Source: Thauera propionica | GTDB lineage: Bacteria > Pseudomonadota > Gammaproteobacteria > Burkholderiales > Rhodocyclaceae | Length of the DNA: 47,595 nt | NCBI RefSeq assembly: GCF_002245655.1 | Contig: NZ_NOIH01000022.1 | Span: forward strand, 1-47,595 | Direction of reading: 5' to 3' | Shown here: piece after piece, positions 1 through 47,595 of the stretch | Numbering within the stretch: the first letter of the stretch is position 1 | Layout: every line of letters begins with the position of its first letter | Translations under genes and position numbers: made by a program | The notes under the pieces: generated by a model | Databases searched by the model: none | What the model was told of the DNA's origin: nothing | Seen by the model: only the letters and a program-made list of their open reading frames with translations

Positions 1-1
1 C

Positions 2-487
2 CGCGCTCGAAGTAGGCAAGAACGCCGCCCGGTTACCGCTTACGGACTGGGCGTTACGGCGCACGGGCTGCGGCACGAGACCTTGTGCAATCTCTTCGAG
101 GAGCTGGCAGGGGTTCCGGCCCCGATTCGTGTCGCCAATCCCCGTGAGGTGCTTGCGCAGGCCGATCCGGACAAGGTTGAGCTTGCGCGTGCGGCGGTGG
201 CGGAGATGGCTGGCCATGCACGGGTCTCGATCAGTTCATCCTATCTGGGTGGGCTACTTGGTCGTGAGCGCGAGCCGAGCCCGGCCGAGAAGCGGCACAT
301 GGCGAAGTGGACAAGGTTCATTGAGCTGCATAGCCGAACCCTGCTGACCGAATCGGAGAAGCTGGAAAAGGCGCGCTTGAGGAAGATCCTGCGACTTGAG
401 GACCTCAAGGGCGATGCTCCGGATGTCGAGGCGGCAGCTACGTCGGCAGAGTCGGACGAGGCGCATCTGGCGGCGGGAGGTGCGTGA
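2..487 (+). CDS. Tyrosine recombinase (integrase), C-terminal part, cut by window start
   Basis: The reading frame is open from the first bases, so the gene starts outside the window. Near position 50-76 it encodes TAHGLRH, the H-x-x-R active-site signature of tyrosine recombinases, followed by an E-E-L-A-G segment and then AGHARVSISSSYLG. In that last motif the GH and the Tyr at 242-244 fit the late catalytic His and the nucleophilic Tyr. The enzyme would cut and join attachment sites to integrate or excise the element. A charged tail of about 80 residues follows the Tyr. Its position at the head of a run of element-type genes suggests it is the integrase of this mobile element. The subfamily cannot be settled from the fragment. 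Confidence 0.85.
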   Translation, partial: RARSRQERRPVTAYGLGVTAHGLRHETLCNLFEELAGVPAPIRVANPREVLAQADPDKVELARAAVAEMAGHARVSISSSYLGGLLGREREPSPAEKRHMAKWTRFIELHSRTLLTESEKLEKARLRKILRLEDLKGDAPDVEAAATSAESDEAHLAAGGA

Positions 488-512
488 TGGGTGTCATCGA
501 CGGACGGCAAGT

Positions 513-528
513 GCGTTTCCGGAAACGC
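513..528. repeat. Recurrent palindrome, copy 1 (GTTTCCGGAAAC core)
   Basis: A perfect 16-bp palindrome, GCGTTTCCGGAAACGC, lies in the gap between the integrase and the next gene. The same 12-bp core recurs at 3610, 5356 and 41074, always in the element backbone. It may be a protein-binding site; its function is unknown. Confidence 0.8.
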
Positions 529-546
529 CCCATGAACGCCTTCCCT

Positions 547-564
547 CCCCTCTGTCTGGCTAGG
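547..564 (+). repeat. 18-bp direct repeat, copy 1
   Basis: CCCCTCTGTCTGGCTAGG lies 23 bp before the ATG at 588. An exact copy lies at 1119-1136, before rdgC. It could be a shared leader or regulator site for the two transcription units. Confidence 0.8.
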
Positions 565-587
565 CCTACCTGTGATGGGGTGCGGCG

Positions 588-1055
588 ATGAGCGCGTTCC
601 TGTTCGAGGCGGATCTGCGTGCCCACCTGGAGGCGTTACCGGAGATCGACGGGTTCGTGATTGGGGAGTGGCTCTGCACCTTGTCCCATGAGGCGCTTGG
701 AGAGCTGATCGATCGGCTGGAAGTGATGCTGTCCGACGAGGACGCGGAGCTTGAGAACGAGCTGGTGCTCGATCTGCTGCTGGCGACGAACCTTGGGTAT
801 GCGGCCGAGTGCGGTGGGCGCACCTTGTCGGGTCTGGATGAGATCGAGGCGGCGATGTTGGGTCTGGAGCATGCGGCGCACCTTGTCGCAGTCGAACGGG
901 CTGGGCTCATCGAGGTGGTGGGCATGGTGTCCATGAGCGACGAGGAGCGCCCGAGCCTTTCGCTGACACAGCGCGGCGTGGAGCGCCTGGTCGTGCGTCG
1001 GTGGATGTCGGGCGAGGACATCGGTGGCTCGGGAGCGCATCGCGTCCTGAATTGA
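588..1055 (+). CDS. Unknown acidic protein, 155 aa
   Basis: This forward gene lies between the integrase and rdgC. The product is acidic and Leu/Glu-rich and looks mostly helical, with no signal peptide, membrane segment or metal motif. A stretch of the LELENELVLDLLLAT type suggests a packed helical bundle. I do not recognise the family. It is preceded by the 18-bp repeat also found upstream of rdgC, which suggests shared control. The ATG at 588 has only a weak GGCG-type ribosome site. Confidence 0.6.
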   Translation: MSAFLFEADLRAHLEALPEIDGFVIGEWLCTLSHEALGELIDRLEVMLSDEDAELENELVLDLLLATNLGYAAECGGRTLSGLDEIEAAMLGLEHAAHLVAVERAGLIEVVGMVSMSDEERPSLSLTQRGVERLVVRRWMSGEDIGGSGAHRVLN

Positions 1056-1118
1056 CGCGAGGCGTTGAGGGGCGACCGGGACCAGGGAAGCGGCCCCGGT
1101 TGGCACCAAGCCCTGTCA

Positions 1119-1136
1119 CCCCTCTGTCTGGCTAGG
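1119..1136 (+). repeat. 18-bp direct repeat, copy 2
   Basis: Exact copy of the repeat at 547-564, here 89 bp before the rdgC ATG and just after the end of the preceding gene. Confidence 0.8.
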
Positions 1137-1225
1137 AAATCACAACGGTAGGACTTGAACGGGCGCGACTTGCCGGTACGGTGGGTTGGGCACAAAACGG
1201 TTTTTCACACAGGAGAGCGAACGAG

Positions 1226-2197
1226 ATGTTTTTCAAGAATGCGCAGGTGTACCGGCTGGCGAAGGACTGGGGCATGACGGCAGAGGACTTGGAGGCGCAG
1301 TTGGCCAAGAAAGCCTTTCAGCCGTGCGGCAGCCAGGACATGGAAAGCCGCGGCTGGGTGTCGCCCAACAAGACGGAGTCGCTGGTGGCGGCGGTGGGCG
1401 GTCAGTGGCTGGTCGCGCTGGGGTTCGAGAGCCGGATCCTGCCCGGTGCGGTGGTCAAGCAGGAGGCCGAGGAGCGTGCTCAGCTGATCGCCGAGCAGCA
1501 GGGGTTCAAGCCGGGCAAGAAGCAGATGAACGAGATCAAGGAGGCCGTGCTCCAGGAGTTGCTGCCGCGCGCCTTCACCAAACGCTCGACGATGTATGCG
1601 TGGATCGACCCGGTGGGCGGCTGGCTGGTCGTGGATGCGTCGTCGCAGTCCCGTGCGGAAGATGTACTGGAGACGCTGCGTCACACGCTCGACAGCTTCC
1701 CGCTGACGCTACTGCGCACTGAGCGCACCCCGGTGTCGGCGATGGCCGACTGGCTGGCGGCCGGCGAAGCGCCCGAAGGCTTCACGCTCGATTCGGACTT
1801 TTCGCTGAAGTCTGTCTCGGAAGACAAGGCCGAGGCGAGCTTCAAGCGTCATGGGCTGGAGTCGGCGCACGTGAAGGATCACCTGGAAGCGGGCAAGTTG
1901 CCCACGCGGCTTGCGATGACCTTCGACGACCGTGTGTCGTTTGTTCTGACGGACAAGGGCGAGGTGAAGCGCATCGATCTGCTCGACGTCGCCAAGGAAT
2001 CGCTCGAGGGCAAGGACGAGGATGCCGAGGCGTTGTTCCAGGCCGAGTTCGCGCTGATGGCGGGCGAGCTGAGCCGCCTGTTCGAGTCGCTGGTCGATGC
2101 GTTGGGTGGGGAGCTGACGCAAGTGACGGATGAGCCCCAGGGGGTCCCCCTCCTGGAAATTGAGGTCAAAACTGTGCCCGCGATGGAGGTGGCATGA
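1226..2197 (+). CDS. rdgC: Recombination-associated protein RdgC
   Basis: A 323-aa protein of the RdgC family, a ring-shaped DNA-binding protein that limits RecA access to duplex DNA; mobile elements often carry it. The start MFFKNAQVYRLAKDW and the internal features (RGWVSP, LLPRAFTKRSTMYAWID, DFSLKSVSEDKA, then FDDRVSFVLTDKGEVKRIDLLD) match the family along its usual length of about 300 residues. The ATG at 1226 is chosen because AGGAG lies at 1211-1215; an in-frame upstream start at 1181 would add 15 non-conserved residues. Its stop overlaps the next start, so the two genes are probably co-translated. Confidence 0.93.
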   Translation: MFFKNAQVYRLAKDWGMTAEDLEAQLAKKAFQPCGSQDMESRGWVSPNKTESLVAAVGGQWLVALGFESRILPGAVVKQEAEERAQLIAEQQGFKPGKKQMNEIKEAVLQELLPRAFTKRSTMYAWIDPVGGWLVVDASSQSRAEDVLETLRHTLDSFPLTLLRTERTPVSAMADWLAAGEAPEGFTLDSDFSLKSVSEDKAEASFKRHGLESAHVKDHLEAGKLPTRLAMTFDDRVSFVLTDKGEVKRIDLLDVAKESLEGKDEDAEALFQAEFALMAGELSRLFESLVDALGGELTQVTDEPQGVPLLEIEVKTVPAMEVA

Positions 2198-2838
2198 TGC
2201 TCAACAAATTCTATCTTCTTGATGCTGATCGGCCCGAGGTACAGCGTGCGCTGGACCACTACGCGCGGGCACACCAAGCTGTCAACGCAGCGAAGAAAGC
2301 GCTATCGCGACTGAATGCTCGAGGCTTCACTTTTGACCGAGAACGGGGCCTGGGCCTCACGTTTCGCAGGGTCGAGGATGCGCACGGCATCAAAGGAATG
2401 AGCAAGTTGTCCCTGATGGAGCTCCCTCCCTTGAGCCATCACGTTACCAAGCTCCCACCTTTCGAGGTGCCCTGCTATGTCGGTTACCCTGATAAGCGCA
2501 CGCGTGCTGGTCAAGAACTCGAAGATGAATTGCTGAACTTCAACCATCTTGTCCTCAGCTGGGAATGGTCACTTGAGGAGGCGCTGGGGATCTACAGAGG
2601 CCTCTCAGCCTGCGATCAATCGCGGAGTCACTACTGCGCGGCGTTTGCGCTGGCCGATGGTCGGGTAATCGTCAAGGAATCGGTGGAGAGAAGCACCCCA
2701 ACGGGGGAAGGCCAATTGCGGAGCGAAAACGATCCGGTCATCCCCGAGTGGGCGATCGAGATCACAGAGGCGGAGTTTGATGTCCTGAAGGATCTGCCTC
2801 GCTACACAAGAGAGCACCCCGAGCCCGCGAGCGTGTAG
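2194..2838 (+). CDS. Unknown protein coupled to rdgC, 214 aa
   Basis: The start ATG at 2194 overlaps the rdgC stop (ATGATG), so translation is coupled. A second ATG directly follows and could also be used. The protein has charged N-terminal helices (about residues 10-45), a central segment rich in Pro and aromatic residues, and a C-terminal part resembling a small alpha/beta domain. I see no signal peptide, membrane helix or catalytic motif, and I do not recognise the family. A strong hairpin terminator follows the stop. Confidence 0.65.
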   Translation: MMLNKFYLLDADRPEVQRALDHYARAHQAVNAAKKALSRLNARGFTFDRERGLGLTFRRVEDAHGIKGMSKLSLMELPPLSHHVTKLPPFEVPCYVGYPDKRTRAGQELEDELLNFNHLVLSWEWSLEEALGIYRGLSACDQSRSHYCAAFALADGRVIVKESVERSTPTGEGQLRSENDPVIPEWAIEITEAEFDVLKDLPRYTREHPEPASV

Positions 2839-2866
2839 TCCGGCGCCACCGAAGCAGTTTGAGACG

Positions 2867-2896
2867 AAGCGCGGCACGTCCGCGCTTTGTTGTTTC
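2867..2896 (+). terminator. Rho-independent terminator after the rdgC operon
   Basis: A perfect 8-bp stem, AAGCGCGG / CCGCGCTT, with a 5-nt loop is followed by a T-rich tail (TGTTGTTT). It lies about 30 bp after the stop at 2838 and should end the rdgC transcript. Confidence 0.75.
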
Positions 2897-3018
2897 TGGG
2901 CCCGACGCACGAATTATCCAGATCAGGAAAAAGGCCATAAATCGGGATCGACACGCGCGTGCCTTGAAGTCGCGGCCTCATCCGGTAGGTTGGCTGGCAT
3001 CTGTGGGCCGCATGGTGC

Positions 3019-3561
3019 ATGCCTGTGTGGTCGTCTCCCATCAACCCATCCCCATCCTTATCCGTGAGCAATCAAACCCAGCACGATCTCCTGCGCGGCT
3101 CGCCCAGCTCGTCACTCAACACGCTCGGGTGTGATGTCGAGGTCGCTGACCACCGCCCCGCCGTGTCCTGTCCGTACTGCAACACGCCGGCTGAGTTGGT
3201 CCGCGGGGACGTGATCTACCGTGGCCGTCCGGAACTGCACGCCAAGCGTTTCTGGCGTTGCGCCCCGTGCGGTGCCCACGTCGGCTGCCACGCACCGAAC
3301 CGACGGTTCGGATACGACGGCACGCAGCCGCTCGGCCGCCTCGCCAACGCCTCACTTCGCAAGGCCAAGGCGCGGGCACATGCCCTCTTCGATCCGTTCT
3401 GGAAATCGGGACGGATGAGCCGTGTGGACGCTTACACCTGGCTGGCCAGGGAGCTTCGGATCGATGTCGAGGCCTGCCACATCGGCGAGTTCGACGAAGC
3501 GATGTGCAACCGGGTCGAGGAGATCTGTAAGCGCTGGATGTTCGGCCCCGGTCCGGGCTGA
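3019..3561 (+). CDS. DUF3268-like zinc-finger protein
   Basis: The middle of this protein (up to 180 aa) has two CxxC pairs, CPYC and CAPC. They are separated by a segment with the sense ELVRGD-IY-RPELHAKRFWRC and followed by HVGCH. This matches the zinc-finger-containing DUF3268 family found in phages and mobile elements. The C-terminal half is helical. The start is uncertain: the first 40 residues are low-complexity Ser/Pro, and a GTG or TTG start nearer 3060-3130 is possible. The family has no proven function; metal and nucleic-acid binding are inferred. Confidence 0.7.
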   Translation: MPVWSSPINPSPSLSVSNQTQHDLLRGSPSSSLNTLGCDVEVADHRPAVSCPYCNTPAELVRGDVIYRGRPELHAKRFWRCAPCGAHVGCHAPNRRFGYDGTQPLGRLANASLRKAKARAHALFDPFWKSGRMSRVDAYTWLARELRIDVEACHIGEFDEAMCNRVEEICKRWMFGPGPG

Positions 3562-3609
3562 ACGGCAGGCTGAAGCCCGGATTGGTGCTGCATCACGGTG
3601 CGCCCACGC

Positions 3610-3621
3610 GTTTCCGGAAAC
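3610..3621. repeat. Recurrent palindrome, copy 2 (GTTTCCGGAAAC)
   Basis: Perfect 12-bp core between the convergent DUF3268-like and Fic genes. See the copies at 515, 5356 and 41074. Confidence 0.8.
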
Positions 3622-3658
3622 ACGCCATCGAAGTCGGGCGCGACACGAGACAGCCGGC

Positions 3659-4864
3659 CTATCCGCCCGCCTGACGCAACTGCGTTCCGCTTTCGAGGAT
3701 CTTGAGGAACTCAGCGTAGGCGAACACGCGCCCGCGCCGCTTCCCTGTGATTTCTCCCACGACCCCGAGGGCCTCGAGCGCATCGAAGGCTTTGTTGACC
3801 GTGGGGGCGCTGAGTCCAGTCCTTTCCTGTGCCTGCGCGGCATTGAGGAACGGGTGTGTCTGGAGCAGCTCGTGGATGCGGAGCATGGAGTTGGTCTGCT
3901 CACCGCATGCGGCGATTCGCTCCCGATCGGCGCGAAACAGCGCGACGATGCGCATCGCGCTTTCGTACGCGTTGTTGGCCGTCTCGGCGACCCCGGTGAG
4001 GAAGAACTCCGTCCAGGTTTCCCAGTCCCCGCGGAGCCGGACCTCCTGCAGGAGGCGGTAATAGTCCTCCCGGTGGGTCTTCAGGTAGAGGCTGAGGTAC
4101 AGGAGCGGCTCATGGAGAACCTTCTTCTCCACCAGGAACAGGGCGATCAGCAGGCGGCCGAGGCGCCCGTTTCCGTCCAGGAACGGGTTAATCGACTCGA
4201 ACTGGACGTGCAGATAACCGGCCTTGATGAGCGGCGGGATTGCCGCGGAATCGTCGTGCAGGAAGCGCTCGAGGTCACTGAGACACGCTTCCATCTCGGT
4301 GACCGGCGGAGGCACGTAATGGGCGTTCCCCGGTCGGGTGCCGCCGATCCAGTTCTGCGAGCGGCGGAACTCGCCGGGATTCTTGGCTTCCCCTCGGCCA
4401 CGCTGCAACAGGCGGGCGTGCATGTCCCGAAGCAGGCGCAGGCAGAGCGGAAGACCAGTCGGATCCCGAATGACCTGGAGCCCGTACATCATCGCGTCCA
4501 CGTAGTTCGAGACCTCGGTGACGTCGTCGAGCGGCTTCCCGGCGAGCGCGGCGTTCTCGAACTGAAGGAGATCGTCGAGCGTCGACTGCGTCCCTTCGAT
4601 CTGGGATGACAGAACCGCTTCCTTGCGGACATACATGTACAGGAATAGCGCCTTGTCCGGGAGCAGCATCGCCACCCCATCGAGGCGACCGATGGCCCTG
4701 TCAGCCTCGCTCAAGCGCTGAAGAAGGATCGGTGACAGCGCGAGGGGCGGATTGGGGGGCAACGGCGGTGGCACGTAGGCGTTCACGGCCTCATCGAAGG
4801 CCACGGTCGTCACGTAGCGCCCGATCCTTGAGGTCACGTCCTGTTGCGTTGGGCTGTCGGTCAT
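3659..4864 (-). CDS. Fic-domain protein with winged helix; active-site His replaced by Asn
   Basis: A 401-aa Fic protein. Such enzymes usually transfer AMP from ATP to target proteins. The N-terminal helix carries SSQIEG (residues 86-91), fitting the class II inhibitory motif S/T-xxx-E-G/N. The Fic signature is INPFLDGNGRLGR (about 225-237). Here Asn226, codon AAC, sits where the catalytic His of HPF-x-D/E-GNGR is expected, while Asp230, Gly231, Asn232 and Arg234 are kept. A winged-helix domain occupies about 340-385, as in Fic proteins that may bind their own promoter. It is the only reverse-strand gene in the left backbone. The Asn could make it inactive or redirect its chemistry. Confidence 0.9.
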   Translation of the reverse strand: MTDSPTQQDVTSRIGRYVTTVAFDEAVNAYVPPPLPPNPPLALSPILLQRLSEADRAIGRLDGVAMLLPDKALFLYMYVRKEAVLSSQIEGTQSTLDDLLQFENAALAGKPLDDVTEVSNYVDAMMYGLQVIRDPTGLPLCLRLLRDMHARLLQRGRGEAKNPGEFRRSQNWIGGTRPGNAHYVPPPVTEMEACLSDLERFLHDDSAAIPPLIKAGYLHVQFESINPFLDGNGRLGRLLIALFLVEKKVLHEPLLYLSLYLKTHREDYYRLLQEVRLRGDWETWTEFFLTGVAETANNAYESAMRIVALFRADRERIAACGEQTNSMLRIHELLQTHPFLNAAQAQERTGLSAPTVNKAFDALEALGVVGEITGKRRGRVFAYAEFLKILESGTQLRQAGG

Positions 4865-5128
4865 GGGAGTCCTTAGTTAAGCCCGCTTTACTTAACCGGG
4901 CCACTAATTAAGTTTAAGCCTATTTTTTTTAATTAGCGATGAAGCTCCCACTTCCAGCCGGGTCGAGCCGATCTTCAGGCGCCGGATGTTCGATGCGGGC
5001 CCGCGTTGATTTTGCAGGTCACAAAACCCCCGTTTTGAGCTGTTTTACGGGGCAAGGCCGACTGGCGCATCCCGGTATAACGGTCTGATCTCAAACGCCG
5101 CCCCAGATTGGGGGTTCCGGAGCGCCCT
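4865..5128. promoter_or_regulatory. AT-rich divergent control region between fic and the gene at 5129
   Basis: This 264-bp gap holds several TTAA-type half-sites at about 4870-4920 (TTAGTTAAG, TACTTAACC, TAATTAAG) next to the fic start. They could be an operator for the winged helix of Fic. Further right is an inverted repeat, CAAAAC-4-GTTTTG (5022-5037), and then the two-box motif at 5041-5082. The roles are inferred from position. Confidence 0.45.
5041..5082 (+). promoter_or_regulatory. Two-box promoter-like motif, copy 1
   Basis: TGTTTTACGG (5041-5050) and CGGTATAACG (5073-5082) recur with the same 32-bp offset at 8890-8931. TATAAC resembles a -10 box, and no good -35 hexamer lies 17 bp upstream, so the first box may be an activator site. 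It lies 47 bp before the ATG at 5129. Confidence 0.5.
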
Positions 5129-5728
5129 ATGTCAGAGCTATCGCCGGCCATGCTTGCGCGCCTCGCGCTGAAGATGCCCGCCGAGTTCGATGTGCGTCAG
5201 AGCACGATCTGGATCTACCTCGAGCGCGGCACGGGCCGATACGTGAAGGTGGTCCTGCCGCGGCTGCGGGTCGTGAACGCCGAGACGATGGGGCGGCTCA
5301 ATGAGCAGGCGTCCGGGCAGGCGCGCGATCTGTGGTGCGAGAAGTACGGCACCCCGTTTCCGGAAACGGGTGTCGACGGCGACTGGTCCGAGTTCGTGCT
5401 TGCCGACGAGATTCCGCACGAGGGGCCGACGCGGCTCACCGAAGCCGAATGGGCACATGTTCAGCGGGCCGCCCGCCAGGCCGCGCTCACCGTGGACATT
5501 CTGTGGTTGCTGGTCGAGGGCCTTGGCTGGCGCCCTGGTCAGCCGGTCGCCGACAACGATCGCGGCTGGTTGTCCGTGTGGGCCGAGGAGGAGGAATCGC
5601 CGGGGGTGATGGAGAGCGTGCGCGAGCTGCTGTGCCTGCCGCGCCGCTACGACTGGATTCCGCCCGCAGTCACCGCCGCCTACCCCACCCCGCCCCGATC
5701 TTCCTGGCGCGCAATCGCCGCGGCATAA
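5129..5728 (+). CDS. Unknown protein, 199 aa
   Basis: The start is the ATG at 5129, with GGAG about 7 bp upstream; an in-frame TTG at 5108 is less likely. The protein is soluble and Trp/Glu-rich. It carries a central LTEAEWAHVQRAARQAALTV helix and an acidic stretch, WAEEEE, near residue 155. I do not recognise the family. The gene contains one copy of the 18-bp form of the recurrent palindrome (5353-5370), so that site must tolerate being translated. The gene follows the two-box motif. Confidence 0.6.
   Translation: MSELSPAMLARLALKMPAEFDVRQSTIWIYLERGTGRYVKVVLPRLRVVNAETMGRLNEQASGQARDLWCEKYGTPFPETGVDGDWSEFVLADEIPHEGPTRLTEAEWAHVQRAARQAALTVDILWLLVEGLGWRPGQPVADNDRGWLSVWAEEEESPGVMESVRELLCLPRRYDWIPPAVTAAYPTPPRSSWRAIAAA
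5353..5370. repeat. Recurrent palindrome, copy 3 (18-bp perfect form)
   Basis: CCCGTTTCCGGAAACGGG is a perfect 18-bp palindrome inside the coding sequence at 5129-5728. The core is identical to the other three copies. Confidence 0.8.
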
Positions 5729-5842
5729 GCGAAATCCCGATCATTCATTTATCATGCGCGGTCGCGCTCAAGCTGTTCGTTACCCTGTGCTGCCGCTCAT
5801 TTTCCTTCCCTGACCACAACCTCAATATCCGAATCGAACACC

Positions 5843-6487
5843 ATGCTCGACGCGCTCAACGCCATCTTCATTGCCGCCAACATCGCCGCCCAGACCCTGA
5901 ACGTGGTCGCCCGTGCAGACGAAGACATCCTCATCCAGAAGGACGTGAAGGTCTATGCGGTCTCCATGACCGAGCAGGCCCCGATGTGGACGGACAAGTG
6001 CAAGTACGAAGGGGTAATGGTCGAGTACGCCCGGGACTGGGAGGAGGAGCAGCTCTCGACCGGCGTCATCCTGGCGCCCGAACCGGACAAGCCGATTGGC
6101 TACGCGCTGATCCTCACCAAGGAGCGCTGCCCCGAGAAGGAGGAGCGGGCGATCTTGAACGTCGGCGACTCGCCCTCGTCGCCGTTCTTTGGCCGAAAGC
6201 ATGTGCTGCGCGAAGGAAACCCGGTGGATACGCGGGATTTCGAAAGCATGAAGGAAGAATATCGGCCCAAGTGGATGCCGCAGGTGCTTCGCACGATCGA
6301 GGCCGAGGCGCCGAATAACCCGGCAGCCCAGCACTTCCTCGACGAGATGCGCACCCGGACTGCTGCGGCAGGCGTTGAGGCGCCGTTGCAGGCTGAGCCG
6401 AACCCGGAAGAGCCGAACCCGACGAACGCTGAGCCTGCGCAACCGCTAGCTGAAGCTGAGCCGGCGGAGCGCGCCGCTGAGAACTGA
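5843..6487 (+). CDS. Unknown protein with acidic, Pro/Ala/Glu-rich tail, 214 aa
   Basis: The first 20 residues (MLDALNAIFIAANIAAQTLN) form a hydrophobic helix without positive charge. The body is soluble, with PMWTDKCKYEGVMVEY and GYALILTKERCPEKE segments. The last 45 residues are a low-complexity Ala/Glu/Pro linker with repeats of the AEPNPEEPNP kind. I do not recognise the family. It lies 12 bp before the next gene and is probably in one unit with it. Confidence 0.6.
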   Translation: MLDALNAIFIAANIAAQTLNVVARADEDILIQKDVKVYAVSMTEQAPMWTDKCKYEGVMVEYARDWEEEQLSTGVILAPEPDKPIGYALILTKERCPEKEERAILNVGDSPSSPFFGRKHVLREGNPVDTRDFESMKEEYRPKWMPQVLRTIEAEAPNNPAAQHFLDEMRTRTAAAGVEAPLQAEPNPEEPNPTNAEPAQPLAEAEPAERAAEN

Positions 6488-6499
6488 GAGACCCCTGTA

Positions 6500-7159
6500 G
6501 TGCCCAGACACCATGCCCCCTTCGATCCGGCGTTCATTCAGTCGGTGAACGAACACCAGTTCGGGCTCGGCGACACACCGGGTTTGCCCGCTCGCTGTCC
6601 GAACTGCTCCGAGAGCGGGCATCGCGCGGTGTTCGACGCACCTGGGCTTCTGGTGGCCGACACGGACGGGCTGCGCTGCCTCGATTGCGGGCACCTGGAC
6701 CCCGCTCCTGTGTTTCCTCAGTCCGTTCTGGACGGCGAGCGGCGCGTGCGATGGGCACAGGTCCTCTATCGGAACCAGACAGCAACCATCTCCGCCCTGA
6801 TCGGATCGCTCCTGGCGCATCCCTGTATGGGTTCGCAGGCGTCGGACGCCGAGCGGGATTGCGCTCCTCCCACGATGAGCGCGATTCGGCATGCCTTGGG
6901 CAGCCTTCGTCGCTATGCGCTGCTGTGCGAGGGCATCGAAACTCGCCCGGGTCGCCCCTTCGAGATCACAAGCGACTGGGCCTCAGTCCGGGACTGCTGC
7001 CCGCCTCCTGGATGGGCCTTCGATACGCTCTGTCACCTCGACGGCGAGACCGATCCGCACCATCCGGCCTTCGGGGTGGGTTGGCACATCGTCCGATTGG
7101 ACGGGTCCGAGCCGGCCAACAAGCACGGTCGAGCGCACTACTGGCGCTACGTTGCCTGA
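6500..7159 (+). CDS. Unknown zinc-ribbon-like protein, 219 aa
   Basis: The GTG start at 6500 comes 12 bp after the previous stop. Residues 33-64 hold a zinc-ribbon pattern, CPNC then CLDCGH. The remainder is helical (RHALGSLRRYALLCEG), with a Cys/Pro-rich DCCPPPGW near residue 165 and a His-rich end (HIVRLDG, KHGRAHYW). The pattern suggests nucleic-acid or protein binding; no known function is recognised. Confidence 0.55.
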   Translation: MPRHHAPFDPAFIQSVNEHQFGLGDTPGLPARCPNCSESGHRAVFDAPGLLVADTDGLRCLDCGHLDPAPVFPQSVLDGERRVRWAQVLYRNQTATISALIGSLLAHPCMGSQASDAERDCAPPTMSAIRHALGSLRRYALLCEGIETRPGRPFEITSDWASVRDCCPPPGWAFDTLCHLDGETDPHHPAFGVGWHIVRLDGSEPANKHGRAHYWRYVA

Positions 7160-7258
7160 GTCTTGGCCAGGGCGATCGGTGATCGGTATGCACTGCGGTT
7201 GAACTTCCACGTTCCTGTGCAAGACTCAACGACATCCCCCTGAACTGGAACACCCCCT

Positions 7259-7456
7259 ATGCTTTTCGATGTAGTGGCCATCAGCCTGCAGACGAACGTC
7301 GTGCGCCTGGTGGCAGAGAAGAAGTCCAAGGAAGACGCTGATGCGCTCGTCTCCATGGCTGTCATGCGAAACGGCGTCGATAACGAGTTTTTCGCGAGCG
7401 TCAGCGCTGGTGCGTTCAGGTCGGGAGACCAGTACATCATGCGGGGTGCGGCATGA
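7259..7456 (+). CDS. Small unknown protein, 65 aa
   Basis: A short soluble alpha/beta-looking protein (FDVVAISLQTNVVRLVAEKKSKEDADALVSMAVMR) whose stop overlaps the next ATG by 4 bp (7453-7456). The overlap supports it as a real gene. No family is recognised. Confidence 0.5.
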   Translation: MLFDVVAISLQTNVVRLVAEKKSKEDADALVSMAVMRNGVDNEFFASVSAGAFRSGDQYIMRGAA

Positions 7457-7950
7457 GCGTTTGTGCGGCTATCGAAACCCGTAGCGGGTGCGCAGCGGCT
7501 GCACCCTTGCCAAAGGGACAGGTGAAGGAGCCGCAGCGCGAGGTTGGCACGAGCCGCAAGCCGTCCGGGCGGCGCCAGAAATGCAATCCGCTGCTGGCGA
7601 TGGCGCTGGGGATGGCCGCGCCGCACCCGCGCTCGCCGCTCGCCCCGGTGCGCCAGATCCGGCCGCTACACGACAACGACGAACCCGAGGATGCGCCGAT
7701 CCTGCGCCCGAGCCCGCGGCGCGATCAGATCTTCGAGTTGATCCAGGCGCGGGCGCACAGCGTCAATGAGATCGCCGATCAGCTGCAGATCAGCATCAAG
7801 TCGGTGAACGAGCACCTGCGCATCCTGCTCACCGCCGGCAAGGTGGAACGGACAAGGCAGCGCGATCGCAGCGGTCGGGTGTGCATGGTGTATCGGGCAA
7901 AGCCAAGCGCCGCCGTTGCGTCGGCAGGCGATGGAGCCCCGGCCGCGTGA
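7453..7950 (+). CDS. Winged-helix DNA-binding protein, 165 aa
   Basis: The start overlaps the previous stop (ATGA). A long basic, disordered N-terminus (about residues 1-85) precedes a winged helix at about 88-150. The helices read DQIFELIQAR, SVNEIADQLQ and SIKSVNEHLRILLTAGKVERTRQ, with a wing near GRVCMVYRAK. This is the general layout of ArsR/MarR-type regulators. The element gene at 9058 has a similar fold. It probably regulates backbone genes; the target is unknown. Confidence 0.65.
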   Translation: MSVCAAIETRSGCAAAAPLPKGQVKEPQREVGTSRKPSGRRQKCNPLLAMALGMAAPHPRSPLAPVRQIRPLHDNDEPEDAPILRPSPRRDQIFELIQARAHSVNEIADQLQISIKSVNEHLRILLTAGKVERTRQRDRSGRVCMVYRAKPSAAVASAGDGAPAA

Positions 7951-8040
7951 CCAGCCGGAAATGACGCCCATCCCTGGGTCGATCACTTGAAGAGCGGGCC
8001 TCCTGTGGCACCTTGGAAGGACTCACTCAGGAGATCGCGC

Positions 8041-8193
8041 ATGAAACCCATCGACCATCCGTCCTGCCCCGCCTGCGGCGCCACCGAGTACGAAGGCGAG
8101 CTCATGCCTTGCCCGCACTGCGATAGCCTCAAGTGCTCGCATTGCGACATGGGCGACGACACGGCGTGCATTGCCTGCGAGTGTGAGGACTAA
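8041..8193 (+). CDS. Small four-CxxC zinc-ribbon protein, 50 aa
   Basis: The ATG at 8041 has AGGAG at 8029-8033, ideally spaced; an in-frame upstream start at 7987 lacks such a site. The product carries four CxxC pairs (CPAC, CPHC, CSHC, CIAC) in 50 residues, enough for two zinc sites. It ends four bases before the next gene, so the two are likely co-transcribed. It is likely a nucleic-acid- or protein-binding zinc protein. Confidence 0.65.
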   Translation: MKPIDHPSCPACGATEYEGELMPCPHCDSLKCSHCDMGDDTACIACECED

Positions 8194-8196
8194 GCG

Positions 8197-8796
8197 ATGC
8201 CTGTCTCGATCGAACAGATCCGCCCGGGCGCCGTCTTCCGGTTCAAGACCGCCGCGCGCCGCGTCACCTCGCTCAGCAAGCCGTTGGGTGCGGGTTTTAA
8301 CGTGAACTGGGAGTACGCCGATCGCCTGCCACGTGCCGGCAAGCGCACCGGCTCGCAGTGGGTGCACTACTTTCGAGCCAACGCGATCGAGGAGATCCCC
8401 GACCCGGGCCCCGCCGCGGAGCAGCGAAAGCTCATCCCGCTTCAGCGCGTGGTCGGTTGCCAGCCCGCTCCGGTCACCATCACCCTCGAGACCCGCTGTC
8501 CGGACAAGTACGCCATCGTCGATCTGGAAACCGGAGAACTGTGGGGCCACACCGGTGACACATTCCGCAGGCTGTCCGAAGCGGAAAGCGCCGACGTCGC
8601 CTATGTCGCCGGCCTGGCCTCGGGCGCACAGCGTAGCCACCCCGACGACCAGGCCGTTCATCGTTCTGCGGCGACCGGGGAGCACAACGCCATCCGTGAA
8701 TCTCTGGCCGCACTCGTCGGCCGGTACGACGACCACGCGCTGCGTTCCCTGCTCGCCGAGCTCGTCGCCGAGATCGACGCGAGGGCAGCCCGTTGA
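8197..8796 (+). CDS. Unknown protein, 199 aa
   Basis: This gene follows the small zinc protein directly. The N-terminus (about residues 1-75) reads like a small beta-barrel (IRPGAVFRFKTAARRVTSL, NVNWEYADRL, SQWVHYFRANAIEEI). A second beta-rich part with YAIVDLETGELWGH follows, then a C-terminal helix (about 165-199). No family is recognised. Confidence 0.6.
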   Translation: MPVSIEQIRPGAVFRFKTAARRVTSLSKPLGAGFNVNWEYADRLPRAGKRTGSQWVHYFRANAIEEIPDPGPAAEQRKLIPLQRVVGCQPAPVTITLETRCPDKYAIVDLETGELWGHTGDTFRRLSEAESADVAYVAGLASGAQRSHPDDQAVHRSAATGEHNAIRESLAALVGRYDDHALRSLLAELVAEIDARAAR

Positions 8797-8889
8797 ACGC
8801 GCAAATCACCGAGCTCGAGCAGGGCGCCCCCGACACGCTCCGAGCGCCCCTGATCGCGGGCTGGGCGTCATACAACACGCCGAATGCGC

Positions 8890-8931
8890 TGTTTTACGGA
8901 GGGATGTTGCACGGGTGCCTTCGGTATAACG
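8890..8931 (+). promoter_or_regulatory. Two-box promoter-like motif, copy 2
   Basis: TGTTTTACGG (8890-8899) and CGGTATAACG (8922-8931) repeat the 5041-5082 pair at the same 32-bp offset. They lie upstream of the small frames at 8978 and 9058, which suggests a promoter shared by element genes. Confidence 0.5.
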
Positions 8932-8977
8932 ATGCTGTACGGGCGGCCTGTTTCGCCCATCGCATCGAGGATCGTTC

Positions 8978-9064
8978 ATGTCGAAGTTTTCCACCCCTAC
9001 CGAGCGCGCTCGAACCTGGCGGTGCAGCCCCTGCTGCTGCACAGGCCAAGGAGGTGCATGGTGA
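8978..9064 (+). CDS. Possible 28-aa Cys-rich leader peptide
   Basis: ATG at 8978 opens MSKFSTPTERARTWRC and then CSPCCC-type cysteines, ending at a TGA that overlaps the next start region (ATGGTGA). It lies about 47 bp after the promoter-like motif. The overlap suggests translational coupling. It is too short to prove. Confidence 0.3.
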   Translation: MSKFSTPTERARTWRCSPCCCTGQGGAW

Positions 9065-9366
9065 TCGAGCACCTGCTGGGCCTCACACCTTTGAATCGTC
9101 CCGCCAACGCGCCCGTGAGACGGGTGACCCCGCTGCAGGAAAAGCGCGCCAAGCCCGAAGAGGTAAAGCGCTCGGCAAGCCGTGAGGACGTACATCGTCT
9201 GATCTGCACGAAGACGATGAGCGCGGCCGAAGTCGGTGAAGCGCTGGCGATCTCGACCAAGGCGGCTGCCGCCCACCTTCGCAGGCTCGAGGAGGCGGGT
9301 CAAGCGCTTCGCAGCGGAGATGTCACGGTCAATGGGCGCAAGGTGCCCAAGTTCAGAGGTAGCTAA
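9058..9366 (+). CDS. Winged-helix DNA-binding protein, 102 aa
   Basis: AGGAGG lies just before ATG 9058 and the adjoining GTG 9061; either could be the start. Residues 40-100 form a winged helix: SREDVHRLICTKTMSAAEVGEAL, STKAAAAHLRRLEEAGQALRSG, then a wing and GRKVPKFRG. The arrangement resembles the protein at 7453. Its stop overlaps the next start (TAATG). It is likely a small regulator of the backbone. Confidence 0.65.
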   Translation: MVIEHLLGLTPLNRPANAPVRRVTPLQEKRAKPEEVKRSASREDVHRLICTKTMSAAEVGEALAISTKAAAAHLRRLEEAGQALRSGDVTVNGRKVPKFRGS

Positions 9367-9833
9367 TGAGTTGGGATCTGGGATACCTGGCTGGGCAAGC
9401 AGCGGAGCGAGCGATTGGCGAGAACATTCTTGCGATCAAGGAAGGTCAGTGGAGACAGGAGATCAACGAGGTTGCCGCGGAACGCAATCAACTCGCCCGC
9501 AAGGTGCAAGAACTTGAGGCGCACCTTCGAGAACAGATTGCCTACTCCGACGACCTCCAACGAGATCTCGATCGTGCGCTACAGGCCTTGGCGAAGGCTG
9601 GCGCCAATCCCACTGAGCGACAAGCACTGTCCGTCGCACCCCATGTCCGTCGGCAGAAGCTGGCTGAAGAGGAACGGCTGCGCCGGGAAAAAGCTGAAGA
9701 ACAGGAGCGGCAACGTCGCCATCAAGCGTACCTGGCCTCGCTACCAACTCCAGCCCAGATCGAAGAGATGAAACAAAGAGAGGAGCTAAGGGAGCGGCGC
9801 AGGAGGCGCAATTTCCGCATCCTGGCCATTACT
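9366..9833 (+). pseudogene. N-terminal half of coiled-coil membrane protein split by the cargo island
   Basis: 156 codons encode a coiled-coil protein (about residues 20-150, rich in Glu/Arg/Leu). It ends in a basic stretch, RERRRRRNF, and the start of a hydrophobic helix, RILAIT. The frame then enters the island, where the sequence stops looking like protein and ends at 9998. The other half is at 39484-39840. Joining codon 156 to 39484 keeps the frame and completes a membrane helix (ILAIT, then AFLIWGATAAYEYV). The intact protein would be 274 aa, with a cytoplasmic coiled coil, one membrane span and a periplasmic domain. Confidence 0.85.
9826..9833. repeat. Target-site duplication, left copy (CCATTACT)
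   Basis: Eight bases directly outside the left island unit, repeated at 39476-39483 directly outside the right unit. Confidence 0.8.
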
Positions 9834-9881
9834 TGCCTGGCGTCAATTACTTTGACCGGCCAGGTTAATTGTCGCCGGCCA
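9834..9881. repeat. Left island end unit, 48 bp
   Basis: A nearly palindromic unit starting TGCCTGGCGTCAATTAC and ending TTAATTGTCGCCGGCCA. It matches the right unit at 39425-39475 in the same orientation, with two substitutions and a 3-bp gap. Its inner end abuts a truncated LysR gene. Confidence 0.85.
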
Positions 9882-9922
9882 TCGGCCAAAACGATAAAGC
9901 AACGCAGATGCCGCAGTTCCAT
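9882..9922 (-). pseudogene. LysR-type regulator, first 13-14 codons only
   Basis: On the reverse strand, ATG at 9922 opens MELRHLRCFIVLA, the typical start of LysR-type regulators. The frame runs straight into the left end unit at 9881, after which it no longer resembles the family. The rest of the gene is missing. The island therefore once continued past this point, or was assembled by cutting through a LysR gene. Confidence 0.6.
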
Positions 9923-10109
9923 GAGCAATGTTCCTATACAGGCGCTGACGACCTCCTTCTGTTTGCTCCACGCTATGCGCGTTGAAAACCTCTTTTAAGC
10001 GATGTTTTTTCATGTGTTCTTGAGCATGAGATGTAGGCGTTCAACTTTTCCAAACGAGAGATCGGGCTGTGTTTGACCGAGCATTCAAGAGCCCTGTTTA
10101 TCTACGGCG

Positions 10110-11627
10110 CTAAGGGTCAATCTTTACAATGTCCCCAATGTCTTGTACGTATGCGAGTGCATAGGCCATCTCTCCAGAGGTTTGCGCATGCAAAAACATC
10201 AATGGTTGTCCGCGTGTTATCTCGTCACCTAAGCGCACCTGCAATTGAATCCCTGCGGCTGGACTCTCAGGCGCACCGGCCAATTTGGCTAAACGAGAAA
10301 GCTTACGGTTGTCGATGTGTACTGCTCGGCCTGAAGTGGTTGCCAAAAGCGGTTCGACATAGAGAGCTTGGGGCGGCTCACGAAATCCCCCCTGAGCCGC
10401 GCAGATTCTCTGAAATTTTTCCCACGCGCGGCCACTGCTGATCGTCTCATGAGCCAACCGAAGTCCCTCCCCTTCTTTGGCGACGCCGCCAAGCTCAAGC
10501 ACCGCGCCCGCCACCAACGCCACGCGGTCACATAGGTCTTGCGGCGCATCCGCCTCGTTGCGCAACACGGCCAACACGTCGCGCGCCTCCAACGCCGGGC
10601 CGATACCTCTGCCGACAGGCTGATTCCCGTCTGTAAACAGGCAACGCAATACAAGGCCAAATGACGCGGCGACTTCCGAAAGGTGATGCGCAAGATGCTC
10701 GGCAGTTTCCCGGCTGCGGACTTTTGCGGTTGGCCCAACCGGAATATCGATCACGATGTGGGTCGCCCCTGCTGCAATCTTCTTGGATAACACCGAGGCA
10801 ATCAGTTGTCCTTGCGTGTCGATATCCAGTTCACGCTCAATACGCACGAAGATGTCGTCCGCGGGGCTGAGGTGCATCGCGCCGCCCCACGCCACGCATC
10901 CACCCTCTTTCTCCACGACCTTTCTGAGCGTATCCAGGTCCAGGTCTACAGGAGCCAGCGTTTCCATGGTGTCCGCGGTGCCAGCGGGAGAGGTGATGGC
11001 GCGTGATGAGGTCTTGGGCATCACCAATCCATTGGCTGCGGCGATGGCAACCACCAACGGCGTGGTGCGATTTCCCGGTAATCCGCCCACGCAATGCTTG
11101 TCCACAACAATCGGAGCCTGCCATTGCAGGTGATCCCCGACATCGACCATCGCACGGGTGAGATGGATGGTCTCTTGCATATCCAGAGGCAGTACCGCCG
11201 TTGCGGTCAGGAAGGCCGAAAGTGCGACATCGGTATAGCGACCATCGACCACATCACGGACGATCGCCTGCAACTCCGTCGTTTGCAGTCGGTGGCCGTG
11301 AATTCGCGCACGCACGGCCGACAACGATTCGAGCAGCGGAGGATGCCGAACCTGCACAAGATCGCCCTCATGAATGTCCAGGGCATCCCAGGCGGCCTCG
11401 GACAGAGCGATCTGTCCGGTTTTGAGCAGATCGCTGTCGATTTGGTACAGTAGCGCTTGCACAGTGCGGTCGCCGGCAATGATCAGTACCTGTGACCGCG
11501 GTGCCAGCCCTTCGGCACGGCAGACATGGCAATCGGTACGCATCAAGACGACGGGTTGATGCTGGGCATGCAGTCGCATGCGCAATGCTTGCAAGGCGGG
11601 TGTCTGGGGCGTGATGCGGGCACTCAC
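10110..11627 (-). CDS. AMP/thymidine phosphorylase-family enzyme (long form)
   Basis: A 505-aa member of the nucleoside/NMP phosphorylase family, which splits a nucleotide or nucleoside with phosphate to release the base and ribose (bis)phosphate. An N-terminal extension (about residues 1-85) precedes the core. The core carries KHCVGGLPGNRTTP (about 177-190) and KTSSRAITSPAGTADTME, in the form typical of AMP phosphorylases rather than short thymidine phosphorylases. The GTG at 11627 overlaps the previous gene's stop (GTGA) and has AGGAG 8 bp upstream; a longer frame to 11669 is less likely. It is the last intact gene of the reverse-strand array. Substrate is inferred. Confidence 0.85.
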   Translation of the reverse strand: MSARITPQTPALQALRMRLHAQHQPVVLMRTDCHVCRAEGLAPRSQVLIIAGDRTVQALLYQIDSDLLKTGQIALSEAAWDALDIHEGDLVQVRHPPLLESLSAVRARIHGHRLQTTELQAIVRDVVDGRYTDVALSAFLTATAVLPLDMQETIHLTRAMVDVGDHLQWQAPIVVDKHCVGGLPGNRTTPLVVAIAAANGLVMPKTSSRAITSPAGTADTMETLAPVDLDLDTLRKVVEKEGGCVAWGGAMHLSPADDIFVRIERELDIDTQGQLIASVLSKKIAAGATHIVIDIPVGPTAKVRSRETAEHLAHHLSEVAASFGLVLRCLFTDGNQPVGRGIGPALEARDVLAVLRNEADAPQDLCDRVALVAGAVLELGGVAKEGEGLRLAHETISSGRAWEKFQRICAAQGGFREPPQALYVEPLLATTSGRAVHIDNRKLSRLAKLAGAPESPAAGIQLQVRLGDEITRGQPLMFLHAQTSGEMAYALAYVQDIGDIVKIDP

Positions 11628-12982
11628 AGGGCGAACTCCTGGTTTTGCATGGGCACCGATGCGTGCCAATTGAGTTCGCGCTGGATACGTTCGCGCAGCG
11701 CCTCAGAGGCATCAGATTCACCGTGAACAATGAACACTCTTTCCGGCGCCTTGGTAAAGCCGCGCAGCCATCGCATCAGCTCATCGCTGTCGGCATGAGC
11801 CGACAACATCGCAAGCTCGGCGACCTCTGCCTTGATCGGCATCCAGCGTCCATGGATCTTGACTTCGCGAGCGCCCTCAAGCAGCTTGCGCCCGCGCGTA
11901 CCTGCTGCTTGGAATCCAGAGAACAGCAGCGTGTTCTGATGGCTACCGCCAAACGCTTCTATGTGATGCAGCACGCGGCCGCCGGTGGCCATGCCGCTGG
12001 CGGAAATAATCACCTTGGGGTATCGATTCGCCGATAGCGCCTTGGACTCTTCAACGTCGCGCACGTATGTGACTTCTGAGAATGCCGTCTCGAAATCGTG
12101 TTGAGCGAGCTTGTGGTCGTCGGCATGGCGGTGCAGCAGCGCAGTTGCGCTGGTGGCCATGGGACTGTCCAGATAGACGGGCACGTTGCGGAGCCGACCG
12201 CGCTGTCGCAACAGCCATAGGTCATAGATCAACGACTGCGCGCGTCCTACGGCAAAAGCGGGAATCACTACGGTGCCTCCGCGGCGAGTCGTACGCTCGA
12301 TGATGTCGCCTAGCGCTTCGACGGCATCGGAACGGTCATGATGACGATTGCCATAGGTGGACTCGATGATGATGTAGTCCGCTTCCGTGACGGGTTCAGG
12401 ATCAGGCATGACCGCATCGTCATAGCGGCCCAGGTCGCCGGAGAACACCAAACGCTTGCCGCCGATGTCGATCTGCGCCGTCGCCGCTCCAAGAATGTGG
12501 CCGGCCCTGCGTAGAACCAGGCGTGCACCGCCCGGCAATACCGTCTCCTGATGCAGTGGCACGGGCTTGAACTGCAAGAGCGTGCGTTCGGCATCTCGGA
12601 CCCGATACAGGGCAAGGGCTGGCTTGTGCTTGGAAAATCCCTTCCGGTTGGCGAACTCGGCATCCTTCTCCTGCAACCAAGCACTGTCGAGCAGGATGAG
12701 TTCGGCGACGTCCCGTGTGGCTGGCGTCGAGAAAATCTTCCCGCGGAACCCGTTCAGCACCAATCGGGGGAGATATCCACAATGATCCAGGTGCGCGTGC
12801 GTCAGTACAACCGCATCGATGTCCTTGGACTCAACGACAAGATGCTGCCAGTTCAGCTCGCGCAGGTTCTTCAGTCCTTGGAAAAGTCCGCAGTCGATCA
12901 GGATGCGGGTACTGCCATATGTGATCAGGTGTTTGGAGCCGGTGACGGTACCGGCACCGCCCAGGCTGGTCAGTGAGAGCAT
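11624..12982 (-). CDS. Beta-CASP metallo-beta-lactamase RNA-processing nuclease
   Basis: A 452-aa protein with the zinc-binding THAHLDHCG motif (His62, His64, Asp66, His67), a later AGHILGAA, SGDLG near 180, a beta-CASP insert (STYGNRHH, VVIPAFAVGRAQ), ISASGMATGGRVLHH, and the final SAHADSDEL and VHGES. This is the full layout of CPSF73-like and RNase J-related nucleases that cut RNA in the cytoplasm. The ATG has GGAGACAACTTC just upstream, nearly the same leader as the PRPP-synthetase-like gene. It is coupled to the phosphorylase gene downstream. RNA substrate is a family inference. Confidence 0.9.
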   Translation of the reverse strand: MLSLTSLGGAGTVTGSKHLITYGSTRILIDCGLFQGLKNLRELNWQHLVVESKDIDAVVLTHAHLDHCGYLPRLVLNGFRGKIFSTPATRDVAELILLDSAWLQEKDAEFANRKGFSKHKPALALYRVRDAERTLLQFKPVPLHQETVLPGGARLVLRRAGHILGAATAQIDIGGKRLVFSGDLGRYDDAVMPDPEPVTEADYIIIESTYGNRHHDRSDAVEALGDIIERTTRRGGTVVIPAFAVGRAQSLIYDLWLLRQRGRLRNVPVYLDSPMATSATALLHRHADDHKLAQHDFETAFSEVTYVRDVEESKALSANRYPKVIISASGMATGGRVLHHIEAFGGSHQNTLLFSGFQAAGTRGRKLLEGAREVKIHGRWMPIKAEVAELAMLSAHADSDELMRWLRGFTKAPERVFIVHGESDASEALRERIQRELNWHASVPMQNQEFAL

Positions 12983-13065
12983 GAAGTTGTCTCCTCGCTT
13001 GTTGGTGGGTTGTGAAATCAGGAGCTGGCGCGGTCACTGCGGACCGTGTCAGAACCACTTGAAAT

Positions 13066-15396
13066 TCACGCGTCGGTCGCGGCAGCAGCAGCCTGCGAAC
13101 TGTTCCAGCCGGTCACTTGCGCAGCGGCATAGATGGCATCCACCCAGGTGCATCGATTGGCGATCAGCATTCCAGCCACATCGAGGGTGCCGCCGTGGTT
13201 GATGTATCCCAAAGCCCGCGTCTTCGAAGGGCCGCTGTCAATGCGGCGAAGCACGCCCAGCATCGGCTCAGGGCGGGTATGGCTTATCAACACGCGCGGC
13301 AGGTGAGGCGGGAAGAGCGCTTGCAGGGATTCGTCACCGAGCACGAAGGCGGCCTCAAGTTCGTCTCGCGGAATGCGTAGACGGCCGGGCTCGACCACCA
13401 CGGTGATGCACGACGCAAGCCCATGGTGCTCCAGGCGGGCATGGGCTTTGAGCGCTTCCTCCAACTGGTAGGCGCCAATCGCTACGAATTGCAGTTGTGC
13501 GGTGGACGGATCGCCGGCTACATGGGCTGCTCCATGCTCGATCAGCGATTGAGCCGCGGCGGCACTGAAGTGATTCGGCGTGTCGCGCTTGGAGACCACC
13601 ACACAAGCCACTTGGCCGCGGCTGGCGTAGACCGCTCGCAACGCGGCGCACGCCGTGTTTTCATCCACCGGGAACAACACGCGTGCGGTGTCCGACATCT
13701 CCCCCAGCAATGCTTCGCCAATGGTCGGGTCCTGGTGTGACTGCTCGTTCTTGCTGTTCTCCCAGGTGTGGGATGTGACGATCAGCGGGACGGAGATCCA
13801 GCCTGGCGGCTGGCCCAGCTCCTTCTGCCGACGCGCGAAGATGATCTCCTGGCGCATCAATCCAAGCATCTTGACCGCGAATGCCTCGTAGCTGACGATC
13901 AGGTTCAGCCCCCCTTTGTTGGCGAGGGCGGCGGCCGCAACGGCTTCTTCATTGAGTGCGGTGACCACCGAGCCATCCGTCGATTCCGGGACGCCGGGTT
14001 CGGGCACGTTGACGCGGTGCTTGAGCAGCGCCAGAGTGGCCCCCATCTTGTTGCTGGCCAGTTCGTCGGGATTGCCGATCCGGATGCGCAACTGTGGATT
14101 TGCCTGCACCAGCTCCACGAACCAACGGTCCAGTGCGGACATGGCGCTGCCCGACACCTCCGTTGGCCCCCAGGTCGGCATCGGCAGTTGAGGACTCGCT
14201 GGATGGCGTCGGGCCATGGGGTGCTCGCTTTCGCGCGAGCGCCGGCTCTGGCCGTGATTCGCAAGAATGGTGAGCGCGTTTTCCAGTTCGGTCTCCGGCA
14301 CGAACAGCGCCGCAGCCCCTGCATTGAAGGCCTCGCGTGCCTGTGCATCCTCGCGCGGATTGCCGTCCAGCGGCAGGTTGTGGGCGGCATTGGTCGCCGC
14401 GCCCGGGAAGCCAAAACCTTTCTCCGTCTCGGCGATCACGTAGGGCAGCTTGACGGGATAGCGCCGGTCCGAGCGTGCGGCGAAGGCGCTCAGCGTGTCT
14501 TCGGCTTCAACAATGGCCCATGCGATCGCCATCGGATCACGTCCATCAACGATGACCGGATCGAAGCCGTTGTGGCGCAGGTCCTCGGCCAGCCAGGTAG
14601 CGCCACCTTCCTGCACGATCTGGGTGCGCTGCTCGATGCGCCGTCCGTTGAGAATCATGACCGGGATGGCGAAGCCGCAGTCCTCGGCGCGCCACCAGCG
14701 CGGCGCCCAGTCCGAGCCACGTTGTTCCTCGAAAGCGCCATCACTGAGGAATGCCACCAGGCTTTCTCCCGGCAACGGCGTGTGCACATACTGCAGCCCG
14801 GCGAACCCCAGATAGCCGCCTTCGGAGATCGCGCCGGCCGTGTTCGGCCCGGCATGGCTACCCAGCGGTACCGCGGGCCGACCCTGCTTATCGATGGCAT
14901 AGGAGTAGAAGTCCGCGATCAAACGCGACAGGCCCGCCTCGCTGCGGTCGTAGCGTCCACGCTGGGCGGCGGATACATCGCCGGTCAGTGCGTTCACCGC
15001 CTCGATCGCGGCCACGCAGTGCCCCTGCCCCATGAGCCAGCCGCGTGTCGTCCCGGTCAGCGCGTTGGCCAACAGATAACCCACGAAGGCTGGCACCATG
15101 TTGAGCGAGCCGCCGGTGTGGCCTTCGGGCGTTTGTTTGAAATCATCGGAGCCCAGTGGGCAGCCGCTTCGGTCGATGCGCCGGGCATAGGTCATATGCG
15201 CCACTACGCTCATGGCCGTGCAGGCCACCCGGTCGGCTGCAGCCAGCAGCGCATGGGCCGAGGCTTCATCTGCCACACGCCCTTGCGCAACCATGCGGTG
15301 CACGAGGGTCTGCATACGTTCGATGGTTTCGGACTGGTGCGCGATGGGCCCGTAACCGGCACGCCAATCGATTGCGAGGTTAGCCTGAGAGGGCAT
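13066..15396 (-). CDS. Phosphoketolase/transketolase-like ThDP enzyme
   Basis: A 776-aa protein of the ThDP-dependent phosphoketolase/transketolase superfamily. Visible features are EGHTGGSLNMVPAFVGYLLAN (about 90-110), GQGHCVAAIEAVNAL, SEGGYLGFAGLQYVH, then LSDGAFEEQRGSDWAPRWW, where the cofactor-binding GDG-like segment lies. The C-terminal half has HTWENSKNEQSHQDP and SDTARVLFPVDENTACAALR. Phosphoketolases split xylulose-5-phosphate into acetyl-phosphate and glyceraldehyde-3-phosphate. Relatives of this subfamily are sometimes labelled xylulose-5-phosphate epimerase, so the exact reaction is open. It lies between the PRPP-synthetase-like and nuclease genes, and the island also encodes acetyl-phosphate users. 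Confidence 0.8.
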   Translation of the reverse strand: MPSQANLAIDWRAGYGPIAHQSETIERMQTLVHRMVAQGRVADEASAHALLAAADRVACTAMSVVAHMTYARRIDRSGCPLGSDDFKQTPEGHTGGSLNMVPAFVGYLLANALTGTTRGWLMGQGHCVAAIEAVNALTGDVSAAQRGRYDRSEAGLSRLIADFYSYAIDKQGRPAVPLGSHAGPNTAGAISEGGYLGFAGLQYVHTPLPGESLVAFLSDGAFEEQRGSDWAPRWWRAEDCGFAIPVMILNGRRIEQRTQIVQEGGATWLAEDLRHNGFDPVIVDGRDPMAIAWAIVEAEDTLSAFAARSDRRYPVKLPYVIAETEKGFGFPGAATNAAHNLPLDGNPREDAQAREAFNAGAAALFVPETELENALTILANHGQSRRSRESEHPMARRHPASPQLPMPTWGPTEVSGSAMSALDRWFVELVQANPQLRIRIGNPDELASNKMGATLALLKHRVNVPEPGVPESTDGSVVTALNEEAVAAAALANKGGLNLIVSYEAFAVKMLGLMRQEIIFARRQKELGQPPGWISVPLIVTSHTWENSKNEQSHQDPTIGEALLGEMSDTARVLFPVDENTACAALRAVYASRGQVACVVVSKRDTPNHFSAAAAQSLIEHGAAHVAGDPSTAQLQFVAIGAYQLEEALKAHARLEHHGLASCITVVVEPGRLRIPRDELEAAFVLGDESLQALFPPHLPRVLISHTRPEPMLGVLRRIDSGPSKTRALGYINHGGTLDVAGMLIANRCTWVDAIYAAAQVTGWNSSQAAAAATDA

Positions 15397-15432
15397 CTCG
15401 GGTTCCTTGAAAATAGCGGGATAGGTGGAAGA

Positions 15433-16329
15433 TCAGGCTCGCGGATCGGTCTGGCCGCTGGATAGCGCGCCGGCAATCAGCGAAGCCAGACCGATCCGGT
15501 TGCTCGGATGCGGCACCGCGTCGGTGGACGTGATCCGAGCGAACAGCGGCGTCAATTGGCTCCAGGCGTCTTCGGCGAATAGGGCATGCACCACTACGCA
15601 CTCCGGCTTGCGCATTCCTTGTTCGGCGAGTTTGTGCGCCGCGACAGCGAGCGTGCGGCCCGAGGATGCGATGTCGTCCACCAGCACCGGCGTTCTGTCA
15701 CGCCAGACCGACAGGTCGGGAACATCGATGTCCACGCTGCGATCGCCATGGCGTGTCTTGCGAAGCACGGCGTGCGGCACGCCGATGCGGGAGGCGATGG
15801 AGCCGGCCCACTGCTCGCTTTCCTCATCGGGGCCGACGATCAAGGGCTTTTCGACATGATTGGCGATCCAGTCGGCCAGCAGCGGCGCGGCATGCAAGGT
15901 AGTGGTGGGAATCGTGTAGAGCGCGGAGAGCGTTGGATAGCGGTGCAGATGTGGATCCACCGTAAGCAGCTTGTCGAACGTCGATGAGACCATGCGTGCG
16001 AAAGACCGCGATGTCACGCTTTCGCCGTCATGGAATCGTTTGTCCTGGCGCATGTAGGCCAGGTATGGTGCAACCAGATTCACTTCGCGCGCGCCGAGCT
16101 CGCGTGCGGCGTCCGCGGCAAAAACCAGAAGCAGGAATTGCGGATCAGGATGGGTCAGCGTGCAAATCAGATCCACGATCTGGCCGGTAGGTTCGCCATG
16201 CAGTCGGACATAGCTCTCGCCATCGGGGAATCGGCGCGTTTCGATGCGGCCGACATCGCCGCCATATGTCTGCGCGAGACGACGGGCGAAATCTTCGTTG
16301 CCTGGAAGGGCAAGGGTGAGTCGTTGCAT
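15433..16329 (-). CDS. prs: Ribose-phosphate pyrophosphokinase-like protein
   Basis: A 298-aa protein with the PRPP-synthetase features RRFPDGESYVRL (about 32-43), APYLAYMRQDKRFHDGESVTSR (87-108), a VDPHLHR segment (124-130) and the PRPP-binding loop VLVDDIASSGRTL (215-227). The family makes PRPP from ribose-5-phosphate and ATP. It is slightly shorter than housekeeping Prs (about 315 aa), and its loop and flexible regions differ, so it is probably a second, specialised copy. AAGGAGACAACTGC precedes the ATG. It sits with nucleotide- and pentose-phosphate enzymes, so it could recover or supply phosphorylated ribose. Confidence 0.85.
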   Translation of the reverse strand: MQRLTLALPGNEDFARRLAQTYGGDVGRIETRRFPDGESYVRLHGEPTGQIVDLICTLTHPDPQFLLLVFAADAARELGAREVNLVAPYLAYMRQDKRFHDGESVTSRSFARMVSSTFDKLLTVDPHLHRYPTLSALYTIPTTTLHAAPLLADWIANHVEKPLIVGPDEESEQWAGSIASRIGVPHAVLRKTRHGDRSVDIDVPDLSVWRDRTPVLVDDIASSGRTLAVAAHKLAEQGMRKPECVVVHALFAEDAWSQLTPLFARITSTDAVPHPSNRIGLASLIAGALSSGQTDPRA

Positions 16330-16480
16330 GCAGTTGTCTCCTTTCTTGTGAGTTGTCCTTGGTCGCTTATCGAAACTCAGGCGCTTGGTCGGAGTCGATG
16401 CTTCATCCGGGCAACCAGGCTCGTGCCGACGAATAACGACGGGATGGCCCGTGTTGAGTCCAGGAAGGAACTGATCTGCA

Positions 16481-17554
16481 TCAGAATTTCCGTCCTACAG
16501 TGATCGTTCCGTAGACCGGGATTTCGTCTTGCCCCCGGAATTCGCGTGTGCGGTGGTAGCGGGCTATCGCGATGCGCCAGTTGCCCTGAGTCATCGCGAT
16601 GCCATAGCCGACATCGGCCACGAATGGCCGTTTATCAACACTATGACTGGACTTGAAGGTATTGCCATCCAGCGTGATGTCGTGCAAAACCCAGCGGGCG
16701 TCGAGTGCTGCGAAGAGGTGTCCGTTCCAGTTGCTTCCAGCGGTCGTGCGCACGGGCGAGGTATTTTCTCCGGCCGGCCGCAGCGGCGCGGTGCCTAAAT
16801 CGTCCGGCAGGCGCAGGCCATAGCGCAATTCTCCCCCGACATTCGCGTAGGTGGCGAAATTGCCGAAGCTGCCGCCCCAGTGGCGGGTGAGGTCCCAGCT
16901 CCAACCGCTGACGTTTTCTTGCCTGAAGACTCGCGTTCGGCGTTCGTGCAGCAATTGCAGTACAGGCTCGTCGCGCAGTTGGTGTCGCCAGCCATTGAAT
17001 TTGTCGACGCCGATGGTGTCATGCCACCAGTTCTGGGTTTGCCTGGCCAAGGAGGAAGGGCCCACAACACCGACGCGGATTTGTGAGGTGCGCAGCGTAT
17101 CGCCGCGCCGCGCGTTGTAGCCGAGGCTCAACATCATTGCGCCGGCGAAAGGGCGGTCGTCTTTGATCAGATCGCTGCGCGTTTTGTCGCTCGGGGTGTA
17201 CATCATCTGCCCGAAGCCGATGGTCATGTTCTGTTCGTCAAAACCCTCGGGGTGCAGCACCGTGAGAAAACGATTCAGCCCACGGACGAGACGGGGTAGG
17301 CAAGGGTCATCGCGATAGTCCACAAGGTTGGGGGAGACCCAGCTGACGAGAAACCCGTTGGAGTACCCTTGGTCTTGTCCAATGCCGCCGAACATGTCGT
17401 TGTCGATCCGCAGATTGAGCGTTCCCGTTGAGCGCAGCGGGTTGTCCTGGTGGCAGGACTGGGCCTGTGCGGAGGCGCTCAGCAATAGCAGCAGCAAGGA
17501 GGCTGCGACTTCCAGCCTCCATTCAGCGGGGTCGGCGGACTGAACTTTCGTCAC
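16481..17554 (-). CDS. LpxR-like lipid A deacylase (DUF2219), outer membrane
   Basis: A 357-aa protein with a GTG start at 17554 overlapping the stop of the upstream stress-protein gene (GTGA). A signal peptide with a long Leu run ends at SAQAQS near residue 31. The mature part has LRIDNDMFGGIGQDQGYSNGF, which fits the conserved Asn-Asp and Ser/Thr of LpxR, and IGFGQMMYTPSD. It ends in alternating beta strands and a final Phe, typical of an outer-membrane barrel. LpxR removes the 3'-acyloxyacyl part of lipid A. The frame is open further upstream to 17722, but that part overlaps uspA and has no membrane character. Confidence 0.8.
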   Translation of the reverse strand: MTKVQSADPAEWRLEVAASLLLLLLSASAQAQSCHQDNPLRSTGTLNLRIDNDMFGGIGQDQGYSNGFLVSWVSPNLVDYRDDPCLPRLVRGLNRFLTVLHPEGFDEQNMTIGFGQMMYTPSDKTRSDLIKDDRPFAGAMMLSLGYNARRGDTLRTSQIRVGVVGPSSLARQTQNWWHDTIGVDKFNGWRHQLRDEPVLQLLHERRTRVFRQENVSGWSWDLTRHWGGSFGNFATYANVGGELRYGLRLPDDLGTAPLRPAGENTSPVRTTAGSNWNGHLFAALDARWVLHDITLDGNTFKSSHSVDKRPFVADVGYGIAMTQGNWRIAIARYHRTREFRGQDEIPVYGTITVGRKF

Positions 17555-18045
17555 GCTGGCGTGCCACCCTGCCCAGGGGTTGCAGTCACAATGACCGATT
17601 GGGACTGGCGCACCAGCATCACCGGAACTGGTGCGATGCGAGCGAGCTGCTCTGCATCGCTTCCCATCAGCAGCCTGTCCACGCCCCGGCGTCCGTGGGT
17701 ACCCAACACCACCAACTCGCATTGAGTAGTCAGTGCCTGCTGAGCGATGAGCACCGAGACGCGCTCGCCCTTGCTTTCCAGAAGGACGGTCTCAACCGCC
17801 AGGCCTCCCTGCCTCAGCCGCAGCGCCGCCTCGTCCAGCAGCTTCTGCCCGGCCGCCAGGAAGCCCGGCCTCACTTCTTCAATATAGATCCTCGGCCTCT
17901 CGAAGCCGTTGCTGTGCTTCATCTCCTCGATGACGTGCAGCAAGACGATGGTTGCGCCATTCAGGCGTGCCAGCACCGCAGCGTGGTGGAGCGCCAAATC
18001 GGCAGTAGGACTTCCGTCGAGCGGAACCAGGATTCTTGAGTACAT
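17551..18045 (-). CDS. Universal stress protein (UspA family)
   Basis: A 164-aa single-domain Usp. It opens MYSRILVPLDGSPTADLALHH, has LLHVIEE, and keeps the ATP-binding loop GTHGRRGVDRLLMGSDAEQL (residues 115-134) followed by PVPVMLVR. These proteins support survival in starvation and low oxygen. It is coupled to the LpxR-like gene by a 4-bp overlap. GGAGACATTC precedes the ATG. Confidence 0.92.
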   Translation of the reverse strand: MYSRILVPLDGSPTADLALHHAAVLARLNGATIVLLHVIEEMKHSNGFERPRIYIEEVRPGFLAAGQKLLDEAALRLRQGGLAVETVLLESKGERVSVLIAQQALTTQCELVVLGTHGRRGVDRLLMGSDAEQLARIAPVPVMLVRQSQSVIVTATPGQGGTPA

Positions 18046-18091
18046 GAATGTCTCCAGTTATCAGAGTAAAACGGGGTGACGAACAGATATT

Positions 18092-18128
18092 GCGTATACC
18101 GTGTCGCAATAGCGGACGCGGTATGCGC
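18092..18128. promoter_or_regulatory. Inverted repeat between phaC and the usp gene
   Basis: GCGTATACCG (18092-18101) and CGGTATGCGC (18119-18128) form an inverted repeat with one mismatch and a 17-bp spacer. It lies 47 bp upstream of the usp start. It may be an operator, or the base of a hairpin that ends phaC transcripts. There is no T-run, so an operator is more likely. Confidence 0.4.
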
Positions 18129-18132
18129 TTAT

Positions 18133-19884
18133 TCAGTTGCGTACATATTCCCCTGGGGCGTCGCAAACAGTGGGGTATCCACTGGATTCAGCACCTATGA
18201 GCGGAGGCGCAACAACATCACCGGAACGCTCTCGCAGCCACGCCGACCATGCGGGCCACCAGGAATCCGGATGCGTCTGCATCGTCGCTTGCCACTCATC
18301 CGGCGCCATGTATCCATCACCGGCCGCGCGGGTATGGATTTGATATTGGCGCTTACCTCGGCCGGGCTCGCTCACGATGCCGCCGTTGTGTCCTCCAGTG
18401 GTCAGCACGAAAGTCAGCTCGGCCGAAGACAGGAGATGCAGCTTGTAAACCGAGCGCCAAGGCGCAATATGATCCGAGGCAGTGCCGACGCAAAACACCG
18501 GCACAGCGATGTCTCCCACTGAAACGGGGCGACCCGTGACGGGATAACGCCCCGCGCTGAGATCGTTATTCAGGTAAAGGCGTCGGAGATACTGCGAATG
18601 CATCTTCGCGGGCAGGCGAGTCCCATCGGCATTCCAAGCCATCAGGTCGGTCATTGGCCGGCGATCGCCCAATAGGTATTCGTCAATCATGCGAGACCAT
18701 ATGAGATCGTAGGAGCGCAGTAGCTGAAAAGCTACGCTCATCTGGTCGGAGGTCAAATAACCGGTTTGAGCCATGCTGGCTTCCAACAGCGCCACTTGAC
18801 TCTCGTTGATGAAAAGACTCAGCTCGCCCGGTTCGCTGAAGTCCGTCTGTGCGGCAAGCAGGCTTACCGACACCAGCCGCGTATCGCCATCACGCGCCAT
18901 GGCTGAAGCACCAATGGCCAGTAGCGTTCCGCCCAGGCAATAACCAGCCGCGTGGACTCCATGCCCGGGGACAACGGAAGTCACAGCGTCCAGCGCTGCA
19001 TGCAGGCCGAACTCCAGGTACTCATCCATGCCCAAATCTCGATCCTCAGCATCCGGATTTCTCCAGGAGATGCAAAAAACCGTATGCCCTTGCGCAACCA
19101 GATACCGTATCAGCGAGTTATGCGGTGACAGATCCAGTACGTAGTACTTCATGATCCAGGCAGGAATGATCATGATCGGTTCGGGATGGACTTTCTCGGT
19201 AGTGGGCGTGTACTGAATCAGTTCGATCAGTCGATTTCTCAGAACGACTTTTCCTTCCGTGACCGCTACGTCGCGCCCAACGACGAAGTTCTCCGTTCCC
19301 GCGGGAGGCTGGCCGGATAGTTGCCGACGCAAGTCGTCGAGAAAGTTGGACGTCCCCCGCGCTAGATTGGCGCCTTGCTCTGCGATGGTTCTTTTCAGGA
19401 CAACGGGGTTGAAAACCGCAGCGTTGGCGGGCGAAAGCATTTCCAGCCACTGTTTGGCGCCAAACGCCAGCAGGCGTTGGTGTTTCGGATCCACTCCCCA
19501 CACCCCCTGCGTGGCCTGCTCCCACCATTTGGTCTGATTGACGAATGAACTGCGGAAAAGGTCGTAGGGCCATTGATCCCATGCAGGATCGTTGAAGCGG
19601 CGGTCATTGACAGGTGACCGGTCAGGAGCGGTGGCTCCCCGGTCCGGGTTGGCCGGATTCTTCTTCAATACGGCCATCCATTGCTCGGACAGGGAGGCTG
19701 CAAACGCCAAAAGCTCGGCTTGCTTGCCAGGACTGTTTGCTAAATGGCTCGCCCAGTCCACCCACGCGAGCAACGATGTCTCCGGCGAAATAGACGACCA
19801 AGCCTGTGCCCAAGCGACATGGGCATCCCCATCCAACTTCGGATTGATGGCTGAGTCGATATTGCCGTTCTTTTTATTCGTCAA
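18133..19884 (-). CDS. phaC: Class I polyhydroxyalkanoate synthase PhaC
   Basis: A 583-aa enzyme that polymerises 3-hydroxybutyryl-CoA into polyester granules. The lipase-like box GYCLGG places the nucleophile at Cys316, and the partners are Asp471 (GTASDHIAPW) and His499 (GGHNGGI). The N-terminal region (about 1-200) carries the conserved DPAWDQWPYDLFRSSF. The start is TTG at 19884 with AGAGG about 9 bp upstream. Length matches class I synthases, which need no PhaE or PhaR partner. Phasin and PhaB are encoded in the same island. A beta-ketothiolase (PhaA) is not, and must come from elsewhere. Confidence 0.95.
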   Translation of the reverse strand: MTNKKNGNIDSAINPKLDGDAHVAWAQAWSSISPETSLLAWVDWASHLANSPGKQAELLAFAASLSEQWMAVLKKNPANPDRGATAPDRSPVNDRRFNDPAWDQWPYDLFRSSFVNQTKWWEQATQGVWGVDPKHQRLLAFGAKQWLEMLSPANAAVFNPVVLKRTIAEQGANLARGTSNFLDDLRRQLSGQPPAGTENFVVGRDVAVTEGKVVLRNRLIELIQYTPTTEKVHPEPIMIIPAWIMKYYVLDLSPHNSLIRYLVAQGHTVFCISWRNPDAEDRDLGMDEYLEFGLHAALDAVTSVVPGHGVHAAGYCLGGTLLAIGASAMARDGDTRLVSVSLLAAQTDFSEPGELSLFINESQVALLEASMAQTGYLTSDQMSVAFQLLRSYDLIWSRMIDEYLLGDRRPMTDLMAWNADGTRLPAKMHSQYLRRLYLNNDLSAGRYPVTGRPVSVGDIAVPVFCVGTASDHIAPWRSVYKLHLLSSAELTFVLTTGGHNGGIVSEPGRGKRQYQIHTRAAGDGYMAPDEWQATMQTHPDSWWPAWSAWLRERSGDVVAPPLIGAESSGYPTVCDAPGEYVRN

Positions 19885-20027
19885 AGCGTATTACCTCTAT
19901 TTCTGCACAAGTAGAAAGAGCCCCTTGCTTGAAAACGGGAGTCGATTGCGATTTCCTGGGCGACGACGCCTCGCCAGCGCGTCAGCGATGTATCCATCTG
20001 CCAGCTCGCTCCGCTGTTTCGCTTCGC

Positions 20028-21233
20028 CTAACCGGCCATCAGGCTGATTACCAGTGCGTTCGCAATATCGATGACGAACCCACATACCAAGGGCACCACA
20101 ATGAACGCCTCGCGTGCCGCACCATGCTCCCGAGTCACCGCCGTCATGTTGGCGATGGCAGTGGCGGTAGATCCCAGCGCAATACCGCCGAAACCCGCGC
20201 ACACCACGGCGGCTTGGTAATCCTTGCCCATTGCCCGAAAAACAATCAGCAAAACGAATGCGATGACCAAGGCAATCTGCACCAGCATCGCCGCCGTGAT
20301 GAAGGCGAGCACGGGCTGCAGTTCCCAGAGCCTGAGTCCCATCAGCGCCATGGTCAGAAACAGGCCCAATGACATGTCGGAAACCAGGGCGATGCCTGGC
20401 TGCATGCTCGGCCAGTTCCATAAACGTCCGCGCCCACTTGGCCTCATCCAGTCGGCCGCCATGCGCAGGAGAATTCCGGCCAGCAGGCAGCCCACAAAGG
20501 CGGGCAGCGTGACGGCGGTACGCGCGACCAAGGCATTGATTCCGTATCCCAACATCAAGGCGAAGTTGAGCCAGAGCAATGCCAGCAGCAGGCCGTAGTA
20601 GTCCAGGCGGGCATGCTGCTCATCCCTGTGCAGCGTGCCAATTTCCAGGGCGCTGTCCCCAGAGGCTTGAAGCCGATGCCTACGCATGAGCAAGCTTGCG
20701 ACTGGGCCCCCGATGGTGCAGGCCGCGATCAGGCCGATCATGTTCGCTGCCAATCCCAGTTCCTGCGCTTGCGCAATGCCGAGGTTGTGAACGAAGTGAT
20801 CGGACCAGGCCAAGGTGGTGCCCACGCCTCCTGTCAGGGAAATCGATCCCACCATCAGCCCGGTGCGCGGATCCAGGCCGAAGGCGCGTGCCATCTCCAT
20901 CCCGGCCAGGTTCTGCAGCACCATGAACCCGATGGCCAACCCCGACAGGATCAGCAAGGGCCGTCCACCATGGCGCAGCGTGCGGGCGTCGGTACCCAGG
21001 CCAATGGCCGCAAAGAAGTACAGCAGCAGCGCGTCACGCGCTTCGAGATCGAAACTGATGACGATCCCCGCACCGTAGTACAGGGCGAAGACAACCAGGG
21101 CGCAGGCCAAGCCGCCCACCAGGGATTCCGGGATGCTGTATCGACGCAAGATGCCCCAACGCGCAACCAAGCCCTTGCCCACGAACAACAGCAGGATGGC
21201 GAGCGTGAATCCATGGAAGGCATCGATCGTCAT
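20028..21233 (-). CDS. gltS: GltS-type sodium/glutamate symporter
   Basis: A 401-aa inner-membrane protein with about ten hydrophobic spans. Two inverted halves carry Gly-rich GSISLTGGVGTTLAWSD (about 127-143) and CAGFGGIALGSTATAIANM (about 350-368), the typical GltS reentrant-loop motifs. The ATG at 21233 overlaps the ackA stop (ATGA), so translation is coupled. Substrate is inferred from the family: glutamate or a related dicarboxylate, with sodium. Confidence 0.88.
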   Translation of the reverse strand: MTIDAFHGFTLAILLLFVGKGLVARWGILRRYSIPESLVGGLACALVVFALYYGAGIVISFDLEARDALLLYFFAAIGLGTDARTLRHGGRPLLILSGLAIGFMVLQNLAGMEMARAFGLDPRTGLMVGSISLTGGVGTTLAWSDHFVHNLGIAQAQELGLAANMIGLIAACTIGGPVASLLMRRHRLQASGDSALEIGTLHRDEQHARLDYYGLLLALLWLNFALMLGYGINALVARTAVTLPAFVGCLLAGILLRMAADWMRPSGRGRLWNWPSMQPGIALVSDMSLGLFLTMALMGLRLWELQPVLAFITAAMLVQIALVIAFVLLIVFRAMGKDYQAAVVCAGFGGIALGSTATAIANMTAVTREHGAAREAFIVVPLVCGFVIDIANALVISLMAG

Positions 21234-22468
21234 CGCGCCTTCTCCCTGTCCAGGCAGGACAGCGCATGGCTGGCGGCTATCCACTCTTCGTTGGTGGGCT
21301 CGACCGCCACGGTGACCTGACTGTGATCGCTGGAAATCTTCGCCGCGTGGCTGGCGTTGGCATCGGTATCCAAGGCAATGCCCAAAAAGCCCAGCGCCGC
21401 ACAGATGCGCTCGCGAATGAACGCATTGTGTTCACCGACACCCGCCGTGAACACCAGCATGTCCAGGCCACCCAGCACGGCGACCAAGGCCCCGATCTCG
21501 CGTACGATGCGGCGCACGTAAAGGGCCAGTGCCAAGCGCGCTCGCTCCCCCGTTTCGCCTGCATCGTTCTCGTGTCCGACAATGACGCGCGGCTCGGCCG
21601 AGATTCCCGAAACGCCGAGCAGGCCGGACTCGTGATAGAGGACGCGCCCCACTTGCTCCAGTGAGAGCTTCTCGATTTCCATCAGGTAGAGCACCGCACC
21701 CGGATCGAGCGCGCCGGTGCGGGTGCCCATCATCAGGCCGTCAAGCGCGGAGAAGCCCATGGTGGTGGCCGCGCTTTTGAGTCCACGCATGGCGCACAGA
21801 CTGGCGCCACTGCCCAGATGGGCAACGACGGTGCGACCGCGCGCGGCGTCGCCATGGCGTTCGGGCAAGGCCACTGCCATGTACTCATACGACAGGCCGT
21901 GAAACCCGTACCGACGCAGACCGCGCTCCCATGCGGCATAGGGCAACGGCAGGACCTTCTCGACCTGGGGCAAAGTGTGGTGGAAGGCCGTGTCGAAGCA
22001 GGCCATCTGTGGCAGATCTGGCTGCTCCCGCAGCAGGATCTCCACGGCTTCGAGCGCGAATGGCTGGTGCAGCGGGGCCAGAGGAATGTAGCCCTTGAGG
22101 TCGGCCAGGACATTCGCGTCCACGCGCACGGGCATGAAGTATTTACTGCCGCCGTGGACGATACGATGGGCGACCGCACCGATCCGGCGGCCGTCGAGCC
22201 GCCGGCTGACACGATCGCGGATGAGGCGCAGTGCGGCGCGATACGGATGTGCCGTGTCCAGTTCGATCGAGAACGGCGCAACTCCGGTCTCTCCGAAATC
22301 CGGGTTGGCGCCGCCGATTCCCTGCACCTTGCCATTCCACAATGCCTGACGCGGCAGTGGCGCGGCCGAGGAATCGAACACCGCAAACTTGATGCTGGAT
22401 GAACCGCAGTTCAGCACAAGGATCAGTCCGTGTTCGCGGCGCCCGGAGCGGGCCATGGTGACGTCCAT
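21230..22468 (-). CDS. ackA: Acetate kinase
   Basis: A 412-aa protein of usual length that interconverts acetyl-phosphate plus ADP and acetate plus ATP. Motifs seen: VLNCGSSSIKF (residues 18-28), AHRIVHGG, CFDTAFH, YGFHGLSYEYM, VVAHLGSGASLCA, MMGTRTGALDPG and FTAGVGEHNAFIRE. ATG 22468 has GAGAGAGGA upstream and is preferred over an open but non-conserved extension to 22777. It is coupled to gltS and follows an SDR gene. With the phosphoketolase-like enzyme it could yield ATP without respiration. Confidence 0.95.
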   Translation of the reverse strand: MDVTMARSGRREHGLILVLNCGSSSIKFAVFDSSAAPLPRQALWNGKVQGIGGANPDFGETGVAPFSIELDTAHPYRAALRLIRDRVSRRLDGRRIGAVAHRIVHGGSKYFMPVRVDANVLADLKGYIPLAPLHQPFALEAVEILLREQPDLPQMACFDTAFHHTLPQVEKVLPLPYAAWERGLRRYGFHGLSYEYMAVALPERHGDAARGRTVVAHLGSGASLCAMRGLKSAATTMGFSALDGLMMGTRTGALDPGAVLYLMEIEKLSLEQVGRVLYHESGLLGVSGISAEPRVIVGHENDAGETGERARLALALYVRRIVREIGALVAVLGGLDMLVFTAGVGEHNAFIRERICAALGFLGIALDTDANASHAAKISSDHSQVTVAVEPTNEEWIAASHALSCLDREKAR

Positions 22469-22547
22469 CAGGTCGTCCTCTCTGCGCGCCGTCCGCGCGA
22501 CTTCGCCGAGGTGTGCGGGGGTGTCTGCTGTCTCATCGTCTTCAGAC

Positions 22548-23300
22548 TCAGCGCTCCGTGTAGCCGCCATCGGCGATGAGCTGGGTGCCCACAAGGAAGC
22601 TGCTTCCTTCCGACAGCAAAAACGCCACGGCATGGGCGATTTCGTCCGGTGTACCCAGGCGACCGATCGGATGCAGGCCAACGGCCTCTTGGAGGGCCGA
22701 TTCATCCAGGAAATCCAGGATGGGCGTACGCACGTAACCGGGATGAATCGAATTGATCCGGATTCCCTTGGACGCATAGGCCAGTCCTGCCGAGCGGGTC
22801 AGCCCGGTCACGCCATGTTTGGCTGCGACGTACGCGGGGTTCGCTGCGTCGCCCACCACTCCGAGGATGGAGGAGACGTTGACGATGGCGCCGCCTCCAG
22901 AGCGCAGGATGGCGGGAATCTGATGGCGCAGGCCATAGAACACGCCGTTCAGGTTGACATCGATCACCCGGCGCCAGGCGGCAGGGTCCAGTTCTCCCGC
23001 CGGGCTCTGGTCGCCACCGATACCGGCGTTGTTGACGGCAAAATGAAGGTCGCCGAACGTATCGACCGCGCAGGCCACGGCAGCCTGGACCTCATCGATG
23101 CATGCCACGTCGGCCACGTTGGCCACGGCGTGGCCGCCCTCGGCGTTGATGAGGCTGGTGACGCGCTGCGCATTGTCGGCGCTGACATCGGAGACGACGA
23201 CATTCAGGCCGTTGCTTGCAAGCAGCCGGGCAATGGCCTCGCCAATGCCAGACCCTGCACCGGTGACCAGGGCTACGCGGCCAGAGAATGAGTACTGCAT
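22548..23300 (-). CDS. Short-chain dehydrogenase/reductase
   Basis: A 250-aa classical SDR with TGAGSGIGEAIARL (residues 14-27), NNAGIGG (about 89-95), the catalytic Ser in NVSSILG, and YVAAKHG (Tyr and Lys, about 156-162). The motif GAGSGIG with Asp near residue 38 (SDVSAD) favours NAD over NADP. The substrate is unknown. It differs from the PhaB-like SDR of the same island and sits between the MaoC-Pta fusion and ackA. Redox balancing of acetyl or butyryl intermediates is possible. Confidence 0.9.
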   Translation of the reverse strand: MQYSFSGRVALVTGAGSGIGEAIARLLASNGLNVVVSDVSADNAQRVTSLINAEGGHAVANVADVACIDEVQAAVACAVDTFGDLHFAVNNAGIGGDQSPAGELDPAAWRRVIDVNLNGVFYGLRHQIPAILRSGGGAIVNVSSILGVVGDAANPAYVAAKHGVTGLTRSAGLAYASKGIRINSIHPGYVRTPILDFLDESALQEAVGLHPIGRLGTPDEIAHAVAFLLSEGSSFLVGTQLIADGGYTER

Positions 23301-23361
23301 GGTGTTTCCTCCAAAGGGGTGGATTAAAAAGAGGGGGTTAATAAGTTGCCGATAAGTCGGC

Positions 23362-24783
23362 TCAAGGGGGTGACAGCCGATAGTGGTGGGCGAGCATCAG
23401 TGCGATCGCGCATGAGGCGATGCGCGTATCACGCGAGTCGGCACGGCTGGTCAGAATGACCGGCACCTTGGCTCCAAGGACGATCCCAGCGCTGGCTGCT
23501 CCGCCCAGGAAGATCAACTGCTTGGCAAGCATGTTGCCGCTCTCCAGGTCAGGCACGGCGAGGATGTCAGCCTGCCCGGCAACCTCGGAGACGATCCCCT
23601 TGGTACGCGCAGCGGCGATGGAGACCGCGTTGTCGAAGGCGAGCGGCCCGTCGAGCAGGCCGCCAGTGATCTGGCCGCGATCAGCCATCTTGCACAGCGC
23701 CGCCGCGTCCAGCGTGGCGGTCATCGTCGGGCTCACCGTCTCGACCGCGGCCAGGATCGCGACCTTGGGTTCGCGCACGCCGATTACCTGCGCCAGCTCG
23801 ATGGCGTTGCGGATGATGTCTGCCTTCTGTTCCAGAGTCGGGGCGATATTGATCGCCGCATCGGTAACGATGAACGGGCGCGGATAGGCAGGTGTCTGCA
23901 ACAGGAAGCAATGGCTGACCCGGCGCTTGGTGCGCAACCCCGCTGCTGCCGAAACCAGCGCGGACATCAGCTCGTCGGTGTGCAGGCTCCCTTTCATCAG
24001 GGCTTCGACTTCACCTGCGGCTGCCAAGGCGACAGCTTGCTGCGCAGCGGCGTGGCTGTGCGGGACGTCCACAATGGCGACGTCGGTCAGGTCCAACCCG
24101 GCCTCGGTGGCGACTGCTTCGAGCCGCACCCGTGGCCCGACCAGCACCGGCTCGATCAACCCCGCCTGGCGCGCTTCGAGCGCGGCGGACAGGCTGGGGG
24201 CATCGCACGGGTGGGCGACGGCCACCCGAATCGGTTGCAAGTGCGCGACATGCGCCAGCAGGTGCTGCAGGCCTGTGCGGCCCTGCGCATCCGGGTGTAT
24301 TTCCGGCAACGCGGTGCGCGCTCGTTCCATGCGCTCAGTGGGCGCCACGACCTCTACCTGGCCTTGGAAAACCGCCACCCCCGTCTGGTTGGTGCAGGTG
24401 CAGGCCAGCGTGACATGGTGGGTGGCCGTGTCCTTGCTGGTCACCTGCATCTGCACGGTCAGCCTGTCACCGGGCCGAACCGCTCCGAGGAAGCACAGAC
24501 TCTGGCTGACATATTGGGTTCCAGGCCCCGGCAGCCGTGTTCCCAGCACAGCCGAGATCAGGGCGTTTGCACAAATGGCCTCCGTGGTGCCCCGAGCGCT
24601 TGAGGACACAGCAGGTTCTGGATCCACATCACCCGATTGCAGCGCGAACATGTGGATGTCTTGCGAAGAAAACGTGCGTTCGAGGCTGGCGCTGTCGCCG
24701 ATGGCGATCTCGTCGAAGGTGCGGTTGCGCAGGACATGCCATGCATCGGCAGTGGCATCGACCGGTTTGGGCGAAGTCGTCAT
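23362..24783 (-). CDS. MaoC-like/phosphate acyltransferase fusion
   Basis: 473 aa: an N-terminal MaoC hot-dog domain (about residues 15-150) and a C-terminal phosphate acetyl/butyryltransferase domain (about 160-473). The acyltransferase half has VEALMKGSLHTDELM, RRVSHCFLLQTP, FIVTDAAINIAPTLEQK and GPLAFDNAVS. It would convert acetyl-phosphate and CoA to acetyl-CoA. In the MaoC half the usual SGDVNPxH reads SGDVDPEP, so the catalytic His is Pro57, and the following AHG reads CAN. Hydratase activity is therefore doubtful. ATG 24783 overlaps the stop of the DUF3141 gene. The fusion links acetyl-phosphate to polyester synthesis. Confidence 0.88.
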   Translation of the reverse strand: MTTSPKPVDATADAWHVLRNRTFDEIAIGDSASLERTFSSQDIHMFALQSGDVDPEPAVSSSARGTTEAICANALISAVLGTRLPGPGTQYVSQSLCFLGAVRPGDRLTVQMQVTSKDTATHHVTLACTCTNQTGVAVFQGQVEVVAPTERMERARTALPEIHPDAQGRTGLQHLLAHVAHLQPIRVAVAHPCDAPSLSAALEARQAGLIEPVLVGPRVRLEAVATEAGLDLTDVAIVDVPHSHAAAQQAVALAAAGEVEALMKGSLHTDELMSALVSAAAGLRTKRRVSHCFLLQTPAYPRPFIVTDAAINIAPTLEQKADIIRNAIELAQVIGVREPKVAILAAVETVSPTMTATLDAAALCKMADRGQITGGLLDGPLAFDNAVSIAAARTKGIVSEVAGQADILAVPDLESGNMLAKQLIFLGGAASAGIVLGAKVPVILTSRADSRDTRIASCAIALMLAHHYRLSPP

Positions 24784-27146
24784 GTGCTTTTTCCTCGCCG
24801 TGTTTGTCTTGTCTGCGGCGCGGCGGGTGTCTTGGACGCGGTTGTCTTTTGAGGCGCCTTCGGCTTTGGCGAGGAGGTCTTGGGTTTCGTGTCCGCGACC
24901 GCAGAGGGTGCGTCATGGGCAGAGGGCATAGCGGGCGCCGAAGCCGCCTGCGCCCGGCGGATCGCCTGCTCGAACAGGGTAGACACCTGCTTCAACTTGG
25001 CTTGCTCTGGTGCGGACAGCGCATCGCCGCTGCCGAGCACCTGCGCGATCATCCCCGCAACCTGTCGGATGTCATCAGGCGCTACGTTGTTCAGCAGCCC
25101 GGGGATGGCGGACACCGCGGCGTCCTCGTGGAGCCTCATGAGCAAAGCCTGGCGACGCACGAGGTGGCGGAAGGCCTGCATGTCGAAGTCGTTGCCCAGT
25201 TGGGGGCGCACCAGCTCTTCTGCGTGGCGAAAATGCCGTTCATCGGCCTCGCCACGCTCGGCCAGCACGAAGAACAGTGCCCGTATGGCTGCTTCCACCA
25301 GCCCACCGCTGTGAACGGCTCCTTCGAGGCGGGTCAATTCTTGCACCAGATACTGGCGGTGCTCGGGCGTCTCGCTGGGATGGGCCCGCGGCGGTGCATC
25401 GTCGTGCAGGCTCTGTCCAGTCATGGCCTGCACCAGCGGCAGGCTGTACAGCGTGTCAAACGCCTGTGCGTAGATCTGGTCGCGGCAATCACGGAATTGA
25501 TCCAGCATCTGTTCGACGGCGGTGGAAAACTGCGCCTGCAGTTGCAGGAAAGGGTTGGCCTCGGAGACGGGCTGACGATGGTCGCGCACGTGTTGCGCAG
25601 CCTCATGTACTGCGGCGGCGAGCGGATGCCTGTCAGACCACAATTCATAGCCCATGCGCAGCGGATGCAGCTGCTCCAGCCACTTCGCACCCTGGTCCGT
25701 GACCAGGGCACGCATCCATGGCTGCACGAAGCTGCGGTAGCAAGCCAGGTTGACCTCGGAGATCCGCGCAACGGCGGCGAACCGGCGATCGTTCTCAGGG
25801 TCGGGACGGACGATCTCACGGACTTCATCGATGCTGCTGCGGCGAATCCGCGTCAGGAAGACGTCACTGGTTGGGTCTCCTTCCTGCACTGGGTCGGGAT
25901 GCTCATCGATTTGCATGTGGTGAATGCCTGCCGGCAGCACGTCGATGATGTCGATGTTCTCAGCGAACTCCTGGTGCTCTTTACGCCCGACGCTGCCGGA
26001 GACGAAGATTCCCAGATGTCCGATGCTGTCATGGGTAGCGTAGACGATGGTCTGGTCATGTCCCAGCACGTCCAGGTCGTTGCGGTACAGGTCGGTGATC
26101 CAGCCCAGGGCCTGGGGCGGTGGCGTGATGTTGTCCCCATAGGAGCAGAACACCAGGATCGGCGAGCGAATATTGCGCAGGTCGATGCGCACGCCATCAG
26201 ACGTCACCAGCTGCGCCGTACTCAGTTTGTTGCCGATGAACAGGTTATCGACGATGTACTGTATTTCCACATCGTTCAGGAACACGTGGCCGCCCCAGTA
26301 CTTCTCGAATTGCAAGTGGCGCGGGCCTTCCGTGTCGACCTTGGCGTACAGGTTGTACTGTTTGCTCCACAGCGTATTGGCCGGGTCCAGGTTCTCGAAG
26401 TTCTGTACCAGCCAGGCGCCGTCGAACCGGCCGGCGCCCAGATCGCTGGTCAATGCCGTCAACCAGCTACCGCCAGTGAGGCCGCCCGCGTAGCGCATCG
26501 GGTTATCACCGGCCCAGTAGGACAGCGGCGCGCCGGCTACGATGATCGGCCCGAACAGCTCGGGCCAGACAGCGGCTGCCATCAGAATCTGCCAGCCCGC
26601 CTGGCAATTGCCGATGACAGCGGGCTTGCCGCGGCTGCCGGGGTGCAGCTCGCCGACCCTGCGCACGAAGGCCGCTTCGGCGCGCATGACGTCCTCGACG
26701 GTCTGGCCGGGAACGGGATCGGGCAGAAAGCCAACGAAGTAGCAGGGATGACCAGCCTTGAGGGCCGCGCCGACCTCACTATCGGGTTTGAAGCCGCCAA
26801 TGCCTGGGCCGTGGCCCGCGCGGGGATCGACCACCACGAACGGCCGCTTCTTGGGATCGGCCGGCGCGTCGGCTGGCGGCAGGATGCGTACGAGGCCATA
26901 GTTGACCGGCTGCGGAAGGTCCAGCCCGGACATGATGACCTCGGAGGCGAAGTCGAGTACGTTCGGCGTCTGCTCCTGCAAATGCTCCAGGTACTGGTTG
27001 CCGCGTTGGCGGCGAACGTCGGCATACAGAATGGATCGCTGCCAGGCATCCACTGCATACTCGGTTGCCATCGCCGATAGTCGCAACGGGTCCCACAGCA
27101 ACTGCCCCCAATCGGCCGCTGGTGATGTCGTGGTGTCTCGATTCAT
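24780..27146 (-). CDS. DUF3141 protein, alpha/beta-hydrolase-like, polyester-associated
   Basis: A 788-aa protein. The N-terminal half (about 30-400) looks like an alpha/beta hydrolase related to PHA synthases: VVVDPRAGHGPGIGGF, GNCQAGWQ as the elbow (a Cys in the nucleophile place), SPILVFCSYGDNITPP for the acid and HDSIGHLGIFV for the His. The C-terminal half is helical, ending in a Lys/Pro/Ala-rich tail of about 60 residues. The ATG at 27146 has AGGAG 11 bp upstream; the frame is open to 27209. The family often occurs beside phaC and ackA, but its reaction is not established. Coupled to the MaoC-Pta gene. Confidence 0.85.
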   Translation of the reverse strand: MNRDTTTSPAADWGQLLWDPLRLSAMATEYAVDAWQRSILYADVRRQRGNQYLEHLQEQTPNVLDFASEVIMSGLDLPQPVNYGLVRILPPADAPADPKKRPFVVVDPRAGHGPGIGGFKPDSEVGAALKAGHPCYFVGFLPDPVPGQTVEDVMRAEAAFVRRVGELHPGSRGKPAVIGNCQAGWQILMAAAVWPELFGPIIVAGAPLSYWAGDNPMRYAGGLTGGSWLTALTSDLGAGRFDGAWLVQNFENLDPANTLWSKQYNLYAKVDTEGPRHLQFEKYWGGHVFLNDVEIQYIVDNLFIGNKLSTAQLVTSDGVRIDLRNIRSPILVFCSYGDNITPPPQALGWITDLYRNDLDVLGHDQTIVYATHDSIGHLGIFVSGSVGRKEHQEFAENIDIIDVLPAGIHHMQIDEHPDPVQEGDPTSDVFLTRIRRSSIDEVREIVRPDPENDRRFAAVARISEVNLACYRSFVQPWMRALVTDQGAKWLEQLHPLRMGYELWSDRHPLAAAVHEAAQHVRDHRQPVSEANPFLQLQAQFSTAVEQMLDQFRDCRDQIYAQAFDTLYSLPLVQAMTGQSLHDDAPPRAHPSETPEHRQYLVQELTRLEGAVHSGGLVEAAIRALFFVLAERGEADERHFRHAEELVRPQLGNDFDMQAFRHLVRRQALLMRLHEDAAVSAIPGLLNNVAPDDIRQVAGMIAQVLGSGDALSAPEQAKLKQVSTLFEQAIRRAQAASAPAMPSAHDAPSAVADTKPKTSSPKPKAPQKTTASKTPAAPQTRQTRRGKST

Positions 27147-27231
27147 GGCGATGGGCACTCCTTCTGTGATGAAACTGAAAAATTGAATGGCAAGGGGCCG
27201 CAGGCACATCGTCTTGCTGGCCCTTCCTCAC

Positions 27232-27978
27232 TCAGTACATATGCTGGCCACCGTTCATCGATACATTGCTGCCGGTCATGAACCCCGCAGATTCACTGAC
27301 GATGAATGCAACCAGTGCAGCGATTTCCTCAGGCCGTCCCAGACGACCCACGGGAATACCGGCAATCACTTGCTTGACCACTTCTTCCGACATGCTCGTC
27401 ACCATCTTCGTATCCAGATACCCCGGCGAGACGGTGTTGACCGTCACGCCCTTGCGCGCCACCTCCTGCGCAAGGGCTTTGGTGAAGCCATGCATGCCGG
27501 CCTTTGCGGCGGAGTAGTTGGTCTGGCCGAACTGCCCCTTGGAGCCGTTGATCGAGGAGATGTTGACGATCCTGCCCCAGCCGCGTTCGAGCATGCCGTC
27601 GATGAATGGCCGGGTGACGTTGAAAACGGAGTCGAGATTGACCCGCAGGACCGCATCCCAATCGGCGTAGCTCAGCTTGCGGAACGTGGCATCACGCGTG
27701 ATGCCCGCGTTGTTGACCAGGATGTCGATGTGGTGACCGTCTGCTTGAATGAGGCCGGCCAGCTCCTGGCAGGAGGCATGGTCGGCCACATCCGCGCCGT
27801 AGGCGGCGAAGTCGTAACCTTCGCCGGCTTGGGTTTTCAGCCACGCGCCAATGCTGGCATTGCCCGGCGAATGGACGATGAGCACGGTATGGCCCGCATC
27901 GTGCAAGGCCCGGGCGATGGCTTCGCCCAGGCCGCCGCTGCCGCCGGTGACCAGTGCAGTGCGTTGCTCAGCCGGCAT
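27232..27978 (-). CDS. phaB: Acetoacetyl-CoA reductase PhaB
   Basis: A 248-aa SDR close to PhaB in length. It reduces acetoacetyl-CoA to (R)-3-hydroxybutyryl-CoA with NADPH. It has TGGSGGLGEAIARAL, NNAGITRDATFRKL, NVTRPFIDGMLERGWGRIVN, then SSINGSKGQFGQTNYSAAKAG with the catalytic Tyr and Lys. The last residues, GSNVSMNGGQHMY, are the PhaB C-terminal signature. ATG 27978 overlaps the phasin stop by 11 bp; a longer frame to 28074 is not conserved. Confidence 0.95.
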   Translation of the reverse strand: MPAEQRTALVTGGSGGLGEAIARALHDAGHTVLIVHSPGNASIGAWLKTQAGEGYDFAAYGADVADHASCQELAGLIQADGHHIDILVNNAGITRDATFRKLSYADWDAVLRVNLDSVFNVTRPFIDGMLERGWGRIVNISSINGSKGQFGQTNYSAAKAGMHGFTKALAQEVARKGVTVNTVSPGYLDTKMVTSMSEEVVKQVIAGIPVGRLGRPEEIAALVAFIVSESAGFMTGSNVSMNGGQHMY

Positions 27979-28429
27979 TGCGACCACCTGTCTTGGCTGG
28001 TGCGTCCTTGTCCTGTGCCTTGGCCCACACCGCTCCCCATTGCTTGAAAATATCCTGGAACGGCAATATCGCATCTGCCTGGCCTACGGCCTGCGTGACC
28101 GATTTCTGCCAGTCCTGAATGGCTTGCTGCAGGCCTTGAGTGAAGGTGGTCTGATTCTTGATTGCGACTTGCGTTAGTGCCTGCGCGCCACCCATCTGGT
28201 GCTGAAACTGACGCCAGAAGGCCTGCGCGGGCAGCGTGGCCAACTCCTGCCAGTTCTGGGCCTTGAGCAGGCTTTCGATCTCAGTGCCGGACTCGGCAAT
28301 GTTTTCGCTGCCTGCGCGCGTGGCGTTCTCCAGCCATTGCTGGCCGTTTTCCTGCATCAGGCGCTGCAGGCGCAGTTGCAGTTCCAGGTTCGCCTTGAAG
28401 AGGTTGAGGGGGATGGTTTCATTGCTCAT
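27968..28429 (-). CDS. Phasin, granule-coat protein
   Basis: A 153-aa amphipathic helical protein rich in Gln, Ala and Leu with no Cys (LFKANLELQLRLQRLMQENGQQWLEN, then QAFWRQFQHQMGGAQALTQ). The length and composition fit phasins, which coat polyhydroxyalkanoate granules and control their size. The ATG at 28429 has AAGGAG 7 bp upstream. It overlaps phaB, as expected for a granule operon. Confidence 0.88.
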   Translation of the reverse strand: MSNETIPLNLFKANLELQLRLQRLMQENGQQWLENATRAGSENIAESGTEIESLLKAQNWQELATLPAQAFWRQFQHQMGGAQALTQVAIKNQTTFTQGLQQAIQDWQKSVTQAVGQADAILPFQDIFKQWGAVWAKAQDKDAPAKTGGRNAG

Positions 28430-28476
28430 GGTCAAACTCCTTACTGGGTTGAGTGCCCAATCGGGCGGTCAGACGA

Positions 28477-29607
28477 TCAGGCCATCTGGCCGATCGTTTT
28501 GCGAAAGCGTGCTAACGACAGGAAAAACAGCACCGTGCCGATCAGGGCCAGCGCCAGGAAGGGCTGCCACACCGTCTCCAGCCCCGCGCCCCGATAAAGG
28601 ATGGCCTGGCTCAGTTCCACGAAATGGGTGGTGGGTGCGATCAGCATGATGTTCTGCACGATCTCGGGCATGCTTTCGCGTGGCGTGGTGCCACCCGAGA
28701 GCATCTGCAGCGGCAGGATGGTCAGCATCATCAACATACCGAACTGCGGCATGTTGCGCGCCAGGGTGGCGAGGAAGATGCCCATCGACGTGGTGGCGAA
28801 CAGACTGAGCGCCGCGCCAGCGAAGAACAGTGCAATGGAACCCTCGACTGGAACGCCCAGGACGCCGCGCACCATGAGATTGAGGGACAGGAAGGAGGCG
28901 ATCAGCACGACCAGGGCCATCGACCAGACCTTGGAGAGCATGATCTGCGCGGGTGTAACCGGCATCACCAGCAGGTGCTCGATGGTGCCGTGCTCGCGCT
29001 CCCGGATCAGCGCTGCGCCGGTCAGGATGATGGACAACAGCGTGATGTGGTTGATGATCTGCACCACCGAGCCGAACCAGGCCTTGTCCAGTGCCGGGTT
29101 GAAGCGTGCGCGCAATGCCAGATCCACGGGTGGCGCGTCGGTGCCGCGGTAACGCTTGACGAACTCATTGACTTCGCCGGTGAAGATCTGCTGTATATAG
29201 CCACTGCCGGTGAAGGCCTGGCTCATGCGGGTGGCGTCGACATTGAGCTGCACGGCAGGCGATCGCCCCGCCAGCACGTCGCGCTGGAAGTTGGGCGGAA
29301 TGACCAGAGCGAAGGTGTACAGCCCCGCGTCCATGCCCGGGTCCACGTCCCTATAGTCGATCATGGCCGGCTGGGTGAACTGCGGGGGGTAGAAGGCCGA
29401 GGCAACCCGCTGGGACAGCGCCGAATTATCCTCGTCGACGATGGCGATGGGCGCGTTGTGCAGCGTCTCCGGCATGGACGTGGCCCTGGTGTAGACCGAC
29501 GCGGTGAACACATAGATGATGAGTACGAGCATCATCGGATCGCGCCACAGACTCCACAGCTCCTTAACACCCAGGTCGTAGATATTGGCCAGGTTTCTTC
29601 TGCGCAT
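28477..29607 (-). CDS. yhhJ: ABC-2 type permease, YhhJ-like
   Basis: A 376-aa inner-membrane permease. It has one N-terminal span (about 25-42), a large periplasmic domain (about 45-180), and five C-terminal spans from about 185, with REREHGTIEHLLVMPVTPAQIMLSKVW as the typical ABC-2 loop. It starts one base after the RbbA-like stop, so the genes are in one operon. It would form the export channel with the permease half of RbbA. Confidence 0.92.
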   Translation of the reverse strand: MRRRNLANIYDLGVKELWSLWRDPMMLVLIIYVFTASVYTRATSMPETLHNAPIAIVDEDNSALSQRVASAFYPPQFTQPAMIDYRDVDPGMDAGLYTFALVIPPNFQRDVLAGRSPAVQLNVDATRMSQAFTGSGYIQQIFTGEVNEFVKRYRGTDAPPVDLALRARFNPALDKAWFGSVVQIINHITLLSIILTGAALIREREHGTIEHLLVMPVTPAQIMLSKVWSMALVVLIASFLSLNLMVRGVLGVPVEGSIALFFAGAALSLFATTSMGIFLATLARNMPQFGMLMMLTILPLQMLSGGTTPRESMPEIVQNIMLIAPTTHFVELSQAILYRGAGLETVWQPFLALALIGTVLFFLSLARFRKTIGQMA

Positions 29608-29608
29608 C

Positions 29609-32371
29609 TCAACGCTCCTGCTTCTTGAGTAGCAAAACGGCTGCGCCGAGAATCACCGGGACCGACAAAAGCATCGACCACAGCGGCCCCGTCAGGTCGG
29701 CCAGGCCGAGTGATTTGTTGAACACGCCACGGCTGATGGAGATCATGTGCGTGGCGGGGTAGATCTCGCCGATGAACTTGCTGGAGCCTTCAAGCGAGGA
29801 CACGGGATCGATCAGGCCGGCGAACTGGGTGGCCGGTATGAGGGTGCCGATCATGGCAAAGAACATGGCGGCGATCTGGCTGCGCGTGACGGCCGAGGCC
29901 AGCAGCCCCATGCCTGTCGCGGCGAAGGAGAAGATCAGCGCGGCCAGCGCCAGGGTGAAGAAGCTGCCCTTGACCGGCACACCGAAGATGGTCACTGCGA
30001 GCAGGCTCATCAGCAGGAAGTTCACCATGGCCAGGCCGACATAGGGCAACTGCTTGCCAAGCAGGAACTCGATGCGCGTGACCGGCGTCACGTAGAGATT
30101 GGTGATCGATCCCGTCTCTTTCTCGCGCACCACCGCCAGCGCGGTCAGCATGGCCGGCAGCATGAGCAGCAGCAGAGGGATCACCGCAGGCACCATGGCC
30201 GGCAGGCTCTTGACATCGGGGTTGTAGCGAAAGCGCGTCTCGACGTTGGTGTTGCCAGCCATGCTGGCGCCGCCGCGCTCGCTGGCCTGTATCTGCAGCC
30301 AGTGCTGGTGCATGCCCTGAACGTAGCCCTGGACGGTTTCCGCGCGTTGCGGCATGGCGCCGTCGATCCAGGCACCTATCTGCACGTTCTGGCCTCGCAA
30401 CACGTCGCGGCTGAAGCCAGGGGGGATTTCGATGGCCAGCGACAGTTCGCCGCTGCGCATACGCCGGTCGAGATCCTCGTAATCGACGATAGGCGGGTGC
30501 TCTGTGAAGTAGCGCGAGCCGGCCAAGTTCAGCGTGTAGTTCTGGCTAAGCGTGGTCTGGTCGCGATCGAGCACCGCATAGCTCAGGTCCTCGACGTCCA
30601 TGGTGATGCCGAAGCCGATCACGAACATCAGCAGCAGCGAACCGCCCAGCGCCAGCGTGGCGCGTACCGGGTCCCGCTGCAATTCCAGCGTCTCGCGCCA
30701 CAGATAGCTGAACATTCGCTGCAGACTGAAACCGCCAGAGCCGTGCCCGCCGTGTTCAGCGGGCGCCGCCGATGGTTGCTCCTCGTGATCGGCGGCCCCG
30801 GGCTGGCTGGCCGGCGCCGCCGTGCCGCCCTCGGCTTCGACGAGGTAGCCGATGAAGGCCTCTTCAAGGGTTTTGGCGCCGCGCTTCTCGACCAGTCTGG
30901 CGGGCACGTCGCTGTCGAGCACCTTGCCCGCATGCATCATCGACATGCGGTCGCAGCGCTCTGCCTCGTTCATGAAGTGGGTGGAAATGAAGACCGTCAC
31001 CCGGTCACGCCGCGACAGCTCGATGAGCAGTCGCCAGAACGCATCGCGCGCCACCGGGTCGACGCCCGAAGTCGGTTCGTCCAGAATCAGCAGTTCTGGC
31101 TTGTGCACCATGGCGACCGCCAGCGACAGGCGTTGGCGTATGCCCAGAGGCAGACTGGCCGGCAGGCTGTCGATGACGTCCACCAGCCCGAAGCGCTCCA
31201 CCATCTCTTCGACGCGGCCCGGAATGTCCTTCGGGGGCACGCTGAACAGCTTGGCGTGCAACTCCAGGTTCTGGCGTACCGTGATTTCGCTGTAGAGCGA
31301 GAATGCCTGCGACATGTAGCCGACGCGGCGGCGGGTGCCCAGATCATGCGGGTTCACTTCATGGCCGAACAGCCAGGCTCGTCCCTCGCTCGCCGGCAAC
31401 AGGCCGGTAAGCATCTTCATCGTCGTGGACTTGCCGCACCCGTTGGAGCCGAGGAAGCCGAAGATTTCACCGCGCCGGATGCGGAAGGACACGCTATCGA
31501 CGGCAACGAAGTCGCCAAAGCGCATGGTCAGCCCTTTGGCCTCGATGGCGATGTCGTCGGCGCCGCCATCCGACAAGGGGGGAATGACTACCGCTTGGTG
31601 TCCGCGCTTTTTCTCTTCCGGGAGCAGGCGGATGAATGCCTCTTCCAGGTTCGGGCTGCCTGTTCTTGCCAGCAATTCCTTCGGCGTGCCGGTGGCGAGG
31701 ACCTTGCCGTCGTCGATGGCGGCCAGCCAGTCGAAGCGCTGGGCCTCATCCATGTAGGCCGTGGCCACAATCACGCTCATGCCGGGGCGATCGGCGCGGA
31801 TGCGCTCGATCAGATCCCAGAACTGCGCGCGCGCCAGCGGGTCCACGCCAGTCGTCGGCTCATCGAGAATCAGAAAATCCGGGTCATGAATCAGCGCGCA
31901 GCACAGGCCGAGTTTTTGCTTCATGCCCCCGGACAGCTTGCCTGCCGGGCGCTCCAGGAATTTGAACAGGCCAGTGGCCTGAGTGAGCTCATCGATACGC
32001 TGGCGGCGCTCTGCGGCGCCATGACCGAACAGGCGCGCGAAGAATTGCAGATTCTCCTCGACCGAGAGCGTCGGGTACAGGTTCTTGCCCAGTCCCTGCG
32101 GCATGTAGGCGATGCGCGGGCATACCTGCTTGCGATGGGCCTTGCTGGCCATGTCGCCACCCAGCACCTCGACCGTGCCCTCCTGGATGATACGTACGCC
32201 AGCCAGCAATGAGAGCAGACTCGACTTGCCTACGCCGTCGGGGCCGATCAGGCCGACCATCCGTCCGGCGGGAATGTCCAGATCGATGCCATCCAGGGCG
32301 ATGACGTCGCCGTAGCGCAGGCTTACCTGATGGGCACTGGCAACGGTCGCGAGCTGCGCACTGTAGCTCAT
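29609..32371 (-). CDS. rbbA: RbbA-like fused ABC ATPase-permease
   Basis: 920 aa with two ATPase domains followed by an ABC-2 permease domain. ATPase 1: Walker A GPDGVGKS (43-50), signature LSGGMKQK, Walker [14 protein letters not shown]. ATPase 2 (from about 275): GSNGCGKST, Walker [14 protein letters not shown], but its signature reads LPLGIRQR in place of LSGGxQR. The permease (about 565-920) has a periplasmic domain and several spans with [19 protein letters not shown]. In E. coli the relative RbbA has been linked to ribosomes, but here the adaptor, permease and outer-membrane partners argue for an exporter. Substrate unknown. Confidence 0.92.
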
Positions 32372-32374
32372 ACC

Positions 32375-33454
32375 TTACTCCGGCACGCGAACGGAGAGGT
32401 TTTGAGGCCACTCGGCATTGGCGTCGAGCTTGACCCAGGCCACGCCGGGCAAACCGGTCTTGACCTGCTGCAGGTGTTCACGCAGCAGCTCCTGCGAAAT
32501 CTGCGCGCGCACGCGGAACATCAGCTTCTGCCGCTCGCTGGCGGTTTCTACCGTCTTGGGAGTAAATTGCGCCACACTGGCGACGAAGGAAACGCTCGCT
32601 GGAATAACAAACTCCGGCGCGGCATCCAGAATGATGCGGACCTCGGAACCCAGCGCGACGCGGCCGGCCACGGTCTCGGGCAGGAAGAAGGTGATGTAGA
32701 CGTCCGACAGGTCGATAAGATTCAGGACGCGTCCGCCCGATCCCAGCACCTCGCCGGGTTGCGCCACCCGCACCTGCACCCGCCCGTCGCGCGGGGCACG
32801 CAGTTCGCTGTCGCGGATGTCCGCTTCGATGCGATTGATGCTGGCCGTGGCAGCGGACACGCTGGACCTCGCGCCGACAAGCTGCGCCTTGGCGGCCTCA
32901 ACCGCGGCGCGGGCAGCGGCGGCCTGCGCTTTGCTGGCCGCAAGCGTCGCCTGTGCGCCCCGTACGCGTGCCCGGTCATCGTCCAGCTCCTGTATCGAGG
33001 CGGCGCCCTCTTGGGACAGGGTTTGCGAACGTTTCAGCCGCCGTTGGGCAGCGTCGAGCTCCGACTCGCGCTGACCGACCAGGGCCAGGGCGGCAACAAC
33101 GTCGGCTTCGCGCAGCGCCACCTGTGCCTGCGCTGCGGTCACCGAGTGCTCGGCCTGCTGGCGCATGGCGAGGGCCTCGTCGCGCTGCGCTTCCAGCGTT
33201 TCCAGCCGCATCTTGGCCAGTGGCTGGCCGGCTGTGACGAAATCGCCTTCACGCACCAGGATGTCTTCGATGCGGCCGGGAAGTTTGGTGGCCACGTCGA
33301 TCTCGGTGGCTTCGATGCGGCCATTGCCGTTGACGAATCCTTCGCCCGGGCCGCTGTCGGTAAACCTCGTCCAGCTCCACCAGGCCAGCGCGGCAACAAC
33401 CGCTGCAGCGAAAGCGACCAGGAGTTTTTTCTTGAGAGAGGGGGAGACAGTCAT
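32375..33454 (-). CDS. HlyD-family membrane-fusion protein, YhiI-like
   Basis: A 359-aa adaptor with one N-terminal membrane anchor (about residues 8-27), a first lipoyl half (GNGRIEATEIDVATKLPGRI), a long coiled-coil hairpin (about 90-215) and a second lipoyl half with RAPRDGRVQVRVAQPGEVL. It would link the inner-membrane ABC transporter to the outer-membrane factor across the periplasm. It ends 3 bases before the RbbA-like start. Confidence 0.93.
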   Translation of the reverse strand: MTVSPSLKKKLLVAFAAAVVAALAWWSWTRFTDSGPGEGFVNGNGRIEATEIDVATKLPGRIEDILVREGDFVTAGQPLAKMRLETLEAQRDEALAMRQQAEHSVTAAQAQVALREADVVAALALVGQRESELDAAQRRLKRSQTLSQEGAASIQELDDDRARVRGAQATLAASKAQAAAARAAVEAAKAQLVGARSSVSAATASINRIEADIRDSELRAPRDGRVQVRVAQPGEVLGSGGRVLNLIDLSDVYITFFLPETVAGRVALGSEVRIILDAAPEFVIPASVSFVASVAQFTPKTVETASERQKLMFRVRAQISQELLREHLQQVKTGLPGVAWVKLDANAEWPQNLSVRVPE

Positions 33455-33468
33455 GGGTTCGGCGTGCC

Positions 33469-34956
33469 TTAACGGGTTGATGGGGTGGAAGCGGGAGTCG
33501 AGGCCGCACCCTGTGCCTCGCCGGCTGCGGCGAGGGTGCCGCCGCCGAGCGCGGCATACAGCGCCACCTGGCTGGACAGCAGCGCGCGGCGCGCCTGTAC
33601 CAGTTGTTGCTGGGCTCCCAGCAGATCGCGTTGGGCATCCAGCACTTCCAAGAAGGCGGCCGAGCCGTTGTCGTAGCGCAACTTGGCCAGCCGTGCGCGT
33701 TCGCTTTGTGCTTCCAGATTGGCCCGCTGGATCGTCAATTGCTCAGCCAGCCAGTACTTGGCGCTCAGTGCATCAGCCACCTCGCGGAAGGCCGTTTGAA
33801 TGGTTTTCTCGTATCCGGCGACGGCGATGTCGCGGCGCACCTCGCTCAGTTCCAAGTTTGCGCGCCGCCGCCCGCCATCGAAGATGGGCAGCGACAAGGT
33901 AGGCATGAAGGTCCAGGCACGACTGCCGGAATCGAACAAGCCATTCAAGTCGGAGCTGGCCGTGCCGAAGCTGCCGGTCAGCGCAATGCGCGGCAAGAAC
34001 GCCGCACGGGCCGCGCCGATGTTGGCATCGCCGGCACGCAATTGGTGTTCGGCGGAAATGATGTCCGGGCGACTGACCAGCAGCTCCGAGGGCAGGCCGG
34101 CCCGGAGTTCGGCCAGCACCGTTGTTTCATCGAAGGGTGCCTTGGTGGGCAGCGGGCCAGGATCGGCACCTACCAGCAGTGCCAGCGCGTGCAGTTGCGT
34201 GGCGCGTGCTTGCTCAAGCTGGGTTAGCAGCGCCTGAGCCTGGTTCAGCAAAGTTTGGACTTGAGTGAGGTCCAGCTTCGAGGTCGAGCCGACTTCAACG
34301 CGGCGCCGGAAAATGCGATAGGACTCCTCGCGGGTCGCGACGGTTTGACGGGCGATAGCCACGCGTTCGTCTATCTCGCGCAAGCCAAGATAACCGTCGG
34401 CCACCTGGGCGATCAGCGCCAGGTGGACGGCCTGGCGGGCCGCGTCGGAAGCCAGCCAGCTTTGCAGGGCGGCGTCTTCCAGGTTGCGGACCCGGCCCCA
34501 CAGATCCAGCTCCCAGGTGCTCAAACCCACCTCGGCCCGATATTCGCCGCCCACCTGCGACCGGCCCGACATGTTCAGATCGCCAGGGACGCGGGCGCGT
34601 CCACCCTGGGCACCCACGCCCACGGCAGGAAATCGATCCGAGCGCTGAATGCGGAATGCGGCGCTGGCTTCCTCGACACGCAGCGCGGCCAGGCGCAGAT
34701 CGCGGTTGTTCTCCAGCGCGGTCTCGATGAGGCGTTGCAGCAAAGGGTCCGTGAAGTAGGCCTGCCAGGCAAGTTCTCCCGCGTGGGCACCCTCGGTGCT
34801 CGATTCAAGATGACCAGGCCAAACCTCGGGTACCGGCAGCGGCGGGGTATCAGGAGCAGGAGCGAGCGACATGCAGCCGGTCAGTACGACGGCGCTCAGT
34901 GCCAGCGAGGCAGTGCGCAATTTGAACTCAGACAATAAAGGAAAAGCTGGAGGCAT
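33469..34956 (-). CDS. Outer-membrane factor (NodT/TolC-like lipoprotein)
   Basis: A 495-aa NodT-type efflux channel. The signal peptide ends in the lipobox LTGC (Cys near residue 28). Two internally related halves follow, each with long helices and TELDLWGR-like and SDLNGLFDSGSRAWTFMP segments. The C-terminus has a Ser/Ala/Thr tail. The ATG at 34956 is chosen because the frame to 35088 adds 44 residues without signal-peptide character. First gene of the export operon, transcribed from the divergent region near 35.25 kb. Confidence 0.92.
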   Translation of the reverse strand: MPPAFPLLSEFKLRTASLALSAVVLTGCMSLAPAPDTPPLPVPEVWPGHLESSTEGAHAGELAWQAYFTDPLLQRLIETALENNRDLRLAALRVEEASAAFRIQRSDRFPAVGVGAQGGRARVPGDLNMSGRSQVGGEYRAEVGLSTWELDLWGRVRNLEDAALQSWLASDAARQAVHLALIAQVADGYLGLREIDERVAIARQTVATREESYRIFRRRVEVGSTSKLDLTQVQTLLNQAQALLTQLEQARATQLHALALLVGADPGPLPTKAPFDETTVLAELRAGLPSELLVSRPDIISAEHQLRAGDANIGAARAAFLPRIALTGSFGTASSDLNGLFDSGSRAWTFMPTLSLPIFDGGRRRANLELSEVRRDIAVAGYEKTIQTAFREVADALSAKYWLAEQLTIQRANLEAQSERARLAKLRYDNGSAAFLEVLDAQRDLLGAQQQLVQARRALLSSQVALYAALGGGTLAAAGEAQGAASTPASTPSTR

Positions 34957-35399
34957 GATCACGTTCCGTACGGGGTTCGGGCTGATAGGGCCTGGTTGTA
35001 GAGGAGTAGCCGCCCACGTACAGCGACGCGCAGGCATGTCGGTCACCAACGAACGCTGCAATCGAGCGCGACTTTGATGGCTGTTCACGCCACCTCCCTA
35101 TTAATGTCTGCACTCTCGCCTCTAGCGACCGGTCGATGGGGCTCTCCTGCTTCATTTTCCGGCGTTCCGGGTTCGTATGCGTCCCTGCGAATAGTGCGCG
35201 TTATCGCACACTATAAAGAAAACCACTGGACGGTTGTTTGTGATTATACCTTACAATCCCGAAAACGCAATTAGCCGTTCACTAGGCACTGCACACCCGC
35301 CAGTTGGAAGTGCTCAGCCTGGGCTGACCATGCGCCCATGGTGGAACCGGTGACCAGCCCATGGGACAATCCAGTCAATTTTTGAACAGGGACCTTTGT
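34957..35399. promoter_or_regulatory. Divergent control region of exporter and tetR operons
   Basis: This 443-bp gap holds a reverse-strand promoter candidate, TTGCGT (35265-35270) and TATAAT (35243-35248) with a 16-bp spacer. A candidate operator at 35192-35213 and a palindrome CGACCGGTCG at 35126-35135 are also present. No convincing forward -35/-10 pair was found for tetR. Confidence 0.5.
35192..35213. promoter_or_regulatory. Candidate TetR operator
   Basis: Imperfect inverted repeat TAGTGCGCG-TTAT-CGCACACTA, 8 of 9 positions paired. It lies just downstream of the likely exporter transcription start and between the divergent operons, where a TetR regulator would repress the exporter. Confidence 0.5.
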
Positions 35400-36032
35400 A
35401 TGCCAACCAACAAAGACGACGTACCAGGCAAGCGCCGCTATCTGTCTTCTGTGGCCAGGAGAGAGGAAATATTGAATGCGGCGTTGATCGAGTTTGCGGA
35501 TCGGACATACAACGCCGTGTCGATGGAGCGCCTGGCGGAATGTGCGGGCTTATCCAAGGCAGGCATCTACGCCCACTTCAAAAGCAAGGAAGAAATTTTT
35601 CATGCCTTGCTCGAACGCACGACAAAGCAGATTTGCGATTTCCAGGGCTGGCTCCCGGATGAAGATCTGACGTTGCCAGAGCTGGTAGATGTCTACCTGG
35701 ATCGCCTATACGCGACCTTTAGCTCCCTTGCCACGATGTCGATTTACCGGCTGCTTCTGGCCGAAAGCGCCAGAACACCAGAGCTGGTGCAGCGTTGGCA
35801 CAACGAAGTTGCTCACGGACTGAAAGAGCGGGCGCAGCTCATCATCCAACGCAACATAGAACGGGGCATCATTCGTCCGGGTGTCTTGACCGAGCACTTT
35901 TTCCCGCTGGCGCTCGCTCCCGCACTGCTATGGCTGAACTCGTCAATGCTATCCAGGGGAAACCCTTCCATAGAGCTCGTGCAGGTACGAGATGCGCATC
36001 GGCAGCTGCTGCTTGAGCTCTTGCAGCCTTGA
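35400..36032 (+). CDS. TetR/AcrR-family regulator
   Basis: A 210-aa regulator. The N-terminal helix-turn-helix reads RREEILNAALIEFADRTYNAVSMERLAECAGLSKAGIYAHFKSKEE (given in part; residues 21-65), the canonical TetR pattern. The C-terminal ligand-binding part is helical. ATG 35400 is preferred over the frame start at 35361, which lies upstream of the usual family start. It is divergent from the exporter and coupled to the DUF4105 gene, so it probably represses both. Confidence 0.93.
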   Translation: MPTNKDDVPGKRRYLSSVARREEILNAALIEFADRTYNAVSMERLAECAGLSKAGIYAHFKSKEEIFHALLERTTKQICDFQGWLPDEDLTLPELVDVYLDRLYATFSSLATMSIYRLLLAESARTPELVQRWHNEVAHGLKERAQLIIQRNIERGIIRPGVLTEHFFPLALAPALLWLNSSMLSRGNPSIELVQVRDAHRQLLLELLQP

Positions 36033-37078
36033 TGAGCAAGGTAAGGCAAAAAGCCAGACACCTCCCCATGCGCCTGGTGATCGGCATTGCGGTGCTATTG
36101 CTGACTGCGTGGGGCGCGCTGGCCCTGTGGCACCAGATGCCGCAACATCCAGCGGCTCGCTGGATCGCCACTCTGGCGTGGTCTGCCTCGGGGCTGTCCG
36201 TCGCCGTGTCGCTGGCAGGCTTGCTTGAAAGACGGACACGCAGGATCGCCGGATTCGTGTTCGGGGCCGCAACGGCAGCCCTGCTCATGTGGTGGGGAAC
36301 GCTGCAGCCATCACACCAACGCCCATGGGCTGACGATGTCGCCCAGTTGCTGGAGGCCAGGATCGACGGCGATCATGTTCAACTGAAAAATGTACGCAAC
36401 TTCGAATGGCGCAGTGAAACCGATTACACGCCGCGTTGGGAGAACCGTACCTACGACCTTACCCGCCTGCGTAGCGCCGATCTGGTACTTTCCTACTGGA
36501 TGGGGCCGCACATTGCGCACACACTGGTGTCGTTCGGCTTCGACGGTGGCGAGCGGGTGGTGTTCTCACTGGAAATACGCAAGGAGCGCCACGAGTCCTT
36601 CTCGGCGATCGGCGGATTCTTCCGTCAGTTCGAGCAGATCCTGGTAGCCGCCGATGAGCGCGACATTGTGCGTACGCGCAGCAATGCGCGAGGCGAGGCC
36701 GTTTATCTCTATCGGTTGCAGATGAGTCAGGCGAATGTCCGCGCGTTGTTTCTGGAGTATCTGCACGCGGCCAATGAACTGCGGCGCACACCGCGCTTTT
36801 ACAACACCTTGACCAGTAACTGCACGACCATCGTATTCGAGCTGGCTCGGCTCATTGCGCCAGCGTTGCCGGCGGACTATCGCCTGCTGCTGTCCGGACA
36901 CTTTGCGGAATACATCCATGACCTGCACGGATTGACGCCCGGCCATCGCTACGCAGAACTGCAGGCACTGGGGCACATCAACGAACGCGCACTGGCCTCT
37001 GACGCATCAGGAGACGACTTCTCGATGTCGATTCGACAAGGTGTGCCCGGCGTGCCGGCCGACGAGGTATCTCCATGA
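36032..37078 (+). CDS. DUF4105 membrane protein
   Basis: A 348-aa protein with three N-terminal membrane spans (about 13-32, 45-65, 72-90) and a periplasmic DUF4105 domain (about 100-330). The domain has SADLVLSYWMGPHIAHTLVSFGF with His163 and FYNTLTSNCTTIVFE with Cys264, a His/Cys pair expected of a papain-like hydrolase fold. The ATG overlaps the TetR stop by one base. The reaction is not established; an envelope thiol hydrolase is inferred. It is coupled to the lipase by ATGA. Confidence 0.85.
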   Translation: MSKVRQKARHLPMRLVIGIAVLLLTAWGALALWHQMPQHPAARWIATLAWSASGLSVAVSLAGLLERRTRRIAGFVFGAATAALLMWWGTLQPSHQRPWADDVAQLLEARIDGDHVQLKNVRNFEWRSETDYTPRWENRTYDLTRLRSADLVLSYWMGPHIAHTLVSFGFDGGERVVFSLEIRKERHESFSAIGGFFRQFEQILVAADERDIVRTRSNARGEAVYLYRLQMSQANVRALFLEYLHAANELRRTPRFYNTLTSNCTTIVFELARLIAPALPADYRLLLSGHFAEYIHDLHGLTPGHRYAELQALGHINERALASDASGDDFSMSIRQGVPGVPADEVSP

Positions 37079-39015
37079 GGTTCCAGCAGTCTTGCCGCAT
37101 GGCAGTGTGGCTCGTCATTGCCCCGCTGTTGCTGGGGGGCTGCTCGATCCTGCGTGAGTTCGGCCCAGTGGTTGAGGTTCATACACTGGATGCGGGCGAG
37201 GCCATCGAACTCAAGCGCGGCGATATCCTGACACGCGGCAAACTCAGCGAGGCGACGACCCAGACCATCAGGGTGGCGGCATTGGATGCGCAGGCTTGCG
37301 CAAAACCGATCTCAGCGGATTGCGTCGAGGCCCTGGCCGCCGTGACCGGCGTTGCCGCGGATCGACGCCTGGCTGCACTGTCCGAACTGTGGCTGGCGCA
37401 GGCTCAGGCCATGAAGCCCGGATCAGAGCAGCAAGCCGCCTGGCTTGAGACCATTCGTTATGCCTATGCCTACCTGTTCTTCGGTGACCATACGCCTGGG
37501 GAGCGAGCCTTCGAGGATCGCCAGACGCAAGTGCGGGATTGGTATAACTATGCGGTCGAACGTGCCGCCACCGGGATGTTCGAGGTTCGGCAACAAATGT
37601 CTACGCAGTTGCCAGCGCAGACCCGCTGGAACATTGCAGGCTGGGAGCTGCAGCTGGATATGCGCAGCGCGCGCTTGCCGGGCAGTACGGCGGTGCCAGC
37701 CGAACTCCTGCCAGCCTCGTCCCTGTCTTTCCGCGGACTGCGCAGCCTCTACCGGCGCGACGGTTTCGGCGCCGAGCTGGTGGCGGTCATGCCGGACGAA
37801 CCCCTGACTTCCGCCCCCACCCGGGATGGCCGTCCAGCGGCCAAACGCAATCAGCAGCCTCTACCCTGGAGCGAGATGCCCGCGCCGTCCATGACGATTC
37901 TGCTGCACCCGGACGGAGACGACCTGGACAGCGTGCTGCATACCCGCACTGTCCGTTTGACGGTGCATGACCCCTATGTGGAGTCGGCCATCATGCTGCG
38001 CGGGCAGCGCGTACCGCTGGCGGCCAATTTCACCGCCGGCTACGGACTGTGGCTGGCCCGCGCCAACTTCAACCGGCAGTCGCTGCGCAGCCTGCTTGGG
38101 CGCGAGGGTGGCATCGACCGTCCGCACGTCTACCTGATGCAACCCTACGATCCGAACAGACGTATCATCGTCATGCTGCACGGACTAGCCAGCAGCCCGG
38201 AAGCCTGGGTGGAGCTCGCCAACGAAATCCTGGGCGATGAGACCCTGCGCCAGCATTACCAGATCTGGCAGGTCTACTATCCGACCAACATGCCGATTGC
38301 CATAAACCACGCGGCGATTCGGAAGGCGCTGGAAGAGACGCTGGCTCATTTCGACCCTTCCGGCCAGGCACAGGCATCATCCGACCTGGTACTGATAGGG
38401 CATAGCATGGGCGGCGTTATCGCGCGGTTGATGGTGTCATCAACCGATCAGTCGCTAGTCCAGCTGGCCAGGGACCGCGGTCGGCTAACACCGAAGCAGA
38501 TCGAGCGCATAGATCCGATGCTGCGTTTTGAACCTTTTCCGCACATCAGCCGCGCCATCTTCATCGCAGCGCCCCACCGGGGCACGTCAATCGCGGCAAA
38601 ACCCCTGGGACGTTGGATGGCAAGTTTCATTCGACTTCCCGTTACGGTGCTCGAAGAGCTCGCCCAGACGCTGGTGCCCAATGCGGCGGCCAGCAGCCAT
38701 GAAAGCCTGGCAACCATTCCCAATAGCGTGAACAATCTCGACGAAAACGATCCGTTCGTGCGTACGGCGGCGGGCTTTCCCATCTCATCCCAGGTGCGCT
38801 ATCACTCGATCGTGGCCCAAGCCAATTCCGAAGTGGCCCTCGATGATTCCGATGACGGTCTTGTGCCTTATCGCAGCGCACATCTTCCCGGCGCACAGTC
38901 CGAGAAAGTCATTATTTCGGGGCACAGCGTGCAACAGAGCGCGGCCGCGATACTGGAGATCCAGCGTATTCTGAGAGAGGACATGGCTCTGCGGGAAGCG
39001 CATTTACAGCCATAG
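37075..39015 (+). CDS. Alpha/beta-hydrolase lipoprotein (lipase/esterase-like)
   Basis: A 646-aa protein with a lipoprotein signal (LLLGGC, lipidated Cys23). An N-terminal region of about 340 residues of unknown fold is followed by a lipase-type domain: RRIIVMLHGLASSPEAW, then GHSMGG with Ser443, SRAIFIAAPHRGTSIAAK, DSDDGLVPYRSA for the acid and ISGHSVQQS for the His. It is likely anchored in the envelope and acts on lipids or esters. ATG 37075 overlaps the DUF4105 stop. Confidence 0.88.
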   Translation: MRFQQSCRMAVWLVIAPLLLGGCSILREFGPVVEVHTLDAGEAIELKRGDILTRGKLSEATTQTIRVAALDAQACAKPISADCVEALAAVTGVAADRRLAALSELWLAQAQAMKPGSEQQAAWLETIRYAYAYLFFGDHTPGERAFEDRQTQVRDWYNYAVERAATGMFEVRQQMSTQLPAQTRWNIAGWELQLDMRSARLPGSTAVPAELLPASSLSFRGLRSLYRRDGFGAELVAVMPDEPLTSAPTRDGRPAAKRNQQPLPWSEMPAPSMTILLHPDGDDLDSVLHTRTVRLTVHDPYVESAIMLRGQRVPLAANFTAGYGLWLARANFNRQSLRSLLGREGGIDRPHVYLMQPYDPNRRIIVMLHGLASSPEAWVELANEILGDETLRQHYQIWQVYYPTNMPIAINHAAIRKALEETLAHFDPSGQAQASSDLVLIGHSMGGVIARLMVSSTDQSLVQLARDRGRLTPKQIERIDPMLRFEPFPHISRAIFIAAPHRGTSIAAKPLGRWMASFIRLPVTVLEELAQTLVPNAAASSHESLATIPNSVNNLDENDPFVRTAAGFPISSQVRYHSIVAQANSEVALDDSDDGLVPYRSAHLPGAQSEKVIISGHSVQQSAAAILEIQRILREDMALREAHLQP

Positions 39016-39082
39016 ACAACTGCCATCTGCTGTGCGCGGCCGAGCTGATTTCGGATTTCGTATGGGCGTAATGCATTCATCT

Positions 39083-39277
39083 GAATGCGCAAAGAGCATC
39101 AGACTTACTGTTGCCCGCTCGACGCTGGCACAGTGGGTCGGTGCGTGCGGCGCGCAACTGCAGCCGATGGTAAAGGCGCTGGATGACGAACTGCGTCGCC
39201 ACGTGGTGCTGCACGCCCACGAGACGCCGATGCTCAAGCCCAAGCATCTTGGCGACGGCAAGGCGTACCCAACGTGA
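39083..39277 (+). pseudogene. IS66-family transposase fragment
   Basis: The frame encodes RSTLAQWVGACGAQLQPMVKAL and then RHVVLHAHETPM, matching the IS66 transposase segment normally read as LHADETP. The catalytic Asp is a His, and the frame then ends at TAC-CCA-ACG-TGA. It is debris at the right edge of the island. Confidence 0.7.
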
Positions 39278-39462
39278 TCCGCCGTCTGGCGGCGACCCAG
39301 CCCATGCTCGACAAGATCGTCGGCCACCAACGCTACATCGCTCAGGCCTACGGCATATCGATGGAGCATGCGCGCTGGCTGTTGACCACCGTGGCGTTCC
39401 ACTGCCTTGCCGTGGCCGACACGGTGCCCGGCGTCAATTACTTTGGCCGGCGGTCAGGTTAA
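39274..39462 (+). other. Unclassified remnant frame abutting right end unit
   Basis: 62 codons with MIRRLAATQPMLDKIVGHQRYI and then HARWLLTTVAFHCLAVADT. It runs into the right end unit, which supplies its last residues. It may be the tail of a lost gene. Not recognised. Confidence 0.3.
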
Positions 39463-39475
39463 TTGTCGCCGGCCA
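39425..39475. repeat. Right island end unit, 51 bp
   Basis: Same orientation as the left unit, starting TGCCCGGCGTCAATTAC and ending TTAATTGTCGCCGGCCA. It carries an internal TGGCCGGCG/CGCCGGCCA inverted repeat. Its outer edge directly meets the CCATTACT duplication. Confidence 0.85.
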
Positions 39476-39483
39476 CCATTACT
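39476..39483. repeat. Target-site duplication, right copy (CCATTACT)
   Basis: Pairs with 9826-9833. Joining 9833 to 39484 keeps the reading frame of the split gene. Confidence 0.8.
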
Positions 39484-39840
39484 GCTTTTCTCATCTGGGG
39501 CGCAACAGCAGCCTATGAATATGTTGACAGCAAGGGTGGCCGCAGGCTGATCCTTGAGAACTGGTACGTGAATCGAGTCCTGCCGCTGCAGAAGCCTGCT
39601 CACGTCTCGCTTGACACATATGGATGCCTGAACTGCCACCACCGCAAAAGCGGTGAGTCCTTCATGGTCTACGAGTCGCGGTTCAAGCGTCTGGCATCAA
39701 CCGCGCAGAAGAAGGAGGCGCTAACGCGCATGAGCGCTGCAGTCGCCACGAAGTCGGCCGTAAAGCGGTTCGATCTGTCCGATGCCGAGGTGCAGCGACT
39801 CACTACCGATATCACAAAGGGCGCGTATAGCTATCGGTGA
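39484..39840 (+). pseudogene. C-terminal half of coiled-coil membrane protein, with CxxCH
   Basis: 118 codons in frame with the half at 9366-9833. It begins with the rest of a membrane helix (AFLIWGATAAYEYV) and continues with YVNRVLPLQKPAHVSLDTY, then GCLNCHH, a CxxCH pattern at residues 204-208 of the joined protein. A helical end follows. A local start could still express this half. By the positive-inside rule the CxxCH side would be periplasmic, so haem or metal binding is possible. Confidence 0.75.
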
Positions 39841-40064
39841 AAGCAGCAATGAGGCCCTAGCACACAAATGCCATGAAACTACCGTTTTCGCTTGCGACCG
39901 ACATATTCTTTGTTGATCTGTGAAATAAGTCAGATGCACGCGTACATAGCTGCTGAGTGCTCATCCCGCCTCATGCTAGAAGTCTTGTAATTGCTCCGTT
40001 TCGCCCCAGAATCGAATCTTCAATACAGCCCGTTAGCCAATCAAGAACGAAAGTAAGACTTTCC

Positions 40065-40787
40065 ATGATCAAGATCAAAACCCTAGCGCTCATCTCTGCA
40101 CTGACACTGGCATCCACGGCGTGGGCCAATAACGAAGACGAAAACTGGTTCGAGATTACATCGACCAAGGATTTTAAGTGGCATGGACAGAAGGCCAGTG
40201 GCAGTCTTACCGCGTTGGATGGGAAGAAAGATGTCGCCTACAGATACATCCTTCAGGAGACAAACAACGCGTCAAGAAAACTGACGTACAGCCAGGCTGC
40301 CGTCACCTTGACGTCGTGTAAGCAGGGGTATGGATACGTTATCTACAACAACATGCAAGGGGAGTTCACTAGGAGAGCCCAGTATGTACGGTTTGGCACC
40401 ACTGTCACAGACCACCTCGGAACTGCTGCGTGTGCCGGTTGGGATCAAACTACAGGGAAAGTATCGCGAGCAATGGAAGATGACGAGTGGTTCATGGCCG
40501 CACGGGCAAAGGATGGCGGCGACGAGTTCTGGGTAAACACGCGAACGATCAAGAAAACGAAATATAAGTCCAAGCCTGCAATCTCTGCCTTGTCGGCATT
40601 TCATGAAAAGAAAACCGGCAAGACCATGTACGGCGTTTACGCCATTCTTCAATCCGACTGCAAACGCGGATTCGGGACGATTCACGAACAGGATTTCGAC
40701 GGTAAGCTCGTTGGATCTTCAGATGTTTCCTTGCAAGGGAACTCTTTGATCGCTGCGACAGCGAATGTGATCTGCAACGGGGTCTGA
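40065..40787 (+). CDS. Secreted protein of unknown function, 240 aa
   Basis: ATG 40065 opens a clear signal peptide, MIKIKTLALISALTLASTAWA, cleaved before NNEDEN. The mature protein is Lys/Tyr/Thr-rich and beta-looking, with three or four Cys (SCKQGYGY, TAACAGWD, SDCKRGFG, VICNG) that could form disulfides. The local base use is more AT-rich than that of its neighbours, which suggests separate acquisition. No family recognised. Confidence 0.65.
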   Translation: MIKIKTLALISALTLASTAWANNEDENWFEITSTKDFKWHGQKASGSLTALDGKKDVAYRYILQETNNASRKLTYSQAAVTLTSCKQGYGYVIYNNMQGEFTRRAQYVRFGTTVTDHLGTAACAGWDQTTGKVSRAMEDDEWFMAARAKDGGDEFWVNTRTIKKTKYKSKPAISALSAFHEKKTGKTMYGVYAILQSDCKRGFGTIHEQDFDGKLVGSSDVSLQGNSLIAATANVICNGV

Positions 40788-40795
40788 ACACGGCC

Positions 40796-41743
40796 TTGAG
40801 ACACGACACATTCCCCGTTCAGATCGGAAAGGAAACCTACGGTTTCCGCGCACAGACCGACCCACAGAAGGCTTACTTCTGGCAGTCTGTGCTCGGTCGG
40901 GCCAAGACGGCGGGCACTCCCGTTCATTGCCTGTGCCTCGTCGATGACCGGGTGCGACAACTGTCTGTGCATGAGCGGGACGGCAGGTACCACCTTCAGG
41001 CGTTCCCGAACCAGGGTGAGTCTCACGCCAAGGAGTGCCGCTTTCACCGGGATGCCACCGGGCCGAAGAATGCGTTTCCGGAAACCACGGATGAGCCGGC
41101 ACAAGATGACACGCCTCGGGATCGCCTGCCGCTGGGCTTCGCGATGCCCACGCATTCGCCATCGATGGGCGGAGCAGGAGCCGGCGGGCCAAGGAATAGC
41201 CCACGGATTCATCGTGTCTCGCTCGAGTACCTGTTGATTAAGCTCTGGAACACGGCCGGCCTCAACGAATGGAAGCCGTCTTGGGCCGGCAAGCGCAACA
41301 TGTTCACCGTACTGAACCGACTGCGTACGGCCGCCACCGAGATCGAAATCAACGGCGAGCTGCTCGCGCAGAACCTAGTGATCGGGGAGACCAATGAGGG
41401 CGGCAAGGCCGACGCCCACAACGCTGCGGTGATCAAGCGTGCAACCGAGGCGCGTCGCCGGATCCTGGTGCTCGGGCGCCTTGCTGCGCCCAAGCGTCAG
41501 GATCAACCGCTCAGTCCGCTTCGGCTACGCAATTTCCGCGGTGCACCATTCCTGCTGATGAGCGCCGAGGTCACGCACATCGCCGAAGGCAAGTACGGCC
41601 CGGCGATCGCCGCGTGGCGTCATGCGGCTCAACCCGTTTTTACGCTGGCGATGGTCGAGCCCGGCGACCGTGGGCGATGGTTCGTTGCCGACGTTGGTTT
41701 TCTTGCGTGCGACGAACGCTTCGTTGCTGGCTCGGAACACTAG
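40796..41743 (+). CDS. DUF1173-family protein
   Basis: A 315-aa protein opening at a TTG. The N-terminal part (FPVQIGKETYGF, CLCLVDDRVRQLSVHERDGRYHLQAFPNQGESHAKEC) and the later LLIKLWNTAGLNEWKPSWAGKRN with FRGAPFLLMSAEV match DUF1173, a family common in integrative elements. It is shorter than the usual 380-400 aa, so the C-terminus may be trimmed. The gene contains palindrome copy 4. Function unknown. Confidence 0.75.
   Translation: MRHDTFPVQIGKETYGFRAQTDPQKAYFWQSVLGRAKTAGTPVHCLCLVDDRVRQLSVHERDGRYHLQAFPNQGESHAKECRFHRDATGPKNAFPETTDEPAQDDTPRDRLPLGFAMPTHSPSMGGAGAGGPRNSPRIHRVSLEYLLIKLWNTAGLNEWKPSWAGKRNMFTVLNRLRTAATEIEINGELLAQNLVIGETNEGGKADAHNAAVIKRATEARRRILVLGRLAAPKRQDQPLSPLRLRNFRGAPFLLMSAEVTHIAEGKYGPAIAAWRHAAQPVFTLAMVEPGDRGRWFVADVGFLACDERFVAGSEH
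41074..41085. repeat. Recurrent palindrome, copy 4 (GTTTCCGGAAAC)
   Basis: Perfect 12-bp core inside the DUF1173 coding sequence; same core as 515, 3610 and 5356. Confidence 0.8.
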
Positions 41744-41755
41744 CGCCGGATCCGC

Positions 41756-43025
41756 TCAGGCGCCAGCCGGATCCCAGTCTGCCCCGTTGTCGTCCTCCAC
41801 GAACTCCTCGACATCAACCGACTCGCCCTGTGCTTTGCTGAGCACAAACCGCCTCGCCGCGGGATATAGCTCGACGCGGACCGTGTCGCCGGGTCCGATC
41901 CCACGTTGAGCGAGTGCACGGTGCATCCCTCTAATTCGAAGAACGCGTCCGTCGTCATAGGAGCGGGTCGCTACTGCACGCTCAAACCCGTCGACGCTGT
42001 AGGACGTGTCGGGCAGCAGGAAAGGTTTCAGTGAGGACGGTGCATCAAAGGCGCCTGAGCGAAAGATGACCGGAGGCGGCTTCAGATGCACAACCACGAC
42101 CTCATCTTGAGACGCCTTCGAGCCATTCGATTGCGTGGACGCAGACCCCTTCGCACTAGCCTGCCAGCGTTGGAACGTGCGCAGGGCCGCCTCTGTGCCG
42201 ATGAAGTTGCCCACGAGGCGATACAGTCCGTGATCGAGCGTCTCAATGATGGGGGATGTGCCGATCGTCATGTGAAAAGTTATCGGTAGCACGCCAAGAT
42301 CGCCACAAAGCGCTTGCCTGAGTTCGCTCCAGCTCCCGATTCCGCCACGTGCCAGGAGGGCGTCGCGCACGAGCAATTCAGTTTGGGATAGGACTTCTTC
42401 TGGACGTATGGGGGCAGATGGGACGAGGTCGTCCATCTGGCGAATCTCTATCCCTGGCGTTCTACGCATCAGCTCAACCAACACACTGCGGGGCGCATCA
42501 ACCTCGAGCTCGAAGGCATCCTCCACGGTCACGTTGATGCGCCGCCGCGAGCGAGCCAGTGCGGACACGACATGGGCGATATCCACTCTTAGGGCACTGA
42601 CGGCAAGGATTTTCCACGTTACGTGAAGCGCCTTGTTCTCAGCCGGCCCGTACTGTCCGAGCCAGAACCATCCCGTCCGCTCTTCAAGCCATTCAAACCC
42701 GGGCAGCGCCTGCAAGAGGCCCTGGAAACTCGCGTAGTTGAACACGGCGCCTTGATGCGCACAGAGTCCGTACACGAACTGAGCCTGAGCGGCACCGCAA
42801 GTACGAATCATCTTGCACGACATCTCGTAAATCGCTCTGCCCGAGGACGAGGGCGAATCCCCGACCCGACAAGCAACAGGCTCATCGCGGAGTATGGTGT
42901 GACCGGTGACGTTGCGTTGCACCTCGAACACCCTGGTCGCAAGCACCTCCGTCCCGAACTCATACAACCCGAGGATCGATTGTCCCGGCCCGAGCCGTTC
43001 CGCGAAAGTCTCCCCCAGTAATGAC
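41756..43025 (-). pseudogene. C-terminal part of sigma-region-4-like protein, cut by TnpB element
   Basis: This reverse-strand frame continues the half at 44500-44987. Joined across the insertion (ACG-TT then G-TCA-TTA) it gives ...LPAT-L-SLLGETFAERLG... without a frame break. The part shown is about 420 residues with no signal peptide: a FNYASFQGLLQALPGFEWLE segment, then RRRINVTVEDAFELEV, and a C-terminal YPAARRFVLSKAQGESVDVEEFVEDDN. The first in-frame start after the break is TTG 42967, so a truncated product is possible. The C-terminal domain is not recognised. Confidence 0.78.
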
Positions 43026-43131
43026 CGAAATGCGCGTCCAGCCCCGGTACTTCAGGCCGGGGAAGGATAGCGCGCTCGCTGCAGGCGAACTGGGGGCTTG
43101 AAATTCGGACCGGACGTGAGAGCCTGATCGC

Positions 43132-44433
43132 ATGAGTGAGGGAGCGGGCTTCCATCGTGCGTACCGGTATCGGCTGCGGAGCAACCGCAAGGCCGAGGCG
43201 GTGCTACGACGCTGGGCAGGGTGCAGCCGCAAGGTGTGGAACCTCGCCCTGGCCGAGCAGCAGGCTCGACGCGAGCGTGGCGAGAAGTATGCCGGCTTCG
43301 CGGGCATGTGCCAGTGGGTCACCACCTGGCGCAAGGCCCCGGAGACGGCCTATCTTGCCGAGGTGCCGGTGCACGTGCTGCAGAACGTGGTGCGTGCGCT
43401 CGATGGCGCCTTCCAACGCTTTTTCAGGAAGGAAGGCGGCTACCCGAAGTTCAAGCGCCGCGGCGACCCGATCGGTCTGCGCGAGACCGATGTGAAGTGC
43501 TTCTCGGTGGACGCGGCCAACGGGCGCATCCGCTTTCCCAAGGTGGGCTGGTTGCGCTACCGGGCGAGCCGCCCCATCGAGGGGCGAGCGATCACGGCCA
43601 CGCTGCGCGCCGAGGCCGATGGCTGGTACGTGTCGATCGCCTGCGCGTTCGAACCCAAGGCGCTCGAGCGCGGCCCGAAGGCCTGCGGCATCGATCGTGG
43701 GGTGGCAAACTTCGCTGCCTTCGACACCGGGCGGCGGATCGCACCGCTCGAGGCGCACAAACGATCACTACAACGGCTGCGTCGCTACCAGCGGGCCGTC
43801 GCCCGCAAGATCGAAGCTGCGAAAGTCGCCGCCGGCATTCCCAAAGGGAAACCCTTCCCGAAGGGGTTCCGGCTGCACCCCTCGAACCGGCTTCGCAAGG
43901 CACAAGCCCGGGTGGCGAAGATCCACCAGGGGATCGCCCGGCAGCGGGCGGACTTCCTGCATAAGCTGTCGACGCAGATCGCCCGCGAACACGCGCTCGT
44001 GTGCCTGGAGGATCTGAAGGTTCGATCGATGAGCGCCTCGGCCGCAGGCTCGCAGGAGGCGCCCGGCAAGCGGGTGCGTCAGAAGGCGGGCCTGAACCGC
44101 TCGATCCTCGATCAGGGCTGGTCGATGTTCAAGGACCAGCTCGCGTACAAGCTCGAATGGCGCGATGGAGTGCTCGTGCTCGTCCACCCCGCTTACACCT
44201 CGCAGCGCTGCCACGCCTGCGCTCACACCCATGCAGACAACCGCAAGGGCGAAGTTTTCCGGTGCCGGTCCTGTGGCCACACCGACCACGCGGACGTCAA
44301 TGCCGCGAAGAACATTCTGGCCGCGGGACACGCGGTTCTGGCCGGCGACGGCCACGCGCTCGTGGAGGGACAGGTGCAGTCAGGCCGCCCGGTGAAGCGA
44401 GAACCCACCGAAGGGGTAGGCCGTGCGGCCTAG
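43132..44433 (+). CDS. tnpB: TnpB RNA-guided nuclease of IS1341-type element
   Basis: A 433-aa TnpB. The RuvC residues are Asp188 (GIDRGVANFA), Glu293 (VCLEDLKV) and Asp388 (HADVNAAKNIL). The zinc finger is C360-C363 and C378-C381 (CHAC and CRSC). The N-terminal helix-rich and beta-barrel region is intact. Such proteins cut DNA next to a target-adjacent motif using an RNA from the element's right end, which helps the element persist. It lies alone on the forward strand inside a reverse-strand gene. Confidence 0.93.
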   Translation: MSEGAGFHRAYRYRLRSNRKAEAVLRRWAGCSRKVWNLALAEQQARRERGEKYAGFAGMCQWVTTWRKAPETAYLAEVPVHVLQNVVRALDGAFQRFFRKEGGYPKFKRRGDPIGLRETDVKCFSVDAANGRIRFPKVGWLRYRASRPIEGRAITATLRAEADGWYVSIACAFEPKALERGPKACGIDRGVANFAAFDTGRRIAPLEAHKRSLQRLRRYQRAVARKIEAAKVAAGIPKGKPFPKGFRLHPSNRLRKAQARVAKIHQGIARQRADFLHKLSTQIAREHALVCLEDLKVRSMSASAAGSQEAPGKRVRQKAGLNRSILDQGWSMFKDQLAYKLEWRDGVLVLVHPAYTSQRCHACAHTHADNRKGEVFRCRSCGHTDHADVNAAKNILAAGHAVLAGDGHALVEGQVQSGRPVKREPTEGVGRAA

Positions 44434-44499
44434 CCCAGCAGGAATCCCCGCCCTTCCCGCTGCGCGGCGAGCGAAGCGAGTGGGCGGAGAGGATGTCAA
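44290..44499 (+). ncRNA. Probable guide (omega) RNA of TnpB
   Basis: In this family the guide RNA overlaps the end of tnpB and runs to the right end of the element. Here the right-end hairpin lies at 44448-44487. The guide portion would be the first ~16 bases beyond 44499. The 5' limit is a guess, and no promoter was identified. Confidence 0.5.
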
Positions 44500-44987
44500 A
44501 ACGTTGCCGGAAGCAGGGGCTGAATGTCGGCAATTAACTGATCGATGACTGGCGTCGCAAAGCGGCCCCCGGAAAAGCGGACTCCGGAAGAGCGGCCAAG
44601 CATCTTCGCGCAGATCTGCCTCACGCGCTCGCGCGTGACGCCAAAGCGCATCCCGATCGCCTCGAGCGTTCTATCCTCGCCGTTGCTCCCATACCGCTGG
44701 GCAAAAATCCGTGCATTGCGTGCCGTACTCTCCGCGAGCAACAAGGGATCGCACGTTCTTCGACGAGCATTGGGCTCAGCCAACCAGGAAGCAATCGCAA
44801 CAATCTCGTCCCGCACGGTCCGGATGTTCCCGCCAGAGTTACGTGCAAGATCGACGATAGGAGCAGCAGGTGCCCCATGAAGGAGGGTTGCTTGCGTGGG
44901 CAATGATTCAGAGCCTGGTCGCTTCACAGTCGTCGAACCGTCCGTCGTTCGTTGAAGAGCTGAGCGGTCGTCTCCAGCGCTCCCCAC
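44500..44987 (-). pseudogene. N-terminal part of sigma-region-4-like protein
   Basis: About 162 codons from a GTG at 44987. Residues 95-130 read RIFAQRYGSNGEDRTLEAIG, then MRFGVTRERVRQI, the helix-turn-helix of sigma-70 region 4. The insertion replaces the next codon and creates a premature stop at 44496. The whole gene would encode 585 aa with sigma-like DNA binding and a long C-terminal domain. It is the last gene before the element's right edge. The true start may lie within the first 50 residues. Confidence 0.75.
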
Positions 44988-45002
44988 GAGCCACCTCGCT
45001 CG

Positions 45003-46090
45003 AGGTATCCGTCACCGGCAGCCACAACCCGCCCGACTACAACGGCCTCAAGATGGTCCTGGGCGGCCAGACCCTGTTCGGCGACATGATCCAGGATCTG
45101 CGCCGCCGCATCGCGGAGGACGACCTCGCCCATGGCGCGGGCGAAGTGCGCACCGCGGACGTATGCGCCGCCTACATCGAGCGCATCATCCGCGACGTCA
45201 AGCTCGCACGCCCGATGAGGATCGTCGTCGATTGCGGCAACGGCGTTGCCGGCGGCATTGCCCCCGAACTCTTCCGCCGCCTCGGCTGCGAGGTCGTCGA
45301 ACTGTTCTGCGACGTCGACGGCCGCTTCCCCAACCACCACCCCGACCCGTCCAAGCCCGAGAACCTGCAGGACGTGATCCGCACGCTGCGCGAAACCGAC
45401 GCCGAACTCGGGCTGGCCTTCGATGGCGACGGCGACCGTCTCGGCGTCGTGACCAAGGACGGTGAGATCATCTACCCCGACCGCCAGCTGATGCTGTTCG
45501 CCGAAGACGTGCTGTCGCGCGTACCGGGCGGCGAGATCATCTTCGACGTCAAATGCACGCGCAACCTGGCGCCGTGGATCCGCGCGCGCGGCGGCAAGCC
45601 GACGATGTGGAACACCGGGCATGCACTGGTGAAGGCAAAGCTCAAGGAGACCGGCGCCCCGCTGGCCGGCGAAATGAGCGGCCACATGTTCTTCAAGGAA
45701 CGCTGGTTCGGTTTCGACGACGGCCTGTATTCGGGCGCCCGCCTGCTCGAGATCCTGTCCGCACGTCCGGACGCCAATGCCGCCCTGAAGGCGCTGCCCA
45801 ACGCCGTCAGCACGCCGGAGCTGAACCTGAAGATGAACGAAGGCGAGCCCTTCGAACTCGTGAAGCGCCTGAAAGCATCGGCACGGTTCGACGGCGCGCA
45901 AGCGGTGATCACCCTCGACGGCGTGCGCATCGAGTACGCCGACGGCTTCGGCCTGGCCCGTCCGTCCAACACGACGCCGGTCGTCGTGCTGCGCTTCGAG
46001 GCAGACGATGCGGACGCACTGACCCGGATCCAGTCAGCATTCCGCACTGCGATCAACGGCGTGTGGCCCGGGCTCGACCTGCCCTTCTGA
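45003..46090 (+). pseudogene. algC: Phosphomannomutase/phosphoglucomutase lacking its N-terminus
   Basis: From about 45003 the frame matches AlgC-type enzymes: VSVTGSHNPPDYNGLKM with the phosphoserine, DCGNGVAGGIAPELFRRLGC, AFDGDGDRLGVV for metal binding, GEMSGHMFFKERWFGFDDG, and the C-terminal EYADGFGLARPSNTTPV. About 100 residues of domain 1 are missing. Upstream codons (44870-45002) do not resemble the family. The gene probably marks where the mobile element joins the chromosome. Without another copy, the host's LPS or alginate precursor synthesis would suffer. Confidence 0.82.
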
Positions 46091-46237
46091 ACGTCCGCGG
46101 TGGCCCGCAAGGGCCTGCCGCCGCCGACAACACGCACCCGCGAGGAATATTTCCGCAGTGCAACGCGACAAGGCTTGCCGGCCATCGCCCGCAGCTTCAT
46201 CATGAGTGCTCTGTGTGGCGAGGGAAGAACAAGAGAA

Positions 46238-47110
46238 ATGTCGTACAAGACGAACAGTCTCAATCTCGGGGCGCTCGAACACGCGCTGAAGGGCGTCAAT
46301 ATTCCGGCCTGCCCGGCGGTGCTCGTCCAGATCATGGACGAGCTGAACAACCCGGACGCGAGCGACCGTCGCATCGCAGCCCTCATCGGCGAGGACGTGG
46401 GCATCGCCTCGCTGGTCGTACGCTCGGCCAACTCCCCCCTGTTCAGTCGCGGCAAACGCATTGCCTCGGTGGCCGATGCGGCCCGCCTGCTGGGTTTCGG
46501 CACCGTGACCAACCTCGTGCAGGAAGCCCTGCTGCGCAGCGCGATCGCCGTCGAGGACGTCTCGCTCGAGCGCTTCTGGGATACCTCACGCATCACCGCC
46601 GCAGCCAACGCGCGGCTGGCCCGCAGCACCGGCGCAGCACGACCTGAAACGGCCTACACCTTCGGCCTGTTCCACGACTGCGGCATGCCGCTGCTGATCC
46701 AGCGTTTCGACGGCTACAAGGCGGTGCTCGGCCAGGCGAACACCTGCACGGAGGGCTGGTTCACCGACGTGGAGGACCAGGCGCTCGGCACCAATCACGC
46801 CATCGTCGGGTATTTCCTGGCACGAACCTGGGGCCTGAACGACGCCGTGAGCCTCGGCATCCTGTGCCACCACGACTACTCGATCTTCGACGGTCTGAAC
46901 GATCTCGGCGACGACGCCCGCACGCTGGTGGCAATCAATGCGATCGGCGAGCACGTGGCCAGCACCCACCTGCGCACACGCAACGACACCGACTGGAGCA
47001 AGGCAAGGGCGCCGGTGGCCCAGTATCTCAGCCTGACGCTCGCCGAACTCGACGACCTGGCGGACGATCTGATCTACGAGTTCGACCGCGAGATGGACGC
47101 CGAAACGTAA
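46238..47110 (+). CDS. HDOD-domain signalling protein
   Basis: A 290-aa HDOD protein (IPACPAVLVQIMDELNNP, then DASDRRIAALIGEDVGIASLVVRSANSP and SVADAARLLGFGTVTNLVQEALL). It lacks the HD nuclease pair of true HD-GYP proteins and usually acts as a regulatory or signalling scaffold. ATG 46238 is preferred; the frame is open to 46100. It follows the algC remnant and belongs to the chromosome. Confidence 0.88.
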   Translation: MSYKTNSLNLGALEHALKGVNIPACPAVLVQIMDELNNPDASDRRIAALIGEDVGIASLVVRSANSPLFSRGKRIASVADAARLLGFGTVTNLVQEALLRSAIAVEDVSLERFWDTSRITAAANARLARSTGAARPETAYTFGLFHDCGMPLLIQRFDGYKAVLGQANTCTEGWFTDVEDQALGTNHAIVGYFLARTWGLNDAVSLGILCHHDYSIFDGLNDLGDDARTLVAINAIGEHVASTHLRTRNDTDWSKARAPVAQYLSLTLAELDDLADDLIYEFDREMDAET

Positions 47111-47128
47111 CCGTCCGAGCAACCCCGT

Positions 47129-47147
47129 CCCCCGGCGGAGCCGGGGG
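47129..47147. terminator. Strong GC hairpin after the HDOD gene
   Basis: CCCCCGGC-GGA-GCCGGGGG, a perfect 8-bp stem with a 3-base loop, between convergent genes. There is no T-run, so a bidirectional or Rho-linked terminator is possible. Confidence 0.5.
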
Positions 47148-47149
47148 CT

Positions 47150-47593
47150 TCAGAGATCGACGACGTGCCTGAGCAGTGCGAACGACACGCGCCAGCCGGG
47201 CTCGTTTTCGCAGTCGATGCTGGCCGTCTTCTGGTTGATGCGCACGATGGTGCCGATGCGCGTCTGCAGGTGGCGGTCCTCGAAGCTGACGCGATCGCCG
47301 ACGCGGAAGTCCTCGCGGGTGGGACGTTGGGCGGACCTAGGCATCGGCGACCGGGGCTCTGCCCGGCTGTCGGCGGGGAGCTCGATTGCTGCGTAGGGCA
47401 GCGTCCAGGTCGCACGGGTGGCGTCGTCCTGCACCGTGAGCTGGGTGTCCTTCATCGCCACCACGGTGCCGCTTCGAAGCTGCAGCGCGGCGCCCGGCGC
47501 TTTTCCGTCCACGAAGCGTACCCGTTGCCCCAGGTTCAGATGCAGCCGGATATGCACGATCCGCGACGGATCCGACATCAGGCGCTCGATCAC
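47150..47593 (-). CDS. Unknown protein, two small beta domains, may extend past window
   Basis: 147 aa to the window edge; the start at 47593 may not be the true one. Two similar beta-barrel-like halves, about residues 15-75 (LNLGQRVRFVDG, LRSGTVVAMKDTQLTVQDD) and 92-147 (FRVGDRVSFEDRHLQTRIGTIVRINQKTASID), look like a tandem small-barrel protein. Nucleic-acid binding is possible. No family name is recognised. Confidence 0.65.
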   Translation of the reverse strand: MIERLMSDPSRIVHIRLHLNLGQRVRFVDGKAPGAALQLRSGTVVAMKDTQLTVQDDATRATWTLPYAAIELPADSRAEPRSPMPRSAQRPTREDFRVGDRVSFEDRHLQTRIGTIVRINQKTASIDCENEPGWRVSFALLRHVVDL

Positions 47594-47595
47594 GC

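Follow-up and report, generated by a model that had tools for sequence, protein, structure and literature searches.

The closest described counterparts of the locus reported here are the TIME-COMPs, in which two non-autonomous miniature elements derived from Tn3-family transposons bound unrelated cargo, one target duplication surrounds the whole and the transposase acts in trans. In the available sections of PMC4133298 and PMC13367494, the bounding units may stand in direct or inverted orientation and the module sizes given are 244–262 bp, while the latter source, in the same sections, gives composite lengths from slightly above 1 kb to more than 10 kb and describes MITEs as typically 50–500 bp long and often missed by standard annotation. 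Insertion sequences of the IS21 family, such as ISAzo16 of Aromatoleum and IS5376, have outer right and left repeats, TG...CA tips and duplications of several bp. For one member of this family the accessible part of PMC10122671 reports that IstA required, in vitro, two complete direct repeats per pre-cleaved end, and that the duplication is 5 bp; duplications of 7–8 bp are tabulated for Paracoccus IS21 elements in the excerpted text of PMC3281130. Among the open-licence papers listed by our searches, none describes a composite bounded by IS21-derived miniature elements, and the portion of a transposable-element review (PMC9330008) available to us mentions IS21 and MITEs and no IS21-derived MITE.

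Here, we analysed a stretch of 47,595 nucleotides (the window) that holds a 29.6-kb island. The island is probably, though by no means certainly, a composite transposon, itself non-autonomous, that was cut out of an ICE and mobilised by IstA/IstB of outside origin; on this view it is bounded by two IS21-family elements in direct orientation, each reduced by internal deletion to ~50 bp (mini-IS21, MITE).

The insertion and the interrupted gene

The borders comprise the following features:

9366..9833, + strand: 5′ half of the host gene including the left duplication (joined frame, homologue alignment)
9826..9833, + strand: left 8-bp target duplication CCATTACT
9834..9881, + strand: left mini-element, 48 bp, IS21 right-end outer repeat (9834–9859) plus inverted left-end outer repeat (9860–9881)
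9882..39424, no strand: 29,543 bp, collinear in relatives with DNA internal to an ICE-like element (relatives' alignments)
39425..39475, + strand: right mini-element, 51 bp, oriented as the left unit, its outer end an IS21 left-end repeat
39476..39483, + strand: right 8-bp target duplication CCATTACT
39484..39840, + strand: 3′ half of the host gene (joined frame, homologue alignment)

Direct 8-bp copies of CCATTACT bracket the island, and the element between them spans 9834–39475 (29,642 bp), which bears out a preliminary description that had reported the duplication at both ends and placed the ends to the base. Among the 5,673 exact 8-mer direct pairs lying 25–35 kb apart in the window, the CCATTACT pair scores highest, with 13 of 16 positions matching as an inverted repeat just inside the copies (runner-up, 12). 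TG..CA stands just inside 31 pairs, and among these the second-best score is 9. Matching terminal tips within one target duplication also fit the earlier view that the island arrived as one unit.

Joining the flanks reproduces the single 274-codon frame that had been reported. A joined frame of at least 270 codons is, however, open in 967 of the 5,673 pairs and thus common in the window, so the open frame is weak evidence alone and we dropped it as proof. Homology to the host gene is the stronger evidence for an insertion. The proposed search for an unsplit gene elsewhere found homologues in 2 of 100 other genomes (101 searched including the window's own), both of the same genus as the window strain. 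Each is one open frame (258 and 255 aa) that spans the junction; they cover residues 6–271 and 5–271 of 274, with about 37–39% and 33–35% identity, and neither is interrupted by a mini-element, the alignment running through the junction. The interrupted gene likely encodes a membrane helix. The statement that excision restores this gene is an inference, the observation being of homologues without an insertion.

Terminal units and full-length IS21 elements

Each island end is a ~50-bp near-palindrome, the two being in the same orientation and sharing 45 of 48 core letters. Each unit joins an outermost IS21 right-end repeat to an outermost left-end repeat, the ~2.4-kb middle being absent. The right-end-type tips of the window units agree with the right end of the full IS at 22 and 24 of 26 positions and the left-end-type tips to its left end at 21 and 22 of 22, as against 16–17 of 22 for comparisons with the opposite end type.

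A scan with a unit pattern found only a few units, four at four sites in 3 of 395 family genomes, and a control pattern found none. The pattern used was a relaxed one: a stricter version missed the unit of genome G299 and matched one unrelated sequence in G304, and relaxing it lost the latter and gained the former. The four units measure 48, 48, 50 and 51 bp, at or just below the lower edge of the size range typical of MITEs, and contain no transposase gene. As in a MITE, their terminal repeats match those of an autonomous IS21-family element in both types, with 22–25 of 26 (right) and 21–22 of 22 (left) positions identical to the full IS.

The two units outside the window lie in genomes of the same genus. 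In G307, a two-contig genome, a solo 48-bp unit has a 6-bp duplication, and homologous IS5-type sequences in G244 and G323 are shorter by exactly 54 bp (48 + 6); this unit is, like a MITE, a discrete insertion with a target duplication and an empty site. In G299, a solo 50-bp unit with an 8-bp duplication lies in repeat-rich DNA. The joints vary slightly among the units (0, +2 and +3 bp). The left unit and that of G307 have a T as fifth base and the shortest joint, the right unit and that of G299 a C with a longer joint. Identity counts place the right unit closest to that of G307 (47 of 48) despite their different joints, and they give no clean grouping.

A candidate for the autonomous element occurs in G113, again of the same genus, as five identical full copies of a 2,485-bp IS with IstA- and IstB-type frames and 6–7 bp duplications. 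Over its full length it shares 87% identity with two elements on Aromatoleum plasmids that carry an ISAzo16-type annotation; the open-licence literature yielded nothing on ISAzo16. The unit pattern found no whole unit in G113. Several findings count against the reading of the island as an IS21-type composite. Across 29 genomes of the genus, those with a full IstA gene of this type (G113, G311, G313) are not the ones with whole units (G000, G307, G299). A search of the window's own assembly at E ≤ 0.001 gave no IstA match. The island has a duplication of 8 bp and the full IS one of 6–7 bp, although the G299 unit, too, has 8 bp. The architecture of the window units is itself a puzzle: they offer a single outer repeat at each end with an inverted repeat beside it, versus the two direct repeats that IstA reportedly needs.

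The tip pattern alone matches 14 of 297 family genomes, with the tip context examined for some of them. In viral contigs, a 20-base tip pattern matches 33 loci, with the context examined in one (L136), and the whole-unit pattern matches none. At E ≤ 0.1, searches with the right-end unit were negative for phages and for E. coli genomes and gave a single 25-bp tip match in plasmids.

Cargo, probable parent element and proposed routes of movement

Between the two units lie:

9882..9928, − strand: start of a LysR gene, ~47 bp from the listed TTG, truncated by the left border and whole in the Zoogloea relative
10110..11669, − strand: thymidine/AMP phosphorylase-like
11624..12982, − strand: beta-CASP metallo-hydrolase (RNase-like)
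13066..15396, − strand: divergent phosphoketolase
15433..16329, − strand: ribose-phosphate pyrophosphokinase-like
16481..17722, − strand: LpxR-like outer membrane protein
18133..19884, − strand: PHA synthase PhaC, closest to class I but below that model's cut-off
20028..21284, − strand: sodium/glutamate symporter
21230..22777, − strand: acetate/propionate kinase
22548..23300, − strand: SDR oxidoreductase
23362..24783, − strand: bifunctional enoyl-CoA hydratase/phosphate acetyltransferase
24780..27209, − strand: DUF3141 protein
27232..28074, − strand: acetoacetyl-CoA reductase
28477..35088, − strand: four genes for an ABC permease, an RbbA-type ATPase/permease, an HlyD adaptor and an outer membrane efflux protein
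35361..39015, + strand: three genes for a TetR regulator, an Lnb_N-domain protein and an alpha/beta hydrolase
39095..39274, + strand: internal stretch with an IS66 transposase remnant (44-residue match), common to relatives
39268..39424, + strand: piece like a TetR-type gene, cut by the right mini-element and continuing in relatives

The cargo comprises a phosphoketolase/acetate-kinase/polyhydroxyalkanoate set plus an RbbA-type exporter, its role being predicted from protein domains only. The scan of 20 island ORFs found neither a transposase or integrase domain, in line with the reported lack of an intact transposase, nor the conjugation genes that would make the island an ICE; the sole transposase-like piece found is the IS66 remnant, which lies close to the right end in an open stretch of 60 codons. 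Among 40 plasmid records matching the cargo, none covers 80% of the query and three, none of them among the 20 matches listed, are 90–95% identical; 19 of the listed matches fall within the exporter genes, and the remaining one, H66, has a second piece. Our search of the open-licence literature found no report of phosphoketolase/PHA cargo in ICEs.

Alignments with relatives were inspected for 14 of the 80 loci retained, the close relatives being the ten loci (L012–L020, L025) whose protein is 95% or more identical to the phosphoketolase query. In 8 of these 10, homology starts exactly at 9882, right after the left unit, and in 4 of 10 it ends at 39426; the right-border letters were located by exact string in three of those four, L097 being unmatched by string. 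In Zoogloea sp. 1C4 the collinear 29.6 kb consists of two blocks, 97% and 90% identical, and sits between integrase and conjugation genes. These alignments are best read as showing the window copy to be an inner part of an ICE-like element, with an IS21-derived unit of ~50 bp at either border; a parent carrying such units at both cut points was not found. The island as first described is upheld in its exact ends, but these do not mark where an independent island would naturally end: the relatives' DNA continues beyond both borders, which comes close to one outcome (island copies with different ends and no duplication) that the preliminary description had named as refuting.

How the island moved had been left open; the choice is now between an IS21-type (IstA/IstB) reaction and, as the less likely route, recombination at a ~50-bp unit. 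In the preferred sequence of events, an ISAzo16-like element would first have been reduced, by deletion of its middle, to one outer repeat from each end, head to head; the six letters CCGGTC, common to the inner sides, suggest a microhomology deletion. Such units then appeared at new places, as their 6- and 8-bp duplications at the two other loci attest. Comparison with relatives shows the island borders to fall within a LysR gene on one side and a TetR-like remnant on the other, both part of an ICE-like element and located between its integrase and its conjugation genes. IstA/IstB acting in trans would next have paired the outer right-end tip of one unit with the outer left-end tip of its partner, moving all between, and the 29.6-kb block now lies within the host gene with target duplications on each side. 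A stronger version is tentative, and we hold it with less than even confidence: the 48-bp mini-IS21, with one IstA repeat per end in an inverted array, may be a working mobile element, two of which suffice for nearly 30 kb, the inverted partner replacing the second direct repeat.

An identical final structure would result if a lone unit had inserted into the host gene, making the CCATTACT duplication, and a circle of one unit plus cargo, looped out of the parent ICE between direct units, had then recombined into it. The direct orientation and shared core of the window units suit this route, which the available sections of PMC13367494 propose for two MITESen1 composites in direct orientation. 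We nevertheless consider it unlikely: it requires two crossovers, each within ~50 bp, none of the four units found is a lone unit flanked by CCATTACT, and both host-gene homologues are without a unit.

It is also improbable that two full-length IS21 copies moved the cargo as a classical composite and each later lost its middle in place. A composite-like transposon with flanking IS21-family repeats has been described (PMC6723655, available part), the one-repeat-per-end problem would be sidestepped, the differing joints could stem from separate deletions, and the proximity of the right unit to that of G307 despite their joints also fits. Against this, collapse would be needed at both island ends and at two solo sites, whereas G113 with its five full copies has no whole unit, and the pairing of fifth base and joint leans towards inherited subfamilies, albeit in four sequences only. 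Nor is a bounding IS with a transposase present today, given units of 48 and 51 bp and negative results for the 20 ORFs and, for IstA, the assembly.

The assembly of 57 contigs might have collapsed full border repeats, since repeats can be lost in this way, but such an artefact is very unlikely, as the two window units differ from each other, the assembly lacks an IstA match and an equal unit, backed by empty-site controls, occurs in the two-contig genome G307. Although IS66 elements also give 8-bp duplications, which fits the island, and the 44-residue match lies within it, we rejected IS66 as the mover, which is hardly credible with a remnant that is internal, inside a stretch common to four relatives that diverge beyond the border, and with terminal sequences that match IS21 ends.

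Relation to known composite elements

On the preferred reading, that of an IS21-type composite, the island points to the possibility that very short sequences mobilise very long stretches of DNA, and suggests a route by which cargo could leave a conjugative element and settle at another site without any transposase remaining. Since MITEs tend to escape standard annotation, islands of this type would be logged as unexplained insertions, as was the case for this one. The case also offers a sharp test for IS21 biochemistry: either an inverted array of single outer repeats suffices in cells, or the picture is mimicked by collapse or recombination.

The ICE-like elements of Zoogloea sp. 1C4 and others carry the same collinear cargo, with flanking integrase and conjugation genes that the window copy lacks. 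Compared with IS21-family insertion sequences, the units share the outer repeats, the TG...CA tips and duplications of several bp, but have no istA or istB, miss the inner repeat of each end and join the outer repeats directly. TnC5ppsal likewise has metabolic cargo between IS21-family sequences; in the accessible text of PMC6723655, however, these are inverted elements, whereas the island has only ~50-bp derivatives in direct orientation. The island works like a TIME-COMP but is not one: TIME-COMPs have Tn3-family repeats and 5- or 6-bp duplications, the island IS21-type tips and an 8-bp duplication, with direct units of 48–51 bp. If the mini-IS21 is indeed a working element, it would be the smallest miniature element, and the island at 29.6 kb the longest composite, among those with sizes given in the sections of the literature compared here.

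Target duplication and the interrupted gene

As the preliminary description had claimed, the island is bounded by an 8-bp duplication, and joining its flanks gives a single frame of 274 codons. The features discussed here are:

9826-9833 and 39476-39483: the two copies of CCATTACT
9834-39475: the element between them, 29,642 bp
9834-9881: left unit, a 48-bp near-palindrome
39425-39475: right unit, a 51-bp near-palindrome in the same orientation
11624-12982: beta-CASP hydrolase gene
13066-15396: phosphoketolase gene
21230-22777: acetate kinase frame
43132-44433: IS605-type OrfB (TnpB) gene, near the insertion and outside the island

Our control set comprised 5,673 exact 8-mer direct pairs spaced 25-35 kb within the window. 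Since 967 of these also gave a joined frame open for at least 270 codons, the open frame by itself is little proof. For inverted similarity between the 16-bp stretches immediately inside the repeats, the CCATTACT pair came first of the 5,673 (13/16; runner-up 12); it also led the 31 pairs whose inner sides carry TG..CA (13; runner-up 9). The control thus weakens the open-frame argument and strengthens the terminal-match argument. Moreover, uninterrupted homologues of the gene, which the preliminary description had proposed to look for, were found in two of 100 other genomes (101 searched including the window's own), both as a single open frame across the junction (258 and 255 aa, 37% and 33% identity); the remaining 98 had no host-gene match at E ≤ 0.001. 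These insertion-free homologues are independent support for the putative interrupted gene.

IS21-derived terminal units

The exact 20-base pattern of the unit tips had no further occurrence in the window's assembly and matched 14 of 297 family genomes. It was commonest (8 times) in G113, a genome of the same genus, where it is found at one end of a 2,485-bp IS21-family element with reading frames of IstA and IstB type. The five full copies of this IS are identical and have target duplications of 6, 6, 7, 7 and 6 bp. The G113 IS shares 87% identity over the full length with two elements on Aromatoleum plasmids that carry the annotation ISAzo16 type. In a letter-by-letter comparison, the left and right units of the window consist of the outermost right-end repeat of the IS (22/26 and 24/26 identical), directly followed by its outermost left-end repeat in reverse (21/22 and 22/22); their tips fit the opposite end type more poorly (16-17/22). 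Both units lack the inner repeats and the two IS genes. The motif CCGGTC, common to the inner sides of both IS ends, would account for deletion of the IS middle through microhomology.

A whole-unit pattern detected four units in three of 395 family genomes, all three from one genus, and a control pattern none: two in the window and one each in G307 and G299, where they stand as insertions at other loci. The G307 unit (48 bp, 6-bp duplication) lies within an IS5-type transposase frame, and homologues from G244 (91% over the query), G323 (83%) and G311 (79%) lack at this site exactly 54 bp, corresponding to the unit plus one duplication copy. In the IS5-type frame (L180:1400-2146), unit and duplication add exactly 18 codons and no stop, leaving it open at 248 aa. 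The G299 unit is 50 bp long with an 8-bp duplication. The whole-unit pattern had no match in viral contigs, and the right unit had a single plasmid match, a tip of 25 bp, and none in phages or E. coli genomes. In G018, a further locus has a left-end tip of this IS21 type with other sequence where the second repeat would stand, and may be a truncated or hybrid element.

Borders, source and cargo

Relatives of the island phosphoketolase are common: at least 590 loci were confirmed, of which 80 were kept and 14 aligned, the ten closest having at least 95% protein identity. At the left border, homology begins exactly at 9882, the first base past the left unit, in eight of these ten, which continue into other sequence; of the others, one is homologous from 12930 and one is a short contig. 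A Zoogloea relative has an intact LysR gene here, of which about 47 bp are left in the window. At the right border, homology ends at 39426 in four of the ten, two bases into the right unit, where TG is identical in relatives and unit; it ends earlier (39001 or 39089) in five, and one has only a 36-bp match. Zoogloea sp. 1C4 carries the entire segment as a single collinear 29.6-kb stretch, with 97.3% identity across 15.1 kb and 90.3% across 14.5 kb. Ten ORFs chosen around it include one on its left with integrase domains of phage type and, on its right, four with TraI_2, TraG_N, TraC_F_IV and TraG-D_C domains. Together with the cut borders, these genes indicate that the window copy is an internal piece of an ICE-like element. 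The four relatives with homology up to 39426 share the stretch that holds an IS66 remnant and, behind it, a TetR-like piece (letters read in one), and neither of these is the mover.

By domain search, the cargo encodes a thymidine/AMP-type phosphorylase, a beta-CASP hydrolase, a divergent phosphoketolase, a PRPP synthetase-like protein, LpxR, a PHA synthase, a glutamate symporter, acetate kinase, an SDR enzyme, an enoyl-CoA hydratase/phosphate acetyltransferase, a DUF3141 protein, acetoacetyl-CoA reductase, an RbbA-type exporter set, TetR, an Lnb_N-domain protein and a hydrolase. Judging by these domains, the cargo may handle overflow of carbon and store polyester, with export as a further role. 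The phosphoketolase scores far under the NCBIfam phosphoketolase cut-offs (at best 138 versus 962 bits) and therefore represents a divergent branch; among the ten closest relatives its conservation is 95-98%. The beta-CASP hydrolase gene adjoins the phosphorylase and PRPP synthetase-like genes; its best NCBIfam model is type VII CRISPR Cas14 (395 bits, far under the cut-off of 800). In the acetate kinase frame, some 117 residues precede the kinase domain; as the initial portion of this frame overlaps the SDR frame next to it, the true start may be further in.

Movement of the element and known systems

At its outer tips, the element as a whole presents a right-end and a left-end repeat from one IS type, in normal IS21 facing; together with the duplicated target, this argues for a composite transposon. 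We consider it somewhat probable that two mini-IS21 units formed its borders and that IstA/IstB from elsewhere moved it. In the order of events that we infer, microhomology deletion would have made a unit from a full IS, the parent ICE would have carried both units, and IstA/IstB supplied in trans would have moved the element. IstA had no match in the window's own assembly at E ≤ 0.001, and among 29 genus genomes full IstA genes of this type (G113, G311, G313) and mini-units (the window's own genome, G307, G299) were never found together; the IstA search, a stricter unit pattern and a DNA query containing the G307 unit covered all 29, a relaxed pattern 22.

An IS21-family IstA is reported to require, in vitro, two complete direct repeats at each pre-cleaved end (PMC10122671), whereas the window units provide one outer and one inverted repeat. 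Either this arrangement suffices in cells, or circle recombination or IS collapse gave the same picture. Recombination of a circle at a resident unit, a route proposed in a recent paper for another miniature element (PMC13367494), seems unlikely here. By fifth base and joint length, the left unit groups with G307 and the right one with G299, as would be expected of inherited subfamilies, but this grouping is weak because the 48 core letters disagree: the right unit is nearest G307 (47) ahead of G299 (46), and the left matches G307 at 46 and the right unit at 45. That two full IS copies collapsed once transposition was over is likewise doubtful; a sample of four unit sequences is too small to decide between these routes and composite movement.

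Composites bounded by miniature elements are described for the Tn3 family as TIME-COMP (PMC4133298, PMC13367494), and another paper reports a composite-like transposon with flanking IS21-family repeats (PMC6723655). Among the matches listed in the open-licence literature, none was a composite with IS21-derived miniature elements at its borders. The window element is neither a TIME, which by definition has Tn3-type ends, nor a classical composite transposon, which has a transposase in a bounding IS. It resembles TIME-COMP in the way it works and would be the IS21-derived equivalent; its modules are much smaller and its cargo is larger.
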